Positions 1-64,000 of a stretch of 64,000 nt of DNA are shown one piece after another. The notes below the pieces were generated by a model, which worked only from the letters and a program-made list of their open reading frames with translations, was not told the DNA's origin and did not search any database. The DNA is taken from positions 1,674,001-1,738,000 of the forward strand of contig CP085323.1 of assembly GCA_022870745.1 (NCBI GenBank), in the 5' to 3' direction. Origin of the DNA: Silvibacterium acidisoli. Lineage in GTDB: Bacteria > Acidobacteriota > Terriglobia > Terriglobales > Acidobacteriaceae. Numbering within the stretch: the first letter of the stretch is position 1; every line of letters begins with the position of its first letter. A program made the position numbers and the translations under genes.

Positions 1-13
1 CCTGCTTGGTGGG

Positions 14-1312
14 TTATTCATTCTGTTTCAATGCGGATTCAGCGACCTCCTCTTCTGCGACCGGATCGGGTCCCGGCACGGAATTCGAAATGGAGGCGCC
101 AGGCAGCGGAGACAGGCCGCGCATGGCGCGCACCTCGTTCACGGTGAGAACCCCGGCGGCAAGCAATGCCGTCTGGATCTCGATCTCCTGCATCTCGTCG
201 CGGGAGTCGAGCTCGTTGAAGACGAACTCGAACTCATGCCAGCCAAGCCGCTTCGCGAAGAGGTCGCGGGTGATGTGCTCGGCAACAAGCCGCGCCAGCG
301 GTGTGATGGCAGAGTGGAAAGCTTCGTCCATCAGCTCGCCCGCGGTGGACTTGTTCACATCCTGCTCAAGGCCCAGCATCAGCGGCGGCAGATTGAAAGC
401 GTTCGCGATCATGCGAATGAGGAACTGCTGCCAGTTGAGGCGCAGGTCGGCATCGGTGCCTTGCGCAAAGCGCAGCACCTCGGGCTTCTGCGGCGAGCTG
501 AGAATGGGAACGCGTCCGGTGCCTTCGATCTCGTCCTGCCACCAGCGGATGAGCCGCTCCTGCTGCGCGGGCGTGGTTTCGTCGATCCAGAGAGCGTACT
601 GAACGACGCTGTTGCTGGCGAGCTTGCCGGCGAAGCGGTGCGCGCCAAGAAAGGAGTTGACGCTCTCGAACGCAACTTCCAGAGGCCCCAGCCCAAAGGG
701 CGTGTAGGTGCGCGGATTCATGCGCATATAGATAAGCTCGTTGTCGTTCAACGCGATCGACGACTGATCGCCGACCAGACCTGTCGCCTGCGCGTAGCGC
801 GGCGAATCGGGGCGGCCATCCCAGCGCGGATTGATGCGAATGGTCGCACCATCGACCGGCCACAGCTCGAATGGCTTTTCGGAATTGCCAGTCAGGTCCA
901 TCTCGATCGCGCCGTATCCGCCGACAAGTGCATCTTCGAGCACCTGCTCGATGAGTGTGCGGAAGGAATCGGAGTCATTGGGGGCCTGGAGGGTGCGGCG
1001 CAGGATTGCAGCCTTGCGCGCGGCATAGCCGACCTTTCCTGGCATGTAATCGCGTTTGAGGCGAACCTGCCAGTCCAGGCTGGCCACGCGGTCCTTAATG
1101 ATGTTGATGGCGCGGCGCACGACCGGCGTCTCGGCGAAGCGGCGCAGGTTTGCAGGCGTGGGCTTGGGCAGCGTGTGTCCGGGCGCTGGATAAGGTCCCA
1201 GGATTGACGGCAGGGCCAGCGTCTTGCGCTGCAACGGAGCGGCTTCGGCGGCCTCTACATTTCCGCCTCCCAGCTTTTTCCAGGCACTTCGGATGGAATC
1301 TTTCACGCTCAC
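14..1312 (-). CDS. phage portal protein
   Basis: This is a portal protein, the dodecameric ring at the capsid vertex through which the terminase packages DNA. The protein is about 432 aa, which fits HK97-type portals. The family resemblance is strongest in the C-terminal half: a stretch with ALWIDETT, then FNLPPLMLGLEQ and a KSTAGELMDEAF segment, followed by the usual ending in which NEVRAMRGLSPLPGA precedes an acidic tail. I chose the GTG start at 1312 because AGGAG lies nine bases upstream; an in-frame TTG at 1339 is the alternative and has no good ribosome site. It is the last complete gene of a minus-strand phage operon (beta-helix protein, terminase, HipA-like kinase, DUF3037, portal). 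Head protease and capsid genes would be expected beyond the left edge. The family call is by motif recognition and is fairly secure. Confidence 0.88.
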   Translation of the reverse strand: MSVKDSIRSAWKKLGGGNVEAAEAAPLQRKTLALPSILGPYPAPGHTLPKPTPANLRRFAETPVVRRAINIIKDRVASLDWQVRLKRDYMPGKVGYAARKAAILRRTLQAPNDSDSFRTLIEQVLEDALVGGYGAIEMDLTGNSEKPFELWPVDGATIRINPRWDGRPDSPRYAQATGLVGDQSSIALNDNELIYMRMNPRTYTPFGLGPLEVAFESVNSFLGAHRFAGKLASNSVVQYALWIDETTPAQQERLIRWWQDEIEGTGRVPILSSPQKPEVLRFAQGTDADLRLNWQQFLIRMIANAFNLPPLMLGLEQDVNKSTAGELMDEAFHSAITPLARLVAEHITRDLFAKRLGWHEFEFVFNELDSRDEMQEIEIQTALLAAGVLTVNEVRAMRGLSPLPGASISNSVPGPDPVAEEEVAESALKQNE

Positions 1313-1345
1313 TTGGCTCTGCTCCTTTGTCGATTGCAAATGGAA

Positions 1346-1430
1346 AAGGCATGGCCTGCGCCATGCCTTCTGCTTTCAGGGGCTGAAGCCCCTTGCCTGT
1401 TGTTTGCTATGGCACGGCTGAAGCCGTGCC
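1346..1430. repeat. cluster of three intergenic palindromes (REP-like)
   Basis: The short gap between the DUF3037 stop and the portal start holds three palindromes in a row. One at 1346-1369 has perfect 10-bp arms and a 4-base loop. The second, at 1378-1393, reads AGGGGCTGAAGCCCCT. The third, at 1411-1430, reads GGCACGGCTGAAGCCGTGCC. The core GGCTGAAGCC, or its complement GGCTTCAGCC, recurs in other gene gaps of this window (near 12827 and, in variant form, near 24800). This suggests a dispersed palindromic repeat family. Some of these hairpins could also weaken transcription into the portal gene. Confidence 0.7.
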
Positions 1431-1441
1431 CTTTCACAAAG

Positions 1442-2257
1442 CTAGATTCTCAACTCTCGTCTTGCGGTTGCGGCTACGCGGTCCAGGTCATTCGTCGTCA
1501 ACACACGGATCTGTTGCGCTTCCATCGTCTCGATGGCGAAGCGATATTGCGCTTCGCCATCTTCGGTCTCTTTGCGTTCGCGTATCGGTTCAACGATGGC
1601 CGTCAGCTCCAGCGATGCATTTTCGATGCGACGCACGCCTTCCGTCAGCGAAGATAGACTGAAGGCGAGCACCTTGGCAGTCTCCGAATCGCCGTCGAGC
1701 GAGACCGCGTGAAACATGCGGATGACGCCGTTGGGGCGATACCCACAGTCGATGCGCAACGGATCGCCGGGCCGTGTGTAGCTGGCGGCGGCGATGCGCT
1801 TCTGCATCAGGTCCCAAACGCCGGCGCGCTCGAACTCGGATCGCATTTTTGCATGGATAGCCATGCGTCCGCTGCGCCGCGAAGCCGGCTCACGCTTTCT
1901 CGCCTCGACATGCAGCCGCATCAACTGCTCGATCTCCGCGGGGATCGACTCTGCCAGGCAGGCCTTGGACGTCGTGATCTGCAGAAGGTTCGAGAACGAG
2001 TCTTCGAGCGTCTTCATCACCGGCTGGCCATCTTCGAGAAACCGTCTGCGAATCTCGCCTTCCAACGCTTCGAGCATTCCGGTGTCGGCATCAGGATCCA
2101 TGCAGCGCACCCTCGACCAGTCCTTCGTGAAGCGCACGACCGTGCTCGCCGGCCGCCCTGCCTCACGCAGGAGCACGCCGATATTCACGAATTCGTTCTT
2201 CACCGGGTCGGGAACGTATCGCACCAGGAAGAATTCACATGGCTGACGCTGGTTCAC
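1442..2257 (-). CDS. DUF3037 domain protein
   Basis: A 271-aa protein recognised as DUF3037 from its N-terminal block: a phenylalanine-rich FFLVRYVPDPVKNEFVNIG stretch followed by GVLLREAG. The molecular function of the family is unknown. DUF3037 genes are often found beside HipA-like kinase genes, and that is the arrangement here: the HipA-like gene ends 48 bases upstream. The start is GTG at 2257, with GGAGAG about ten bases upstream. Both genes sit between terminase and portal, so they look like cargo carried in a phage late operon rather than structural genes. A toxin-antitoxin or phage-defence role is possible but is only inference. Confidence 0.82.
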   Translation of the reverse strand: MNQRQPCEFFLVRYVPDPVKNEFVNIGVLLREAGRPASTVVRFTKDWSRVRCMDPDADTGMLEALEGEIRRRFLEDGQPVMKTLEDSFSNLLQITTSKACLAESIPAEIEQLMRLHVEARKREPASRRSGRMAIHAKMRSEFERAGVWDLMQKRIAAASYTRPGDPLRIDCGYRPNGVIRMFHAVSLDGDSETAKVLAFSLSSLTEGVRRIENASLELTAIVEPIRERKETEDGEAQYRFAIETMEAQQIRVLTTNDLDRVAATARRELRI

Positions 2258-2305
2258 TCTTTACTTCTCTCCATTTCTCAAAATAAATCTGCCCGAAGCT
2301 TCGAA

Positions 2306-3226
2306 TTACATGAGCGGCTCCAACCTCAATCCATCGGCCCAATGCGGATCGGGGAACTGCTGGCTGGATACTTTCCCAGGAAGCTTGTTCCAATTCGGGA
2401 AAGGCTCCCGCGAGGAGTTCCGAAAACCGTCGATCAGCTCCCGCACCCGGTCACGGCGGCGGATCAGATGTTCCACCACCCCTTCGATCGCGGAAGGATC
2501 ACCACCGTACCACTCCGGCGGAACCCCTTCTGCAATCTCCCAGATCTTCTGCGGATCGAGAGCTTCGATGCGGCTAAGCCACGGCTCGAAGTTCTCCCAA
2601 CCCGTGATGTTCCTGTACACGGCATTGCGAGCGAAGACACCGCGCAGCGGCGCGTCCTTAAAGTCCCACTCGCCCGCGTTGAAGCAATAACCGTAATCGA
2701 TAAACGTGGCCGTGTATTTCTTCTCGCGCGTCTTGCGAGAGAAGACCGCCTGGCGCCCGTTCGTATTGCAGGTCCACTTATCGAGCGCCAGAATGCCGGC
2801 AAACTCTTCCATGTTGCGGACCTCCGCGAAGCGCTCCTCGGGCAGATAATCGAGCAGGTGTCCGGGCATAAGGCCGCCGACCAGGCGCGAGCCAAAGCAA
2901 AGCCCTGGACGGCAACGTTCCCGCTTTGAGCCGAGGTCGAGGTCGAGCTCTTCGGTGTTCTGAATCAGCCAGTCGGTAACCTCGACAACTTCGCAGGCCG
3001 GGACAGTCAGCCCGGCAGCTGCGGCAAGCCGCGTGGCCATCAATTCATTCGCCAGCACCCGCAGGTGCTGGGGATTGTTCTGGAACTTCACGACATACGC
3101 GTTGCCGTCATCGGCGAGCATCAGGTGACCCTGTGCTCCGCCGCGCATTCGCCGGATCTGCTGTACCGCAAGAACTGCCACTTTCGCGCCGTTCCTTTTT
3201 TGGGGTTGTTGCACGGATTTTATCAA
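2306..3226 (-). CDS. HipA-like serine/threonine kinase
   Basis: A 306-aa protein with HipA-type kinase features, shorter than classical HipA at about 440 aa. Visible catalytic elements are the ATP-binding lysine in YVVKF (K47), a following glutamate (E61), the catalytic block LALDKWTCNTNGRQ with D149 and N154, and a metal-binding IDYG (D177). All key residues are present, so the kinase is probably active. Its ATG overlaps the terminase stop as ATGA, which implies translational coupling to the packaging gene. The partner gene downstream encodes DUF3037. I see no HipB-like HTH antitoxin next to it. Classical HipA kinases phosphorylate aminoacyl-tRNA synthetases; the target here is unknown. Confidence 0.8.
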   Translation of the reverse strand: MIKSVQQPQKRNGAKVAVLAVQQIRRMRGGAQGHLMLADDGNAYVVKFQNNPQHLRVLANELMATRLAAAAGLTVPACEVVEVTDWLIQNTEELDLDLGSKRERCRPGLCFGSRLVGGLMPGHLLDYLPEERFAEVRNMEEFAGILALDKWTCNTNGRQAVFSRKTREKKYTATFIDYGYCFNAGEWDFKDAPLRGVFARNAVYRNITGWENFEPWLSRIEALDPQKIWEIAEGVPPEWYGGDPSAIEGVVEHLIRRRDRVRELIDGFRNSSREPFPNWNKLPGKVSSQQFPDPHWADGLRLEPLM

Positions 3227-4701
3227 CCGGCGGCGACCAGTTCACTACGAACTGCAATCGCCATGGCCATGGACATCACACAATCGTCATGTTCGCCGAA
3301 TTGCGCGGCGATGTTTCCGTTACGATGGCGCACGAACGTTCGGCATTCGCGCAGCAGCCGGCTGCTCGAAAAGATCCGCGGCGACTCGACCAGCGCAGCC
3401 CCCAGGAGGCCGATCATGCGTGGCCGCGAAAGGGTTGAGGTCAGCCATCCCTGCTGGCCACCCTGCCCGTAAAGATGCATGTAGCGGCAGACCCCGGTTA
3501 GATACGCGAGGATTCCAGTGCCGTGGTTGTTTCTTTCCACGACCACAAGCGCCTGGTTGTACTCGGCGGCCAGCTTCGCTACCTCCTGCGCCAGATCGAG
3601 GCCGCCGATCTTGCTACGGATCTCGGCACATTGCAGGCTGGTCTCGAGCTCGATCACCTGCACCGCCGAGTAGTCGCCTTCGCTGCCGCCTCCTGCCGGA
3701 TCGACGGCTACCAGATACTTCCTGCCCGGCACCGGCGGATACCAGATCTGCAACTGGCCTCCGAGGCGCTTTGCAAACGGCTCATTCACTTCCCTTTCGC
3801 GGATATTGATCGCGTCCTTGTCGAAGACGCAATCGCCGCTCGAGAGGAAGCAGTCGCTGGCGTTCTCGGCGTACTCCTGCTTGGCGAGGCCGCGGAAGTT
3901 TGCCAGCAGCTGGCGGCGGAAACCGATCTGCGCGTGCGTAAGGTTGTGCTCCTGCATCAGGCGGCGCTCGGCTTCGTCAAGGGTGCTTTCACAGACTGCC
4001 GTGCCGGTATACGACGGCTCCCACCACCACGGGAAGAAGTGCCGCACGGTACCGGTGGATTCGGACTCCTGCCACTCCTGCCAGAAGCATCCTCCTGCGC
4101 CCATCGGGGTCGATTCGAGCACGATTTCTCCTCCTTTGGGCACAGCGGCACAGAGGCCCTGCAGTGTTTCGGCCGGCTCGCGGCTCCAGCGCGCAAGCTC
4201 CGAGCAGTGCAGGTTATTGATGGTGAGGCCACGGCCCGCGTTCGGATCGGCGGCGCTCTCCACGCGGTATTCACTATCCAGCATCGGGAAAGCGATCTGG
4301 CGAATGTTGGAACGCGATGTCTTGAGAATGCCATCGCGAAATTGCGGTGGCAGGCACTCGTAAAAGCGGTGCACGATGCGGAAGATCGACTCTGCAGCCT
4401 CCTGCGTATGTGCTACCTGCACGGTGAGGGTTCCTGGACAGGTAATTGTCTTCAGAAAAAATTGTCCGGAGACCCAGGTACTGATACCCATCTGGCGAGC
4501 CTTGAGAACGATGTTACGAGGCCCGCGTTTTGCTTCAAACTCCAGCTGCACGCGATTGGGCTTGAGCGGCACGTGGTTGCCGCTCCGGTCACGAACACGC
4601 AGATAACGCCGCGCCAGGAACTTACGCAGGACGCGATCACCCGCAGCGAGCCGCTCACCCATCTGCTGCAGCTGAGCGAAGTCACTCTCGCTGCAAGACA
4701 T
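3223..4701 (-). CDS. phage terminase large subunit
   Basis: This is the packaging motor and headful nuclease, 492 aa. The ATPase domain shows a Walker A-like LKARQMGIST at residues 66-75. The C-terminal RuvC-fold nuclease begins with AVDPAGGGSEGDYSA around residue 333, and its last metal ligand lies in the HDDCVMS block near the C-terminus. The ATG at 4701 has CGGAG eight bases upstream. The gene follows the beta-helix protein by 16 bases, and its stop overlaps the start of the HipA-like kinase. No small terminase subunit is recognisable next to it. All motifs look intact, so the gene is not visibly decayed. Confidence 0.92.
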   Translation of the reverse strand: MSCSESDFAQLQQMGERLAAGDRVLRKFLARRYLRVRDRSGNHVPLKPNRVQLEFEAKRGPRNIVLKARQMGISTWVSGQFFLKTITCPGTLTVQVAHTQEAAESIFRIVHRFYECLPPQFRDGILKTSRSNIRQIAFPMLDSEYRVESAADPNAGRGLTINNLHCSELARWSREPAETLQGLCAAVPKGGEIVLESTPMGAGGCFWQEWQESESTGTVRHFFPWWWEPSYTGTAVCESTLDEAERRLMQEHNLTHAQIGFRRQLLANFRGLAKQEYAENASDCFLSSGDCVFDKDAINIREREVNEPFAKRLGGQLQIWYPPVPGRKYLVAVDPAGGGSEGDYSAVQVIELETSLQCAEIRSKIGGLDLAQEVAKLAAEYNQALVVVERNNHGTGILAYLTGVCRYMHLYGQGGQQGWLTSTLSRPRMIGLLGAALVESPRIFSSSRLLRECRTFVRHRNGNIAAQFGEHDDCVMSMAMAIAVRSELVAAG

Positions 4702-4717
4702 GAACTACTCCGAAGGT

Positions 4718-7700
4718 TCAGTAGGCGTACCAGTTGTAATCCGGTCCGCAGACCAGGGTGCGCTTGCCCGCCGAAGAGATGACCAGCGAGGTCGCATTCG
4801 CGCCCTGGTAGTTGATGTTCTGTGAGCTGACTGTCTGCAATGTGACCGCATTCGCCGAAGTGTCCGACTTGATGACGTTCAGCTCGAGGCCGGTCGGCGG
4901 CGTGTTGTCCGCCAGAGGCGTGAAGCAACTGGGCAGCGTAATCGTCTGCGACCCGCTTGCTGCGTTGGCAATGACATTCTTATTCGCCGTTGTGAGCGTC
5001 AGCGTGGCCGATGTGTTCAACACCGTGCTGAGCGCTAGGCCACCGTTCGAACGGATAGTTCCCTGCGAGGTGATGTTGAAGAACGGCGACACACCGGAGA
5101 AATGCCCCTGGAAGATATCCCCCTGATAGCCGGTGTAGAGCTGCGCGGCATACGCGGCATAGTTCGAAGCAGCGGCGATCGGAGTCGACCAGACGCGCGG
5201 AATCGCCCCCGAAGGATCGTTGATATTCGCCCCACCGCTTGAGAAGCCTGTCACCTGCGCCGGTTCGAGAGACTGGGAATAGTTTCCGCACCCGGTCAGA
5301 TGATGCACGCTGGTGAAGGACGGCGGCGCTCCCGCAGCTCCGGCATAAGTGATCCAGTTCGCGCTGTTGCTCATGCCAAGACAGTCTATGTCGGCGATGA
5401 GCATGTTATTTGTGACCGTGGCGGCGACGTATGCAAGGTTGGCCGAAGGAAAGCTGGTCAGATCGGGCCACTGAATATGTCCACCATGCAGAGAAACACC
5501 GTTTGCGCCGATATAGAAACCCGCTACCGCCGGACTGTCTGCGTAAGTATCTGTCCACACGGTGCCGCCACCGCCGGTGTCATAGATGACATAGTTGGTC
5601 GCATAAGATGCATTCGCTGCCGTGTTCGAGGCAGCGGTGTTGCTGCATGGAGCAGTCGTGCAGGTGTACGGGTAGCCGAATCCATGTATCAGGTAGCCGG
5701 TATTGCCCGTGCCTTCGTTGAAGACACCGGCCGTCAGCGCGTTGCGCACCGTAACGGCGTCGAGGTGGCTATCCATCGCCGTCTTCAGCAGATGGATGCC
5801 ATAGGCGGGGCGCGTCGCCGGCGTGAACAGGGTCGTGTTGTAGCTGACAGTGATGTTGCGCAGCAGGAAGTTCGACTGGTGCGTGCTGCCGGTTGCTTCT
5901 CCCAGGTCGATACCGTCGCCGGTTGTGTCGTTCACTGTCACGTTATCGATCAGTAGTCCGCGAAACCATTGCAGCTCGAAAGCATGGGTAGCGTGAGTCG
6001 CTCCGAGAACGACCAGGTCTTTAAAGGTGCATCCCTGTGCCTGCTTCGTTTTGCCAAGGAAGATGACATCCCCCGAGAGATTCGATGGGACGCTGAGATT
6101 GGTCGCAGCCGCGCTGCCCGCGTTCACCGTCGATCCACCGGAACCAATCAGGTTTACGCACGCTCCATTTGCCGGCTCGTTCATCGTTGCCGTGACGGGA
6201 AAAGTTCCAGGCCCGAGACGAATCGTCTGATTAGCCCCCGATGAAGTGGCGAGTGCAACAGCGGCCGTCCATGCGGCGTTGAGGTTCGCGTAGGTTGTGC
6301 CATCGACGGTGATTTCACCATTGATGGTCGCCGCGGTTAAAGCACCCTGCGTCTCCGAATTGCCGCTCACTGCTGCATTCGCGGTCGAGTTCGACTGCCC
6401 GCTGACCTTGAAGCCATTTACCCAGGCCGAGCCATTCCAGATGTCGTACTCCCATCCGGACTTTGTCGTGCTGTTGGTAGGGCCGCCCATCATACAGAAG
6501 CGATAGGTTGCATGTGTCTGTCCGGCAGGCGCAACGTCATAGGTGCAACTGGAACCGGCGAACTGATGACCCATGGTGTAGTTGCTGTTTGGATTCGCCC
6601 CCAGATTCGCATCGGCCGGCCCGAACACCGCCGATTCGTAGAACGGACCATTCGTGTTGCTTGCAAGCATTCCGCGCTGCGGATTCGAATAGCTCGTCCA
6701 GGCGTATGTCCCGTCGGCCTCCTGCACCGCAACAACCGAAGGCGCAATGTTTCCCATGAACTGACCGATAGCGGCTTCCTGCGTTTCGCCCGAGGTAATG
6801 CTCGCACCGCCGCTTGTCGCTGTGACATTGCCCTTTGTAGAGACCTTGATGAATCCCGCGCCAGTCGCCTCGTTGTCGGCTCCGCCTACGCCCCACCACT
6901 CGTCGTTTTCAAATGAGGCGTTGGCGGTCACACCTGCGCCTCCGGTCGAGCTGACTGTGGTTCCATTCGGAATGCTGCCGACGATCGCAGATCCGCAGAT
7001 CATATCCGTCGCATCGTTGCACATCGTCGCCCAGTTCAAGTTGGGCGTGTCGATCGACTCGAAGTGGTTCGACTTGAGAGTCAGTGTGCCGTAGTTGCTG
7101 TTCGGCTGTCCTGCAAGAATCGATCCCGCAGGCCACGCAATGTTTCCACCGGCGGTCGAAACTGTTGTTCCGCTCATGTTTCGTTGAGTGAAATGTGCCT
7201 GCCCGTCACCAGCGAAAACCGCTTCCACCGTTTCAAACTGTCCCTGCTGCACGCATCCGCCAGATGGGGTATGAACATAAGCCGAACATGCCGTACTGCC
7301 CGAGAGATAGTCCTGTGGGTAGATGTTGTAAGGGAACGATCCGAACTTCACGGCATCCGCCGGATCGTTGGCGTAACTGGGCGCCCACAGTGTACTCGCG
7401 ACTGGAGCAGCAGCTCCATTAATCGCTCCGGTAAGTGTGGTTGAGAATGGCTCGCCATTCACTTCTATGTCAGAGTTCATGTGCGGCTGCCCGTTCACGG
7501 GAAAGCCCTCGCAGTAGAAGCCTTCTATCAGTCCGGAGAATGCGCTGTCGGTGCGGAAGCAACCGGTAAACCAGTTCGACTTGATCGATCCACCCAGAAC
7601 CGAAAACTGTTCCGACGAGATATAGAACGCCGCGACACGTTCGGGAAGTATAGTCGGCTGATACGTCGCATTTGCGACGGAGACATCGCCGCCCGTGGTG

Positions 7701-9295
7701 GCAGCATTCGCACTCTGGACAACGTACTGGGTGGTCGAGGACGCCGAGCAGCTTCCGTTTGCCACGGCACTGCAGTTGTTGAAGACGGCTTTGATCTGTT
7801 GCAGGCCGTTCAGGCCGGTAGCTCCGGTCCCGGTGATGCCTTCGATCGTAACCCAGTGACCGGCGACAAGCGGCGAAACACCGGGCGTATTCGCTGTACC
7901 CGCTCCACCATTGCCTGTCACAACATAAGTAGCGGTAGCGCCATTGCCGGATGCTGAGGCCAATACCTGCGCGGTCGACCAGCCATTTCCCGGAAAGACA
8001 CCGTTCGGGCAGTTGCGAGGTCCCCAGCAGTATCCATCGGAAGACTCTCCGGCCGACGCGATCTGGGTGTCGAGGAACTTCAGCTCATTGCCGATCGCTA
8101 CGATCGGCCATCGCACCGCATCCCATTCCGTATCGATCACATCCAGGCGCTCGGTGCTGCCCAGCAGCATAAGGCCCCGGCCGCCGCCGCCGCTGCCACG
8201 CACACGGTAGATAGTGTATCCGGCGGCGCTTTGCACCTCGATCAGCGTTGCCGTGTAAAGATGGCCATTCGGTGCATCGACCGTCATATTCTCGAGCGAG
8301 CCGTTACACGTCCACAGGTTCGGCTGTACCGATGCGCCGTTGTAAATCTTCAGAGCGTTTGCGCTGTTGTTGTATGCGCGGATAATCGTTGCCTGCGGAC
8401 CATCGCCGACAAAGTGAATCTGGCACGGCACGTTGAGCACGGCTGAAATTCTGTACGTTCCAGCGGGAAGATACACTTCGGGATACGTTTTGCCCTGCGG
8501 CGTTGCGATGGCATAGTTGATCGCCGCCTGTATCGCGCAGGTAGAGTCGGCGCTTCCGCTTGGATCAGCCGCATTGCTGCAACCGGTACCGAAATCGGGG
8601 TGCCGTACATCGACCTTCGGCAGCTTTGTGGATGCATTGGGCGTATTCAATTCGCCGGACATCGTGCCGCCCGCAATCGGCAACTCGGTAGCCGCAAGAG
8701 CGTCAGTATAGTGCTTGGTTACAGCCTGGTCGTTTGAGGTGGGATCGGCAGCAAGCTGGAGCGCTCCGCTCATCGCGCCCCCTGTCAAAGGCAGAAACTC
8801 TCCCGTAATCGCAGCAATCGAAGTATCGACATAAGCCTTGTCGATTGGCTGCACGGCGATCGTAGCCGGAGCCAGCGCCGCGCGGATTGTCGAGATCGTA
8901 GCGACCGAAGTCTGCGGAACTACCCAGTATTCCTTGTTCACCGTGCCATCGCCGAGATGATAGACCGCGGTGTAGTAACTTCCTTCCGGATAGGCGCCCT
9001 CGTTCGGCGCCAGGCTCAGCGTTACGAACCCATCCGCGCCGATGGTGGCCGTCGTACTGCCGGCGGCAACGGCTTCACCGGTATTCGTCGAGAAGGATGG
9101 CCAGCTGACAATGACGGTTCCCGATGCAGCCGTGCCATCGGCGCGATAGATGGTTCCCTGCACCGTAGTGGTGGTCACCTGCGCATCCATGCGGACGGGA
9201 AGCATTGCCAGCATAACAATCAGTCCTGCAACCCCCGCCAGAAACTTCCGTCTCGCACAACCCAGGTTCATCGTCATCTTCTCCTGCGCCTTCAT
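4718..9295 (-). CDS. secreted double beta-helix (pectate-lyase-like / tailspike-like) protein
   Basis: A very large protein, about 1525 aa from the chosen ATG at 9295, which is preceded by CGGAG. The N-terminus contains ARRKFLAGV followed by a hydrophobic run ending in MDAQ, so it is a signal peptide with a Tat-like double arginine. After a beta-rich segment comes a pectate_lyase_3-type start (DSTCAIQAAINYA, then YLPAGTYRIS), then a long Gly/Asn/Thr-rich beta-helix. A second helix begins about 1050 residues in (GTTYANLNAAWTAAV, then IRLGPGTFPVTATM). The C-terminus, ending GPDYNWYAY, resembles phage tail-fibre tips. The gene is first in the terminase-portal operon. A tailspike or depolymerase fits the neighbours; the export signal does not fit an ordinary virion protein. 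Starts at internal ATGs near 9277 and 9271 are also possible. Confidence 0.75.
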   Translation of the reverse strand: MKAQEKMTMNLGCARRKFLAGVAGLIVMLAMLPVRMDAQVTTTTVQGTIYRADGTAASGTVIVSWPSFSTNTGEAVAAGSTTATIGADGFVTLSLAPNEGAYPEGSYYTAVYHLGDGTVNKEYWVVPQTSVATISTIRAALAPATIAVQPIDKAYVDTSIAAITGEFLPLTGGAMSGALQLAADPTSNDQAVTKHYTDALAATELPIAGGTMSGELNTPNASTKLPKVDVRHPDFGTGCSNAADPSGSADSTCAIQAAINYAIATPQGKTYPEVYLPAGTYRISAVLNVPCQIHFVGDGPQATIIRAYNNSANALKIYNGASVQPNLWTCNGSLENMTVDAPNGHLYTATLIEVQSAAGYTIYRVRGSGGGGRGLMLLGSTERLDVIDTEWDAVRWPIVAIGNELKFLDTQIASAGESSDGYCWGPRNCPNGVFPGNGWSTAQVLASASGNGATATYVVTGNGGAGTANTPGVSPLVAGHWVTIEGITGTGATGLNGLQQIKAVFNNCSAVANGSCSASSTTQYVVQSANAATTGGDVSVANATYQPTILPERVAAFYISSEQFSVLGGSIKSNWFTGCFRTDSAFSGLIEGFYCEGFPVNGQPHMNSDIEVNGEPFSTTLTGAINGAAAPVASTLWAPSYANDPADAVKFGSFPYNIYPQDYLSGSTACSAYVHTPSGGCVQQGQFETVEAVFAGDGQAHFTQRNMSGTTVSTAGGNIAWPAGSILAGQPNSNYGTLTLKSNHFESIDTPNLNWATMCNDATDMICGSAIVGSIPNGTTVSSTGGAGVTANASFENDEWWGVGGADNEATGAGFIKVSTKGNVTATSGGASITSGETQEAAIGQFMGNIAPSVVAVQEADGTYAWTSYSNPQRGMLASNTNGPFYESAVFGPADANLGANPNSNYTMGHQFAGSSCTYDVAPAGQTHATYRFCMMGGPTNSTTKSGWEYDIWNGSAWVNGFKVSGQSNSTANAAVSGNSETQGALTAATINGEITVDGTTYANLNAAWTAAVALATSSGANQTIRLGPGTFPVTATMNEPANGACVNLIGSGGSTVNAGSAAATNLSVPSNLSGDVIFLGKTKQAQGCTFKDLVVLGATHATHAFELQWFRGLLIDNVTVNDTTGDGIDLGEATGSTHQSNFLLRNITVSYNTTLFTPATRPAYGIHLLKTAMDSHLDAVTVRNALTAGVFNEGTGNTGYLIHGFGYPYTCTTAPCSNTAASNTAANASYATNYVIYDTGGGGTVWTDTYADSPAVAGFYIGANGVSLHGGHIQWPDLTSFPSANLAYVAATVTNNMLIADIDCLGMSNSANWITYAGAAGAPPSFTSVHHLTGCGNYSQSLEPAQVTGFSSGGANINDPSGAIPRVWSTPIAAASNYAAYAAQLYTGYQGDIFQGHFSGVSPFFNITSQGTIRSNGGLALSTVLNTSATLTLTTANKNVIANAASGSQTITLPSCFTPLADNTPPTGLELNVIKSDTSANAVTLQTVSSQNINYQGANATSLVISSAGKRTLVCGPDYNWYAY

Positions 9296-9410
9296 TGCTC
9301 CGCCGATCTTTGAGGAAGTAGACACGCAAATACGTGCCCGTGTTGCATCCCGCCGATGCGATGTGCCTTTAAACATGCAACATCCTCAGCTTGTACCGCA
9401 GCCGGAAAAT

Positions 9411-9437
9411 AAAAGGGAGACGCCGATGCGCCTCCCC
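9411..9437 (-). terminator. rho-independent terminator after the sigma-like gene
   Basis: On the minus strand a GC-rich hairpin (arms GGGAGGCGC and GCGTCTCCC, loop of four, one mismatch) is followed directly by TTTTATTTT. It lies between the sigma-region-4-like gene (ends 9545) and the beta-helix operon (starts 9295). The late operon must therefore use its own promoter in the remaining 115 bases. Confidence 0.8.
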
Positions 9438-9544
9438 GTCTTTCCTTCATTCTGTTATCAGAATAGCAAGGAACCAGTTAATTCCACGTCAACATCATGA
9501 GATCTATAAGCCCCTTATTTTGTGCCATTTAGGAAGCCATCCGG

Positions 9545-10021
9545 CTAGCAGGACTCTTGACATGCATCGGGCGCGTCGGCAACCAGCAGTCCGGCATGAA
9601 GCAGGATCTGCGTAAGCCGATCGAGTGCCTCCCCATAGTGCCGCTGTACCGAGCGGAGGCTCTGCTGCGTCAATTCGGCAGCTTCACCCTGCGTATACTC
9701 CTGCAGAGCAATACGAACGATCAACTGCTGCGAAGCAGAATCCAGCTTTTTCAGACAGCGTTCTACATCGATGACGAAGATCACAGCATCCTCGAAGTTT
9801 TTCAACCGATAGCAGGTCGCCCTGCCACGAAAGACAATGTTCCCGACGATTGACGGCATACGGCCCATGTCGAGCGACATGCGCATGTAGCGTCGCAACA
9901 GGCGTTCCGTACGCTTGCGATAGAAGGCAAGTCCACCCAGCGGCCTTGGCCGCATGTCACGCGTACCGGCAGGGACGGATGCCGCAGCCCAGAGAAATGG
10001 AAGCGAAAGAGCTGCGCTCAT
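9545..10021 (-). CDS. sigma-70 region-4-like regulatory protein (phage late regulator type)
   Basis: A 158-aa protein. Residues about 85-150 look like a sigma region 4 or ArpU-like helix-turn-helix: LDSASQQLIVRIALQEY, a TQGEAAELT helix, then SVQRHYGEALDRLTQILL. No region 2 is visible, so it is not a complete sigma factor. I chose the ATG at 10021 because GGAGGTG precedes it; the longer open frame lacks a ribosome site. The start overlaps the stop of the zinc-ribbon gene as ATGA, so the two are translationally coupled. Its position between the repressor region and the late phage genes suggests a late-gene activator. This is inference from context. Confidence 0.6.
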   Translation of the reverse strand: MSAALSLPFLWAAASVPAGTRDMRPRPLGGLAFYRKRTERLLRRYMRMSLDMGRMPSIVGNIVFRGRATCYRLKNFEDAVIFVIDVERCLKKLDSASQQLIVRIALQEYTQGEAAELTQQSLRSVQRHYGEALDRLTQILLHAGLLVADAPDACQESC

Positions 10022-10215
10022 GCTGCACCTCCCTGCTGATACGCAGGCTGAACAACGTGCTTGCAGGGGCGGCCTCTGCGACGCCGCGTGGGCCTTGGAA
10101 GGCTTCGGAACAGTTTCTCGCATGAGGCGCAATAGATCGTCGTCCGCTCGGTAGCCCGTAACCACAGGCTGCCGCAGCCTTCACAAACTTTCAGTTGAAT
10201 AGACAGGTACGCCAT
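10018..10215 (-). CDS. small zinc-ribbon protein
   Basis: A 65-aa protein with two CxxC knuckles, CEGCG and CASCE, separated by about 14 residues, followed by a very basic tail (RPTRRRRGRPCK). This is a nucleic-acid-binding zinc ribbon. The ATG at 10215 has GGAG at good spacing. It is the first gene of a two-gene unit with the sigma-region-4-like gene, and it is divergent from the XRE repressor. Its function is not known; the arrangement resembles the early control region of a temperate phage. Confidence 0.65.
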   Translation of the reverse strand: MAYLSIQLKVCEGCGSLWLRATERTTIYCASCEKLFRSLPRPTRRRRGRPCKHVVQPAYQQGGAA

Positions 10216-10672
10216 GAATTCTCCAAGGCAAGTTGACCTCGCGGATCCGATGAAGATGGTGCTGGGAACCGCGGGAAGTGAAAGAACCCGCCGCGCGCAC
10301 AAATCTGCGGGCGCGACGATTCGGAGGGAGAGAACCGAATGGAATGAAATCACTTGAATTCAGGCAGTCCAGGGTAAAGTCGTTCATGTTTTCGTGCTTT
10401 GCCAACCGGCAGGCGACAGCCAGCCCACGGACTCGCATCAATTCATGCGGCCCATGTGGCTCCATGCGCACGCAAAAAAGCTGCGCGTCGCACGGGATAC
10501 ATCCTGGTTTTCTGGCAAAGGTGTTCCGACTCTATCGAAACCGAAAAAACGGATCAATGCCGCGGACCTGTGCGATGTCCCACAAGCGAACACACTCTTT
10601 CGTCACCCTCGATTTCAGCAGGCAATATGGGGAAATACCTTTTCTGTGAGGAAATGCACTTAGAGAGGTGTA
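10216..10672. promoter_or_regulatory. divergent control region between zinc-ribbon gene and repressor
   Basis: These 457 bases separate two divergent regulator genes and contain no convincing gene; the open frames present lack ribosome sites. An inverted repeat with arms ATTCGG and CCGAAT and a 10-base spacer lies at 10319-10340, which would suit a repressor operator. No clear -35/-10 pair was identified on either strand. Confidence 0.4.
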
Positions 10673-11413
10673 TTGCTTTCAGACAATATTCCACAGATGA
10701 ACGCTTCCCAACTTCATGAGCGTCTCCGCGTAGAGATCGTCCGCAGAATCGATCGCGGAATGCTTACGGGAATGCTGCTGGCAAAGCAGGCAGGCGTGCA
10801 GCCGTCTCATATTTCCAACTTCCTGCATCGCAAGCGGCAGCTCAGCCTTTCGACGATGGACCGGGTCCTGGCCGCGCAATCAATCAGCGTGGAAGATCTG
10901 TTGCCGACCGAGAAGCTGCGCGGAAAAGCAACAGACACTGAGACGAAGACGCCGCTTCCCACAACGGTCCCGCTTGTATCCGGAACGACCGCTATTTACT
11001 CGCCGTCTATCCCAGCAAATGCAGTGCTGGAGATGATTCACCTGCCTCATGGGTCGCTGGAAGAACTGCGTCCTCGACGTACCGTCAGCCGCCGCGACTG
11101 GCAGCGGTTTCTCGCCCTGCGCACGACGGCCGAGCAGGCTGCCCCGATGATTCCGATTCTTCGCTCACGCTCAATTACAGTGGTCGACCGCCATTACAAT
11201 TCGTTCGCTCCGTACCGGGCGCCGGCGCCCAATCTTTACGCCGTCAACGCGGGGGGCGCGGTGCTCTTTCGCTATGTCACCTTCGACGCAGACAGCCTGA
11301 TTCTGCGGCCGCACAACCTGGAGTACGCAGTAGATCTGCTGCGCATGAATACAGGCGACTCGCCTTCTGAATTCCTCATCGGCCGCGTCTGCATGACGCT
11401 CGTCGAACCGTAG
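10673..11413 (+). CDS. XRE-family repressor with S24-like C-terminal domain
   Basis: A 246-aa protein. An N-terminal helix-turn-helix spans about residues 15-75 (LAKQAGVQPSHISNFLHRK, then LSLSTMDRVLAAQ). After a linker, the last 90 residues look like the LexA/CI S24 fold (SITVVDRHYNS, PNLYAVNAGGAV, FLIGRVCMTL). The usual catalytic lysine position reads VLFRYV, and no Ser-Met nucleophile block is visible, so self-cleavage is unlikely. The start is TTG at 10673, with AGAGAGG four bases upstream; the ATG at 10697 is the alternative. It is divergent from the zinc-ribbon and sigma-like pair, as expected for a lysogeny-type repressor. Confidence 0.68.
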   Translation: MLSDNIPQMNASQLHERLRVEIVRRIDRGMLTGMLLAKQAGVQPSHISNFLHRKRQLSLSTMDRVLAAQSISVEDLLPTEKLRGKATDTETKTPLPTTVPLVSGTTAIYSPSIPANAVLEMIHLPHGSLEELRPRRTVSRRDWQRFLALRTTAEQAAPMIPILRSRSITVVDRHYNSFAPYRAPAPNLYAVNAGGAVLFRYVTFDADSLILRPHNLEYAVDLLRMNTGDSPSEFLIGRVCMTLVEP

Positions 11414-11466
11414 GCGCAGGAACATCGTGCCGCGAATTTTGATAGCATCGGCTTCGGAGGATCTTC

Positions 11467-11691
11467 ATGGAGCAAGCAGCAAATTCCGGTAACGGCGCGC
11501 GCCGTAACGAGGACATCGCCCTCGACCTGTTCAAGTTCATTGCCACCACTGCATCTGTGGGCCGTCCCGCCGCCGGAGCAACCGGTTTTGTCGCCCCCAC
11601 AGCTTCGAAGGCCGAAGACCAGGTCGATCACCTGCTCAAGCTTTATGCGCGCTGCCTGAAGACCGTTTCCGGCCAGGAGCCCTCGCTCTGA
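11467..11691 (+). CDS. small conserved-looking hypothetical protein
   Basis: A 74-aa soluble protein of unknown function. The ATG has GGAGGA at good spacing. The sequence is helical and ends DHLLKLYARCLKTVSG, and there is no signal peptide or membrane segment. Its stop codon overlaps the apparent CTG start of the downstream oxidoreductase as CTGA, which suggests the two are translated together. I do not recognise a family. Confidence 0.65.
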   Translation: MEQAANSGNGARRNEDIALDLFKFIATTASVGRPAAGATGFVAPTASKAEDQVDHLLKLYARCLKTVSGQEPSL

Positions 11692-12746
11692 GCACATCGC
11701 TCCCCGTCCTGCGAGTCGCCGTCTGTGGCGCCGGAGCCTTTGGCCGCAATCATCTGAGGGTCTATCGCGAGCTGTCGCAGCGTGACCCGGAGGCCGCGGG
11801 CTTTCACGTTGAGCTTGCTGCCATTGTGGAGGCCGATCTCGGCCGCCACGATGCTCTCGCCGCAGAATGGAAGATTCCCGTCTTCCCATCTGTCGATGCG
11901 CTGCTCGATGCAAGAACACGCGGCCAGGTGCAGGTCGAAGCTGCCTCGGTCTGCGTGCCCACATCTGCTCATTTTGCCGCTGCTGCGCCGCTGCTGGCCG
12001 CCGGCATCGATCTGCTGATAGAGAAGCCGATCGCAGCCAAGCTCGACGAAGCACGAGAGCTGGAAATGCTGGCGAAGCAGCATGGACGCATTCTCACGGT
12101 AGGCCATCTTGAACGCTTCAATCCTGCTGTAACGGCTGTCCAGCCGCTCCTGTCGCGGCCCATGTTTTTCGAGGCCCATCGTCTCAGTATCTTCACGCCG
12201 CGTGCGCTCGACGTCGATGTCGTGCTCGACCTGATGATCCACGACCTGGATATCGTGCTGTGCTTCGCAGCATCTCCGGTGCGGCATCTCCACGCCGTCG
12301 GCCTGCCTATCCTTTCGCGCAAGGTGGATATCGCCAATGTCCGCATCGAGTTCGAGTCGGGATGCGTGGCCAACTTTACCGCGAGCCGCGTCAGCACTGA
12401 GCGCGTGCGCAAGCTGCGCTTCTTCCAGCCGCATCAGTATGTCTCGATCGATTACGCCCGGCAGGACGTTCTGTCGATCGACGTCGATCCAGCGGCTGTC
12501 CCCGCCATCGCGGCAGCGGGACTGGGAGCCATGCCGGGAATTCCTGCCGGCTTGAACCTGCAGAAACCGCCGGTTACACAGGGTGAGCCTTTGAGGCTGG
12601 AGATTGAGTCGTTCCTGAACAGCGTTGCCACCCGTAAACCGCCCGTGGTGCTGGCAGAGCAGGCGACCGCCGCTCTAGCGCTTGCGCTGGACATCAATGC
12701 TGCTATTGCCGAACACGCGCAGCGCGCCGGCCTCGACCGCTTCTGA
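11688..12746 (+). CDS. Gfo/Idh/MocA-family sugar oxidoreductase with apparent CTG start
   Basis: A 352-aa NAD(P)-dependent oxidoreductase, probably acting on a sugar or nucleotide sugar. The Rossmann nucleotide-binding segment LRVAVCGAGAFGRNH lies near residue 8. The EKPIA motif and a VGHLERFNPAV stretch typical of sugar-nucleotide dehydrogenases such as the GnnA type follow. The first ATG (11826) would remove the whole nucleotide-binding motif, and no in-frame ATG, GTG or TTG exists between the upstream region and that motif. A CTG at 11688 has AGGAG eight bases upstream and overlaps the preceding stop as CTGA, so I take it as the start. The true substrate is unknown. Confidence 0.8.
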   Translation: MSTSLPVLRVAVCGAGAFGRNHLRVYRELSQRDPEAAGFHVELAAIVEADLGRHDALAAEWKIPVFPSVDALLDARTRGQVQVEAASVCVPTSAHFAAAAPLLAAGIDLLIEKPIAAKLDEARELEMLAKQHGRILTVGHLERFNPAVTAVQPLLSRPMFFEAHRLSIFTPRALDVDVVLDLMIHDLDIVLCFAASPVRHLHAVGLPILSRKVDIANVRIEFESGCVANFTASRVSTERVRKLRFFQPHQYVSIDYARQDVLSIDVDPAAVPAIAAAGLGAMPGIPAGLNLQKPPVTQGEPLRLEIESFLNSVATRKPPVVLAEQATAALALALDINAAIAEHAQRAGLDRF

Positions 12747-12820
12747 AAGACGCGCTTCCGGGTAGACCAGGCCGCAACCCATGTTGGGGATGCTTCGTGC
12801 AAGGCAGGTATCTTCATGCA

Positions 12821-12840
12821 GGGCGCGGCTTCAGCCCCTT
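12821..12840. repeat. intergenic palindrome with GGCTTCAGCC core
   Basis: The 102-base gap between the convergent oxidoreductase and lipoprotein genes contains the short palindrome GGCTTCAGCC at 12827-12836 in a G/C-rich context. It matches, in inverse orientation, the core seen at 1378-1430. No U-tract follows, so it is listed as a repeat rather than a terminator. Confidence 0.5.
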
Positions 12841-12848
12841 AGGCACAG

Positions 12849-13733
12849 CTACTCCATCTTCTGAACGGTGTAATCCTTTGGAACTTCCAGGTTGAACTGA
12901 ATATCGTTCAACTCCTGATTGACCGTCAGCTTCGAAATGGTCAGCTGGATTTGATACTCCTCGAGCGGCCGTTTGATTGTGACCATCCCGGGAAACTTCT
13001 CTTGCCCATAGGTTGCAACCGGCCCGTAAACAGCCTGCGTCTGGATTGCGCCCTTGGAATCGTAAATATCTTCCTGAACCGGCTGCAGGTTGGTCCGGCT
13101 GAAGTGGATCACGCGCTCGGGCACCAGTTGCTGGCTGCTCGGCATTGTGTGCATGACGGTGAGATTGTAGTTCGGCTGAATCAACAACTGTTTCGTCTTC
13201 GGGTCGATGTCCGTCTTGTTTTCTTCGGTCAGCGTGACCAGGTCGTCGGGCGCGATGCAACCTATAAGCAGAGAATCGAAGAAGATGTTCGGCCGCATGT
13301 TTTCAAGCGCGTTGGGCGAGGGCTTCGTAACCGTATTCGAGCCCTCGATCACGCGATTCTTCGACGGAATGAGCAGCTTGAAGGTCTTTCCATCACTGGC
13401 CATGTCGAAGGCACGGGTATGCAGCACGGGCACGAGGCCGATCACGCGGACGGACTCCGGCTTACGCAGCAGGATGTAGCCGGTAAAAGAAGTGTAGGTC
13501 TTTTCCTTGCCGTTCTTGGGCCCGCCAACCGTCGCCTGAAAATCCGCCGTTGCGCTCAGGGAATGGATCGCCTGGCAGCGGTCGTTGATGCTCTTTATGA
13601 GCTCGTCCGCTGTTGCCGTCAGCACGGTCGTCGGCATCTTCGCCTGCTTCACCGTACGGGTGTGCACGAGGCAGCCGTTCAGCAGGGGAAGCGTCAGCAA
13701 CAGCAACAGCGATTTGTAGGCGGACTTCAACAT
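12849..13733 (-). CDS. outer-membrane-type lipoprotein (LolA/DUF4292-like)
   Basis: A predicted lipoprotein of 294 aa. The N-terminus MLKSAYKSLLLLLTLPLLNG followed by Cys is a clear lipobox signal. The start at 13733 places two lysines before the hydrophobic core; an in-frame ATG at 13754 would add seven residues. The mature part is beta-rich (a YILLRKPESVRVIG strand, then a region with FKLLIPSKNRVIEG), resembling the LolA/LppX-like half-barrel that binds lipids. The MltG gene lies 48 bases upstream on the same strand, so both concern the cell envelope. The family assignment is by general likeness only. Confidence 0.6.
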   Translation of the reverse strand: MLKSAYKSLLLLLTLPLLNGCLVHTRTVKQAKMPTTVLTATADELIKSINDRCQAIHSLSATADFQATVGGPKNGKEKTYTSFTGYILLRKPESVRVIGLVPVLHTRAFDMASDGKTFKLLIPSKNRVIEGSNTVTKPSPNALENMRPNIFFDSLLIGCIAPDDLVTLTEENKTDIDPKTKQLLIQPNYNLTVMHTMPSSQQLVPERVIHFSRTNLQPVQEDIYDSKGAIQTQAVYGPVATYGQEKFPGMVTIKRPLEEYQIQLTISKLTVNQELNDIQFNLEVPKDYTVQKME

Positions 13734-13781
13734 CAGCTCAGCTGGCACGTCCATGAAACAGTTTCGACTTCAATACGGCGA

Positions 13782-14771
13782 TTACCTCGCTCCCGCTTCA
13801 TGCAGGGACTTTCTATATTCCTGTACGTTGTGCGTGTGCTCTTCGAGCGTGGCGGAAAACTTCGACTTGCCGGAAGGATCGGCACTCGCCGCCACAAAAT
13901 ACAGATAGTTCGTCTGAGCCGGTGTCATCGCGGCCTTCAATGAGACCAGCCCCGGGTTGCAGATAGGCCCCGGAGGCAATCCCGGGTGCCGATAGGTATT
14001 GTACGGGGAGTCGGCCTGCAGGTCGGAGGCGTAGATCGTTCCCCGATACCGGCCATCCAGCAGCGCCGCATAAATGACCGATGGATCCGTCATCAGCGGC
14101 ATCTCCTTCGACAGGCGATTCTCAAAGACGCTGGCCACCAGCGGACGCTCTGCCGGAATCGGCGTTTCGCGTTCTACAAGCGACGCCAGGGTCACGACAT
14201 GGTGATAATTCCCCGCCGTCAGCCCCAGCCCCCCCGTCTCCTGCCGGAAACGTCTGACCATGGTTGAAACAATTTGCAGCGCCGTCGCGCTGCGAGGGAA
14301 ATGATAGGTGTCAGGGAAAAGATAGCCCTCGAGGCTCTGTGCCTGCGGGTCCAGGTCGGCAACCATGGTGGCATGCGTCCGGGCCGCCGCCATAAAGGCG
14401 TCTTTGCCGCCGAGCCTGGCTGCCTCCAGCCGCTGAGCGATATCGAAAAGATTAGAACCTTCAGGAACAGTCACCGCGACGGTATAGACGTCGCCGCGAC
14501 GGAGCCGGTCGAAGACCTCGGCCATTTTTGCCGGATGATCGAACCGGTATTCCCCGGCCTTCAATGTGCCGCCTTTGATCAGATGCATGGCCTCGAACAG
14601 ATCTTTGCTGCGGATGATTCCCTGCTGTTTGAGGAGCGCGGCGATCCTGATTCCCGGTGTCCCCGTAGGAATCTCTACGAAAGTCTCAGTGGTCGGGCCC
14701 GCCGGAACAAAAACGGAAAAACCAACCCAGGCAATTACAACGAAAACCAACAGAAGAAAAAGACGTCGCAC
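13782..14771 (-). CDS. mltG: endolytic murein transglycosylase MltG
   Basis: MltG cleaves nascent glycan strands in peptidoglycan and thereby sets their length. The 329-aa protein has one N-terminal membrane anchor (residues 3-24), a LysM-like/YceG N-domain (IPTGTPGIRIAALLKQQGI) and the catalytic domain. The active-site glutamate lies in LASLVERETPIPAER. The family block DSPYNTYRHPGLPPGPICNP is complete, and the end matches the usual FSATLEEHTHNVQEY. Translation starts at GTG 14771 with AAAGG upstream. The length is normal for the family. The lipoprotein gene follows on the same strand. Confidence 0.95.
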   Translation of the reverse strand: MRRLFLLLVFVVIAWVGFSVFVPAGPTTETFVEIPTGTPGIRIAALLKQQGIIRSKDLFEAMHLIKGGTLKAGEYRFDHPAKMAEVFDRLRRGDVYTVAVTVPEGSNLFDIAQRLEAARLGGKDAFMAAARTHATMVADLDPQAQSLEGYLFPDTYHFPRSATALQIVSTMVRRFRQETGGLGLTAGNYHHVVTLASLVERETPIPAERPLVASVFENRLSKEMPLMTDPSVIYAALLDGRYRGTIYASDLQADSPYNTYRHPGLPPGPICNPGLVSLKAAMTPAQTNYLYFVAASADPSGKSKFSATLEEHTHNVQEYRKSLHEAGAR

Positions 14772-15137
14772 TGACTCAAACCTTTATTTGGATTCCCTTG
14801 ATCGATTTTATGATGCTGTCTTTTTTGTGCCCTTCGTAAACGAAAAATCCAGCTGGCTCGGGCACCTGCGCAATCCCGCCATTCCCAATAAACACCGTAA
14901 TTCTTAGACGCAATCTGAGCAGCACAGCTCATCGCCGCGCTCCGTTACCCGGAATCGCACCCACAACCGGCTGGATCGGGAGTTCCCATGCCCCGGCGCC
15001 TTCGACACGCCCGGGCACCCGCCACAGCCGCGCAAGGCCGTCCCCCTGGGGCAATTCCGGTATAATCAAACTTTGCAAACTACATGGCTCCGCCGTTCTG
15101 AGATACGGCCATGCCCCAGAGCCGCAACGGATTATTC
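14772..15137 (+). promoter_or_regulatory. divergent mltG-greA gap with greA promoter
   Basis: This 366-base gap holds no gene. A perfect -10 hexamer TATAAT lies at 15061-15066, about 72 bases before the chosen greA start. The -35 position 17 bases upstream is not recognisable, so the promoter may be extended or activator-dependent. Nothing else stands out in the gap. Confidence 0.5.
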
Positions 15138-15611
15138 ATGCCCGAACACATCAAGAAAAAGCTTCAGGAAGAGATCAAGCAGCTCGAACACGAGTTGACG
15201 CACGAACTTCCGGCGGAAATCAAAAAAGCCGTCGCGCTCGGCGATCTCAGCGAAAACGCCGAATACCACATGGCCAAGCAGCGGCAGGAGTTCGTAAACG
15301 CCCGCCTGGGCCAGTTGAAAGCCCGCATGGCGGAGCTGGCGCTCGTCAATCTGGCGAATATCCCCAAGGATCGCATCGCTTTCGGCTCGACTGTGACTGT
15401 CTACGACACCACGAAGGACGAGCAGATCGAATACAAGCTGGTCACGAGTGAAGAGTCCGATGTGAACCAGGGGTTGATTTCGACCACTTCGCCCATCGGC
15501 CGCAGCCTGATCGGCAAGCAGGTCGGCGACATGGCAACCGTTGTCACTCCGAACGGCAAGCGCGAGCTTGAAGTGCTGAAATTGTCCACCATTCACGACG
15601 AAGCGGAATAG
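15138..15611 (+). CDS. greA: transcription elongation factor GreA
   Basis: GreA rescues backtracked RNA polymerase by stimulating cleavage of the nascent RNA. The 157-aa protein has the coiled-coil finger with the acidic tip LGDLSENAEYHMAKQRQ and the C-terminal FKBP-like domain ending in the NGKRELEVLKL strand. I chose the ATG at 15138 because it gives the usual length and a normal N-terminus (MPEHIKKKLQEE). The in-frame ATG at 15111 would add nine residues, and neither has a strong ribosome site. It is followed 11 bases later by the CDP-alcohol phosphatidyltransferase gene. Confidence 0.95.
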   Translation: MPEHIKKKLQEEIKQLEHELTHELPAEIKKAVALGDLSENAEYHMAKQRQEFVNARLGQLKARMAELALVNLANIPKDRIAFGSTVTVYDTTKDEQIEYKLVTSEESDVNQGLISTTSPIGRSLIGKQVGDMATVVTPNGKRELEVLKLSTIHDEAE

Positions 15612-15622
15612 ATAGGTACAGG

Positions 15623-16378
15623 ATGCCGTCGGCAACAGGTCAAAGCGCAGGAAACACTCCAGAACAACACACCCACAAGACCTGGACCAGCGCTTTTGGC
15701 CGTGCCTGTGGCGTATTGCTGCAGGCAATTGTCAACGGCCTCGCCCTTGCCCGCATCTCACCCAACGCACTGACCTTTATCGGCCTCCTCATCAATACCG
15801 GGGCCGCCGTCCTCTTCGGATTCGCCAACGAACAAAACTACGTCCGGATGTTCCTCTACGCAGGGCTGGTAATTATCGGCGCCGGCATCTTCGACATGGT
15901 AGACGGCCGGGTCGCCCGCCAGACCAACCAGGTCACGGTCTTCGGAGCCTTCTTCGATTCCGTGATCGATCGCTACTCCGACGTGGTGCTCTTCTTCGGA
16001 CTGCTGGTCTTCTACGCGCGCGGTAACCGCCTGTTCTACGTCTTCCTGGCAGCCTTCGTCATGGTCACTTCGTTGATGGTGAGCTACACCCGCGCCCGCG
16101 CCGAAGCGCTCATCGGCAAGTGCAAGGTTGGCTTCATGGAGCGGCCGGAGCGCATCGTACTCATCATCCTGGGCGCGCTCTTCGATCGCTGGAACGTAAT
16201 GGCCCCCGTGCTGTGGGTGCTGGCCGTCGTTTCCACGATCACCGTCATCCATCGCATCCGCTACACCTGGCAGATGACCAAGCACATGGCACCGGTTCGC
16301 GATACGCAGCCGATCGTCCTCCGCGGCGGTACCCCACAGGCCGGAAGCCAGGAAATGCCTTCTGCCCCCGGCGTCTAG
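15623..16378 (+). CDS. CDP-alcohol phosphatidyltransferase family protein
   Basis: A membrane phospholipid synthase of 251 aa that transfers a phosphatidyl group from CDP-diacylglycerol to an alcohol. The signature is fully present: DMVDGRVAR, then GAFFDSVIDR, containing the four catalytic aspartates. At least five membrane segments are visible. The downstream SYTRARAEAL block and a FMERPERI segment resemble inositol-phosphate-type synthases more than PgsA, but the alcohol cannot be fixed from sequence. The C-terminal 35 residues are polar and probably cytoplasmic. It lies between greA and yggX on the same strand. Confidence 0.88.
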   Translation: MPSATGQSAGNTPEQHTHKTWTSAFGRACGVLLQAIVNGLALARISPNALTFIGLLINTGAAVLFGFANEQNYVRMFLYAGLVIIGAGIFDMVDGRVARQTNQVTVFGAFFDSVIDRYSDVVLFFGLLVFYARGNRLFYVFLAAFVMVTSLMVSYTRARAEALIGKCKVGFMERPERIVLIILGALFDRWNVMAPVLWVLAVVSTITVIHRIRYTWQMTKHMAPVRDTQPIVLRGGTPQAGSQEMPSAPGV

Positions 16379-16411
16379 CCCATCAGTACAATAGGAAAAG
16401 AGAGAAATCGA

Positions 16412-16684
16412 ATGTCCCATACCGTCTTTTGCACGCGCTACAAGCAGGAAATGGAAGGTCTCGACGAGCCGCCCTTCGACAGCGACTTCGGCCAGAAGAT
16501 CTATAAGAACGTCTCAAAGAAGGCCTGGGGAGAATGGCTCGAGCACCAGAAGATGCTGCTGAACGAGTACCGCCTGCAGCCCTGGACCCCGCAGGCGCAG
16601 GAATTCCTCGTCGAGCAGATGACCCAGTATTTCTTCGGAGAAGGCTCGAACCTGCCCAAGGAATACGTTCCGCCAAGTCACTAG
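16412..16684 (+). CDS. yggX: Fe(2+)-trafficking / oxidative-damage protection protein YggX
   Basis: A 90-aa YggX-family protein. Family features are the N-terminal VFCTRYKQEMEGLDEPPF with the single conserved Cys, then GQKIYKNVSKKAWGEWLEHQKMLLNEYRL and the C-terminal FFGEGSNLPKEYVPP. In Enterobacteria YggX protects Fe-S clusters from oxidants. The ATG has an AGGA-rich ribosome site. The length is standard. A hairpin and then tRNA-Pro follow. Confidence 0.95.
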   Translation: MSHTVFCTRYKQEMEGLDEPPFDSDFGQKIYKNVSKKAWGEWLEHQKMLLNEYRLQPWTPQAQEFLVEQMTQYFFGEGSNLPKEYVPPSH

Positions 16685-16689
16685 CCGAA

Positions 16690-16736
16690 AAGCTCAGGCG
16701 GCGCACGCAGATAACTGCCGCGCCGCCTTTGAGCTT
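16690..16736 (+). terminator. hairpin downstream of yggX
   Basis: An inverted repeat with GGCGGCGC (16697-16704) and GCGCCGCC (16720-16727) arms is extended outward by AAGCTCA and TTTGAGCTT. The 3' arm is followed by AGGTAAG rather than a U-tract, so termination efficiency is uncertain. Its outer right arm overlaps the -35 of the tRNA promoter. Confidence 0.5.
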
Positions 16737-16756
16737 AGGTAAGAATCAGATACAAT
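16729..16756 (+). promoter_or_regulatory. sigma-70-type promoter of tRNA-Pro
   Basis: TTGAGC at 16729-16734 and TACAAT at 16751-16756 are separated by 16 bases and lie 22 bases upstream of the mature tRNA 5' end. The match and position are good for a housekeeping promoter. Confidence 0.6.
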
Positions 16757-16778
16757 CAAACAGACCCCCACGGAAAGT

Positions 16779-16855
16779 CGGGACGTGGCTCAGCCTGGTA
16801 GAGCACTCGCTTGGGGTGCGAGGGGTCGGCAGTTCGAATCTGCCCGTCCCGACCA
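16779..16855 (+). tRNA. tRNA-Pro (anticodon GGG)
   Basis: A 77-base tRNA folds completely: acceptor arms CGGGACG and CGTCCCG, a D arm with GCTC/GAGC, an anticodon stem CTCGC/GCGAG with loop TTGGGGT (anticodon GGG), a TTCGAAT T-loop with GGCAG/CTGCC stem, and discriminator A with an encoded CCA. It reads proline CCC and CCU codons. No integrase or duplicated 3' end was seen near it. Confidence 0.97.
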
Positions 16856-17099
16856 ATACTTTCCAAAACAAACCTTCCCTACCCACAGCGCAGCAGGTCA
16901 TTTGCTTGTGGGTCGATAGTCGCACGAGACATTCAAATACAGCTAAATATGTCCACTTCGAGCGTCGGCGCGCTGATTTAGAGTCAGCTTTTCGCGGGCT
17001 CCTTGATGTTTGAAGATTTCGATGAGACGCTCTCTGTGTCCCGGTCTTTGCTTCTGGACGAGCTTGTAGAGCGCATCGAGCCGGGTTAAACATCTCGGC

Positions 17100-17549
17100 A
17101 TGATCCGGCCGCTGTTAACTTTTGCTCTCTTCTCGTTGTCTGCTTCGTTCGTTGCTTCCGCCCAAACACCAGATCCATCCGCCGCATCCCAGGCTCCGAC
17201 AATTGCTTGTCCCGCAGATGGCAACCTGCCGCCGCAGCTGCCGTCGCCAAATGGGCCACGCAAATTGATTCCGGTTTCTGCAGGCGTAGCGGCTCAATTT
17301 AAGAAGAAGGGCGAAGCCCCCGCATACCCGCCTAATGCCCGGCAGGCGTACGTAGAAGGTACGGTTGTGCTGCACGCTATTATCTCGCCTTCAGGAGACG
17401 TGGAATCCCTTTGCGTAATTCAGGGGCCAGAGATGCTGCAACAGGCAGCCTATGATGCGGTCAAGACCTGGAAATACAAGCCGTACAAGCTCAATGGCGA
17501 AAAGATCGGAATGGACACTCAGATAAACGTGGCCTTCAAGCTGAGATGA
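17100..17549 (+). CDS. periplasmic TonB C-terminal-domain protein (anchorless)
   Basis: A 149-aa protein with a cleavable-looking signal peptide (residues 1-21, ending ASAQ), a short proline-containing linker and a TonB_C domain in the last 80 residues (YPPNARQAYVEGTVVLHAI, then AAYDAVKTWKYKPYKLNG). The usual N-terminal membrane anchor and long Pro-rich spacer of an energy transducer are absent. It may therefore modulate, rather than power, outer-membrane receptors, or have a different periplasmic role. A large TonB-dependent receptor gene ends 128 bases downstream on the opposite strand. Confidence 0.78.
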   Translation: MIRPLLTFALFSLSASFVASAQTPDPSAASQAPTIACPADGNLPPQLPSPNGPRKLIPVSAGVAAQFKKKGEAPAYPPNARQAYVEGTVVLHAIISPSGDVESLCVIQGPEMLQQAAYDAVKTWKYKPYKLNGEKIGMDTQINVAFKLR

Positions 17550-17553
17550 CTAA

Positions 17554-17583
17554 CGATATGGCGTGCAAATGCACGCCATATCG
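17554..17583. repeat. 14-bp perfect inverted repeat, convergent gene end
   Basis: Perfect arms of 14 bases (CGATATGGCGTGCA and its complement) are separated by only AA, just after the TonB-domain gene stop. The stem is strong and no U-tract follows. It could end transcription from the left, or it could be a protein-binding palindrome. Confidence 0.6.
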
Positions 17584-17621
17584 CTTGGCTCATTGCCCAA
17601 TGCATTGCCCATCTCCCGACG

Positions 17622-17650
17622 CAACAAAAAGAGGATGGCTTGCGCCATCC
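17622..17650 (-). terminator. terminator of the first TonB-dependent receptor gene
   Basis: On the minus strand a hairpin with arms GGATGGC and GCCATCC (17633-17650, loop of four) is followed by TCTTTTTG. It lies 27 bases past the receptor stop and fits a rho-independent terminator. Confidence 0.75.
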
Positions 17651-17676
17651 CCTAGGAGAAGAAGTTGCTTTGCAGC

Positions 17677-20600
17677 TTAGAACTCGAAGCGAGCGCTGAG
17701 CTGCATGTTGCGTCCTGGAACCGTCGTCCCTGAGATGGCGCCACCGCCCTGCGGGCGTCCCGGAGTCGACGTATCCAGTGGATCGTTGAAGTTGCCGTTC
17801 GGCGCGTCGAAGTTCGTGTGGTTGAACACGTTCGAAGCATCCGCACGGATCTGCAGGTGAACGCCCTCGATCAGGCTGAAATTCTTGCCGAGGGACATAT
17901 TCGTGTCGATGAGACCTGCGGCGCGTAGCGTGTTGCGCTGGAAGCTGCCGAAGGTTCCATTCGGAGCCACCGAGAAGGCAGACGGGTCATACCACTCATT
18001 GATCGTCTTCTTTTTCGGATACGGCGAACCGATCAGGTTCGGATACCAGCTGCCCGCCTGCGAATAGGAGTTGTTCGGGCCGTCGTATACCAGCGTGAAC
18101 GGATTGCCGCTCTGGGTAATTACGATGGCTGAAACCTGCCACCCCCCGGCGACCGCATCCAGATAGTGATTCTGGTTCATGTACATGCGCCCCTTGCCGA
18201 AAGGAAGCTGGTACACAACACTGCTCTTCAGCGAGTTGCGGATGTCGAAGTTCGACGGCGCGTAGTTGCTGCTGGGCGAGTGGAAGTTCTGGAAGTTGAT
18301 GTAGCCGGCTTCGCCGTTGAACGGCGAGACGTCCATATCATCCAGGAACTTCGACCAGGTATACGCCATGCTGAAAGATATGCCGTTGGCAAGGCGCTTG
18401 TTCACCTGTGCCTGCAGCGCATGGTAGTTCGACTCCGCATTGAAGGTGCTTCCACTGATGGAGTTGAACTGCGGATAGGGGCGTCCACTTGGATTATCGT
18501 TCGGTCCGAGGTTCTCGACCGGCACCTGGTTGATGTCGCCCTTGAACTGCAGGTTCGACCCATGCTTGCCGACGTATGCCACTTCTGCGGTAATGCTGTA
18601 GGGCAGTTCGCGCTGCACACTCAACGACCAGGAATACAGCTTGGTCAGCGGCGTGTGGTAGTCGTCGTAGTTCACGCTCTGCCCGTTGTAGGCGGTGCGT
18701 GTCCTGCTTGCCGAAATGTAAGGCAGTGGGGTTGCAGTGCCGTAAAAGGTACCCGGACCGCTGAGCGACGTCACTGGAGTTACACCGTTGGTCTGGTCTT
18801 CGGCATTACCCGAAAAACCGTAGCCGGTTCCCTTGGCATTGCCGTACTGGTCCACACTCCACGGCGTTGTGTAGATACCGAAGCCACCGCGAATGACCGT
18901 ATCGGTGCGTGGAGAGTAAGCGAACCCGACACGAGGCAACACGCCCGTATAAACATTCTCCTGAGCCCGCTTGCGGCCCACATCCGGAGCAAACCACATC
19001 GCTCCCAGGTTGCCGGACAACGCGTTCGGAATCGAGGGATCGAAGTCACCGATACGATCGTGAACCTCGCCCCAGCCTTCCTGGATCTGGTAGCGCACAC
19101 CGAGGTTCAGCGTCAGGTTCGACTTGATCTTCCAGTCGTCCTGGATAAAGACCTGCGGGCTCTTGGAGCGCCCACCAAAGAGCGGCGAGTTCGCCGCACC
19201 CCAGCTGTTTACATCTCCCAGCAGGAAGTCTGCCCAGCCATTTCCGCTACCCGTGGCATCGAGGCTGGCCTGCGTGTACTGGCCTGAGAAGTTGAAATCT
19301 CCCGCGTCCACGTTGCCCCAGGCTGTCGAGTTGTCTTCGAACATGATGAACTCGCCGCCGAAGTGGAGAATATGCTTTCCGCGAATCAGCGTGACAACAT
19401 CCGACGGCTGATACACGTTCTGCACATAAATCGTGTTCGTTCCCGCATAGGGCGAATCGCAGCAGATATTGGAGCTGATATTCAGGTTCGGAAGCAGATC
19501 CGCCTTAGCATACTGCAGACCGAGTTTGGCCGGATAACCCTGGTTCAAAGAAGCGGGGATGAGGAAGCTACCCTGGCGATTGAAGCTGAACCGGAACTCG
19601 TTGACGAGCGTCGAGCTGAAAGTCCAGGTGTCCGAGGTCTGGCTGGAGTAATCCGAAGTGTCGTCGCTGTAGCAGGCGATCGGGCAGGGAAACTCCGCCG
19701 GATAGAAGGCCGGCTGATCGCGCACCGCAATCGATGAGGTCAGGCGGTTCTTCTCGTTAAAGTCATAGTCAATACGGCCAAACCAGCGGTTCGAAGGATT
19801 ATCGCTGGGCACCCTGTAGTAATAGTCTCCATTGATGCCGCCGCTCGTGTTCTGATTCGGATTCGCCCAGAGCCCAGCGCCGATTGCATTCTTCGCAACC
19901 GGATCGACACGGTTTGCAGGAATCATGTTGTTTGCGAACGGCATACGGCAGATGGAGCCACCCACAGTCTGCTGCGTTGCTGGATCGAAAATCTGTCCCT
20001 GGTAAACCACCTGATTATTGCAGGGGTTCACATAAGGATTGCCGTTCCCGTCCGTAACCGGCACGGGGTTGCCGTTGCCATCGCGAACAAGTAGCTGCGA
20101 CAGGTCGTAGGCGCCGTTCGGCGTATTACCCTTCAACTGGTCAGTCGGCATCGCAACGTATCCACTGGCTGTTCCGTTGTCGATCGTCTTGTCATAGTTG
20201 AAATAGAAGAACATCTTGTTCTTCAGAATCGGACCGCCGATGGAGCCGCCGAACTGGTTGAACCGAAGCTCTGGCACTGCCTGGTCTGCCGGGTCGAAGT
20301 AGCTGCGCGCATTGAGAGCGTCGTTCTGGAAATGCTCATAAGCCGCACCGTGGAAACGGTTCGTTCCGCCCTTGGTGATCTGGTTGAAGATCGCGCCGCC
20401 AATGCCGTACTGTGCAGAGAAGTTCGAGGTCTCGATCTGAACTTCCGCAACCGTTTCGAAGGTGTCCGTTTCTACGTCCGCGCTGTGCGGGTTCGTCACC
20501 GAACCACCGTCGGAGAGGAAGTTGCCGGTAAACGGCAGGCCGCCGTTTACCGAAACACCCACACCCGGATTCGCGACGCCATAAGCCGACGACGCACCCG

Positions 20601-21096
20601 ACGTACCTGGCAGCAGGATGGTGAAGTTCGCCCAGTCCGCACCTGTCTGCGGCAGCTGCTGCATGGTCTTCTCGTCGAGGGTCGTGGACTGCTCACCCGA
20701 CTCCGTCTGCAACAGCGTCGCAACGTCGGTTGTCACCGTAATCTGCTGCTGCGTGCTGCCCACCTGGAGCTTGCCATTCATCGTGATGGTCGTGACGTCA
20801 AGCGTAACTGGACCCATCACCAGCTTGTCGAAGCCCTGCGATTCCACCGTCACGGTGTAATGACCGGTCGGGGTCGACACCGTGTCGTAAATACCGCTCT
20901 TATTAGTTACAAATTCCTTGGTCACGCCCGTTTCGACATTCGTAACGGTAACGTGCGCATTTGGAATCACTGCACCGGACGAGTCGGTCACGGTACCACG
21001 GATTTCGCCGGTCGCTGCGCTCTGCGCGTGTGCTGCTGCACCCGCGCCAAGCAGAAGACAGAAAGCGGCCAGCCAATAGCGAGGCGCTCTGAACAT
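17677..21096 (-). CDS. Oar-like TonB-dependent receptor with carboxypeptidase-regulatory-like domain
   Basis: An outer-membrane receptor of about 1139 aa of the Oar-like type abundant in Acidobacteria. The signal peptide ends AAHAQ. It is followed by a carboxypeptidase-D-regulatory-like Ig domain (GEIRGTVTDSSGAVIPNAHV), a plug domain (residues about 120-230), and a long beta-barrel ending in aromatic MQLSARFEF, the usual C-terminal Phe insertion signal. The ATG at 21096 has AGGAGTG upstream. The longer open frame upstream lacks a signal peptide at its N-terminus and is rejected. It is divergent from the GH116 gene, so it probably imports oligosaccharides processed by that locus. The substrate is not known. 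Confidence 0.9.
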   Translation of the reverse strand: MFRAPRYWLAAFCLLLGAGAAAHAQSAATGEIRGTVTDSSGAVIPNAHVTVTNVETGVTKEFVTNKSGIYDTVSTPTGHYTVTVESQGFDKLVMGPVTLDVTTITMNGKLQVGSTQQQITVTTDVATLLQTESGEQSTTLDEKTMQQLPQTGADWANFTILLPGTSGASSAYGVANPGVGVSVNGGLPFTGNFLSDGGSVTNPHSADVETDTFETVAEVQIETSNFSAQYGIGGAIFNQITKGGTNRFHGAAYEHFQNDALNARSYFDPADQAVPELRFNQFGGSIGGPILKNKMFFYFNYDKTIDNGTASGYVAMPTDQLKGNTPNGAYDLSQLLVRDGNGNPVPVTDGNGNPYVNPCNNQVVYQGQIFDPATQQTVGGSICRMPFANNMIPANRVDPVAKNAIGAGLWANPNQNTSGGINGDYYYRVPSDNPSNRWFGRIDYDFNEKNRLTSSIAVRDQPAFYPAEFPCPIACYSDDTSDYSSQTSDTWTFSSTLVNEFRFSFNRQGSFLIPASLNQGYPAKLGLQYAKADLLPNLNISSNICCDSPYAGTNTIYVQNVYQPSDVVTLIRGKHILHFGGEFIMFEDNSTAWGNVDAGDFNFSGQYTQASLDATGSGNGWADFLLGDVNSWGAANSPLFGGRSKSPQVFIQDDWKIKSNLTLNLGVRYQIQEGWGEVHDRIGDFDPSIPNALSGNLGAMWFAPDVGRKRAQENVYTGVLPRVGFAYSPRTDTVIRGGFGIYTTPWSVDQYGNAKGTGYGFSGNAEDQTNGVTPVTSLSGPGTFYGTATPLPYISASRTRTAYNGQSVNYDDYHTPLTKLYSWSLSVQRELPYSITAEVAYVGKHGSNLQFKGDINQVPVENLGPNDNPSGRPYPQFNSISGSTFNAESNYHALQAQVNKRLANGISFSMAYTWSKFLDDMDVSPFNGEAGYINFQNFHSPSSNYAPSNFDIRNSLKSSVVYQLPFGKGRMYMNQNHYLDAVAGGWQVSAIVITQSGNPFTLVYDGPNNSYSQAGSWYPNLIGSPYPKKKTINEWYDPSAFSVAPNGTFGSFQRNTLRAAGLIDTNMSLGKNFSLIEGVHLQIRADASNVFNHTNFDAPNGNFNDPLDTSTPGRPQGGGAISGTTVPGRNMQLSARFEF

Positions 21097-21530
21097 GAGA
21101 ATTAGCACTCCTGTAAAAGGTTCGTTCTTTGCTTCGGTTCTGCCAGCCTCCTGCTGGGCTGGCCTGGTTCTTTTGCGTAGCGCCCCGGCGCAGACTCCCG
21201 TTCTGCTCCCCTCTAGGTGCGTCCATACACGAACGACTGCTGCGGATTCGGACGGAATCGTGTCGCCAGCTGCCATCCCCGTACCGGAAATAGACTGGAG
21301 AATCGTTTGTCTAAAGCAAGTAAAGGAATACGTGACATCGTTCGTAACGATTATTTAGTATGTACTCTCAATGAATGACGGATGGCAAGGACTTTTTTCG
21401 GAACCTTAACGAACCCCGCAAAGACGCCCTCCACCATTCCAGTAACGGCCAATTCAGGCTTGTCCCACTTGCAGCCGGGACCTTCCGGGCCGTCTCTATA
21501 TAGTTGTTAACCAGTGCGCCGGAGGATTTC
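21097..21530. promoter_or_regulatory. divergent promoter region, receptor versus GH116 genes
   Basis: This 434-base gap has no convincing gene. The palindrome ATCGTT-CGT-AACGAT at 21337-21351 has perfect 6-bp arms, and it could be the operator of the nearby ROK repressor or another regulator. No clear -35/-10 pair was recognised. Confidence 0.45.
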
Positions 21531-23945
21531 TTGAAGCGTCCGCTTGTTTCTGCAGTGTTCTGCACCCTTGTCCTGCTCTTTACTGCCTCGGCCTGGGCAG
21601 CCGACGGCATTCCCGAGGCCGCCTGGAAACGCCCGCTGGGCCAGCCTTTCGAAAACCCCGGCCACACGCGCTCTCACGGTGACATCGACGACGGCTACTG
21701 GCAGGGCTCTCCCGTCGGAGGCTTCGGCGCGGGCACCTTCTCACGCACATATCGTGGAGACTTTGCCCGCTGGCATATCAAAGCCGCGAATCATAAATAT
21801 GAGACGGTCTACGCGAACCAGTTCGCAGTCTTCGAACAGAGTGAAGGCGAATCCCCGACAGCGCAGGTGCTGATGAACGGCCACCCCGAAGGCAAGGAGC
21901 TTTCCAGCTGGAAGTGGGATTACCCGGTCGGTGCAGGCAACTACTACTCGCTCTTTCCCAAGTCATGGTTCGACTACCAGTCCGAAAAGCTGCCCGCGCA
22001 CCTTACTCTCGAGCAGTACTCGCCGATCCTTCCCGACAACTATAAGGAGTCGAGCTATCCGGTTGCTGTCTATCGCTGGCACGCCGATAACCCGACCAAC
22101 AAGACTGTCACGGTTTCAGTGTTGCTCTCGTGGAACAACATGTCCGGATGGTTCCGCACCTTCACTCACGACTTCGCCGGTACGCCCAACCAGGGCAACT
22201 ACGACGAATACAAGAGCGAAGCCATCAAGGACGGAACGATGAAAGGCGTCGTCTTCGACCGTCTGCGTGCGCAAGCCTCCCCGAACGAGTGGGATGGCCA
22301 GTTCGCGATCGCCGCGATCGACTCACCCGGCACCGAGGTGACGTATCAAACTACATATATGACCGAGGGTGACGGCTCTGCCGTCTGGGCGCCGTTCTCG
22401 AAGGACGGCCGGCTCTCGAACGCCACCAAGTCCTGGGTCAGCGACAAGGAAAAGCTCGGCGGAGCCATCGCCGTCCGATTTACCCTGAAGCCGGGCGAAC
22501 ACAAGATCATTCCCATGGTGATCTCGTGGGACTTCCCGACGGTACAGTTCGGCGAAGGCCGCAAGTGGGAGCGACGCTACACCGACTTCTACGGCACATC
22601 CGGCAGGAACGCATGGCAGATCGCCCGCGATGGGCTGCTGCACGCCGATGAGTGGAGCGAAGCCATCGACAAGTGGCAGGCGCCTTACGTGAACGATGCC
22701 AGCAAGCCGCTCTGGTATCGCGGCATGCTCTTCAACGAACTCTACGTCCTCACCGACGGCGGAACCTTCTGGGGACGCCAGCAGGGAGCGCCGAAAACAA
22801 CCACTCCGACCTTCGCGCTTCTCGAAAGCATGGACTATGCCTATTACGGCACCCTGGACGTAGCCTTCTACGCCACACTGCCCATGCTGAAGTTCTGGCC
22901 CACCATCGACAAGCAAACACTCAACCAGTTCGGAGAGACGGTCAACAAGGAATGGCCCGAACAAGGTCTGTGGGTATGGAAGACCGAACAGACCGGCGAG
23001 CCCGTCTCCCACAAGCGCAAGGTCATCGGCGCGGTCCCGCATGATTTCGGAGTGCCGGAAGGCGACCCGTTCGTCTCCGTCAACGAACCCGGCATCCAGG
23101 ACACCAACAACTGGAAGGACCTCAATCCCAAGTGGGTTCTGATGGTCTATCGCGACTACGTCATGACCGGGCACAAGGATCTCGACTTCCTTCGCCACAA
23201 CTACCCGGCGATGAAGCAGGCCATGCAATACCTGCGCCAGTTCGATACCGGCGGAGGCATCCCAGAAAACAGCGACTACCCTGACCAGACCTATGACGAC
23301 TGGGTCGTACACGGTGTCAGCGCCTACTCCGGCGGCCTGTGGCTCGCAGCCTCGCGCGCACTCGAAGAGACGGCAAAGATCCTCGGCGACACGGCGACTG
23401 CCACCGAATATCACAACCTCTTCCTCAAAGGCCAGAAGACCTACATCTCGCAGCTCTGGAACGGCGAATACTTCAGCTACGACACCAAAAGCCCGACCAA
23501 GGACGCTATCCAGGCCGATGAACTCGCTGGCCAGTGGTATGCGGATCTGACAGGGCTCGGCGACATCGTGCCTCACAGGATGCAGGTGTCGAACATGAAG
23601 AAGATCTTCGACTACAACGTGATGAAGTTCAACAACGGCACCATGGGCGCGGTAAACGGCATGAATCCCGATGGCACCGTGACAAAGAACTCCGAAGCAA
23701 AGGAAGTCTGGGTCGGCACCACCTACGGCTTCGCCGGAATCCTGATGGCCGAGGGCATGAAGGACGAGGCTTACAAAACCACCTGGGGCATCTACAACGT
23801 CATTTACAACACCAAGGCTTACTGGTTCCGCACGCCGGAAGCCTGGGACACCACGGGCGACTTCCGCGCCTGCATGTACATGCGTCCAGCAGGCATCTGG
23901 GCGCTTGAAATGACGCCTCCTCGCGAAAAGAAAGCAGGCGAATAA
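21531..23945 (+). CDS. GH116-family glycoside hydrolase (GBA2-like), secreted
   Basis: An 804-aa exported glycosidase of family GH116, which includes beta-glucosidases, beta-xylosidases and acid-beta-glucosidase-like enzymes. The signal peptide ends SAWAAD. An N-terminal beta-sandwich contains GSPVGGFGAGTFSRTYRGDF, and the C-terminal (alpha/alpha)6 barrel contains the proposed nucleophile E432 in LLESMDYAYYGTLDV and the conserved D-Q-T-Y-D-D-W block near residues 585-591 carrying the acid/base aspartate. I chose the TTG start at 21531 because GGAGG precedes it and it gives a short basic n-region (MKRPL). Its stop overlaps the ThuA gene start by one base, so the two are cotranslated. Confidence 0.9.
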   Translation: MKRPLVSAVFCTLVLLFTASAWAADGIPEAAWKRPLGQPFENPGHTRSHGDIDDGYWQGSPVGGFGAGTFSRTYRGDFARWHIKAANHKYETVYANQFAVFEQSEGESPTAQVLMNGHPEGKELSSWKWDYPVGAGNYYSLFPKSWFDYQSEKLPAHLTLEQYSPILPDNYKESSYPVAVYRWHADNPTNKTVTVSVLLSWNNMSGWFRTFTHDFAGTPNQGNYDEYKSEAIKDGTMKGVVFDRLRAQASPNEWDGQFAIAAIDSPGTEVTYQTTYMTEGDGSAVWAPFSKDGRLSNATKSWVSDKEKLGGAIAVRFTLKPGEHKIIPMVISWDFPTVQFGEGRKWERRYTDFYGTSGRNAWQIARDGLLHADEWSEAIDKWQAPYVNDASKPLWYRGMLFNELYVLTDGGTFWGRQQGAPKTTTPTFALLESMDYAYYGTLDVAFYATLPMLKFWPTIDKQTLNQFGETVNKEWPEQGLWVWKTEQTGEPVSHKRKVIGAVPHDFGVPEGDPFVSVNEPGIQDTNNWKDLNPKWVLMVYRDYVMTGHKDLDFLRHNYPAMKQAMQYLRQFDTGGGIPENSDYPDQTYDDWVVHGVSAYSGGLWLAASRALEETAKILGDTATATEYHNLFLKGQKTYISQLWNGEYFSYDTKSPTKDAIQADELAGQWYADLTGLGDIVPHRMQVSNMKKIFDYNVMKFNNGTMGAVNGMNPDGTVTKNSEAKEVWVGTTYGFAGILMAEGMKDEAYKTTWGIYNVIYNTKAYWFRTPEAWDTTGDFRACMYMRPAGIWALEMTPPREKKAGE

Positions 23946-24727
23946 TGAAGCTCAAGACTCTTCTCTCTTCCATCGTGCTCGTGTGCCTCCTGCTTGCAGG
24001 AGGCCGCAGCCTGCATGCCGCTTCTGCACCAGCGCCGAAGTTCCACGTTATCGCCATAGCGGAAAAAGGCGGCATCCATCAGCCCTTCGTCGATGCCGCA
24101 AAGATCTGGCTTAACAAGCTGGCGGCTGAGAACAACTTCACCATCGACTACATCGAAAACACCGACAAGATCGATGACGCCTTCCTCGCGAAGTACCAGC
24201 TCTTCATCCAGTTGAACTACCCGCCCTACAACTGGACGCCAACCGCCGCCGCTGCCTTCGAACGCTACATTGACCAGGGCAAGGGCGGATGGATCGGCTT
24301 CCACCACGCGACACTGCTCGGCGATTTCGACGGCACCCATATTTGGCCATGGTTCTCGGACTTCATGGGCGGCATCCGCTTCACCAGCTACATTCCTGAC
24401 TTTGCCGACGGCACAGTAACCGTTGAAGACACGAACAGCCCGCTCATGAAAGGTGTCGCGAAGCAGTTCCAGGTCTCAAAAGAAGAGTGGTACACATGGA
24501 GCAAATCGCCTCGGCCCAACGTTCACGTGCTGGCTACCGTCGATGAAAACAGCTACAAGCCCGACACCATGATCAAGATGGGCGGCGACCACCCCGTCAT
24601 CTGGACCAACGAGCATAAGAAGGCTCGCAACGTTTATATCTTCATGGGTCATCATCCGGATCTCTTCGAGAACGAGGCCTACACCACCATCTTCCGCAAC
24701 GCCATCTTCTGGGCATCGAGCAAATAA
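23945..24727 (+). CDS. secreted ThuA-domain protein
   Basis: A 260-aa protein with a signal peptide (first 26 residues) and a ThuA domain, a class-I-glutamine-amidotransferase-like fold first linked to trehalose utilisation. Visible landmarks are FIQLNYPPYNWT, GGWIGFHHATLLGDF, the WPWFSDFMGG segment and the C-terminal VIWTNEHKKARNVYIFMGHHPD. The ATG overlaps the GH116 stop as TAATG. Recent annotations link ThuA proteins to sugar oxidation in polysaccharide utilisation loci, but the reaction here is unknown. A bidirectional terminator follows. Confidence 0.87.
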   Translation: MKLKTLLSSIVLVCLLLAGGRSLHAASAPAPKFHVIAIAEKGGIHQPFVDAAKIWLNKLAAENNFTIDYIENTDKIDDAFLAKYQLFIQLNYPPYNWTPTAAAAFERYIDQGKGGWIGFHHATLLGDFDGTHIWPWFSDFMGGIRFTSYIPDFADGTVTVEDTNSPLMKGVAKQFQVSKEEWYTWSKSPRPNVHVLATVDENSYKPDTMIKMGGDHPVIWTNEHKKARNVYIFMGHHPDLFENEAYTTIFRNAIFWASSK

Positions 24728-24760
24728 CGCCTGCTCTGAACGTCTCGCAACGATGGGCGG

Positions 24761-24815
24761 GTGCGGGCCTCAGCCCGCACATTGAAAGACAAGGATAAAA
24801 GGGGCTTCAACCCCT
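24761..24815. repeat. two intergenic hairpins of the palindromic repeat family
   Basis: GTGCGGGC-ctca-GCCCGCAC at 24761-24780 and AGGGG-cttcaa-CCCCT at 24800-24815 lie in the gap after the ThuA gene. The second matches the AGGGGCTGAAGCCCCT palindrome at 1378 with small changes, which supports a dispersed repeat family. Confidence 0.55.
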
Positions 24816-24833
24816 GGGGAATATCTTCTAAAC

Positions 24834-24873
24834 AAAGAGAGTGCCGCGGATGTCCACGGCACTCTCTTTTATT
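24834..24873. terminator. bidirectional terminator between ThuA and ROK genes
   Basis: A 16-bp stem with one mismatch (AAAGAGAGTGCCGCGG and its partner) and a four-base loop has an A-run on the left and TTTTATTT on the right. It can terminate both converging genes. Confidence 0.88.
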
Positions 24874-24885
24874 TGGACACCACCC

Positions 24886-26082
24886 TCAGATCGCAGGCTG
24901 AGGCAGCAACACCGACCCGATCGACTCGAGCGCCAGGGACACACCGCCCCACAACGTCGCGCGATCTCCAAGCGCACCTGCCAGAACCTTCGTCACCGCA
25001 AACTCGCTGCCCTCAAGCTGCTTCTGCACGGCAGCGATCAATGCCGGATGGCCGCCGACCTCGCCATTCAACAGAATCAGTCCCGGATTCAGAATCAGTG
25101 AAAGATTCACAACGATATCGGCGACGATCTCTGCCCGCTGTTGCACAATCTTTTCCGCGCGCGCGTCACCGCTGCTGGCAAGGTTCAGCACATCCAGGCC
25201 GGAAGTGACCTTTGCATCTTCCGACTTCTTCCCCTCGTTCCAGCTTCCCAGGATTCCCGAACTCGTCAGCACCGTCTCAAGCTCGCCAAACTCCAAAATC
25301 GTCGGACGGCGGCGCATGACTGACGGCAAACGCAGGTAGGCAATTTCGCCAGCCGACCATTGCGAGCCATGATGAATCTTTCCACCCAGCACGATGCCCG
25401 ATCCCACGTTTGAACCGACGCTTATCAGCACAAAATCCTGCTCACCGCGTGCCGCCCCGTTGTAGCGCTCACCCTGCGCAGCAAGATTCGTATCGTTCTC
25501 CACCACCACCGGGCAGCTGATGAGCTTACTCAGCATGGTCCGCAGCGGAACCGAGCGCCAGTCCTTGAGCGTGCTGATGGCCAGTACGCTGCCTTCTTCG
25601 ACATTCGTAATTGCCGGCACACCCACAACCAGCTTCAGCAGGTGATCGGCCGATTTCTTCTGCTTCTTCAGCAGCGTCTGCAATCCCTTTGCAATGTAGC
25701 CGCAGACCGCATCGGGAGTAGTGCTGCGCTTCTCGAAGTCCACCGTCAGGGTATCGAGTTCGCCGCCATTCAGGTCGGTCAGCAGAAACGACAAGCGGTC
25801 CGCGGATAACTCCACTGCCGCGATGCAGCCGCGTTCGGCCTTGAAGCGAATCATATCCGGCGGACGCCCGCCACTCGATTCGCCCTCTCCAAGCGGCTCG
25901 ATCAGATTTGCCGAGAGCAGATCGTTGACGACATTCGTCACCGTGGGAGCACTCAGGCCTGACGCGCGCACCAGGTCAGCGCGGGAACAGGACCCGCATT
26001 CCCGGAGCAGCGTAAGGATACTTAGCGCATTTGTATGGCGCAGGACAGAGGGCCGGCCGATGGGAAGAGTCTTCTTGGTCAA
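24886..26082 (-). CDS. ROK-family transcriptional repressor (NagC/XylR type)
   Basis: A 398-aa ROK regulator. The N-terminal winged helix (SRADLVRASGLSAPTVTNVV) is followed by a ROK sugar-kinase-like domain with a phosphate-loop region (VVVENDTNLAAQGER) and SVGSNVGSGIVLGGKIHHG. The zinc-binding CxCGxxGC cysteines of ROK kinases are missing in the expected place, as in some regulators. Translation seems to start at TTG 26082, but no strong ribosome site is visible there. It sits convergent with GH116-ThuA and probably senses a sugar released by that system. Both the target and the effector are inferences. Confidence 0.85.
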   Translation of the reverse strand: MTKKTLPIGRPSVLRHTNALSILTLLRECGSCSRADLVRASGLSAPTVTNVVNDLLSANLIEPLGEGESSGGRPPDMIRFKAERGCIAAVELSADRLSFLLTDLNGGELDTLTVDFEKRSTTPDAVCGYIAKGLQTLLKKQKKSADHLLKLVVGVPAITNVEEGSVLAISTLKDWRSVPLRTMLSKLISCPVVVENDTNLAAQGERYNGAARGEQDFVLISVGSNVGSGIVLGGKIHHGSQWSAGEIAYLRLPSVMRRRPTILEFGELETVLTSSGILGSWNEGKKSEDAKVTSGLDVLNLASSGDARAEKIVQQRAEIVADIVVNLSLILNPGLILLNGEVGGHPALIAAVQKQLEGSEFAVTKVLAGALGDRATLWGGVSLALESIGSVLLPQPAI

Positions 26083-26176
26083 GTTAGCTCAATCAATACG
26101 GGCTGGTCTGCAACCCTCCCCCGAATCGTCTCTCGAACCCTCAGCATAAGTCAATATCGCAGAGCACGTTAGCCAA

Positions 26177-26944
26177 CTATTTCGCGGCTCGATCTTTGCG
26201 CCCGAGCCAAAGCACCATATTTTCAAACAGCCGGTTCTGGACAGGACTGTCGAAAATCTTCGTGCCATGCCCCATATTCGCGTAGATCATCCGATACTTT
26301 GTATTCGTCCACACAACCGGCACATCGCCGTGAGTCAACGTGTCCTTGAAGCCGAGCGGATAATTCGAAGGGTCGAGCGTCAGAAGCACCTTGATCCCAG
26401 GGGTATCCCGAGGACTGGGCAGCCACATATACCATTCGTTCGCAGGCGCCATGTAGCTCGGGGGAATGCCCTTCACTACCGGATTTGCTGGGTCGTCAAC
26501 CTTCAGCTTAGCCGGCAGCGGAGGCCAGTTGTTGCTGTGGAAGAGCGTGCCCATGAAGTCGGCAAACCAGGGCCACTCCGAGCGATGATCGATGTATCCC
26601 GAAATATGAAATCCCAGCCAGCCACCGCCGCCGTCCATGTACTTCTCGAAGGCCGCGCGAACGGCCGGAGCTGACGGCGGGTCGTCCAGGAACATCACCA
26701 GCTCGTACTTCTTCAGATTCTCGGCGTTCATCCGCGTCCAGTCGGTCGTTGCCTCGAAGGTGAAGTGATCCTTCTCCGCCATCTTCTGGAAGAACGGGAT
26801 CGCTCCCGTTGCAAAATCAACGTGGTCCGGCTCAACTTTAGTCGAATAAAACGCGAGCACGTGGAACGCAGGAGTCTGCGCTAGTGCAGCGAAGGGAGCC
26901 GCAAAAAGAATTGCCAGGAGAAAAGACCAGGTGCGCCGCATCAT
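26177..26944 (-). CDS. second secreted ThuA-domain protein
   Basis: A 255-aa paralogue of the ThuA protein at 23945 with its own signal peptide (FLLAILFAAPFAALAQ). Matching landmarks include DFATGAIPFFQKMAEKD, GGGGWLGFHISGYI, WPWFADFMG and VPVVWTNTKYRMIYANMGH. The two start codons at 26944 and 26941 are adjacent ATGs; upstream in-frame codons are not supported. It is read away from the YVTN-propeller gene and toward the ROK repressor. Two diverged ThuA proteins within 4 kb suggests different substrates or sequential steps. Confidence 0.85.
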   Translation of the reverse strand: MMRRTWSFLLAILFAAPFAALAQTPAFHVLAFYSTKVEPDHVDFATGAIPFFQKMAEKDHFTFEATTDWTRMNAENLKKYELVMFLDDPPSAPAVRAAFEKYMDGGGGWLGFHISGYIDHRSEWPWFADFMGTLFHSNNWPPLPAKLKVDDPANPVVKGIPPSYMAPANEWYMWLPSPRDTPGIKVLLTLDPSNYPLGFKDTLTHGDVPVVWTNTKYRMIYANMGHGTKIFDSPVQNRLFENMVLWLGRKDRAAK

Positions 26945-27028
26945 CGAAGTTCCAATCCGAAAGAAATAGCTCGTCGCCGACTTTCTAACGTTTGCTAAAC
27001 TAGTCCCACTACGAGGTTGTACCACAAC

Positions 27029-28138
27029 ATGAAGCCTTTCGGCAGCAACGTTCAGCGCAGCTCCTGCATATCCAACCTGAAGCGCACGGTCATGGCTGGC
27101 GTCATCCTTGCGACTGCCATCACACCCGCGCTGGCCGAAAGCGATGTCTCCTACGGGCAACTCATCAATCGCCTCGCCGTCGGCATCAACCCGGTCACCC
27201 ACAAGGCATACGCGGTAAACGAGAGCGCGGGCACTGTTTCAGTGACCGACGAGAAATCAGGCGCGACCAAAACCGTCCAGGTCGGTGCGGGGCCCGATTC
27301 GCTCGCCATCAACAGCAGGACAAATCGTATTTATGTCGTAAATGCCGGGGGGAACACGGTAAGCGTGCTCGATGGGACAACCGACGCAATAATCGCTACC
27401 GTGAAGACCGGCAACTCGCCGTATACGCTCGCTGTCGATGAAGCCCACAATAAGGTCTACGTCGCCAACACCTACAGCAACGCTGTCACCGTTATCGATG
27501 GAGCAACCAACACGTCTACGTCGCTAAAGGTTGGATCCGCCGACGCTGTCATGGTCGATCCCGGTGCGAACAAGCTTTACATCATGGGGTACGAAGATCC
27601 GAACCTGCGCGTGTACGACATCGCCAGCGGCGTTACTACCAAGGTCCGCGTCGGCGGACATCAGTGGGGTATCGCGCTGGACGAATCCACCAGCACCCTG
27701 TACATGACGCACACCACAACTGCCGATGTCGCAGCCTTTAACGGAAAGACCGGAAACGTCTCGATGATTCCCGTTGGCGCGATTCCCAGCGCTGTAGCAT
27801 TCGATCCCCGGACAAAAAGACTCTACTCCGTGAACTATGGCGACGAAACCGTAACCGTTATTGATACGAAAAACCACAGGAATATTGCAACCTTGCCCGT
27901 AGGCAGCCATCCGCAGGCCGTAGCCATAGATGCTGAAAAGAATCTTGTCTACATCGCAAATGTGCATGGAGACAGCGTGACTGTGATCGATGGCAAAACG
28001 AACAAGGTGCTGGGAACGCACCCGGCCGGGAAAAACCCTTACGCCCTGGCCATCGACCCGGCCATGCACCAGCTCTTCGCTGCAAATTACGGACAACCGT
28101 CCGTGACGAAAATCGACTTGACGAAAGCCGCGAAATAA
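27029..28138 (+). CDS. secreted YVTN-repeat beta-propeller protein (YncE-like)
   Basis: A 369-aa protein with a signal peptide ending PALAES, then seven or so 40-residue beta-propeller repeats with the hallmark pattern IYVVNAGGNTVSVLDGTT, VYVANTYSNAVTVIDGAT, and LYSVNYGDETVTVIDTKN. I chose the ATG at 27029, with GAGG 12 bases upstream; a TTG at 27017 is also in frame. Propellers of this type bind ligands or DNA, or scaffold periplasmic complexes. No catalytic residues are recognised. It ends at a terminator shared with the convergent PLP-enzyme gene. Confidence 0.85.
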   Translation: MKPFGSNVQRSSCISNLKRTVMAGVILATAITPALAESDVSYGQLINRLAVGINPVTHKAYAVNESAGTVSVTDEKSGATKTVQVGAGPDSLAINSRTNRIYVVNAGGNTVSVLDGTTDAIIATVKTGNSPYTLAVDEAHNKVYVANTYSNAVTVIDGATNTSTSLKVGSADAVMVDPGANKLYIMGYEDPNLRVYDIASGVTTKVRVGGHQWGIALDESTSTLYMTHTTTADVAAFNGKTGNVSMIPVGAIPSAVAFDPRTKRLYSVNYGDETVTVIDTKNHRNIATLPVGSHPQAVAIDAEKNLVYIANVHGDSVTVIDGKTNKVLGTHPAGKNPYALAIDPAMHQLFAANYGQPSVTKIDLTKAAK

Positions 28139-28168
28139 AAAGGGCCGGCTCTCCGGCCCCTTTTATTT
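28136..28168. terminator. bidirectional terminator between propeller and PLP-enzyme genes
   Basis: The stem GGGCCGG-ctct-CCGGCCC is flanked by AAATAAAA on the left and TTTTATTT on the right. It overlaps the stop codons of both converging genes. Confidence 0.9.
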
Positions 28169-29774
28169 ATGCCTTCACCGCACTCCAAGTGGCGGCGCCA
28201 TACTCTCCCATCTGCACCGTTCCGCTGATACTGCCGCCTGACACCACCCCTTTAAACGTCCAGGGAATTTCGTTGCCGGAAACGGCCATATTGCTGCGAA
28301 GTTCAACGTGGTCAGCGTGCATCACGCCTTTGAGCTCAGCCTCATAAACTTCACCCTTCTGCGTACCGGTTACCTGGTCGCCCTCCTGCTTCAATACGAA
28401 GTGCTGCTCTCCGGTGCCACGCAGATATTTGATCGTCACCGCCCAGCTCCCGCCGACCTGCGCCGGCGTTCCCTGCGGGACCACTGGATTTTCATAATGT
28501 CCCGGCTTGGTCAGTGCTTCGTAAACCGCATCGGCGACAATCGGAGCCTCATCCGCCGCCATCATGTACGGCATGATCGTGAGCGAGCTCTGCATCTGGT
28601 CAGGGCGCTTGCCCGACCCGCTGCCCACCAGGATGCGCGGCGTTCCCTTGTCCAGCTTCTCTACGAGTTCGGTTCCAGTGATGCCAAGCTTCGTGGCATC
28701 CCAGCTGATCTCGAGCTCCGGTGAGCGATTGGAAAGGTCTTCCGGTTCGTTGTACTTCGTTGTGACCGAAGGCAGACCCTTTACCTTGTCTTCAATGGTC
28801 TTCAGCCATGCGCGCCACTCGTGCTGTTCCGCATCATGATCCCGCTTGTACCACTGACGAACCGCGGCCAGCATGCCCATGATCTCTTCCTTGCCGACCT
28901 TGAGCGCGCGTCCCCAGTTATGGTGCGGAGCCGCATTGAACCATGCTGCTTCAATGATGTTCTTATTGCCCAGCAATACGCCTGCAGCCTGCGGTCCGCG
29001 CATGCACTTGCCGCCCGAATAGCCCACCAGTGTCGCACCATGTGCGATGTGAATATTCGGAACCAGCGGCTCTTCCGCGGCAGCATCCACAAACACCGGG
29101 ACATTCTTTTCTTTCGCAATCGAACAGATATTCGGGATCGACAGAGGGCCTTTCTCCGCCGCAGGACCTGACAGGATGTAGACCATCGCCACCCGCTCCG
29201 TCAGCCTGGTGCGCAATTCCTCTTCTGAGTCGACCTCGATAATCTCCACGCCGCTCATGCGCACGCCAAAGTCATAAGGATTGCGCGAATGCTTCGGAAT
29301 AATCACCTGGTCTTTCACCTTGCGATAGGGCATCGATTGCGTGCGCTCAGGGTCGGTTCCCGCTACGCAGGCGACCGTCGCAAGTGCAATCGCAGCCTCG
29401 CATCCAGTCGTGACCATCGCATGTTCGCCGCCCATCAGCTTCGCGATTTCGCGTCCGACCGCGGGCATCAGCTCATCCAGGTGGACGAAGTAGTGCGAAG
29501 CGTCGAACATCGCCTGTTTTACCTGCGGCAGCGAACGCGATCCGGTAATGATCGTGTATGTGCCGCGTGCATTGATCAGCGGACGAACACCAATCTCTGT
29601 GAAGAGGTTATCTCCGTCGATCTTCATCGGATTTACACGCAGCGGCGGCAGCGCGGGCTCCTGCGCTTTGGCTAATGCAGGAGACAGAGAGCTGGCGGCA
29701 GACACCGCCGTGAACATGCCCGACTGCTTCAGAACATCACGACGCGTGAAACGTGCTTTGCGAAAAATTGACAT
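28167..29774 (-). CDS. Tat-exported SelA-like PLP-dependent enzyme with C-terminal beta domain
   Basis: A 535-aa protein. The N-terminus has a twin-arginine signal, TRRDVLKQSG (R11, R12), followed by a hydrophobic stretch and AKAQ. Residues about 55-420 form a fold-type-I PLP domain of the SelA / D-glucosaminate ammonia-lyase type. A VFVDAAAEE block (D230) and the Schiff-base lysine candidate K256 in YSGGKCMRGPQAAGVLLG are visible. The last 100 residues are a beta-rich extension (VGGSWAVTIKYLRG, then VTGTQKGEVYEAELKG) absent from cytoplasmic relatives. Tat export suggests folding with PLP in the cytoplasm. The likely reaction is elimination or deamination of an amino-sugar acid, by family analogy only. 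It follows the RraA-like gene. Confidence 0.82.
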   Translation of the reverse strand: MSIFRKARFTRRDVLKQSGMFTAVSAASSLSPALAKAQEPALPPLRVNPMKIDGDNLFTEIGVRPLINARGTYTIITGSRSLPQVKQAMFDASHYFVHLDELMPAVGREIAKLMGGEHAMVTTGCEAAIALATVACVAGTDPERTQSMPYRKVKDQVIIPKHSRNPYDFGVRMSGVEIIEVDSEEELRTRLTERVAMVYILSGPAAEKGPLSIPNICSIAKEKNVPVFVDAAAEEPLVPNIHIAHGATLVGYSGGKCMRGPQAAGVLLGNKNIIEAAWFNAAPHHNWGRALKVGKEEIMGMLAAVRQWYKRDHDAEQHEWRAWLKTIEDKVKGLPSVTTKYNEPEDLSNRSPELEISWDATKLGITGTELVEKLDKGTPRILVGSGSGKRPDQMQSSLTIMPYMMAADEAPIVADAVYEALTKPGHYENPVVPQGTPAQVGGSWAVTIKYLRGTGEQHFVLKQEGDQVTGTQKGEVYEAELKGVMHADHVELRSNMAVSGNEIPWTFKGVVSGGSISGTVQMGEYGAATWSAVKA

Positions 29775-29802
29775 AGCTTTCTATCTCCCTTTGTAAACAC
29801 GA

Positions 29803-29833
29803 AGAGGACGGCTACAAAAAGCGGCCGTCCTCT
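29803..29833 (-). other. hairpin between RraA-like and PLP-enzyme genes
   Basis: Perfect 10-bp arms AGAGGACGGC / GCCGTCCTCT with an 11-base loop lie in the 106-base gap. No U-tract follows on the minus strand, so this could be a processing or attenuation element that lowers expression of the downstream gene. Confidence 0.5.
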
Positions 29834-29880
29834 ACATGGCGAACCTGATCTTCTGCCGCCGACCTTTGTTTCCGTCTTCT

Positions 29881-30660
29881 TTAGATACGTCCGAACTGCT
29901 TCACTGCTTCCACGATCGAGTGGTACTTCTCAATGTACGAATACATCGAGTGTTCGCTGTTATCCAGCTTCTGAGCCAGCACCAGGACATCGGCTGCATG
30001 CTCACGCGGCACCACGACCACCCCATCCTGATCGGCAACAATGATGTCGTTCGGCATCACCTTCTGGCCGTCGCACATCACCGGTACATTCATGCCGCCA
30101 AAGCGATAATGGCTGACCGAAGTCGAAGGAACCACGCCCGTCGCATATACAGGAAAGCCAATCTTCTTCAACTGAGGCAGATCCCGCACGCCTCCGTCGA
30201 TCACCGCTCCCGCGAAGTCTCGTGAGAACATGGCAGTTCCCATCAGGCCGCCCATCCCGGCAATATCCGCGCCGTCTTCTACGGTCATCACGTACACCGA
30301 GCCCGGTCCTCCCGTGTCGATCGCCTTCAACATGCCGGAGAGCGCATCCGGGTCGTGATTCTCTTCCTTGACCAGCTTGACCGTCAGCGCTGTGCCCGCA
30401 AACTTGGTCGGAAAAATCGACTGCATACGATGAGACATGTAGTGCTTTTCGTGCAGCAGCTGCTCGACTGCATCGGAAACAGACGCGGCCTCAACATGCC
30501 GATAAGCGTCGAGCATCGCCTTCGGGTCAGCCGCATAATCGGCAGCAGTCTTCGGCGAATCGGCGTTGACGACGTGGATCGCCGCAAATGCGGTGACAAC
30601 AGCAAGCACGGCAGAGCCGATGACACGGCCAGCTTTCGATGAGAGAGCGGAACGAAACAC
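29881..30660 (-). CDS. secreted RraA / HMG-aldolase-like protein
   Basis: A 259-aa RraA-family protein, a family that includes 4-hydroxy-4-methyl-2-oxoglutarate / oxaloacetate aldolases. Family landmarks are VEAASVSDAVEQLL, a GLMGTAMFSRDFAGAVIDGG block with the active-site region GGVRD, and FPVYATGVVPSTS. A hydrophobic N-terminal segment (VIGSAVLAVVTAFAAIHVVNA) acts as a signal peptide, which is unusual for this family. The start is GTG at 30660 with GGAGG upstream; the longer ATG frame has no ribosome site. It lies upstream of the Tat-exported PLP enzyme on the same strand, so both products are outside the cytoplasm and may be sequential. Confidence 0.82.
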   Translation of the reverse strand: MFRSALSSKAGRVIGSAVLAVVTAFAAIHVVNADSPKTAADYAADPKAMLDAYRHVEAASVSDAVEQLLHEKHYMSHRMQSIFPTKFAGTALTVKLVKEENHDPDALSGMLKAIDTGGPGSVYVMTVEDGADIAGMGGLMGTAMFSRDFAGAVIDGGVRDLPQLKKIGFPVYATGVVPSTSVSHYRFGGMNVPVMCDGQKVMPNDIIVADQDGVVVVPREHAADVLVLAQKLDNSEHSMYSYIEKYHSIVEAVKQFGRI

Positions 30661-30802
30661 GGTGTTCCTCCTGCGGTTACGACTTGCGAGATCGATGGCA
30701 CCCTGTGGCAGGTTTTCACGCACAGTATCTGAGACTCGCAGTCGAGGGAAGTATATCGCCACTTTGCGAGACGCCATCTCAGATGGTGAAACAGTTCACC
30801 TG

Positions 30803-31426
30803 TCAGTCCAGATGCACCAGCCCGCGTTGCAACGCGTAGATCGTAGCCTGCGTGCGATCGCGCGCGCCCAGCTTATCCAGCACGGAAGACACATGAATGC
30901 GCACCGTCTTCTCCGCGATCTTCAGCTCCTCCGCAATCTCCCGGTTGGAGCGGCCCTGCGTGATACACGTCAGCACTTCGGACTCTCGCGGAGTCAGGTC
31001 GGACTCGGGTATGCGTTCTGCCAGCCGGTCAAGCGCAATCCTCGGCAGGTAGCGCAAGCCCTGGTCTACGCTCTGAATCGCGTTTACCAGTTCTTCCCCG
31101 CTCGCATCTTTCGTCAGATAAGCCATCGCTCCCGAACGCACCGCGCGATAAATATCCTCGCTCCCCTGGTAATTCGAAAGCACCACAACCCTCACCGATG
31201 AGAACTCGCTGCGCAGCTGCGTAATCAGCTCGAATCCGCTCACCCGCGGCAGGCGAAGATCCAGCACCAGCACATCGGGCTTGAGCGACCGGTACATCGT
31301 CATCCCTTCTTCGCCGTCAGAAGCCTCACCGACAATCTTGATCTGCGGATGCCCCGACAGCACCGAATGCAGCGCCATACGCGCGAGATAATGATCCTCT
31401 ACCAGCAAAACGCGAATCTGCTTCAT
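30803..31426 (-). CDS. LuxR/NarL-type response regulator
   Basis: A 207-aa response regulator. The receiver domain has the acidic pair (E10, D11), the phosphoacceptor D56 in VLVLDLRLP, and the switch lysine in YLTKDASGEEL. The C-terminal LuxR helix-turn-helix reads LTPRESEVLTCITQGRSNREIAEELKIAEKTV in outline. Its ATG overlaps the stop of the kinase gene as ATGA, so the two form a coupled two-component system. Likely targets are the neighbouring carbohydrate genes, by position only. Confidence 0.93.
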   Translation of the reverse strand: MKQIRVLLVEDHYLARMALHSVLSGHPQIKIVGEASDGEEGMTMYRSLKPDVLVLDLRLPRVSGFELITQLRSEFSSVRVVVLSNYQGSEDIYRAVRSGAMAYLTKDASGEELVNAIQSVDQGLRYLPRIALDRLAERIPESDLTPRESEVLTCITQGRSNREIAEELKIAEKTVRIHVSSVLDKLGARDRTQATIYALQRGLVHLD

Positions 31427-34400
31427 ATTCCAATCCATGGGGTAACGTATGGCTGCCGCGGATTGACCGCCTGCATCGCCTTGAACATCACATTTACGGA
31501 GACCTCAGTGCCTCCGCCATTCGAGCTCTGCACACGCAAGACACCACCAACCTTTCGCGCCCGCTCTTCCATCACGTGAATCCCAAAATGCCCGACCTTC
31601 AGGCTGTCGCCGCGAAAGCCGCAGCCGTCATCGCGAATCGACAGGTACAGCGCATTGGCCTCGTACCGGAGATTCACCGCGACATGCGATGGCGCAGCAT
31701 GCCGCATCGCGTTCGATACCGCCTCCTGCCCGATGCACACCAGGTGATGCACATAGGCAGGAGCCATCGGTACCTCCTCGCCCTCCACGCGGAAACTCAC
31801 CGCAACAGAATCGCCTGGGTCGTGCGCGGCAATCGTACGCGACAACGCCTGCGAAAGTACATTCGTCATTTCCTCGGTGTCGCGCAGGTCCCAGATGATA
31901 CGGCGCGCCTCTGCCTGGCAATGAGACACCATGCTGCGCGCAACCTTGAACGACTCCACTGCAGGCGTCTCGGCAGATGAGCTGTCGCGCAGCAGCTTCG
32001 CGGTCGCCTCGAGCTGCCACGAAATCGCCGCCAGCCCCGCCATCAAGGTGTCATGACACTCCCGGGCAATGCGGTTGCGCTCTTCCATCACGACACCGAT
32101 CTGCCCCTTCACCAGCTTCAACCGGCTGCGGAAGAACTGAACGGCCAGCACGGCTCCGATCAGAAGCAGGCAGGCATAAAACATCCATGTCTCGTAGAAA
32201 TGCCGCCCCTGCTCCACTGCGATCGAAGATACCGTCGCGCCCCATGCCTCCCCGCTGCGTCTTGCCTGCACTTCGAAGCGGTAGTTACCCGGAGGCAGCC
32301 GGCGATAGCGCACATTTCGCGAACGAGTCCGGATCCAGTCGCTGTCGAAACCCACAAGCCGGTACCGGAACTCCACCTGCGAAGGATTCGTCAGCTCTGT
32401 CACGCTGAAAAAGAAGGAAAGATCGGGCTGCGACGCTCCCACATGGATCTGTGCACCGTCGTGCGCCAGCGTCCGGTCGCCATCGCCGTTCAACGTCCAC
32501 TCCACAACCGGCTTCAGCGGGTGGCGGAAGCGTTCTTCTTCGTTCACGCCCGTTGTGTGAACAAATCCCTTGGCTGTCACAAACCAGAGCGTGCCGTCGC
32601 TGGTTATGGTGGATGCGGGCAGCGAACTTCCCACGCATTCGCTCGACTGCATGCCATCGTCGCGTCCGAACAGAATCGCCGACAGGGAGGCTTCGCCACC
32701 ATCGGCCACGGCGTGGAGCCCTGCCACGTTGACACGTGCAATACCGCGCAGCGTGCCCAGCCACAGGTATCCCTTGCCGTCTTCGATCAGCGTCTGAATC
32801 GGAGTCGATGGCATACCACTCCTCGCGCTCAGCGTATACACCTGGTCATCCTTCAGCAGCGACAAGCCACCGGCCTTCGTACTCACCCACGTGTATCCGA
32901 GGCTGTCATGCAGCAGCGCCAGCACATGGGGATGCGGCAGGTCGCTCACCGGCATCACTCGTCCCTCGCGTACGCGAAACAGCCCGGTGCTCGTGCCTAC
33001 AAGCACCGACCCGTCCGTATCTTCGAGCAGGCAGGTAACAAGTTTTCCGGGGAGGAAGGTCTCCCGCTTCGCCTGCGGAACACCATCGGCAAAATAGAGC
33101 ACTCCGATGTAGGTACCGACCCAGAGACCGCCACGACGATCCACAAGCGTCGCGCTTACGGCGTTTGCAGGCGACTCCGTACCCAGCAGATAGTGCTGAT
33201 ACGAATTGCCGTCATAGCGATAAATTCCGTTGAACCACGTCCCAATCCATATCTGGCCGCGGGCGTTCTCGCTGAGCGTACGAACCAGGGCCGTCGACGG
33301 CATTCCCGGAGGCGTCTCGTTCTTTAGCCGGCCATCGTGCAGCCGAAAGATCCCCTTACCCCACGTGCCGAACCAGAGGTCCCCATGGCTGTCCGCAAGC
33401 ACGTTCGCCGCGATCGTCACAGGATATCCCTCGATGCCCGAGTAGGAAGCGAAGGCAGCTTTACTCAACCTCGTCAGGCCACCTGTTTGAGAGCCGATCC
33501 AAAGATTCTCCTCGTTGTCGACAAAAAGGGCACATACCGCATCGTCAGCCAGCCCATCCCGCGAGTTCCACGAGTCCACCGTTTTACCGTAGATACGCCG
33601 AACGCCGTCGTGGCGCGTTCCCACCCACAGATTGCCAAGACGATCGCCAACCATGACCGTGACTGGGCTGGAGATGCGCGCAGCGATCACCTCGTCATAG
33701 CCGCCATCGCTTCGCGGAACCAGCTGCACCACCCCCAGCATCGTTCCGACCCACAGCCGTTGCTGTGGATCGCGGTAGACCGCCACCGGCTTGCCCATCT
33801 CCGCATGATGAAGCTGATACGGCTTCCAGTCTTTTCCGTTGAGATGAAAGAGTCCGCGTGAAGTAATGAAGAACAGTCCGCCGTGGCCGTCGTCTGCAAA
33901 CGGAGTAGCGATATCGCCCGAAATCTGCCCGGCGCCGCTCAAGACCTTGAGCGAACCGTTACTATAGTGCTCGATACCGTTCTGCGTCGCGATCCACACC
34001 CCGCCGTCGGCATCTTCATGAAAAGTGCGGATTCTTTCATTGCTGAGTCCGGCAAGCTCGCTGATGTTGTTCAGCGCGCCCGAGGCGGTAAGCTGCAGTA
34101 CACCCTGGCCATCGGTTCCGATCCAGAGATCGCCATTCCTGGTGTGGAGCATGGCGTTTACGGCCTCGCCGTCAATGCTGGCTGATATGGAAAAGCTTTG
34201 AAAATGAAGGCCATCGAAGGTCGCGAGGCCGGCGGCCGTGGCCAGCAGCAGCTTGCCGTCGGACTGCTGCGCAATCATTCTCACGTTGTTTTCAGGCAGG
34301 CCGTCTTCCACCTGCCATATCTGTTTCTGATACTCGGACAGCGGCAGCAGGGGCGGCTCCGCCAGTCCCGGCAAGGCAGTGAGGACCGCCAGCACAATCA

Positions 34401-34485
34401 AAGCCACAAACGGCCGCAGACTCCCGTCGATGTGTGGATAACATCGGACGCGAGGGAATCGGTAGCGACAGGCGGTCAGCATCAT
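31423..34485 (-). CDS. propeller-type sensor histidine kinase (Reg_prop, Y_Y_Y, HisKA_3)
   Basis: A 1020-aa membrane kinase. An N-terminal signal/anchor (about residues 18-42) is followed by roughly fourteen two-component-regulator-propeller repeats (motifs such as GDLWIGTDGQGV, GGLWVGTYIGV), then a Y_Y_Y sensor domain, a single transmembrane segment (FYACLLLIGAVLAVQFF), a HisKA_3 dimerisation domain with phosphoacceptor H811 in ARECHDTLMAG, and an HATPase domain (QEAVSNAMRHA, DDGCGF). The periplasmic part resembles sensors in Bacteroidetes-style polysaccharide loci that bind oligosaccharides. Unlike hybrid two-component systems, its regulator is a separate LuxR protein encoded next to it. 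The start at 34485 has no strong ribosome site. Confidence 0.92.
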   Translation of the reverse strand: MMLTACRYRFPRVRCYPHIDGSLRPFVALIVLAVLTALPGLAEPPLLPLSEYQKQIWQVEDGLPENNVRMIAQQSDGKLLLATAAGLATFDGLHFQSFSISASIDGEAVNAMLHTRNGDLWIGTDGQGVLQLTASGALNNISELAGLSNERIRTFHEDADGGVWIATQNGIEHYSNGSLKVLSGAGQISGDIATPFADDGHGGLFFITSRGLFHLNGKDWKPYQLHHAEMGKPVAVYRDPQQRLWVGTMLGVVQLVPRSDGGYDEVIAARISSPVTVMVGDRLGNLWVGTRHDGVRRIYGKTVDSWNSRDGLADDAVCALFVDNEENLWIGSQTGGLTRLSKAAFASYSGIEGYPVTIAANVLADSHGDLWFGTWGKGIFRLHDGRLKNETPPGMPSTALVRTLSENARGQIWIGTWFNGIYRYDGNSYQHYLLGTESPANAVSATLVDRRGGLWVGTYIGVLYFADGVPQAKRETFLPGKLVTCLLEDTDGSVLVGTSTGLFRVREGRVMPVSDLPHPHVLALLHDSLGYTWVSTKAGGLSLLKDDQVYTLSARSGMPSTPIQTLIEDGKGYLWLGTLRGIARVNVAGLHAVADGGEASLSAILFGRDDGMQSSECVGSSLPASTITSDGTLWFVTAKGFVHTTGVNEEERFRHPLKPVVEWTLNGDGDRTLAHDGAQIHVGASQPDLSFFFSVTELTNPSQVEFRYRLVGFDSDWIRTRSRNVRYRRLPPGNYRFEVQARRSGEAWGATVSSIAVEQGRHFYETWMFYACLLLIGAVLAVQFFRSRLKLVKGQIGVVMEERNRIARECHDTLMAGLAAISWQLEATAKLLRDSSSAETPAVESFKVARSMVSHCQAEARRIIWDLRDTEEMTNVLSQALSRTIAAHDPGDSVAVSFRVEGEEVPMAPAYVHHLVCIGQEAVSNAMRHAAPSHVAVNLRYEANALYLSIRDDGCGFRGDSLKVGHFGIHVMEERARKVGGVLRVQSSNGGGTEVSVNVMFKAMQAVNPRQPYVTPWIGI

Positions 34486-34558
34486 GCCATAAGGGTTTAT
34501 GAATAAGGCATCACAAACCCATGGCAGATGTAAAGGAAATGTGAAGATTCCCTGCTGC

Positions 34559-35860
34559 TCAGGCTGTTTCCAGGGGCCGTTCCGGGTGAACGCTCAACCA
34601 GCAAAGTGCGCCAATTACGGCCAGCGCCGCTGCTACCCCGAAGGATCCGGTCCACCCGTAGCGATGCGCAATCCAGGGAGTAAGAGAGGCGGTCACCGCT
34701 CCCCCAAACTGTCCTCCCATGTTGACAATGCTCGAAAACACACCCGAACTGCGGCCAGCAATGTCGACGGATACCGAGAAAAATGCGCTCTGCGAAAGGT
34801 AGAGCATCCCGGCGCCGCCCGCGAGAATCATTCCCGCCAGCAGAGGACTCTGCACCTGTGAGCCCAGAACCAGGAACACGGCAGTGGCAAAAAGCGCCCC
34901 CGATGCCAGCAGGCAGCGGCCTACCCGAAGTCCGTAAAGCCGGCTCAGAAGATCGTTCAGCGCGCCGCCGACAAGACAAAAGACCGTCATCGAGAGAAAC
35001 GGCAGCATGGTGTAGCGGGCGCTCGCCTTCAGATTCACGCCACGCACCTGCGCCATGTACAGAAAGAACCAGCTGAAAAAGATCCAGGCGATGTAACCGA
35101 AGGCAAAATAGCCGATCATCAGCGCCGGTAGATCACGGCGATGGAAGATCGCCCCCCACGAGATTCCCGTCCTGTCCGGAAGGCTTTCCTCAGCCGGAAC
35201 CGCACCGATCCCCTCGTGCACGCCCTCGTGAATCACGCGGAGCTCACCCGGTGAGACCATCGGGTGCTCTTCCGGACGATCGCGCGCCGCCAGCCACCAG
35301 ATGCCGCCGGCAATCAGGCCCACCACCGCGCTGAACCAGAACGCCGCACGCCAGCCGTAGCTCGTGATCATCCAGTTCAGCAGTGGAGGCGTAAGGCCGC
35401 TGCCCGCGCCCACACCCGCGAAGATCAGGCCATTGATGATGCCGCGCTCCTGCTGGGGAATCCACTGTGCGACGAACTGGTTCGCCGCCGGATACACCAC
35501 CGACTCACCCGCGCCTAAGACGAAACGAATGGCAATGAGAATGGCCACGGCATGAGGCAGATTCGAAGGCAGCAGCGCTGTCGCCGCGGTCGCTACGCCC
35601 CACCACAGAACTCCAAAAGCCAGTACCCTCCGCGGTCCATACTTCGCTGCCAGCCAGCCCGCAGGAATCTGAAAGCCCGCATAGCCAAGCAGAAATGCGG
35701 AGAAGATCCAGCCAAGATGCTGGTTGCCCAGTCCGTACTCCAGGCTGATCTGCAACCCGGCAATGGAGATATTTGTTCGGTCGAGAAAGGCGACCCCGCT
35801 CAACACAAACAGCAGGATGGAAAGAAAAATCCGAACTCGTGTACGACCTTCCCCAGGCAT
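34559..35860 (-). CDS. MFS transporter, sugar-acid (ACS) type
   Basis: A 433-aa major facilitator with twelve predicted membrane segments. The LDRTNISIAG segment after helix 1, the GWLAAKYGPRRV loop and RFVLGAGESVVYPAANQ in helix 4 are typical of the anion:cation symporter family, which includes galactonate, glucarate and hexuronate carriers. The ATG has GGAGG at good spacing. It lies downstream of the ABC/DUF3299 genes and upstream of the sensor kinase on the same strand. Import of a sugar acid would fit the SelA-like, RraA-like and amidohydrolase neighbours. The substrate is inferred. Confidence 0.86.
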   Translation of the reverse strand: MPGEGRTRVRIFLSILLFVLSGVAFLDRTNISIAGLQISLEYGLGNQHLGWIFSAFLLGYAGFQIPAGWLAAKYGPRRVLAFGVLWWGVATAATALLPSNLPHAVAILIAIRFVLGAGESVVYPAANQFVAQWIPQQERGIINGLIFAGVGAGSGLTPPLLNWMITSYGWRAAFWFSAVVGLIAGGIWWLAARDRPEEHPMVSPGELRVIHEGVHEGIGAVPAEESLPDRTGISWGAIFHRRDLPALMIGYFAFGYIAWIFFSWFFLYMAQVRGVNLKASARYTMLPFLSMTVFCLVGGALNDLLSRLYGLRVGRCLLASGALFATAVFLVLGSQVQSPLLAGMILAGGAGMLYLSQSAFFSVSVDIAGRSSGVFSSIVNMGGQFGGAVTASLTPWIAHRYGWTGSFGVAAALAVIGALCWLSVHPERPLETA

Positions 35861-36001
35861 CTATCCTCCGGCAACAAGCCTGTCAGCCATCTAAGCCGAC
35901 AATCGCAAAACATTTTCAACCAGTGAGCGCGCCGACGTAGACGCAGCCTCGAAGACCGCTTCCATTCTGAACGAGGAACAGTGAGGAAGACAATCCGCGG
36001 A

Positions 36002-37264
36002 TTAAAAAGCGTTCAAGCCCTCGATCAGCGCGATACGGTAAGAGCGGATCGCCGGCACGCATCCCATCAGGGTTCCGCCGGCCACAACCAGCCCCAGATA
36101 GATCATCACCCGCGTCGACAACCCGACCATGGCAATCGGAATCCCGAAGTGCGATTCCGCCGGGCCATGGAACGCCCAGAGCAGCCCATAGGCTGCCACC
36201 AGGCCGACCACCGCGCCAATTGTCGTGATCAGTACAGACTCGAGAACGAACAAGGCAAAGATTTGCCTGGCATGCAGACCGACAGCTCTCAGAATTGCGA
36301 TCTCGCGCTTGCGTTCATTGAGCGCCGTATAAAGCGAGATGAGCATCGCCACCAGCCCCACCACGAGCACGGCGCTGCTCACCAGTGAAAGCGCGACGTC
36401 CACATATCCAAGCATGTTCCAGAGATCTTCGAGCGTATACGCCGGGATAATCGCCGTCAGCGGCTCGCCCTTGTATGTATTGATCTCGCGCTGCAACAGG
36501 AGAGTGGTAATGCGTGAGCGCGTCCGCACAAGGAACGAGCTTATGGTGTCGATATGCAGATCTTCTTTCCGGATCTGCGTTGTTGGCGGAGCTTCACCTA
36601 AAGCCGGCGGCGTTCCGCCCTCCCAGCCCACGTGCATGGCTTCTTCGCCATAAAGCGTAATGTAGATCGTCCGATCAACCGGGGTCGCCGTCTGCTTCAG
36701 CACGCCCACAACGGTGAAAGGCTTATCGGCATGCTTGAAGAGGCTGACCTGTTCAAGGCCGTGACTCAGCACAAGCTTCGCGCCCGTGTGATAGCCAAAC
36801 TGCTTCGCAACCTCGCTTCCCAGCACTGCGTCGAAGATTCCCTCGGCGCGTCCACCTTCGGCGAACTCGACCGAATGATCGCGGCGAAAACGATAGTGTT
36901 CGTAAAAATTATCGTCTGTAGCCACCACGCGGTATCCATGAAAGCTGTCACCCATCGAGAACGGAATCGTCCAAAGCACCGCCGGATGATCGCGAAAATG
37001 CTCGTAGGACGAGTACGAAATCTCGTTCGACGCCGTACCGATATGGAAGACCGAGTACAGCAACAACGGCAGCGATCCGCCACGCGCACCGACGACGAGA
37101 TCTGTCTGGCTGAGCGTCCCCGCGAAGCCTTCCTGCACGCCCTGGCGGATGCGGTCAACACCGATCAGCAGCAACACGCTGAGCGCTATGGAAAATACAG
37201 TAAGGCTCGTGGTGACCGCACGACTACGCAGCGACGAAAATGCAAGCCTGAGCAGCACTAGCAT
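36002..37264 (-). CDS. ABC transporter permease (MacB/LolCE/FtsX type)
   Basis: A 420-aa permease with one N-terminal transmembrane helix (TTSLTVFSIALSVLLLIG), a large periplasmic MacB_PCD-like domain and three C-terminal helices (the FtsX domain, including MLISLYTALNERKREIAILRAVG). This four-helix layout marks mechanotransmission-type ABC systems that move lipoproteins or small molecules between the inner membrane and the periplasm, rather than importers. Its ATG overlaps the ATPase gene stop by seven bases. The ATPase and DUF3299 protein are in the same operon. Confidence 0.9.
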   Translation of the reverse strand: MLVLLRLAFSSLRSRAVTTSLTVFSIALSVLLLIGVDRIRQGVQEGFAGTLSQTDLVVGARGGSLPLLLYSVFHIGTASNEISYSSYEHFRDHPAVLWTIPFSMGDSFHGYRVVATDDNFYEHYRFRRDHSVEFAEGGRAEGIFDAVLGSEVAKQFGYHTGAKLVLSHGLEQVSLFKHADKPFTVVGVLKQTATPVDRTIYITLYGEEAMHVGWEGGTPPALGEAPPTTQIRKEDLHIDTISSFLVRTRSRITTLLLQREINTYKGEPLTAIIPAYTLEDLWNMLGYVDVALSLVSSAVLVVGLVAMLISLYTALNERKREIAILRAVGLHARQIFALFVLESVLITTIGAVVGLVAAYGLLWAFHGPAESHFGIPIAMVGLSTRVMIYLGLVVAGGTLMGCVPAIRSYRIALIEGLNAF

Positions 37265-37941
37265 GGCACCACCGTATTGATCTCTGTAACCGAAATCTGG
37301 CGGTCGAAACGCGACATCAGCGAATCATCGTGACTCACAAACAACAAGGTGGCACGCGTCTCGTCGCATAGTTCAATCAGCAGCCGCAGAAAATTCTCCT
37401 GCCGATTGCGATCGAGCGAAGACGTCGGCTCGTCGGCGATCACCAGCCGGGGAGCGCCGATCACCGCGCGCGCAATCGCCACACGCTGCTGCTGGCCTGT
37501 GCTTAGCCGCGTGACAGGCCGGTCGAGGAACTCGCCGATATCCAGCCGTGACGCGATCCGCGAAATCTCCTCATCGATTGACGACGCAGTAATGCGCTTG
37601 CGGCGCTTCGCATGAAGCTCGCAGGGAAGGCCGATATTCTGCCGCACGGAAAGATAAGGAATCAGGTTGAAGCTCTGAAAGATGTAGCCCATCTCCGAAC
37701 CGCGATGCCGGTCGCGCATCGAAAGCGAGAGGTGCGTCAGATCTTTACCCAGCACTTCCACTTCACCTGTTTTGGCCGTGAGAATCCCCGCAATCAGGCC
37801 AAGCAGCGTGGTCTTGCCGCTGCCGCTGGGCCCGTACAAAAAGACTCGCTCTCCCTCTTCGATCAGCAGCTCGGGAACTTCAAGAAGCGCTTGCTGCCGT
37901 TCGTAACCGAAGGACACATTTTTCAGATGGATCGCAGGCAA
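37258..37941 (-). CDS. ABC transporter ATP-binding protein (LolD/MacB type)
   Basis: A 227-aa ATPase with Walker A FLYGPSGSGKTTLLGL, a Q-loop in IFQSFNLIPYLSV, signature LSTGQQQRVAIARA and Walker B RLVIADEPTSSLD, all intact. Start is TTG at 37941 with AGGAGTAAGGA just before, three bases after the DUF3299 stop. It pairs with the overlapping MacB-like permease. Confidence 0.93.
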   Translation of the reverse strand: MPAIHLKNVSFGYERQQALLEVPELLIEEGERVFLYGPSGSGKTTLLGLIAGILTAKTGEVEVLGKDLTHLSLSMRDRHRGSEMGYIFQSFNLIPYLSVRQNIGLPCELHAKRRKRITASSIDEEISRIASRLDIGEFLDRPVTRLSTGQQQRVAIARAVIGAPRLVIADEPTSSLDRNRQENFLRLLIELCDETRATLLFVSHDDSLMSRFDRQISVTEINTVVPC

Positions 37942-37944
37942 TCC

Positions 37945-38403
37945 TTACTCCTGGTAGGGCTTCACCGACTCGCCATCAAGGCTGTAGGAGACATCACCGT
38001 ATGGGCTTTTGACATTGGAAATCTTGAGAACACCCGTCACGACGATGGGATCGGTGAACGACATCTTCGCCTTCCCGTCATGCGCGAGCTTCACATAAAC
38101 CATCTGGTTCGGAGGCGGTGGAGGAACATGAATGCACGCGCCCGCATAAGGCACCAGCAGAAACTCCGTCACCTGCTGGGCATCGTCTTCGAGCGGCACC
38201 ATGAAGCCGGGAATAGAAATGCGCTTGCCCTGCAGCTGCCAGGCCGCTGCCGTCTTCGACGCAGCACCGGAGTCAGTGAGCGTCTTCAGAGTGTTCCAGC
38301 CAACAGTGACTGGAGCACTCTCCGCATGGCAGAGGCCCAGTCCAGCGGCAAGAGCGCTGCAAAGAACCACCAGCCTGGCAAGCCCGAAGATACGAAATCC
38401 CAT
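37945..38403 (-). CDS. DUF3299 periplasmic protein
   Basis: A 152-aa exported protein recognised as DUF3299 by LQGKRISIPGFMVPLE, the VTEFLLVPYAGACIHVPPPP block with its single conserved Cys and His, and NQMVYVKL. A signal peptide covers the first 26 residues (ending CHAES). The ATG at 38403 has GGGGA upstream. DUF3299 genes often lie beside MacB-type ABC transporters, and here the ATPase follows three bases later. The Cys/His motif suggests metal or haem binding, but the function is unknown. Its operon also includes the amidohydrolase upstream. Confidence 0.85.
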   Translation of the reverse strand: MGFRIFGLARLVVLCSALAAGLGLCHAESAPVTVGWNTLKTLTDSGAASKTAAAWQLQGKRISIPGFMVPLEDDAQQVTEFLLVPYAGACIHVPPPPPNQMVYVKLAHDGKAKMSFTDPIVVTGVLKISNVKSPYGDVSYSLDGESVKPYQE

Positions 38404-38421
38404 CACAATTTCCCCATTCAA

Positions 38422-39771
38422 CTATTTGATGGGGCCATTGAAGGGCGCGCGAGCGCGTGAACTGCCAAAAGGCCGTTCAGTGAAGCTTGTCCAACGCTTC
38501 GCCAGCCGCGGGTCGCTGGTCGGAGCCTGGTCCCAGTCATCAGATGAGATGCCGTTCAGATCCCACACGACCTTTCCTGCGCGAACGGTAAGCTGGCAAA
38601 TCAGCTTCTCCGTACCGGTCTTCTTCGTGTTGTACATGTCGACGAAGCCATAGTGGCCGTGTTCAACACTCAGCACAGCGATGTCCGCCGGTGCGCCAAC
38701 AGAAAGATTTCCCAGCTGCGTCTGCTTGATCTCACGCGCCGGATTCCACGTCATCTCGGTAAGAACCTGAGGTATGGTCTGTCCCATCGCCAGGAACTTG
38801 TCGGCATTGTTCAGCATGTCCTTCGTGCCCGAGTTCATGCTGTCGATGTGCAGATCGGTCGAAATCGAATCCGGCGTAAAGCCATCCTTCATCAGCGGCA
38901 CCGCCACGCTCCAGGAGAACGATCCGCCGCCCGTGCCTACGTCGAAGTAAATACCGCGCTGGCGTCCAACCAGCATCGCCTTGCTGGGGCCCCCGGTCTG
39001 CGAATCCTGCTCGCCACGCAGTCCGGAATATGTGTGCGTGTAGATGTCGCCCGGCCGCAGCTTCTCGGAGAGCAGGCCATACAACGGCCGCTCGATACGC
39101 CGTGCGCCGTAATCGATCATCACAGGAATATTTGCAATCGTGCCGGCCTTCACAGCCTGCTCGTAAGGCTTCCACTCCGGACCGGTAAAGTGAGCGCTCT
39201 TGATGCCCACGATCACGCCCGGATACTTCAACGCCATCTTGGCCGTCGCCTCGCCGTCCATATCGTCGAGGTTGTCCTCATACTTGGCGCCGCGCATGCC
39301 CGCACCGACAATGTTCAGGTCCGCAAGCACGCGCGTCTTCGAGATGTCGATAACGTTCGCCTTGAAGTCTTCGAAGTTACGCCACCCCGAACTGCCCGCA
39401 TCCACAACCGTCGTGACGCCGGTCCTGAAGGTGAAGCCGTCAGGAAAAACGCTTAACACACCTGCATAGGAACGTAGTTCGTTCGGGCTGCGATAGACGT
39501 GCACGTGCAGATCGATCAGGCCGGGCGTCACCCAGTAGTCCTTCACGTCGATCGTCTTCACCGCCTCCTTGGGATCGATGTGGTCGGCAACCTCGGCAAT
39601 CAGCCCATCCTTCACCGCGATATCGCGGGTTCCGTCCACGTGGTTTTTGGGGTCGAATACATGCCCACCCGCCAGGATCATGTCGTACTGCTGTGCATGA
39701 GCCGCTGCAGCGCAGGAACACATTCCGGCGACAACCGCCGCTTTCCAGAATAGTGACTTGCCAAAAACCAT
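38422..39771 (-). CDS. exported amidohydrolase/deacetylase-family metallohydrolase
   Basis: A 449-aa amidohydrolase-superfamily enzyme with a signal peptide ending AHAQ. Metal ligands are visible in GLIDLHVHVYRS (HxH), a VGIKSAHFTG segment with a candidate carboxylated lysine, DIYTHTYSG, and the ISTDLHID aspartate. It resembles the EF_0837/AHA_3915 dihydroorotase-like group, whose cytoplasmic members occur next to SelA-like PLP enzymes and a KDPG-type aldolase. The same partners, in exported form, lie 9 kb away here. The ATG at 39771 has GGAGGGG upstream. It heads the minus-strand operon with DUF3299 and the ABC genes. Confidence 0.84.
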   Translation of the reverse strand: MVFGKSLFWKAAVVAGMCSCAAAAHAQQYDMILAGGHVFDPKNHVDGTRDIAVKDGLIAEVADHIDPKEAVKTIDVKDYWVTPGLIDLHVHVYRSPNELRSYAGVLSVFPDGFTFRTGVTTVVDAGSSGWRNFEDFKANVIDISKTRVLADLNIVGAGMRGAKYEDNLDDMDGEATAKMALKYPGVIVGIKSAHFTGPEWKPYEQAVKAGTIANIPVMIDYGARRIERPLYGLLSEKLRPGDIYTHTYSGLRGEQDSQTGGPSKAMLVGRQRGIYFDVGTGGGSFSWSVAVPLMKDGFTPDSISTDLHIDSMNSGTKDMLNNADKFLAMGQTIPQVLTEMTWNPAREIKQTQLGNLSVGAPADIAVLSVEHGHYGFVDMYNTKKTGTEKLICQLTVRAGKVVWDLNGISSDDWDQAPTSDPRLAKRWTSFTERPFGSSRARAPFNGPIK

Positions 39772-39972
39772 TCGCCCCTCCAAGGGTTCGTGTCTATGTC
39801 TAGTACGTGCTTCTTACACTGTAAGAGCAGGAAATTACGAAGTCATCGGCCCGGTGTCTCGCAGAAATATACGTCAATTGGCCTAATTTCGTTTCAGGCC
39901 CGACTTAAATCGTTTCGATATCGATGGACAAGGGTCAAAGTCGCCGATTAAAACAGAACCACAGGACACACC

Positions 39973-41214
39973 ATGAACGCCGCGACTGAAGCCTCTCCGC
40001 TCTCCACTGCCCCCATCGCCACCGCTCCACCCACCCGGCTCGCCTCCATTGACATCATGCGCGGTCTCACCATGGCCGTGATGATCTTCGTCAATGAGCT
40101 CGACGGCGTCAAAGGCCTTCCCTGGTGGACACACCACGCAAAAGGCAATTGGAACGTCATGACCTATGTCGACATGGTCTATCCGTTCTTCCTCTTCATC
40201 GTTGGCCTGTCCTTCCCCATCGCCATCCGGCAGCGGCTCAAAAAGAATAACTCGATTCCCGCGCTCTGGTCTCACGTGCTGCTGCGCAGTATCTCGCTCG
40301 TGGTTCTCGGACTCACACTGGCCAATGCCGATCGCGTGAATCCCGCCCTTACACACCTCTCGCCTGCAGTATGGGCGCTCACCACCCTCATCGGAGCGGC
40401 GCTCGTGCTCCGCGTCGATTCCAATGCGAAAGATCACCCCGCGCTCAGCCGAAACCTGCGCATCGCCGGACTCATCATCGTCGCCGTCATGTTCGCGATC
40501 TTTCGCGGAACCAACCGCAACGGCGGAGTTACCTGGATCGATATCTCGTACCCCGAGATCCTTGGACTCATCGGATGCACCTATCTGGCCGTCGCCATTC
40601 TCTACATCCCCACACGTCGCTGGCTGCTGGCGCCATTCGCATGGCTGATCGCCCTGATCACCTTCAACTGCCTGTGCACCGCGCAAATCATCACAGCTTT
40701 CAGGCATGTACCGATTCTGATCTGGCCCTTCGATAACGGAGCCATGGCGGCCATCATGATGGGTGGCATCGCCACCTCCGCCATCTTCCTTGGCGACCAC
40801 CGCTGGCAGACCGTAGGAAAGAAGATGTCGCTGGGCGCAAGCTTCGGAGTTATCAGCCTCGCTGCGGGGTTTCTCCTCAGCCCACTCGGCATCTCCAAGA
40901 TTCGCGCCACGCCAACCTGGGCCCTTTACGATATCGGTGCAGCCGCGCTGGCTTTCACGCTCCTCTACTGGCTCTGCGATATCAAAAAGCAAACCGGATG
41001 GGCCTTCTTCGTACGTCCCGCTGGAGCCAACACCCTCACGACTTACCTTCTGCCAGACTTCTGGTATTTCCTCACCATGCTCTTCGGCTTCACCTGGCTC
41101 GATACCCACCTGAATCACGGCCTGTCCGGAGTCATGCGCACCGTGGCTTTCACCGCCATTATTCTCGCTATCTCCGGCCTCCTCACCCGGATGAAGTTCC
41201 GACTGCAGCTCTAA
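39973..41214 (+). CDS. HGSNAT/DUF5009-like membrane acyltransferase
   Basis: A 413-aa polytopic membrane protein (about ten to eleven helices) of the COG4299/DUF5009 group, related to heparan-alpha-glucosaminide N-acetyltransferase, which moves acetyl groups across membranes onto glucosamine. Family landmarks are ASIDIMRGLTMAVMIFVNEL, TYVDMVYPFFLFIVGLSFPI and the C-terminal AGANTLTTYLLPDFWYF. The ATG has AGGA seven bases upstream. It is divergent from the amidohydrolase (deacetylase-type) gene, which is suggestive of linked acetyl-sugar chemistry. The substrate is unproven. Confidence 0.82.
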   Translation: MNAATEASPLSTAPIATAPPTRLASIDIMRGLTMAVMIFVNELDGVKGLPWWTHHAKGNWNVMTYVDMVYPFFLFIVGLSFPIAIRQRLKKNNSIPALWSHVLLRSISLVVLGLTLANADRVNPALTHLSPAVWALTTLIGAALVLRVDSNAKDHPALSRNLRIAGLIIVAVMFAIFRGTNRNGGVTWIDISYPEILGLIGCTYLAVAILYIPTRRWLLAPFAWLIALITFNCLCTAQIITAFRHVPILIWPFDNGAMAAIMMGGIATSAIFLGDHRWQTVGKKMSLGASFGVISLAAGFLLSPLGISKIRATPTWALYDIGAAALAFTLLYWLCDIKKQTGWAFFVRPAGANTLTTYLLPDFWYFLTMLFGFTWLDTHLNHGLSGVMRTVAFTAIILAISGLLTRMKFRLQL

Positions 41215-41219
41215 AAAAT

Positions 41220-41245
41220 AAAGGCCGCCATCTCTGGCGGCCTTT
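41220..41245. terminator. terminator between acyltransferase and second receptor gene
   Basis: Perfect 10-bp arms AAAGGCCGCC / GGCGGCCTTT with a six-base loop. On the minus strand it is followed by ATTTTTTAG, so it best terminates the receptor gene; the plus-strand side is weaker. Confidence 0.85.
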
Positions 41246-41263
41246 AAAAAGTACTCAGTGGAA

Positions 41264-44200
41264 CTAGAACACGATCTTTCCAGCCAACTGGATCGAACGT
41301 GGGCTATAAAAGCGGCTTGTTCCCGTGACCGTTCCAAACCCGCTATAGGTGGAAGGATCATTCGGATCGAAGTTGCTCGAGATCGTCGCATTGGGATTTG
41401 CACCGCTCGGATGATTGAACAGGTTCTGCGCTTCCGCGCGGAACTGGAACTTCATGCTCTTCCAGATGTTGAAGTTCTTGAAGAGTGAGAAGTCCATGTT
41501 GTTATATCCCGGTCCATGCAAAGGATTCCTGCGCGAGGTACCGTAGGTACCCTCGTCCGGAATTTCAAATGCCGTGGCGTCGATACAGGAAGTTGCGTTC
41601 CCGCTTATGTAGCTGCTAAGGCCGCAATGAGCCATCGGCTTATGCAGCCAGTTAGGACGTTGCACATTGCCTCTCGGCTGGCCGACGTTCGCACGATCGA
41701 AGCCGAGGACGACGTTATAGGGCGTACCGGACTGGGCGGTGACGATAGCATTTGCCTGCCAGCCGCCGATCGTTTCTTTCACTACTTCCTTAGAGCCACT
41801 GAACTTCGGAAGCTCATAAGTAACAGTCGCCACGAAGCGATTCCGCATGTCCCAATCCGAATCGCCGTAATCCCGGCCGATGTTGTATTGGTCCATAGTC
41901 GTATAGCCACCGTTTGAGTTGTCGGTGATATCCAGGTCATGGCTCCACGTATAGCTCACAGAACCCGACACACCATGGGTTTCACGTTGACGAAGGATTG
42001 CAGTGAAGCCGTTGTAGTGAGAGTATTCGTCGTTCTGGATGCGGCGAATCGTGCCGAACAGCTGGTTAGGCCTGCGAGCGTTGATATTCGTGTCGGTCGC
42101 AGAGGGTTGTGGCTGGTTGTCGTAAAAGTCGCGGTCCAGGTGAATCGCGTGCGAGCCAAGGTACTGCAGTTCGAAGCCCGCATTCCTCCAAAGTTCCTGC
42201 CCCCAGGACAGGTTCCACTGATAAAGCGTCTGTGAGGGAAGGTATTTGGGAACCGTCGTCGCGGAAACATAAGTTCCCGGAACGCCCGCGACCGGTGACG
42301 CACTTGCTGCGCCCGGCGTGGGATTGGTGAACGAAAGCAGATTCCCCGCCAGCGTGGAGTAGGAAACGGTCGCCGCCAGCGGATAGTTTTGAGTTGTAAG
42401 CGTGTAAGTATTCAGCTGGTTCGCGTTGTAGTAAATTCCAAACCCGCCGCGCAGTGTTGTCGTGCCGGTTGCGCGATAGGCAAAACCAAAACGCGGCGCC
42501 CAGTCCTCATGATTTGGCCCATTAAATTTAAAGCCTGGAGTCGGTACGAAGTTCGCTGCCGTGCTTGCGCCCGAAGCTGGAATGAGCGCGGTTTCCGTAT
42601 CGTTCAGGATGCGCGCGTATCCATTCAGGCTGTAAGGCACTGTTGGCAACTCGTAACGAAGGCCATAGTTCAAGGTCAGCTTCTGAAAAGGCTGCCAGTT
42701 GTCGAGGACAAAAAAGCCATCGCGCCATTCACCGATTGAACCCTTTGCCGGGAAAATGGGTGTTGTGTCGCTCTGTGCAAGTCCCAGTACGAAGTCGGCG
42801 GCGCTGTAACCGGTACTGGTGCCGTTCGAGTTGCCCTGAAAGTTGAACACACCACGAGGATCGTTTGCCGCCTCGCGTCCGATGGTCAGTTTTCTCAGCT
42901 CAGCGCCGGCCATGATGTTGTGCTTGCCGTGTATCCAGCTGATCTGCTCATAACCGTCGATCGTACGGTCATCCTGGTACCAGTTCGAGGCATCGTTACC
43001 GACCTCGTTGAACTGATCGAATGTGAACGAAGGCACACCGGGGTTGTTGTATTGCGTATCTGCGTTAAAGCCTGCAATTCCCAGCGCAGTTCCGGCTCCG
43101 TTAATGCCGTTCTGTGCAAAGTAGTTGAGATTGTTTGAGGTAACGGTATTCAATCCCACATGAAAATCATTGATCAGATTCGCAGTGATGAAGTGCGTGT
43201 AGCCGATCGCAGTATTACGGCTCTTCGTGGGTCCGAAAGATGCGTTGGTCGGAAACGGATCGCCCCCATTCACCTGCAGATTCTGCCAGTGATAACGAAC
43301 GAAGATGCGAACTTTGTCTCCAATATTCTCATCAATACGATCGAGGGTCTGGTGAATGAACAGGTCGCTCGGATAGCTGACATTGAGGTTGTCTTGTGTA
43401 CCGTTGTGGTCTCCCGGAACGTTGGGATTCACCATGTACTGCTCAATCTTCTGAGCGATCTGCGCGGAAGGCAGAGCAAGTTCCGAAGCAGGAATCTGAT
43501 TATTCACATACGGCTGGCCAGTGAACGGATCATTCAGCGGAGTGGAAACGGCTGAAAAATCTCCGGCCTTCATCGCCGGCGTCAGCGCCGAAACGATGCT
43601 CTGCGACTGCTGCACCTGGTTGATCTTCTCGTAAGACGCAAAGAAGAAGGTCTTATTGCGACCGTTATAAAGCTTGGGAAGATAAACCGGCCCTCCCAGG
43701 CCAAAGCCATACTGGTTGTAATGCTGAATTGGGGTAGGCGAGCCCAGAGAGTTGGTAAACGGCGCCGCATTCAGAGCTGTGTTCTGAATGTAGTCATACA
43801 CCGAACCGTGCAGATCGTTCGTGCCCGACTTGCTCACCAGGTTGATGTGCAGGCCCAGGTATGAACCGTACTGAGCGGGATAATTACCGCTCTGCATCTG
43901 CACTTCAGAAATCATGTCCGTGCTGGGGCGGGCCGGCGCCAGGCTGATCAGGTTATTCATGATCGACACGCCGTCCAGGTTAAGACTGTTCTGGATTTCG
44001 CGCTGGCCGGCACCGATGAAGTCTTCGCCCGGCGGCACACCCGAATAGTTACTCGTGGGGCCGATCACGACGTTCGAAGCTGTTGCCGCAACCTCGAGCG
44101 CATTGTGCCCGATGATCGGCAGATCCTCGACCGCCTTGGTGTTGAAGGTCTCACCCAGCGTCGCATCATCCGTCGAGATCGGCGGTGAGGAAGCAGACAC

Positions 44201-44569
44201 GGTCACCGACGTGGCTTCCGAACCAACCACCAGCTTGAAGTCGGTACGTGTCGCCTGGTCGATCACAACAATCTTGCCGGTCTGGGTGACCTTGTTGAAC
44301 CCCTGCATCTCTACCGTGACGTCATAGGTTCCCGGCTGAATGAACTGGATCGAATAATTGCCATCACCATTCGTCGTGCCTGGATATTTGACCTTCGTTC
44401 CTTCATTCAGTGCTGTCACCTTAGCGCCAGCAACAGGCGCTCCGGACGAATCCACCACCGTACCTACCATCGTGGTGTTGTTGGCAACCTGCGCCGAAAG
44501 ATACGTCGGCGCCAACGTAGCTCCTACTGCGGTCGTCAAAAGACTACAGAACAATGCGATGCGTTTCAT
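41264..44569 (-). CDS. second Oar-like TonB-dependent receptor
   Basis: A 1101-aa outer-membrane receptor. A signal peptide (residues 1-26, ending LSAQ) is followed by a carboxypeptidase-regulatory-like domain (TTMVGTVVDSSGAPVAGAKV), a plug domain (residues about 120-230) and a beta-barrel ending RSIQLAGKIVF. It is clearly diverged from the receptor at 17677, so the two are not a recent duplication. The gene closes the carbohydrate island on the right. Its relation to the acyltransferase locus is positional only. Confidence 0.9.
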   Translation of the reverse strand: MKRIALFCSLLTTAVGATLAPTYLSAQVANNTTMVGTVVDSSGAPVAGAKVTALNEGTKVKYPGTTNGDGNYSIQFIQPGTYDVTVEMQGFNKVTQTGKIVVIDQATRTDFKLVVGSEATSVTVSASSPPISTDDATLGETFNTKAVEDLPIIGHNALEVAATASNVVIGPTSNYSGVPPGEDFIGAGQREIQNSLNLDGVSIMNNLISLAPARPSTDMISEVQMQSGNYPAQYGSYLGLHINLVSKSGTNDLHGSVYDYIQNTALNAAPFTNSLGSPTPIQHYNQYGFGLGGPVYLPKLYNGRNKTFFFASYEKINQVQQSQSIVSALTPAMKAGDFSAVSTPLNDPFTGQPYVNNQIPASELALPSAQIAQKIEQYMVNPNVPGDHNGTQDNLNVSYPSDLFIHQTLDRIDENIGDKVRIFVRYHWQNLQVNGGDPFPTNASFGPTKSRNTAIGYTHFITANLINDFHVGLNTVTSNNLNYFAQNGINGAGTALGIAGFNADTQYNNPGVPSFTFDQFNEVGNDASNWYQDDRTIDGYEQISWIHGKHNIMAGAELRKLTIGREAANDPRGVFNFQGNSNGTSTGYSAADFVLGLAQSDTTPIFPAKGSIGEWRDGFFVLDNWQPFQKLTLNYGLRYELPTVPYSLNGYARILNDTETALIPASGASTAANFVPTPGFKFNGPNHEDWAPRFGFAYRATGTTTLRGGFGIYYNANQLNTYTLTTQNYPLAATVSYSTLAGNLLSFTNPTPGAASASPVAGVPGTYVSATTVPKYLPSQTLYQWNLSWGQELWRNAGFELQYLGSHAIHLDRDFYDNQPQPSATDTNINARRPNQLFGTIRRIQNDEYSHYNGFTAILRQRETHGVSGSVSYTWSHDLDITDNSNGGYTTMDQYNIGRDYGDSDWDMRNRFVATVTYELPKFSGSKEVVKETIGGWQANAIVTAQSGTPYNVVLGFDRANVGQPRGNVQRPNWLHKPMAHCGLSSYISGNATSCIDATAFEIPDEGTYGTSRRNPLHGPGYNNMDFSLFKNFNIWKSMKFQFRAEAQNLFNHPSGANPNATISSNFDPNDPSTYSGFGTVTGTSRFYSPRSIQLAGKIVF

Positions 44570-44882
44570 GGTCTCGAAAGAATCCCTTCGCTATTGATGT
44601 ACTTGTCGTGGTTCAGAGAACATGGCCCGTTTCTTCTCCTCGTTGCAGTGGTTTTCAGAAAACGAGGATGTGAGCTTTCCGCTCTCCTACCGGTTTTGGA
44701 ACACGGGGACTTGATGAGCATTGAAGCGTGAATTCATCGTGCTGTCATGAGGCAGGCAGCGTGCTTTTGTGCAGGTCAAATGACCTATGACCCGAAACAG
44801 GCCACCAAAAGACAAAAAAAGCCCCGCACTCTGGACGGAATGCGGGGCATCTATGCGCGTGCGATGAATTGCACGGTCTCTT
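44570..44882. other. intergenic region: receptor promoter and 2OG-oxygenase terminator
   Basis: This 313-base gap holds no gene. It has a near-palindrome CCTCGTT ... AACGAGG around 44637-44667 that could bind a regulator of the receptor gene, and the terminator listed separately at 44814. Nothing else is recognised. Confidence 0.4.
44814..44848 (-). terminator. terminator of the 2OG-oxygenase gene
   Basis: On the minus strand GCCCCGCA and TGCGGGGC arms with a 12-base loop are followed by TTTTTTT. It lies 35 bases beyond the oxygenase stop. Confidence 0.9.
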
Positions 44883-45764
44883 TTATTTGCGCAGGCTTCT
44901 GTAGGCGTCCGTCAAAATCGGAGGCGTTACTGCGCGAACAAAACTTTTGAACGAATTCGACGTCTGAGGTTCTTCTACAACCTCGCCCGGCCGCTTCATA
45001 AACAGCGTCGAGTGCGAGTCGTTCACTTCCTCTTCCGGACGTCCATTCGAGTAGTAATACGTAGCAATCGACTTGCGCGTCCGATCCGGCGGGCACATCA
45101 GAGGATTCGGATGCCCATGGAATGACGTGCTGGTCGTGCTGAAAATTGCGCAACGGTTGAAGACCGGCAGAACCTTCACCTCGGCCTTGGACATTTCCTT
45201 GTCCCACAGCTCGAAATGGCCGCCGTACTCTTCCTTCCAATCCTTGTTCAGGTAAACCAGCACGTTGATACGGCGATCCACCTTCAGGTACTCGTGGTAG
45301 TTGAAGTCCGCATGCACGCCCAGCTTGCCGCCGGGCTTGATCTGGTGCAGCCCGCCACCGACGAAGTACGGGTCGGTAATCAGGCTCTTGATCCCGGTCA
45401 GGTCCTCGAGAAATCCGAGCATCGGCCGGCTGTTCAGGAAATACAGCACATCGCGAATCGAATCAGGAAGCCGCTCGACCACGTCGAACGCAAGCTTCTT
45501 CTCGTTGGGATTGTCGAACTCACTCCACTTAATCTCTTTCGGCTCAGGAAAGTCCTGGAGGGCTGCCTCAACCGCCTCGACCGGCAGGAAATTATCGAAG
45601 TACATGTGAGGAAAAGGCTTGTTGCTGAGGTACTCAGCCGACTTCTCCTTGCCGAGACGCTCAAGCTTGCTTGTAAACGCGTCTCCGAGCAGTTCCTTCA
45701 TGGTTTCCTTCTTTGCTGGGTCGAGGTCTTGAGCGGCAAATTGATCCGCTTGGAATATGCCCAT
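44883..45764 (-). CDS. Fe(II)/2-oxoglutarate-dependent oxygenase (prolyl-4-hydroxylase-like)
   Basis: A 293-aa putative hydroxylase. The double-stranded beta-helix core shows the iron triad H151-x-D153 in KLGVHADFNYHEYL and a distal His (H216) in TSFHGHPNPL. Arg/Lys at 230-231 (TRKSIATYYYS) would bind 2-oxoglutarate. An N-terminal 60-residue extension precedes the core. Relatives act on sugars, peptides or small molecules in polysaccharide loci; the substrate here is unknown. It is the last gene before a terminator, preceded by the flippase gene. Confidence 0.88.
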   Translation of the reverse strand: MGIFQADQFAAQDLDPAKKETMKELLGDAFTSKLERLGKEKSAEYLSNKPFPHMYFDNFLPVEAVEAALQDFPEPKEIKWSEFDNPNEKKLAFDVVERLPDSIRDVLYFLNSRPMLGFLEDLTGIKSLITDPYFVGGGLHQIKPGGKLGVHADFNYHEYLKVDRRINVLVYLNKDWKEEYGGHFELWDKEMSKAEVKVLPVFNRCAIFSTTSTSFHGHPNPLMCPPDRTRKSIATYYYSNGRPEEEVNDSHSTLFMKRPGEVVEEPQTSNSFKSFVRAVTPPILTDAYRSLRK

Positions 45765-45829
45765 TCTGATCGAAACGGGTGGGGCCGATCAATAACACTA
45801 ACTGGGTATACGGCAGGTCACTCGGGCTT

Positions 45830-45861
45830 GCGATCTGTTTAATAAAAGGTAAACAGATCGC
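45830..45861. repeat. 11-bp perfect inverted repeat between flippase and oxygenase genes
   Basis: Arms GCGATCTGTTT and AAACAGATCGC with a 10-base A/T-rich loop lie in the 108-base gap, 12 bases past the flippase stop. No U-tract follows on either strand, so a regulator site or an mRNA-processing hairpin is more likely than a terminator. Confidence 0.6.
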
Positions 45862-45872
45862 TTAAGAAAGAG

Positions 45873-47270
45873 TTACCAAGGAACGTTGGCGAATGGGGAT
45901 CCAAATCCGAGCCAGCTCCGCAACAGCAGCGCGGCGACGAGGCACGTGACAAACGCCGCGGTAAGCCACGTGTCCTGCCAGTAGAGCTTCATTCCTTCCC
46001 GATGCGCGCTCACAACGGTAACGAAGTAAACCGGCAGATCGCTCAGTGCCACCGCAAGCACGGCCCCGGTCATGCCCAGCATGTGATAACCGAACGGAAG
46101 TCCGGCGTAGAGAGTGATGCAGTAAATCAGATATCCGAGAGCGTTGTAGTGAGCCTTTTGCAGCGAGAGAATCGCCTGGCTGGTGGTGCTGTAGAGCAGC
46201 GTGTGCCAGAGGCCGAGCGTGAGAATGCCGATCATCCAGGCCGCTTCGTGATAACGCTTGTCGAAGATCAGCCGGACAAAATAATCTCCCGTGCAGACCG
46301 TAAACACCAGCAGCAGGCCGCCGACGACCATCACCGGCATACGGTACTTCAACACGATCGCCTGGTACTCATTGCGAGGTCGCTCAGAGAACTTGGCGAT
46401 GAACGGAAATCCGACTCTTTGGCAGAACTGGAGAATAATCTGGCGGGGAATGTCCGAAAGAGCAAAAGCGATGCCGTAAATGCCCAGCATCCGGAACGAG
46501 ATCAACTTCGCCAGGATGAGCCGATCCGATTGCAGCGCAAGGAAGGTCAGCGCCGTACCGATAAGAATCCAGCGCCCGAACTGCACCAGCGATCGGACAG
46601 CTTCTTTCTCCCACTCAAAGCGCGGACGAATCTCCGGCATCATGAAATAGCTGACAATCGTCCGAATCACCTCGGAAATCAATCTGCCTGCCACCAGAGC
46701 CATCAGCGACGGCTGATAAAGCGCCCACAGGTACGTCACAACAAACTGGACCACCTGCTGCAGCAGCTCCAGCATCGACAGGCGGCCAACGCCGAGATGA
46801 CGGGCCATGGTAAGCAGGCTTGGCGAACTGGCGCCGGCAATGGCACAGCCCAATCCCAGCGCCGGCAGAATCCAGATCATGCGCGGCTCGTGGTAGAACT
46901 GCGCCACCGGCCATGCCAGAGGAATGGTGATAACGAACAGGCCGATCCCGCGAAGCACCTGCAGCGTCCACGCCGTATTCAGGAACGTGGGTTCATCGCC
47001 CCGGGGATGCTGAATGATGCTTTCCTGGAGCCCGATATGGGAAAAGAGATAGAGCCCCACCATCACGGTTGTGACGAGGGCCATGATGCCGAAAAGGTCT
47101 GGCGCGAATAAGCGGCTGAGCACAGCGCTGCTTACCAGCCGCAGCACCATCGTCAGGCCATACGAAATCGTGACGAAGTACGTCCCCTTGACCGCCTTCG
47201 ATTCAAGGGATCGAAATTGGGACTCTTCGGGATCTTCCGTAAGCGGTGTGGTCTCCGTCGCGAGCGTCAT
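45873..47270 (-). CDS. Wzx-type polysaccharide flippase
   Basis: A 465-aa membrane protein of the oligosaccharide-flippase (MOP) superfamily with about twelve to fourteen helices. Typical features are VLSRLFAPDLFGIMALVTTV near the start, the QESIIQHPRG loop, the GRWILIGTALTFLALQSDRLILAKL block and FPFIAKFSERP. It would move an undecaprenyl-linked sugar unit to the periplasm. It is read on the same strand as the oxygenase, methyltransferase and ABC exporter genes, and fits with the initiating transferase and Wzy-like gene at the right end. Confidence 0.88.
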   Translation of the reverse strand: MTLATETTPLTEDPEESQFRSLESKAVKGTYFVTISYGLTMVLRLVSSAVLSRLFAPDLFGIMALVTTVMVGLYLFSHIGLQESIIQHPRGDEPTFLNTAWTLQVLRGIGLFVITIPLAWPVAQFYHEPRMIWILPALGLGCAIAGASSPSLLTMARHLGVGRLSMLELLQQVVQFVVTYLWALYQPSLMALVAGRLISEVIRTIVSYFMMPEIRPRFEWEKEAVRSLVQFGRWILIGTALTFLALQSDRLILAKLISFRMLGIYGIAFALSDIPRQIILQFCQRVGFPFIAKFSERPRNEYQAIVLKYRMPVMVVGGLLLVFTVCTGDYFVRLIFDKRYHEAAWMIGILTLGLWHTLLYSTTSQAILSLQKAHYNALGYLIYCITLYAGLPFGYHMLGMTGAVLAVALSDLPVYFVTVVSAHREGMKLYWQDTWLTAAFVTCLVAALLLRSWLGFGSPFANVPW

Positions 47271-47825
47271 ACGGTGTCACGCGTCCATTCCTGCGGCGAA
47301 CTTTCCGCTTGGGCTTTGCCAGGAAAAAGTGGGCGGACCAAAACCGCGAAGCAGCATATCCGATGCGGCACGCTCAATAAAAAGTGAGTCAACATGTAAA
47401 AAGTGCCCATGAAAAGATACGACAGGGTTCCGGGGGAAAATACGGCAATAGAGTGGAGCGATATTACTTGTAGCCGGTGGCTTTATGCCTGCTGTTATGC
47501 GGGAACGAACCTGATTCTAACTGTTCCGCCGACGCCATACAACGCGCAGTCACCGTACTTTCGTGGCATCTCTGTAAACAAATCGGGTCAGTAAGAAATT
47601 CATTTTATGAGCATTCCAGCCTTTTTCGCAGGAGCGATCCGGTCTTCGTCAATTAGACGCCTTTTTATCAGATAAGACGGAGCAATGAGGATCTGAAAGG
47701 CGCATCTATTACACGGAAACGCAATAATTCTCCCATGAGTGAAGCATTGCGAAACACAAGGCTCACACCAAAGAGTTCATTGCGAGCAAAGCAGCCTCCG
47801 CTGTGCACTTACGCAGGCGCTCTTA
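47271..47825. other. intergenic region of 555 bases, no gene seen
   Basis: The small open frames in this gap (for example 47403-47594) lack a ribosome site and family likeness. The base composition is less G+C-rich than the neighbouring genes, which suits regulatory DNA driving the flippase gene. I see no clear promoter, terminator or repeat. Confidence 0.4.
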
Positions 47826-48614
47826 TCAATTCCCGCCAGCCATCGATGGAACCGGATACGAATCCTTCACGAAATAAAACCCCTGGTAATTCCTGAGTCG
47901 AAGTCTCGGTTTCAGCCGGACAGACAGCGTACTTTCCGGGCAATCCCAGCTGTCCACTAGGCGATACCCTAGCTTCATCAGCGCATCGATAAACTCCTGC
48001 CGGTTGAAAATCTGGTATGGACAGAAGAACTCGCCGATCTGGTGCAAAGTGTAGAAATGCTCGCCATCCCAGGTCGGCACGCGATTGATGATCAGGTATG
48101 GCGGAGCCGCCTTCAAAGCCCCGAGCTTCGCAGACAGCGGCTCCTTGATGAACTGCAACGTTCCAGCCGTGATCAGGACATCTGAGCCGTCAGCATCGCT
48201 GAACTCGGTCGTGAACCTCAGCCCTTGACTCTGCTCCTGGAGCGCACGCTCACGGCCAACTTCCACGATCACCGGAACGTCACAGACGAGCCAGTCGATT
48301 CCAGCCGGCATCTTCATGTATTGCTTGTTAACGTAATAAGCAATGCCTACGCTGCCTCCGAAGTCGAACAGCCGCAGGCCTTCCTTCAATAGCGGCTTCA
48401 GGTGGAAGGCCGTTACGTAATCGGTCGGACGCTTGCGCAGAACCGGGTAGGTCCGGAAGATCTCCGCCGCTTCCTTACTGTTGTAGCCGACGCTTTTCCC
48501 CTGAGGAATCTCTCCCTGCGCTGCGTCGAATGACGGATACACACCTCGCCATGGAGTTCCTACAAGAACTTTACGCAGCAGTGCATTCGATTGAATCTTT
48601 TCGCGCAGCATCAT
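47826..48614 (-). CDS. TIGR04325-family methyltransferase
   Basis: A 262-aa putative SAM-dependent methyltransferase of the TIGR04325 (LIC12133) family, common in surface-polysaccharide loci. Landmarks are WRGVYPSFDAAQGE near the N-terminus, the SAM-type LRLFDFGGSVGIAYY, the CDVPVIVEVGRERA segment and the FCPYQIFNRQEFIDALMKLGY end. Two adjacent ATGs at 48614 and 48611 follow AGGAG. The MsbA-like exporter gene ends 47 bases upstream, so the two are probably cotranscribed. Confidence 0.85.
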   Translation of the reverse strand: MMLREKIQSNALLRKVLVGTPWRGVYPSFDAAQGEIPQGKSVGYNSKEAAEIFRTYPVLRKRPTDYVTAFHLKPLLKEGLRLFDFGGSVGIAYYVNKQYMKMPAGIDWLVCDVPVIVEVGRERALQEQSQGLRFTTEFSDADGSDVLITAGTLQFIKEPLSAKLGALKAAPPYLIINRVPTWDGEHFYTLHQIGEFFCPYQIFNRQEFIDALMKLGYRLVDSWDCPESTLSVRLKPRLRLRNYQGFYFVKDSYPVPSMAGGN

Positions 48615-48661
48615 GGATAGAAAGGCTCCTCACTCGAGCGGAATCAAAGGTAAAGGATCAA

Positions 48662-50530
48662 CTAGACCCGGCTGGAAGGAAGCGAGACTTCCAAAGAGGC
48701 GTCGCCGTCTTTTTCCGCCTCAGGAACAACATCGCCCTCACCGGGCGCGAGAAAAAGATTGCTCTCGATCGCATGTTGACGTGTATAGAGATCGTTATAA
48801 CGGCCCTGAGCACACAACAGCTCGACGTGGCTGCCGCGCTCCACAATCTCGCCGCTCTCGATCACGAGAATCTGATCCGCGCGACGGATCGTCGAAAGTC
48901 GATGCGCAATCACAAAGGTTGTACGGCTGCGCATCAGGTAATCCAGGCCCTGCTGAATCAGTGCTTCCGATTCAGAATCAAGGCTCGATGTCGCCTCATC
49001 CAGAACCAGCACGCGTGGGTCCGCGACGATGGCGCGAGCGATGGAAATTCGCTGACGCTGCCCGCCGGAAAGCTTGATGCCACGCTCGCCCACGATCGTC
49101 TCCAACCCTTCAGGAAACCGGTCCGCGAACTCATCGACACGGGCGATGCGCACGGCATTCATTACCTCTTCCTCGGTCGCATCCGGACGCGAGAAAGCAA
49201 TATTGTCACGAATCGTACCATCGAACAAGAAGGATTCCTGCAACACCACGCCAAGCTGACTGCGATAGCTCGAGAGCACTACCGAACCCAGATCCGTGCC
49301 ATCCACAAGGATGCGTCCCGAAGCCGGCGCATGGAAGCCACAGATCAGGCCGATCATCGTCGACTTGCCCGAGCCCGACGAACCGACAAGTGCCGTCACC
49401 GTTCCTGGAGCAGCCGCAAACGAAATGTTTCGCAGAACCGGCTTGTCTTCAACATAGGAGAACGAAACGTTTTCAAATCGGATATCGCCCGCGATCGCAC
49501 GCTCCGGCAGCGTAACCGCGCGGTTTGGATCGGCCTCTTCCGGCACCTCGCTCAGCACCTCATGTGTGCGATCGAGTCCGGCAATCGCCTCGGTGATCTG
49601 CGTTCCGATCGACACCACCTGTACCATGGGCTGAACCATGTAAGCCAGCAGCATGGTGTACGTCACGTACCCTGCCACCGTCAGGCTATGGCCCAGCATC
49701 TGGCGGCCGCCTGAGTAAATCACCACGGCGGCAATCACTCCAATCATTCCGGTCGACGCCATGGTCGTATACGAAGTCGTGGTAATCGCGCGCAGCACAT
49801 TGTCGAGCAGCCGGTGCACACCGGCTGAAAACACCGCCGACTCGCGATCTTCCGCGCGATAGATCTTCACCACGCGAACGCCGCCGAGCGATTCGGTAAG
49901 CCGCCCCGTCACCTCCGCAGTGATGCTGCCGCGCTCCTTTGCGATCGGCCGGATAAACCGGAAGACCTTGCGAAGAATCAGGCAGAAGCAGCCCATGAAA
50001 ACCATGGCCACGCCGGTTATCTTCGGGCTTAATACAAGCAGCATGATCAGCGCAAACAGCGCGGTCAGCAGACCACCGGCAAAGTCGATCAACCCGGCGC
50101 CTACAAGGTTGCGCACACCCTCCACGTCCGTCATGATGCGCGATACCAGAGTGCCCGTGCGATTCGCATCGTAGTAGGCCACGGGCAGCTTGCCGATATG
50201 CTTCTGCACCTGGATGCGAAGATCCGTGATGATGCGCCATGCGGCTTTTGAAAGCAGCTGCGTCACGGTGAATGCAGCGAGCGCCTGGATGGCAGTCGCA
50301 GCGAGAACCGCAATCACAATCCACGGCAGCATCCGGGGATCGTGCTTGCCGGTCGTCTCGCCGATCACGTTATGAATCAGGAAGTATGTCGAAACCGGAA
50401 TCACCAGCACGCAGGCGCGGTTGATGATGATCAGCAGAAGGCCGGCGAGCAGCATACCCCGGTAGGGGCGCAGGATCGACCAGACCCGCGACATCGATGT
50501 TGGCAACTGTTTTAGCTCTATCTTCGCCAT
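48662..50530 (-). CDS. MsbA-like ABC exporter (fused permease-ATPase)
   Basis: A 622-aa half-transporter: six membrane helices in residues 1-320, then an ATPase with Walker A LVGSSGSGKSTMIGL (around residue 380), signature LSGGQRQRISIARA, Walker B VLVLDEATSSLDSE and the H-loop VIAHRLSTI. It resembles lipid A / multidrug / peptide exporters (MsbA type) and lacks a C39 peptidase domain. A 35-residue polar tail follows. It lies between the JmjC-like oxygenase genes and the methyltransferase, and is a candidate exporter of the product of this locus. Confidence 0.92.
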   Translation of the reverse strand: MAKIELKQLPTSMSRVWSILRPYRGMLLAGLLLIIINRACVLVIPVSTYFLIHNVIGETTGKHDPRMLPWIVIAVLAATAIQALAAFTVTQLLSKAAWRIITDLRIQVQKHIGKLPVAYYDANRTGTLVSRIMTDVEGVRNLVGAGLIDFAGGLLTALFALIMLLVLSPKITGVAMVFMGCFCLILRKVFRFIRPIAKERGSITAEVTGRLTESLGGVRVVKIYRAEDRESAVFSAGVHRLLDNVLRAITTTSYTTMASTGMIGVIAAVVIYSGGRQMLGHSLTVAGYVTYTMLLAYMVQPMVQVVSIGTQITEAIAGLDRTHEVLSEVPEEADPNRAVTLPERAIAGDIRFENVSFSYVEDKPVLRNISFAAAPGTVTALVGSSGSGKSTMIGLICGFHAPASGRILVDGTDLGSVVLSSYRSQLGVVLQESFLFDGTIRDNIAFSRPDATEEEVMNAVRIARVDEFADRFPEGLETIVGERGIKLSGGQRQRISIARAIVADPRVLVLDEATSSLDSESEALIQQGLDYLMRSRTTFVIAHRLSTIRRADQILVIESGEIVERGSHVELLCAQGRYNDLYTRQHAIESNLFLAPGEGDVVPEAEKDGDASLEVSLPSSRV

Positions 50531-50632
50531 GACGCCTTCGCCGGTTGAGACACAGTTTACTGCACACTTCGCCGCACGCTCGTGGCATCCGGGCGAACTT
50601 TAGTGGGATCGTATCGTTGCAAAAAGAACACG

Positions 50633-50662
50633 CCTGCCGCCCGGTAGTTACCCGGCGGCAGG
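50633..50662 (-). terminator. hairpin after the first JmjC-like gene
   Basis: A strong stem (CCTGCCGCC paired with GGCGGCAGG, with a small bulge) lies just past the stop of the JmjC-like gene. On the minus strand TTCTTTTTG follows after a short gap. Probably a partial terminator before the exporter gene. Confidence 0.6.
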
Positions 50663-50670
50663 ATGAACAG

Positions 50671-51675
50671 CTACGAGCGAGAACTTTCGAGCAGCATCTT
50701 GCGGCGCGAATCGGCCAGGCTCGAGATAGGAGAAACATAGGAGAGTTTGCGTGAAAGAGCGCCATGCGGAAACCACTTCTGCCATGTCTCGACCGCGCTC
50801 ATAACGGCACCGATCGCATGCAGATAAGCAGCCTTCACAACCCGGGTCGGCGCAGACTTCACAATGCGCGGATTGCATGACTCGGCCACAAAACCATTCC
50901 AGTTCACGCGGTCCAGCATGTTGGTGCAAACAGAAATCGAAGTGCTCACGACACGCGCCGAGTGCCACCACTTGGAAGGGACAAAGATCGTCTCGCCGGG
51001 CTGAATGATGCCGCGATACTGCACCGCGCGGGCAAGCAGGGGAAACTTTTCCAGATCGGGATTGACGAGGTCATCGATCTGCGAGGTCGTCAGCGTCTCC
51101 GGATGAGCATAGATATTCGGAGTATCTTCGGGCGAGAAGAGAACGAATTCCTTGTCGCCATAGATTTCGCTGATCATTGCATTGGCGTTGTCGCCATCGA
51201 AATGCATCAACGGAAACTTGCCGCCCACGCCGCCAATCAGCAGTTTCAGGTAGCCGTCAGGACGGCGAAAGCGCTTCGGCATCAGCGGACTGCAGTAACG
51301 TCGCGGGAAGCCATAGGCATTCTCCGGCGAGAGATCCGGCAGCAGCTGCGGCATGTGCTGATGAATGATCACCTTGTGCAGATACGGCCCTGGCTTCTCT
51401 GCTGTCGAAGCAAGCACCGCATCTATCAGCGCCGCCATCGACATCTTTACGCCGCCATAAGTTACATCCACTTCTTCGGCACCGAACCGGCTCTTGAAAA
51501 ATTCCGGGGTCCAGCGGTGCAGCGCGTTCCACTGAGGCATCGCGTCTTTGATGATCACCGGACGATTCGGGATCACGTACTCCCGCAGAAACTTCTCATA
51601 TGGAAGATCGGCCGCATTGCGGCGTTCAATCGGAACCACCTTGATCGTGCGGTCTGTCGCCTTTTCCGTCTGCAT
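50671..51675 (-). CDS. JmjC/cupin_8-like Fe(II)/2OG oxygenase A
   Basis: A 334-aa protein with a cupin_8 (JmjC-like) core. The N-terminal EYVIPNRPVIIKDAMPQW is the typical family opening. The iron triad is H158-x-D160 in KFPLMHFDGDNA and H238 in FVPSKWWHSA, and Lys in the FVLFSP region could bind 2-oxoglutarate. Bacterial relatives hydroxylate proteins or small peptides and include natural-product enzymes. The ATG has AAGGA upstream. It follows the second JmjC-like gene by 20 bases. Confidence 0.87.
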   Translation of the reverse strand: MQTEKATDRTIKVVPIERRNAADLPYEKFLREYVIPNRPVIIKDAMPQWNALHRWTPEFFKSRFGAEEVDVTYGGVKMSMAALIDAVLASTAEKPGPYLHKVIIHQHMPQLLPDLSPENAYGFPRRYCSPLMPKRFRRPDGYLKLLIGGVGGKFPLMHFDGDNANAMISEIYGDKEFVLFSPEDTPNIYAHPETLTTSQIDDLVNPDLEKFPLLARAVQYRGIIQPGETIFVPSKWWHSARVVSTSISVCTNMLDRVNWNGFVAESCNPRIVKSAPTRVVKAAYLHAIGAVMSAVETWQKWFPHGALSRKLSYVSPISSLADSRRKMLLESSRS

Positions 51676-51695
51676 CTTTTTGTCCTTCTCGTTCC

Positions 51696-52604
51696 CTACT
51701 TCGACTTCCGCTTGATTATGCGCTTCAGTGTCAGCCCCGTCTCAATCGCCAGGCGCTTCGAATTGTCGATCAGCGCCGACTGCCCTGGAGGCGTTGGATT
51801 CATCCCCATACGGCGCAGATGATAGTTCGCCTGGTACACGTTCTTCCGCTTCCAGTCCTTGAACTGATAGCTGATACTGAACGAAATGCCGACATCGTCG
51901 CCATTCTGCAGCCAGTGCGGGCAATTCACGGGGATGTGAACCCCAATGCCCGGCTTCATCTCGCAGACAAAAGCGCGATCCTGAAATTGCGGCTTATATA
52001 CGCCGGCGTTGTTGTCCTTGGCCCAGAACTTCTCCAGCTCCGCCTCGGGAACTACATCCTTATCTGTGCGGTCGAAGATGTTAATCGTCTTTGAGCCGCG
52101 AACCTGCATCAGGAAATTGCACTCGCGGTCAATGTGGTATGCCGTCACGCGATTCGGCGAGGTAAAGAAGATGATCGCTTCCTGGCTCTTCTTGTCGCTG
52201 TCGATCTCCTGACCGCTCAGGCGCGAAACTTCCGCAAGGCACTGGTCAAGCAGCTCGCCGTATTCGGGATCTTTTTCGACGTGCCGCAGCATCATCCATG
52301 CGCGGCCGCTATCGATATCGTCGAAGGTCTCTTCAACGGTCTTCGTCTTTGCTGGATATGTCTCCCAACGCTGGCCGACCTGGATATCGCCGGCATCATA
52401 AACAGCCCAGGGACGCGTCGCCGTGCCCTCCGCCAGCAGCCTGCGCATGCGGGCACGCTGGAAGAGCGGGTGACTCTCAGTAAAAATATGCGAGTAGGAA
52501 AACGCCTTCTTATCGTACGAATGGCGGAAGCCTTCGTTGCTGGCATCGAAGAAGGATCCGGAAACAACGGCTGACTGGGGACGCGCGATTGTCGCTGCGC
52601 TCAT
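51696..52604 (-). CDS. JmjC/cupin-like Fe(II)/2OG oxygenase B
   Basis: A 302-aa protein of a different cupin subgroup. The iron triad would be H157-x-D159 in VTAYHIDRECNFLMQVRG and H230 in IPVNCPHWLQNG, with Lys in GSKTINIFD as a possible 2-oxoglutarate ligand. The first 100 residues are a distinct leader (FRHSYDKKAFSYSHIF) that might bind substrate. The ATG has AGGAG eight bases upstream. It heads a minus-strand unit with oxygenase A and the exporter. Function is inferred from fold only. Confidence 0.82.
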   Translation of the reverse strand: MSAATIARPQSAVVSGSFFDASNEGFRHSYDKKAFSYSHIFTESHPLFQRARMRRLLAEGTATRPWAVYDAGDIQVGQRWETYPAKTKTVEETFDDIDSGRAWMMLRHVEKDPEYGELLDQCLAEVSRLSGQEIDSDKKSQEAIIFFTSPNRVTAYHIDRECNFLMQVRGSKTINIFDRTDKDVVPEAELEKFWAKDNNAGVYKPQFQDRAFVCEMKPGIGVHIPVNCPHWLQNGDDVGISFSISYQFKDWKRKNVYQANYHLRRMGMNPTPPGQSALIDNSKRLAIETGLTLKRIIKRKSK

Positions 52605-53433
52605 TGGAACACTCCTGCTATCAGACTTGCTTATGTGTTTTCATGCTCAACGTAGTCGAGAATTGGCTGCACTCGCCCAGAATCCTGCCTGCGAGCGAAA
52701 TGCAGCCACCGTCTGCGCCCTTCGTCCGGTGTATCTTCCTGATACTTGCTGGAAGAGGCACGCGGCAGCGAGCGAAAGAACCAAGGAATAACAGGTGATA
52801 CAGGCACTCGTGCAGGGCTCTGCGGCCCTCATTACACTGCCGACTCCAATCACAGCCTGATTCGGAATCTGCAACGTTAAGAAAAATCTACGCTGACCCC
52901 GGATCAGGAAACTATTCCCCGTTGGTAACGGACTGTACGACCAATTGGTCATTTTCGTTTTTCACCAGAGCGATTAGACTTACATTCCCTAGGTTCCATG
53001 TTTTGAGAGGCTCATCCCGCGCCGGAACTCGGAAATCGAGGTAACCCAAACGAGGCATTCCCTCAAAATTTGGAGCTCATTACCATCTGGGGATGATGAA
53101 GGTTAATTCCGGCTGCTACCTTCATTGTTCAGTATCACCGGCTTTATGATTTCGCAGTGCTGGATCGTTCCTCCGCCGAGAAGGCTTGCGTCACTCTATG
53201 CAACAGCGCTCCCAATGGAGTGACATGGGCGAAGCCTGGCCAAAAGTAGCCCTGAAAACCTCGGAACTTTAACAATAAGAGCAACATCTGTACTGTCAAA
53301 ACCCCGGAAGATCGCATAGTTTTCCGCTCCCTCCAGGCGAAATACTCCCTCCATGCGAAACGCGGCCTGCGAACGATCGGATTGGCCATTCTTCCTTCTC
53401 ATAAACCATGAGCACGTCTGTGGAGAGACACTT
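52605..53433. promoter_or_regulatory. divergent 829-base control region
   Basis: This long gap separates the oxygenase/exporter unit (minus) from the initiating transferase (plus). No gene is supported in it. A weak inverted repeat TGAAGGT ... ACCTTCA occurs around 53095-53123. The length and lower G+C content suggest several regulatory sites, but I cannot assign promoters. Confidence 0.4.
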
Positions 53434-54942
<1,509 letters not shown>

Positions 54943-55042
54943 TGCCCGCTCTCTGCCCGGCTCCACCAGAGCCAGGCAGGAGCGAACACCGTTTTCCCCT
55001 TTTCCGGCATGGAAACCTCCGTGCTACTGGAGCATTCAGCTC

Positions 55043-55990
55043 ATGCGTATTTTGCTAACCGGCTCAAACGGGCAGGTCGGCACGGAGTTCCGCAAAACAA
55101 GCGGGCACGATGCCGAGATTATTTCTACCGGGAGCCGCGATCTTGACCTCACCCGCGAGGCGGAAATTCGCCGTTTCGTACGGGAAGTCAAACCCGATGT
55201 CATTGTGAATGCCGCTGCCTTCAGCGATATCGACGCCGCTGAGCGGAACTGGGACGCCTGTTTCGCCATCAACGCCATCGCTCCCGTCATCCTCGCCGAG
55301 GAAGCTCATCGTCTCGATGCGCTTCTCATCCACTACTCGACCGACTACGTCTTCGACGGCACGAAGTCTTCTCCCTATACGGAAAAAGATCCAACCTCGC
55401 CCCTCAATGTATACGGAGCCTCCAAGGTCGCGGGAGAAGAAGGCATCGCCGGCAGCTTTGCCCGCGCCATCATTCTCCGAGTCGGCTGGATCTATAGCCT
55501 TGAAGGCGACAACTTCCTGCGCTCCGTTCTACGGCTCGCCGAGAACGCTGAAGAACTGGAAGCGGTCAGCGACCAGCTTGGAACCCCCACCTCCGCGCTC
55601 GCAATCGCGCAGGCCACCAGGCAGCTCATCCGTATCTACGAGACCGTCCCGCGAATCCAGTTCCCTACCGGCATCTTTCACCTCGCCGCACAGGGTTCTA
55701 CCTCGTGGCATGGCTTCGCATCCGCCATCGTGAATGCCCTTGCCGAACGCAAGGAAGCGCTGGTGCTGCCAGTCGAGCCTGTGGAACATTTCGCTTTTGC
55801 CCGCAGGCCTGTGAAGCTCGCGCTTGACTGCAAGAAATTTCACGAGGCTTTCGGTTTCCAGCTTGCTCCCTGGGAAGATCAGCTGAAGGAGGTGCTGGCC
55901 GAAGCGCAGCCGTTCGGCAGCAGTCCACCAAGGATCAAGCGAGTCGACTCCGCAGAGACCGTATCACGTCTTCGCGTGACGAAGGTCTAG
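55043..55990 (+). CDS. rfbD: dTDP-4-dehydrorhamnose reductase (RmlD-like)
   Basis: A 315-aa NADPH-dependent reductase of the extended SDR family. The N-terminal MRILLTGSNGQVGTEF is the dinucleotide site, and YSTDYVFDG and the catalytic YGASKVAGE pair are present. It should make dTDP-L-rhamnose, although RmlA, B and C are not in this window, so related 4-keto-sugar substrates remain possible. The C-terminal 15 residues after the canonical end are extra. It follows the initiating transferase by 100 bases. Confidence 0.9.
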   Translation: MRILLTGSNGQVGTEFRKTSGHDAEIISTGSRDLDLTREAEIRRFVREVKPDVIVNAAAFSDIDAAERNWDACFAINAIAPVILAEEAHRLDALLIHYSTDYVFDGTKSSPYTEKDPTSPLNVYGASKVAGEEGIAGSFARAIILRVGWIYSLEGDNFLRSVLRLAENAEELEAVSDQLGTPTSALAIAQATRQLIRIYETVPRIQFPTGIFHLAAQGSTSWHGFASAIVNALAERKEALVLPVEPVEHFAFARRPVKLALDCKKFHEAFGFQLAPWEDQLKEVLAEAQPFGSSPPRIKRVDSAETVSRLRVTKV

Positions 55991-55999
55991 GGAGCACGC

Positions 56000-56049
56000 A
56001 TCGATTTCTCATTGCGAACAGGAAAAACATTCCTGTTCGCAAAATCGAT
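56000..56049. repeat. extended imperfect hairpin downstream of rfbD
   Basis: An inner stem of 11 perfect pairs (GCGAACAGGAA / TTCCTGTTCGC, five-base loop, 56014-56040) is flanked by outer arms ATCGATTT and AAAATCGAT, with an internal bulge of six bases on one side. No U-tract follows. It may be a terminator-like, attenuation or protein-binding element between rfbD and the NRPS gene. Confidence 0.6.
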
Positions 56050-56090
56050 ACACACAGGACAACATTTGTCAGTTGCCCGGATACAGATCA

Positions 56091-56291
56091 ATGCTGCCCA
56101 ATTACAACCAAAGATACATTGGTCTGGGTCGTCTTCAGCGCGATAATATGTGTAATAAGGTTCATTCAGCCGATACCATCGTCGTCGAAATGCACGACGG
56201 AGTGACTACGACCCGGATCGTGACGGGCGGTATCGGTATTGGTTATCTGTTCAAGCCCGGCAAAACCAGACGGGCACTTCAAGCGTCATAA
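56091..56291 (+). CDS. possible small ORF, 66 codons, uncertain
   Basis: An open frame between rfbD and the NRPS gene would encode a 66-aa peptide with a glycine-rich TGGIGIGYLFKPGKT end. No ribosome site precedes the ATG, and a TTG at 56073 is equally possible. It has no recognised family, and the remaining gap up to 56438 shows no other gene. I keep it only because small peptides next to peptide-tailoring genes merit a check. Confidence 0.25.
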   Translation: MLPNYNQRYIGLGRLQRDNMCNKVHSADTIVVEMHDGVTTTRIVTGGIGIGYLFKPGKTRRALQAS

Positions 56292-56438
56292 CAGACGATA
56301 TTGCAAGTGTTGGCGTGAAAACTTTCATCATGCCGATCTCCTGAGATACGACCGTCGTCACTGCGCGCATCTGCCACAGTTCACCGGCGCCGGAGGCTTC
56401 AGGACATTTGAATTTCGGAAACGGTCATACAGGCATCG

Positions 56439-59400
56439 ATGAGCTCCAATACTGAACTCTCCCCATTATGTAATGTCACGATCGCCGCAAATGCCGGAGG
56501 CGTCGCACGTCCGAGGCGCACGCCGGAGCATTCGAATTTGCAGGAAATGCTTCAACAGTTACCATTCGTCGCCACCACGGCGCTTCGGCAAAACTCCGAA
56601 GCTTCGCTCCTGCTTACCCTGGACGAGGTCTCCGTTCTGCGTGCTGCTGCCGAGAGAATGGGCACCAGCCTCGACCTGTATCTTGCCGGCTGCTTTTCGG
56701 CCCTCCTCTCCCGGCTGCTCTGGCACGAAAGTGTTTCGATTATCCGGATCGGCGTCTCCCCGGAGGTTTTGACCTGCGTCTGGGATAGCACAACGCCATT
56801 CCGGTCGGCCTACGCCAGCATGCGTACAGAGCTTCTCGAAGCTTCCAGCCAGATTGCCGATGCCGGCCCCAGCTTTCTTTTCCTGCCGGAAAGTAAAACC
56901 TTTCAGCCTTCATCTTCAGCCTCTCTCCGGCTCACTGCCGGTGCCGGACCTGCGGGCTCGCTTCAGCTATGGCTTACAAGCGCCGCGGGCCGCTGGTCGA
57001 GCGACATCCTGGTGGGCTGGCTCGATTCCCTGCGCTGCCTGTGGCTGGCTTCTGCTGCCACTCCCGAGCTGCCGCTTCGCCAACTCCCACTCCTCAGCCA
57101 GAACGATCTGGCCGCGCTTTACACCGGGCTGAATCAATCATCGGTGGCATTTCCCTCCATCCAGGAGGGGATCTCGGCCTGGCAGGCAATTGCCCGGCAG
57201 GCTGCGGCAACACCCTCGGCAATTGCGGTGCGCCACGACGGCCGCCAGTTAACCTACGCCGAAATCGAAGATCTGAGCAATCTCCGGGCACGCCAGCTTA
57301 TCTCCCTTGGCGCCGGCAAGGATCGTCCCGTAGCCATCTGCATGGAACGCTCCGAGCTACTGCCGGTCGCGCTTCTCTCGATCCTCAAGTCTGGCTCCTG
57401 TTACGTGCCGCTCGATCCGCATCACCCGCGGCAGCGCCTTACTTCGATCCTCGAAGAATGCAAACCGGTTGCTGTGCTCTCGGACACGCACCATGCGTCC
57501 TCGTTCGATGGAGTCGTCTCCTGTCCGGTACTGCAGATGGATACGGCATGTCCTGAGATATCTCCAGAGCCCGTGCTTGCGTCGCCCGCTCCTGACGATC
57601 TCGCCTACATCATCTACACCTCGGGCACGACCGGAAAGCCGAAAGGCGTCCAGATCAGCCAGGTGTCCCTGCTGAACCTGCTGGAAACCATCCGGCAGAA
57701 ACCCGGCCTGTCCCCGAGGGATCGCTGGCTGGCAGTGGCGACGATCTCGTTCGACATCGCCACCATGGACATGCTGCTCCCGCTTTTCACCGGCGCCACT
57801 CTCGTCATCTCCAGCCGTAACGCCGGAGGCGACCCGTATGAAATGGCGGCCCTCATTGAGCAGGAAGACGTAACCGCCATGCAGGCCACGCCCTTCACGC
57901 TCAAGCTGCTCGCGAACTCCGACTGGCAGGGCAAACAGGGATTGAAGGTCATTGCCGGCGGCGAAGCACTGCCCCGCGATCTCGCCAACCAGCTCATCGA
58001 TCTCGGCTGCGAGCTCTGGAACTGCTACGGCCCGACTGAAACCACGATCTATTCCAGCGTCATCCGTATCCATCCGGGCAATGGCATTGTGCCCATCGGC
58101 GGACCGGTCGCAAATACGAATCTCTACGTCATGGATGACGCAGGCCGCCTTGTGCCTCCCGGCGTTCCGGGCGAGCTGTACATCGGCGGGATCGGCGTCA
58201 GCCACGGCTATCTCGATCGTCCTGAGCTGACGGCACAGCGCTTTGTGTCCGATCCTTTATCGACGGACCCGGCTGCACTTTGTTTTCGCACCGGAGACCT
58301 CGTCCGCTACCTCAGCACGGAAGAGATGCAGTACATGGGGCGTCTCGACCATCAGGTCAAACTTCGTGGCTTCCGCATCGAGCTCGGCGAGATCGAGTCC
58401 GTACTGCGTACTCATCCCATCGTCGCGGACGCCGCCGTCATCCTTCGCGAAGACACGCCGGGTGAGCCGCGCCTGATCGCATATTTCACCGAAGACCCAT
58501 CGTCCGTGTCCGGCGTGAAGGCCGATCTCCGCGCCTACGCCAGCCGTCTTCTGCCGGAGTACATGCTGCCGTCCCGCGTCATCCGCCTCGATAAAATGCC
58601 GCTCACCGGCAGCGGAAAGGTCGATCGCCGCGCACTGCCCGTTCCGGAAATGATGGAAGGCGAGGATTATGGAGCGCCACGCCCGGTCGCTGCGGGTGTG
58701 GAACCGGCTTCTCCTCTCGAAGCACAGCTGCTGCTCGTCTTTCGCGAAGTGCTCAACAACAACGCCATCGGTGTCACCGACAGCTTCTTCGATTACGGCG
58801 GCTACTCCGTACTCACTGCGCGCCTGTTCTCACGGATCCACCGCACGCTCGGACGCAAGCTGCCGATCAGCATGCTCTTCGACGGCCCTACGCCGCGCAA
58901 GCTGGCCGCGCTGATCGAAAAGGGCATGACGCCGTCCATCATCGTGCCGATCCGGACAGAAGGCGCGGCAGCGCCGCTTTTTATCGTGCATTCCTACCTG
59001 ATCTACGCAGTGCTGCTCGAATCCATTGAGCCGGATCGCCCGATTTACGGCATACGAGAACTTGAAGACGCCCAGATCGGCATCCCGCTCGAAGATCGCG
59101 CCCGGCTCTACTGTGCCGAGATAGAGAAGACCTGCCCGTCCGGACCAGTTCATCTTGCCGGGTGGTGCGCTGCAGGATCGCTCACCGTCGAAGTAGCGAA
59201 ATACCTTCGCGAACACGGCCGTACCGTCACCACCGTCTCCCTGTTCGACGCGGAAAGACCCGGCTGGCAGCCAGACGTCAGGGCAGGCGAAAGCCTGCTC
59301 ACGGCCAGGATACGCAGCTCTCGCAACTTTCATCGTGAGCGCATGCGCGGGCTCAGTCTGCGCGGCAAAATTTCATACATGTATGCACAGTGGTCACGGC

Positions 59401-59768
59401 GCTGGGAGGACGCAGTCGAACGATTTGCGACCCGCCATCGTGTCGTCTTTACCTGGATCCAGGAACGCATGCCCTTCCTCTTGCCGGAAGCCTTGCGCTA
59501 CGGTTCGGCCGGGGTGGCTCCAAACGAGCTCATGCCCACGAAGACACAGCGCTATCCGGGCGAGATCGTTCTCTTCCGTGCAAGTGACGTCGCCCAGATC
59601 GACGGAGCGGATCCATCTCTCGGCTGGGATTCTGTCGCCAGCCAGGGAGTTCGGATCGAGTTCGCGCCAGGGGATCATGAATCCATGTTTCGCCCGCCCC
59701 ACCTGGCCACGTTCGGAAGCATTCTGCGGCGCGTCCTGAGCGAAGGCGAAGCCGCTCTCAGCGCTTGA
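56439..59768 (+). CDS. single-module NRPS: truncated C, A, PCP, Cys-type TE
   Basis: An 1109-aa nonribosomal peptide synthetase. Residues 30-225 resemble the C-terminal half of a condensation domain (LDLYLAGCFSALLSRLL, then LPLRQLPLLSQNDLAAL) but lack HHxxxDG, so no condensation is expected. The adenylation domain has A3 YIIYTSGTTGKPKGV near 388, NCYGPTETT, FRTGD, LRGFRIELGEIE and the A10 lysine in LTGSGKVDRR. The carrier domain has S790 in DYGGYS. The thioesterase shows a proposed triad C910 (GWCAAG in place of GxSxG), D937 and H1080. By my manual alignment the specificity residues read D-I-M-Q-V-A-C-I-Y-K, which I cannot match to a known amino acid. One amino acid is probably activated and released by the thioesterase. 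Confidence 0.9.
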   Translation: MSSNTELSPLCNVTIAANAGGVARPRRTPEHSNLQEMLQQLPFVATTALRQNSEASLLLTLDEVSVLRAAAERMGTSLDLYLAGCFSALLSRLLWHESVSIIRIGVSPEVLTCVWDSTTPFRSAYASMRTELLEASSQIADAGPSFLFLPESKTFQPSSSASLRLTAGAGPAGSLQLWLTSAAGRWSSDILVGWLDSLRCLWLASAATPELPLRQLPLLSQNDLAALYTGLNQSSVAFPSIQEGISAWQAIARQAAATPSAIAVRHDGRQLTYAEIEDLSNLRARQLISLGAGKDRPVAICMERSELLPVALLSILKSGSCYVPLDPHHPRQRLTSILEECKPVAVLSDTHHASSFDGVVSCPVLQMDTACPEISPEPVLASPAPDDLAYIIYTSGTTGKPKGVQISQVSLLNLLETIRQKPGLSPRDRWLAVATISFDIATMDMLLPLFTGATLVISSRNAGGDPYEMAALIEQEDVTAMQATPFTLKLLANSDWQGKQGLKVIAGGEALPRDLANQLIDLGCELWNCYGPTETTIYSSVIRIHPGNGIVPIGGPVANTNLYVMDDAGRLVPPGVPGELYIGGIGVSHGYLDRPELTAQRFVSDPLSTDPAALCFRTGDLVRYLSTEEMQYMGRLDHQVKLRGFRIELGEIESVLRTHPIVADAAVILREDTPGEPRLIAYFTEDPSSVSGVKADLRAYASRLLPEYMLPSRVIRLDKMPLTGSGKVDRRALPVPEMMEGEDYGAPRPVAAGVEPASPLEAQLLLVFREVLNNNAIGVTDSFFDYGGYSVLTARLFSRIHRTLGRKLPISMLFDGPTPRKLAALIEKGMTPSIIVPIRTEGAAAPLFIVHSYLIYAVLLESIEPDRPIYGIRELEDAQIGIPLEDRARLYCAEIEKTCPSGPVHLAGWCAAGSLTVEVAKYLREHGRTVTTVSLFDAERPGWQPDVRAGESLLTARIRSSRNFHRERMRGLSLRGKISYMYAQWSRRWEDAVERFATRHRVVFTWIQERMPFLLPEALRYGSAGVAPNELMPTKTQRYPGEIVLFRASDVAQIDGADPSLGWDSVASQGVRIEFAPGDHESMFRPPHLATFGSILRRVLSEGEAALSA

Positions 59769-59776
59769 TCTTGCAC

Positions 59777-59803
59777 AAAAGGCCACCCAATGGGTGGCCT
59801 TTT
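59777..59803. terminator. bidirectional terminator between NRPS and flavin monooxygenase
   Basis: Perfect 12-bp arms AAAAGGCCACCC / GGGTGGCCTTTT with a three-base loop lie 9 bases after the NRPS stop, where two convergent genes meet. Confidence 0.93.
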
Positions 59804-59828
59804 GCATAGCTGTACAGCTGCCGAACCG

Positions 59829-61067
59829 TTAGCTTGTGGCAGCAACCGCCCTGCTCGCAACGGGCTGCCGCTTCACTCCCCTGGCCAGATACTTCGTGAC
59901 CCGGAACGCAGTAAAACGCGAGCCGAATGCGAAACGCATGACCGGGCCGAAGCTGAAAGCAGCGGACACGCCGGTAAAGTAAAGCCCGTGCACCGACGAC
60001 TCAAAACCCGGCGAAAGAATGGGCGCATCTTCAAGGCGCTTGATCTTGGTGGCCAGCGATGGGCTCAGGAACTTCAGGCGATTCACATCAACACGATAGC
60101 CGGTAGCGACTACGCAGTGATCGACCACCTCTTCGACGATCTTCCCGTTCTTGTCCTTCAAGGTCAGGTGAACCTTGCCATTACGAATCTCAGCCGTCTG
60201 CGGGGTCATGCCGGTATGAACAGGCACGCGGCCTTCGATACCTTTTCTGACGGTCCATCCAGCGGACGGGCCAAGGAAGCGCTTGACCACCTTCACGCGG
60301 AAGTCAGAAGGAAGGTGATAGAAGATCTGCGGCATGTCGGTCACAAAGCGTGCCTTCCAGCCCGGCCCAACGCCACTGCGCGGCGAGCGGAGGCGCTGCC
60401 AGAGCGGCTCGCGGCCAGGGTGTGGCGCATCGTGGAAGCGGACCGCGCTGCGGCGCGCATACACCGAAACATCGGCATCGCCGTCCTTCAGCAATGCAGC
60501 CAGATCCAGCGCCGAAGCGCCCGAACCGACGACCGCAACCTTGCGTCCGGCAAAGGTCTTGGGATCCTTGTGCACCGAGCTATGCGTTACATAGGCCGGA
60601 TCGAGATTGCGGAAGCATTGCGGCAGATAGGCGAAATGCGTGATCCCTACTGCGACTACAACCTTCTTCGCCGAAACCGTCTCGCCGCCCTCCAGCGTCA
60701 GCCGGAAGCCGTCCTTGACCTCTTCGATCAGGGTGACGAAACGATCGTCCAGTTCTGGAACCATTCGGCGCTGGAATTCGTCACCATAACTGACAAATGT
60801 TTCCAGGCTGACCGGAATCTTTTCGTGGTCGTAAGGGATGTTGCGCTCTGCGCAGAATTTTTCGAGTGTGAAGATGGAGGAGGGGTCAGAAAGGTTTGAA
60901 GCGAAGCCGTCAGACTTCAACATCATGCCTTCCGGCATCTGCTCCCGCCACGTGTACATCAGCTTGCCGAAGATGCGAAAGGGGATACCGCTCTCACGCA
61001 GATGGGCTGCAATCGAGAGACCGTAAGGACCAGCTCCCACAATGGCTACTTCAGTAAAATTCGACAT
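59829..61067 (-). CDS. flavin-dependent monooxygenase-like oxidoreductase
   Basis: A 412-aa FAD- and NAD(P)H-binding protein. The FAD motif VAIVGAGPYGLSIAAHL is at the N-terminus, a second Rossmann motif KVAVVGSGASALDLAALL near residue 185 binds NADPH, and ATGYRVD is the usual C-terminal landmark. It resembles class-B monooxygenases and ornithine/lysine N-hydroxylases in outline, but the exact subfamily is open. I chose the ATG at 61067, after GAGAGG; ten further codons upstream are in frame. It is divergent from the ATP-grasp gene and convergent with the NRPS gene. It could oxidise the amino group or ring of the NRPS-activated residue. Confidence 0.84.
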   Translation of the reverse strand: MSNFTEVAIVGAGPYGLSIAAHLRESGIPFRIFGKLMYTWREQMPEGMMLKSDGFASNLSDPSSIFTLEKFCAERNIPYDHEKIPVSLETFVSYGDEFQRRMVPELDDRFVTLIEEVKDGFRLTLEGGETVSAKKVVVAVGITHFAYLPQCFRNLDPAYVTHSSVHKDPKTFAGRKVAVVGSGASALDLAALLKDGDADVSVYARRSAVRFHDAPHPGREPLWQRLRSPRSGVGPGWKARFVTDMPQIFYHLPSDFRVKVVKRFLGPSAGWTVRKGIEGRVPVHTGMTPQTAEIRNGKVHLTLKDKNGKIVEEVVDHCVVATGYRVDVNRLKFLSPSLATKIKRLEDAPILSPGFESSVHGLYFTGVSAAFSFGPVMRFAFGSRFTAFRVTKYLARGVKRQPVASRAVAATS

Positions 61068-61259
61068 ATAACCTCTCACGAAGCGGTGAGCCGACACAAC
61101 ACCGCAAGCTCGCGTTGGAGTCTGTTTTAGTTGAGCAGAATGCCGCTAGACCGTAGCATAATGCAGTGATTTTGGCCCTCACAATCAAACTTTCGTGCAA
61201 TAAGCGATGGGCAAAAAATCGGTTCTATTAATTGATATAAGCCGGAAACTATTATTTTG
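61068..61259. promoter_or_regulatory. divergent promoter gap, monooxygenase and ATP-grasp genes
   Basis: A 192-base gap. An A/T-rich stretch just before the ATP-grasp start (TTGATATAAG around 61232-61241) could contain a -10 element. No operator-like palindrome was seen. Confidence 0.35.
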
Positions 61260-62492
61260 ATGCGACCGAAAGTTCTCCTGTTGATGACTTGCTGCTGGGT
61301 TCCTCCCGCACGTTTCGCGCTCGTGCTTCTGAGAGAAGGGTGCGATGTCGATGCGGTGTGTCCTCCGGGCCATGTCATTCGAAAGGTCAAAGGAATCGGC
61401 CAGGCCTATCCCTACAACGGCTTTCAGGGTTCGCTTCGCAACGCCATTCTCGAGTCTCGACCCGACTTCATCATTCCCTGCGACGACTACGGCACATCCA
61501 ACCTCTACGAGATCTGGCAGGCCGAATTGCGCAATGGCGATCCGCACAAGCTCGCCGCGCTCATTGCCCGCTCGCTCGGTAATCCGGATAACTGTCATCT
61601 CGTCACCGAACGTGGGCGCTTTCTCGATGTCGCGAAACAGCTCGACATCCTGATTCCCAAAACCGACACGCTCCCTCCAGCGGCCAACGTCAAAAGCTGG
61701 CTTCGTACGCAGTCTTTCCCGGCCTACCTCAAGGCGGATGGCACATCCGGCGGCGTGGGTGTGCGTCGCGTCGAAAATGCCGAAGATGCGCAACTCGCAG
61801 CTGCGGATCTCTCCCGCCCCCCCGGCATGCTACGAGCCTTGAAGCGCTTCCTGGTCGATCAGGATCGCCGCCTTCTCTTGCCGTTTCTCAAGCGCGTTCA
61901 CCCTTCGCTCAGCCTGCAGGAGTTCATCGAAGGAAACGAAGCCAACGCCGCTGTCGCCTGCTGGCAGGGCGAACTGATCGGCTGCATCTGCTTCGAAGTC
62001 ATAGAGCGGACCGAAGCCCTCGGCCCGGCCGCTGTGCTGCGCGTCATCCGGCATCCGCAGATGGAATCGGCAGCCAGGAAGCTGGTGTCGCATCTGCAGC
62101 TGACCGGCCTCTACGGCCTCGACTTCATACTTTCCGCAACCGGCGACGCTTATCTTCTTGAGATGAACGCCCGCGCCACCCAGACCTGCCACCTGGTGCT
62201 GGGTGACGGCCGCTCGCCTATCCCTGCCCTCGCTGCCCGCCTGGCCGGCCACGATGCCCCGCCGGCAAAGACCGTCACCGAACTCGATACGATCGCTCTT
62301 TTTCCCGCCGAATGGCTCAGGGACCCGCAAAGCACTTACCTTGAAGCCGCTTACCACGATGTTCCCTGGGAGGCGCCCGAACTGATCGATGCAAGCCTGA
62401 CGCCGAATCTTGAGCAGCGCCTTCGCTTCAAGCAGGGCAGCCAGGTCCTGGAGTTCAAAGCGTCCGTGCAGGCACGGTCTTACAAGAACTGA
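61260..62492 (+). CDS. ATP-grasp carboxylate-amine ligase
   Basis: A 410-aa ATP-grasp protein. The N-terminal pre-ATP-grasp domain starts RPKVLLLMTCCWVPPARF. The ATP-binding lysine segment AYLKADGTSGGVGVRRV and the C-terminal metal site with GLDFILSATGDAYLLEMNAR and TQTCHL are visible. These enzymes join a carboxyl to an amine through an acyl phosphate, making dipeptides or sugar-amino acid amides. The ATG at 61260 follows a TTG, and there is no strong ribosome site. With the NRPS and monooxygenase it forms a compact peptide-tailoring set. The substrates are unknown. Confidence 0.85.
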   Translation: MRPKVLLLMTCCWVPPARFALVLLREGCDVDAVCPPGHVIRKVKGIGQAYPYNGFQGSLRNAILESRPDFIIPCDDYGTSNLYEIWQAELRNGDPHKLAALIARSLGNPDNCHLVTERGRFLDVAKQLDILIPKTDTLPPAANVKSWLRTQSFPAYLKADGTSGGVGVRRVENAEDAQLAAADLSRPPGMLRALKRFLVDQDRRLLLPFLKRVHPSLSLQEFIEGNEANAAVACWQGELIGCICFEVIERTEALGPAAVLRVIRHPQMESAARKLVSHLQLTGLYGLDFILSATGDAYLLEMNARATQTCHLVLGDGRSPIPALAARLAGHDAPPAKTVTELDTIALFPAEWLRDPQSTYLEAAYHDVPWEAPELIDASLTPNLEQRLRFKQGSQVLEFKASVQARSYKN

Positions 62493-62503
62493 CTGCGTCC
62501 GCG

Positions 62504-64000
62504 TCAGAAGTCCTGGCTCTGCCGTGCTCGCTCAGTTTCCCGAAGTTCTTCCTCCGCGGGCGGGATCCGGCTGCCGTCCATCGCATGTACAACTGCCGGA
62601 GGCCTGGGACGCATGGTCTTACCATCCAGCACCGGAGCCTTGCTCGAAACCTCCGTGCTCCAGTCCTCTTGCACATCCAGCACGTCGCCAGCCTGCAACT
62701 GCGGCAGATAATCCATTTCCTCGGGGATCTCGACCTCTACGCGCACCTCTCTGGCCGCCGCTTCCCAGGTGCTCATCCCGCCAATCACCAGCATCAGCGG
62801 CAGAATCATGGCGCTATTCAGCAGGTTGTCGATCGCCGTCATCAGGATGACGCCGACAAATGCGTGGCGTAGATTCAGATCTTCGATATCGGAGCGCGCA
62901 ATCGGAAACCAGGCGACGCGGACCACGGGAATCAGCTGCATGGCTTCAAGCGCAAGCAGCCCGAACAGCCCGTACATGCCAAAGGTCAGCAGCCACAGGC
63001 CAGCCGGGCGCATCTGCAGATGGCTCCACCAGTCCCACTGGTTCGATCCCAGCAATGGTTGCTCCAGCGCAAGGCTGACAGTTCGCTCGTCACGTGCCAG
63101 GCGTGTGCCGAGGGAACCCCGTCCGATCTTTTTCAGAAAAGCCGAGACATCGTGCGCAGCCGCATTATGGTGTACCGTTTCGCTCAGCGAAACGATGTTC
63201 AGCAACCTAAGGCTCGCAAACGACAGAATGCCCACCACCAGAACGATGGCGCAGACACGCGGAAAGTACTTCCGGCTGATAAACACCAGCGGCAGCAAAG
63301 CGAAAAGCAGCACAATGCTGCCAGTCGACTGGCACAGGATCGTAGTGACGCAGAGGATGATAGCGACCAGCGCCGTCGGCAAACCAAGAATGCGCTCGAA
63401 TGTGTGCCGCAGCCACAGCCACACCGAGAGGAGCGCCGCGGTCGCCATCCAGATTCCGAGCTGCGTTCCGTTTTCAAGGAAGCCGATTGGCCGATACCCG
63501 AAATAGCGCTTCACCCTTACCCACCGCAGCGGCTGAAAGCCGTAAAGGTGTGCATAGAATTGTGGTCCGTAGTAAATCTCTACGAGGCATATCGGCACAT
63601 ACAACAGGCCCGCAATCACAAACGCCTTCGCGGCCAGGCGCAACGATGCGGTGTCGGAGAAATACAGCCTGCCCAGCACGTAAGGCACACCCCATGACAG
63701 CAGCTGGTAAATCTCATCCTGCAGCCCATGCCCCACGTCTCCCGGATTCGCAATCGTCGAGAGCAGCGGCACCATGCACCACATCGCCATCGGCAGGTCC
63801 CAAAAGGTCAGGCGGAACCTGCGGAAGATCTTGCGATCGAAGAGAAAGACACACAGCAGCCCGGTAAATCCGGTCACCGTCGCCTTGGTGAAAAAGTAGT
63901 TCGTGGCAAGGCTGTCGCCGAGAATCGTGTACGGCTGTGGGTCTTCGCTGGCCAGGAAATGAGCAGCAGGCAGGATGGCCCATCCGCCCAGAAAGTTGAG
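62504..64000 (-). CDS. Wzy / O-antigen-ligase family membrane protein (5' end beyond window)
   Basis: At least 498 codons read on the minus strand and stay open to the right edge, so the start is outside the window; the ATG-like GTG at 63877 is internal. About ten membrane helices are visible, with a large periplasmic segment between helices (ENGTQLGIWMATAALLSV, then FPRVCAIVLVVGILSF), typical of Wzy polymerases and WaaL ligases. A 90-residue polar tail with PRPPAVVHAMDGSR follows the last helix and is unusual for the family. It would polymerise or ligate the repeat units made by this locus. Confidence 0.82.
   Translation of the reverse strand, partial: LNFLGGWAILPAAHFLASEDPQPYTILGDSLATNYFFTKATVTGFTGLLCVFLFDRKIFRRFRLTFWDLPMAMWCMVPLLSTIANPGDVGHGLQDEIYQLLSWGVPYVLGRLYFSDTASLRLAAKAFVIAGLLYVPICLVEIYYGPQFYAHLYGFQPLRWVRVKRYFGYRPIGFLENGTQLGIWMATAALLSVWLWLRHTFERILGLPTALVAIILCVTTILCQSTGSIVLLFALLPLVFISRKYFPRVCAIVLVVGILSFASLRLLNIVSLSETVHHNAAAHDVSAFLKKIGRGSLGTRLARDERTVSLALEQPLLGSNQWDWWSHLQMRPAGLWLLTFGMYGLFGLLALEAMQLIPVVRVAWFPIARSDIEDLNLRHAFVGVILMTAIDNLLNSAMILPLMLVIGGMSTWEAAAREVRVEVEIPEEMDYLPQLQAGDVLDVQEDWSTEVSSKAPVLDGKTMRPRPPAVVHAMDGSRIPPAEEELRETERARQSQDF

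What the first reader, a model, noticed from the sequence alone, without database searches (positions are those of the whole stretch)
44883..64000. Surface-polymer locus combined with NRPS, three Fe(II)/2OG oxygenases, ATP-grasp ligase and MsbA-like exporter
Seen directly: a flippase, an initiating transferase, RmlD and a Wzy-like gene lie with a single-module NRPS, ATP-grasp ligase, flavin monooxygenase, three iron/2-oxoglutarate oxygenases, a TIGR04325 methyltransferase and an ABC exporter. In 19 kb there is no glycosyltransferase apart from the initiating one. I do not know a described system with this set. Inference: an amino-acid-modified exopolysaccharide, or a small peptide exported and possibly attached to it. 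This is the strongest candidate for an undescribed system in the window.
Basis: partly seen in the sequence, partly recalled or inferred. Interest (0 to 1): 0.85.

Follow-up and report, generated by a model that had tools for sequence, protein, structure and literature searches.

The report
Slime locus fused to polyketide-peptide assembly line
In some soil acidobacteria, the genes that export a slime polymer and the genes that build a small polyketide-peptide molecule sit in one conserved block that looks jointly controlled; the piece seen in the window is one arm of that block.

Summary
The genes are real and mostly well named, but the window cuts the locus. Continuing rightward (coordinates past 64000) come glycosyltransferases, Wza, Wzc and a PKS/aminotransferase/NRPS line, so 'no glycosyltransferase' is an edge effect. 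The core is one same-strand run, 90934-111063: NusG-like, WecG, GT2, Wza, Wzc, PKS-AMT, NRPS2 (degenerate A domain), PPTase; Wzc and PKS are 13 bp apart. A 12-of-12 sigma-54 site precedes it, the only site of 11 or more in 180 kb; seven relatives with the core have sites scoring 9-12 in the same orientation. The window genes belong to this unit: 24 of 36 locus genes, but 0 of 55 flanking ORFs, recur at 45% or more in at least 3 of these 7 relatives. The MsbA-like exporter is a separate clade (99/95) present in all 8 genomes; the JmjC-type oxygenase shares the genome with the PKS-AMT in 18 of 19 cases. A relative with the EPS run but no PKS line lacks the oxygenases, NRPS and second exporter there. 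Best reading: a co-expressed polymer and a secreted, oxidised beta-amino-polyketide peptide. Attachment of the peptide to the polymer is possible, unproven. Four paper searches listed no described case.

The parts
44883..45764 (-). Fe(II)/2OG oxygenase (2OG-FeII_Oxy_3)
   Evidence: PF13640 65.3 bits; H151xD153...H216 invariant in 4 of 4; 68-74% in 3 of 7 class A relatives
45873..47270 (-). Wzx-type flippase
   Evidence: PF13440 168.5 bits; 44-70% in 6 of 7 class A relatives
47826..48614 (-). TIGR04325-family methyltransferase-like protein
   Evidence: 188.5 bits, cut-off 80; only 33-37% in 2 of 7 relatives
48662..50530 (-). MsbA-like ABC exporter of a locus-specific clade
   Evidence: PF00664, PF00005; one clade of 8 locus copies against 39 other MsbA-like proteins, 99/95; other copy in own genome at 4130280
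50671..51675 (-). Fe(II)/2OG oxygenase, Cupin_8 type
   Evidence: PF13621 95 bits; H158xD160...H238 invariant in 8 of 8
51696..52604 (-). Fe(II)/2OG oxygenase, JmjC type, companion of PKS-AMT lines
   Evidence: No Pfam match; triad in 22 of 22; fold; same genome as PKS-AMT in 18 of 19
53353..54942 (+). Polyprenyl-phosphate sugar-1-phosphate transferase (initiating)
   Evidence: PF02397 227 bits; TIGR03025 405.9 bits, cut-off 295.55
55043..55990 (+). RmlD (dTDP-rhamnose synthesis)
   Evidence: PF04321 300 bits
56439..59768 (+). NRPS: half C domain, A, T, TE with Cys nucleophile (GWCAAG); proposed trans supplier of an amino acid to the PKS/NRPS line
   Evidence: Domains; alignment of 4 orthologues; A-domain codes and tree
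59829..61097 (-). FAD-dependent monooxygenase-like protein, paired with ATP-grasp
   Evidence: PF13738 74 bits; pair in other genomes
61257..62492 (+). ATP-grasp ligase-like protein
   Evidence: PF02655 34.5 bits, cut-off 23.2
62504..64000 (-). Wzy/O-antigen-ligase-like membrane protein (starts outside the window, at 64111)
   Evidence: ORF; no Pfam match; 60-70% in 5 of 7 class A relatives

Best explanation
The window holds the left arm of a locus of about 66 kb (44883 to about 111063 in continued coordinates) that couples two products: a Wzx/Wzy-type exopolysaccharide and a small peptide made by a PKS-aminotransferase-NRPS line. Shown by sequence: gene content, order, conservation, one same-strand core run, a near-consensus sigma-54 site before it, a NusG-like protein as first gene, a separate exporter clade, a degenerate A domain in the last module and Cys-type TE domains. 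Inferred: the divergent regulator (sigma-54 activator by reading) switches on the promoter at 90492; the NusG-like protein keeps RNA polymerase going over 20 kb so that Wza/Wzc and the PKS/NRPS are made together; the PKS adds one malonyl unit to a starter held on its N-terminal carrier domain; the aminotransferase turns the keto group into a beta-amine; the next module adds an amino acid (Val-like code, recalled); the last carrier domain, whose own A domain looks dead, is loaded in trans by the window's A-T-TE protein where that is present; a Cys TE releases the chain; the three 2OG oxygenases hydroxylate it; the MsbA-like paralogue exports it while the polymer leaves through Wza/Wzc.
For: Core run with gaps of 9-114 bp (mechanical starts; domains). 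The run is seen in G000, G159, G102, G197, G035, G066, G117, G160, partly in G142 and G099, and in the named Silvibacterium sp. contig L138. Sigma-54 site 12/12 in G000, the only one of 11 or more on both strands of 180 kb; best sites 9-12, same orientation, in the 7 others. Locus genes against flanks: 24 of 36 against 0 of 55 with hits of 45% or more in at least 3 of 7 relatives. AMT and JmjC in 18 genomes (2.5 expected, p 1.5e-18), AMT and Wzc in 13 (2.3 expected, p 7.2e-10) of 200, not corrected for kinship. Exporter clade 99/95. EPS-only relative G183. NRPS2 A domain degenerate in 9 of 9; GWC(A/L)AG in 13 of 13 TEs. Window A domain groups with internal A domains of other PKS-AMT lines (SH-aLRT 90).
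Against: No expression, chemistry or genetics. Within the run NusG was not detected in G102 and G197, PPTase not in G102, NRPS2 and PPTase lie beyond the contig end in G197, and G035 has extra genes inside. Four class A genomes with the full core (G035, G066, G117, G160) have no window-type NRPS in the fetched stretches or the family search (few candidates scored per genome), so trans loading cannot be general. In G035 and G159 the left arm is on another contig. The only MsbA-like proteins fetched from the partial class A genomes G142 and G099 fall outside the locus clade. Four genes inside the G000 stretch (71894, 73700, 74637, 80932) have no hit in class A relatives. FMO and ATP-grasp also occur without PKS-AMT. 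The p values ignore kinship.
Confidence: 0.6

Rival explanations
1. The PKS/NRPS product is attached covalently to the exopolysaccharide: the Cys TE or the ATP-grasp ligase hands the acyl-peptide to a sugar of the repeat unit before export, giving a peptide-decorated polymer.
For: Wzc-PKS gap of 13 bp and a shared promoter candidate; sugar transferase genes within 10 kb of PKS-AMT in 13 of 80 loci from at least three phyla; TEs of both NRPS proteins carry the Cys motif.
Against: A locus-specific MsbA-like exporter is more natural for a free product. PKS-AMT lines with JmjC also occur with no EPS-query hit in 40 kb (G168, G150). No peptidyl transferase acting on sugars was identified.
Confidence: 0.22
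2. Two neighbouring but independent clusters: an EPS locus and a PKS/NRPS cluster that share a favourable neighbourhood in this family.
For: Each occurs without the other: G183 has the EPS run alone, G168 and G150 have PKS-AMT without EPS-query hits in 40 kb.
Against: Same-strand core order in 8 genomes with the sigma-54 site; AMT and Wzc together in 13 genomes against 2.3 expected.
Confidence: 0.12
3. The A-T-TE with Cys nucleophile makes a beta-lactone or beta-lactam from a beta-hydroxylated amino acid, as in obafluorin or sulfazecin.
For: Cys nucleophile 13 of 13. ObiF1 and SulM have the catalytic Asp at position II, 30 residues before the His (numbers in PMC6668435 and PMC11298585, passages); the window NRPS type has an Asp exactly there in 4 of 4. 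Three 2OG oxygenases could beta-hydroxylate.
Against: An Asp is also present at the usual position I (27 residues after the Cys) in 13 of 13, and NRPS2 has Asp at position II in only 3 of 9. The SulM Gln-Cys-Asn motif is absent (Trp-Cys here).
Confidence: 0.06

Closest known systems
Cyanobacterial beta-amino-polyketide lipopeptide lines (puwainaphycin, floridanemamide class; microginin recalled)
   Same: KS-AT-ACP-aminotransferase-C-A-T order and beta-amine logic (PMC4219810 start of abstract in a listing; PMC13252402 passages)
   Different: No fatty-acyl ligase or loading A domain in front: the PKS starts with a bare carrier domain. No monooxygenase domain found inside; separate 2OG oxygenases instead. 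Last module with a degenerate A domain. Embedded in an EPS run.
Wzx/Wzy-dependent exopolysaccharide loci
   Same: Initiating transferase, flippase, Wza, Wzc-like protein, glycosyltransferases, WecG-type transferase
   Different: PKS/NRPS genes in the same run as Wza/Wzc
Specialised NusG regulators (LoaP, TaA, UpxY, RfaH)
   Same: A NusG-family gene heads a long antibiotic- or capsule-type operon (PMC7819879, passages)
   Different: Here the run carries both kinds; antitermination untested; five NusG-family matches in this genome
MsbA lipid A exporter
   Same: 445 bits to TIGR02203; 55-66% identical to the MsbA-like proteins listed for family genomes
   Different: Below the equivalog cut-off of 602 and a separate clade
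AB3403 and EntF (C-A-T-TE termination modules)
   Same: A-T-TE order; AB3403 matches residues 285-1086 and has a Cys TE with Asp at position I (PMC11298585, passage)
   Different: C domain reduced to its C-terminal half; Asp present at both positions

Membership tests
Wzx/Wzy-dependent EPS locus | Initiating polyprenyl-phosphate sugar transferase | tested here: met
   PF02397 227 bits
Wzx/Wzy-dependent EPS locus | Wzx flippase | tested here: met
   PF13440 168.5 bits
Wzx/Wzy-dependent EPS locus | Wzy polymerase | tested here: inconclusive
   No Pfam match for the window protein; two proteins at 78027 and 79555 match Wzy_C at 23 bits, cut-off 31.7
Wzx/Wzy-dependent EPS locus | Wza outer-membrane exporter | tested here: met
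   PF02563 77 bits
Wzx/Wzy-dependent EPS locus | Wzc chain-length tyrosine kinase | tested here: inconclusive
   TIGR01007 63.6 bits, cut-off 108.05
Wzx/Wzy-dependent EPS locus | Glycosyltransferases for the repeat unit | tested here: met
   GT4, GT2, WecG family
Beta-amino lipopeptide PKS/NRPS (puwainaphycin type) | KS-AT-ACP-AMT-C-A-T | tested here: met
Beta-amino lipopeptide PKS/NRPS (puwainaphycin type) | FAAL/CAL loading domain | tested here: not met
   The PKS starts with a PP-binding domain, and Wzc lies directly upstream
Beta-lactone/beta-lactam TE (ObiF, SulM) | Cys nucleophile | tested here: met
   GWC(A/L)AG 13 of 13
Beta-lactone/beta-lactam TE (ObiF, SulM) | Catalytic Asp at position II | tested here: inconclusive
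   Asp 30 residues before His in 4 of 4 window-type NRPS, 3 of 9 NRPS2; Asp at position I in 13 of 13 too
MsbA lipid A exporter | TIGR02203 equivalog cut-off | tested here: not met
   445.3 against 602 bits
Specialised NusG regulator | NusG N-terminal domain, extra copy at the head of an operon | tested here: met
   68.8 bits; five matches in own genome
Specialised NusG regulator | Antitermination of the operon | not testable with these tools
   needs RNA data
Fe(II)/2OG oxygenase superfamily (51696-52604) | HxD...H triad and double-stranded beta-helix | tested here: met

The most novel reading that the evidence does not exclude
The assembly line makes an oxidised beta-amino-polyketide peptide that is joined to the exopolysaccharide repeat unit, so that Wza/Wzc export a polymer carrying a PKS/NRPS-built side group: a nonribosomal way to decorate a bacterial surface polymer, with the split A-T-TE protein and the dead A domain of the last module as the hand-over machinery.
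Probability: 0.2. Interest if true: 0.88.

Novelty: new variant of a known kind. Interest (0 to 1): 0.62.

Why it matters
Capsule export genes and a PKS/NRPS line in one conserved run, with a sigma-54 site and a NusG-type gene at its head, would be a direct genetic link between biofilm polymer and small-molecule production in an abundant soil phylum. It gives clear tests: does the polymer carry the product, and does one signal control both? The rebuilt line (bare starter carrier, degenerate last A domain, separate A-T-TE) is also a case for studying how such lines are re-wired.

Tried and rejected
Rejected: 'an EPS locus without glycosyltransferases' (window edge). Rejected: window ABC as the housekeeping MsbA (separate clade; other copy at 4130280). 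Rejected as a general claim: trans loading by the window NRPS in all loci. Weakened on recheck: my first flank control searched +-20 kb around the JmjC gene, so most of the 55 flanking ORFs could not have been seen there even with full synteny; one search repeats it on 480 kb from 7 class A relatives and is the one I rely on. Corrected on recheck: I first read position II of the TE as lacking Asp; one search shows Asp there in 4 of 4 window-type NRPS, so the lactone/lactam rival is open and was raised slightly, to 0.06. One search was a faulty sigma-54 scan (wrong index for the GC pair); one search is the corrected one.

Not settled: amino acid specificities. Codes DIMQ(V/M)(A/S)CIYK (window), DAFWLAGTFK (class A PKS) and DILQ-type (most class B) come from motif mapping in my script; the position scheme and the Val-like reading are recalled. 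Wzc at 1e-180 in the class: 2 of 250 genomes, the own one and one of the same genus. Searches for a described EPS plus PKS/NRPS unit listed 3, 0, 2 and 2 papers; I saw titles and abstract starts only and opened none of these seven. Two of them (PMC11354219, PMC12935467) hold both EPS and T1PKS terms for Acidobacteriota and were not opened. Passages were read in PMC9723581, PMC13252402, PMC6668435, PMC11298585 and PMC7819879. PHROGs gave nothing useful.
Full report
Place and observation. The window is G000:C1:1674001-1738000 of a single-contig genome of 5,359,900 bases. I continue window coordinates to the right (1 to 180000). The named genes are there. The 51696-52604 protein has no profile match, but it is a JmjC-type 2OG oxygenase by triad (invariant in 22 of 22) and fold (pLDDT 85.9; best Foldseek match YxbC 7zcc, E 1.8e-11, TM 0.54). 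The other two oxygenases keep HxD...H in 4 of 4 and 8 of 8 aligned sequences. The NRPS holds, by reading the alignment, only the C-terminal half of a C domain, then A, T and TE.

What lies to the right. 62504-64111 Wzy-like; 64408-68709 secreted lectin/CHB_HEX protein; 68965 GT4; 70231 GT2-like (by reading); 71253 hexapeptide acyltransferase; 73700 GT2; 78027 and 79555 Wzy-like; 87015 GT2; 88031 hexapeptide acetyltransferase; 88629-90116 sigma-54 type activator (by reading, not scanned); then on the + strand 90934 NusG-like, 91705 WecG, 93119 GT2-like (by reading), 94392 Wza, 95616 Wzc-like, 97855 PKS-AMT, 106312 NRPS2, 110302 PPTase. With mechanical starts the gaps in this run are 57, 79, 16, 114, 13, 27 and 9 bp. 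The 'missing' glycosyltransferases are a window-edge effect.

Is the grouping more than chance? I searched the JmjC protein in 200 genomes of the family (19 hits), fetched 20 neighbourhoods and more contigs, and mapped the locus genes on them. The core run is seen in G000, G159, G102, G197, G035, G066, G117 and G160 ('class A'), partly in G142 and G099 at contig ends. Exceptions: NusG not detected in G102 and G197; PPTase not in G102; NRPS2 and PPTase beyond the contig end in G197; extra genes inside the run in G035. The left arm (exporter and companions) is on the core's contig in G000, G102, G197, G066, G117 and G160, and on another contig in G035 and G159. A named contig, Silvibacterium sp. 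L138, has the same core.

Flank control. On 480 kb from the 7 class A relatives, at E 1e-8 and 60% coverage, 24 of 36 locus genes have hits of 45% identity or more in at least 3 of the 7 genomes; 0 of 55 flanking ORFs do (28 left, 27 right; 25 of the 55 lie within 20 kb of the locus ends). Two flanking ORFs reach 45% at all: the gene at 111000, 67% in G159, which may be a further locus gene, and a transferase paralogue at 118804. Locus genes that fare badly: no hit for 71894, 73700, 74637 and 80932; TIGR04325 33-37% in 2, ATP-grasp 40-41% in 3, FMO and RmlD in 1 each. (One of the 24, the Wzy-like 78027, hits its paralogue's places.) An earlier control was too narrow and is not relied on.

Family-wide counts in the same 200 genomes, each with its own cut-off: AMT 26, JmjC 19, Wzc 18, ATP-grasp 40, FMO 50, window NRPS 5 (four class A and G069 at 40%). 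Overlaps: AMT and JmjC 18 (expected 2.5, p 1.5e-18), AMT and Wzc 13 (2.3, p 7.2e-10), AMT and FMO 19 (6.5, p 3.2e-8), AMT and ATP-grasp 15 (5.2, p 4.6e-6). These ask for the same genome, not the same place, and ignore kinship. One JmjC genome (G171) lacks AMT; five Wzc genomes lack AMT (G008, G020, G052, G183, G191).

Sorting the genes. In 40 kb of G183 there are the EPS run up to Wzc, regulator, acetyltransferase, Wzy1, GT2, RmlD and ATP-grasp, but no hit to JmjC, Cupin_8, 2OGa, hydrolase, exporter or NRPS and only a 25% hit to part of the PKS A domain. G183 has no JmjC or AMT hit in the family searches, and its one MsbA-like match falls outside the locus clade. Conversely G168 and G150 have PKS-AMT, JmjC, hydrolase and PPTase with no EPS-query hit in 40 kb, while G169 and G034 have both. 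So JmjC goes with the peptide side, and RmlD, Wzy and ATP-grasp fit the polymer side; Cupin_8 and 2OGa are seen only in class A among the family stretches.

Exporter. The window ABC is 55-66% identical to MsbA-like proteins listed for 143 of 200 genomes (list cut). On a tree with 8 locus copies and 39 others from 37 genomes, the 8 form one clade, 99/95. The copies fetched from the partial class A genomes G142 and G099 lie outside it. It scores 445 bits to TIGR02203, cut-off 602.

Control. Between the regulator and the NusG-like gene lies TGGCACGCCGATTGCA at 90492, 12 of 12 consensus positions. It is the only site of 11 or more on both strands of 180 kb; 14 sites reach 10 and 77 reach 9. The best sites in the other seven class A regions score 11, 11, 11, 12, 10, 9 and 10 (G159, G035, G066, G117, G160, G102, G197), all in the operon's direction. 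A score of 9 or 10 alone would not be remarkable. Specialised NusG proteins head antibiotic and capsule operons elsewhere (PMC7819879, passages); this genome has five NusG-family matches.

The line. PKS-AMT is ACP-KS-AT-ACP-AMT-C-A-T and NRPS2 is C-A-T-TE. The NRPS2 A domain is degenerate in 9 of 9 class A loci: split hits of 22-102 bits against 499-723 for complete class A PKS A domains and 849-880 for the window type, with a profile built from window-type domains and one PKS domain (the G197 PKS domain, cut by the contig end, gives 346). In many other PKS-AMT lines an A-T unit, separate or fused, precedes the KS; class A has Wzc there. In a quick tree of 167 A domains (SH-aLRT only) the window A domain groups with internal A domains of other lines (90). 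The class A internal A domain instead falls in the half of the tree that holds most loading A domains, nearest to Verrucomicrobiota domains most of which are also internal. So the amino acid types were exchanged between lines, in a direction I cannot tell. I infer that the window protein supplies the amino acid for the dead last module where it is present. Against this as a rule: four class A genomes with the full core show no such protein.

Release. All 13 TEs examined have GWC(A/L)AG, an Asp 27 residues after the Cys (position I) and a His. At 30 residues before the His, the spacing of the position II Asp in ObiF1 and SulM, the window type has Asp in 4 of 4 and NRPS2 in 3 of 9 (PMC6668435, PMC11298585, passages). 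AB3403 has Cys with position I. Ring formation of the lactone or lactam kind is thus not excluded, but not favoured.

Conclusion. The set is a real, conserved EPS plus PKS/NRPS locus, seen here only in one family (a Wzc hit at 1e-180 in 2 of 250 class genomes, the own one and one of the same genus). Most likely: joint expression of a polymer and a free, oxidised beta-amino-polyketide peptide with its own exporter. Attachment to the polymer is open. Four paper searches listed no described case by title or abstract start; that library holds open-licence papers only.

Noticed in passing
59829-62492 and G-handle genomes: FMO and ATP-grasp form a two-gene module: both in 38 of 200 family genomes, neighbours within about 0.5 kb in 19 of these 38 (counted by hand), often without PKS-AMT.
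   Followed up: partly
L091, L094, L110, L112, L113, L116, L119, L121, L125, L130, L133, L134, L137: A sugar-phosphate transferase gene lies within 10 kb of the PKS-AMT in 13 of 80 loci (Pseudomonadota, Planctomycetota, Verrucomicrobiota), so the polymer link may be wider than this family.
   Followed up: partly
G000:C1 1765012, 2339891, 862186, 3988715, 2492191: Five NusG-family matches in one genome, so several operon-specific antiterminators may exist.
   Followed up: no
64408-68709 and 82182-84785 (continued coordinates): Large secreted-looking proteins (legume-lectin-type and CHB_HEX domains in the first; no profile match in the second) recur in several class A and class B loci.
   Followed up: no
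118804-123016 (continued coordinates): Short-form sugar transferase (profile) followed by genes that look like rmlD, rmlC, rmlA and rmlB by reading, just right of the locus.
   Followed up: no
111000-112280 (continued coordinates): Membrane protein right after the PPTase (PMT_2 below cut-off), 67% identical in G159 only among 7 relatives; may be a further locus gene.
   Followed up: no
17677-21276 and 41264-44569: Two related large TonB-type receptor-like proteins in the left flank (by reading); paralogues also near JmjC loci at 24-28%.
   Followed up: no
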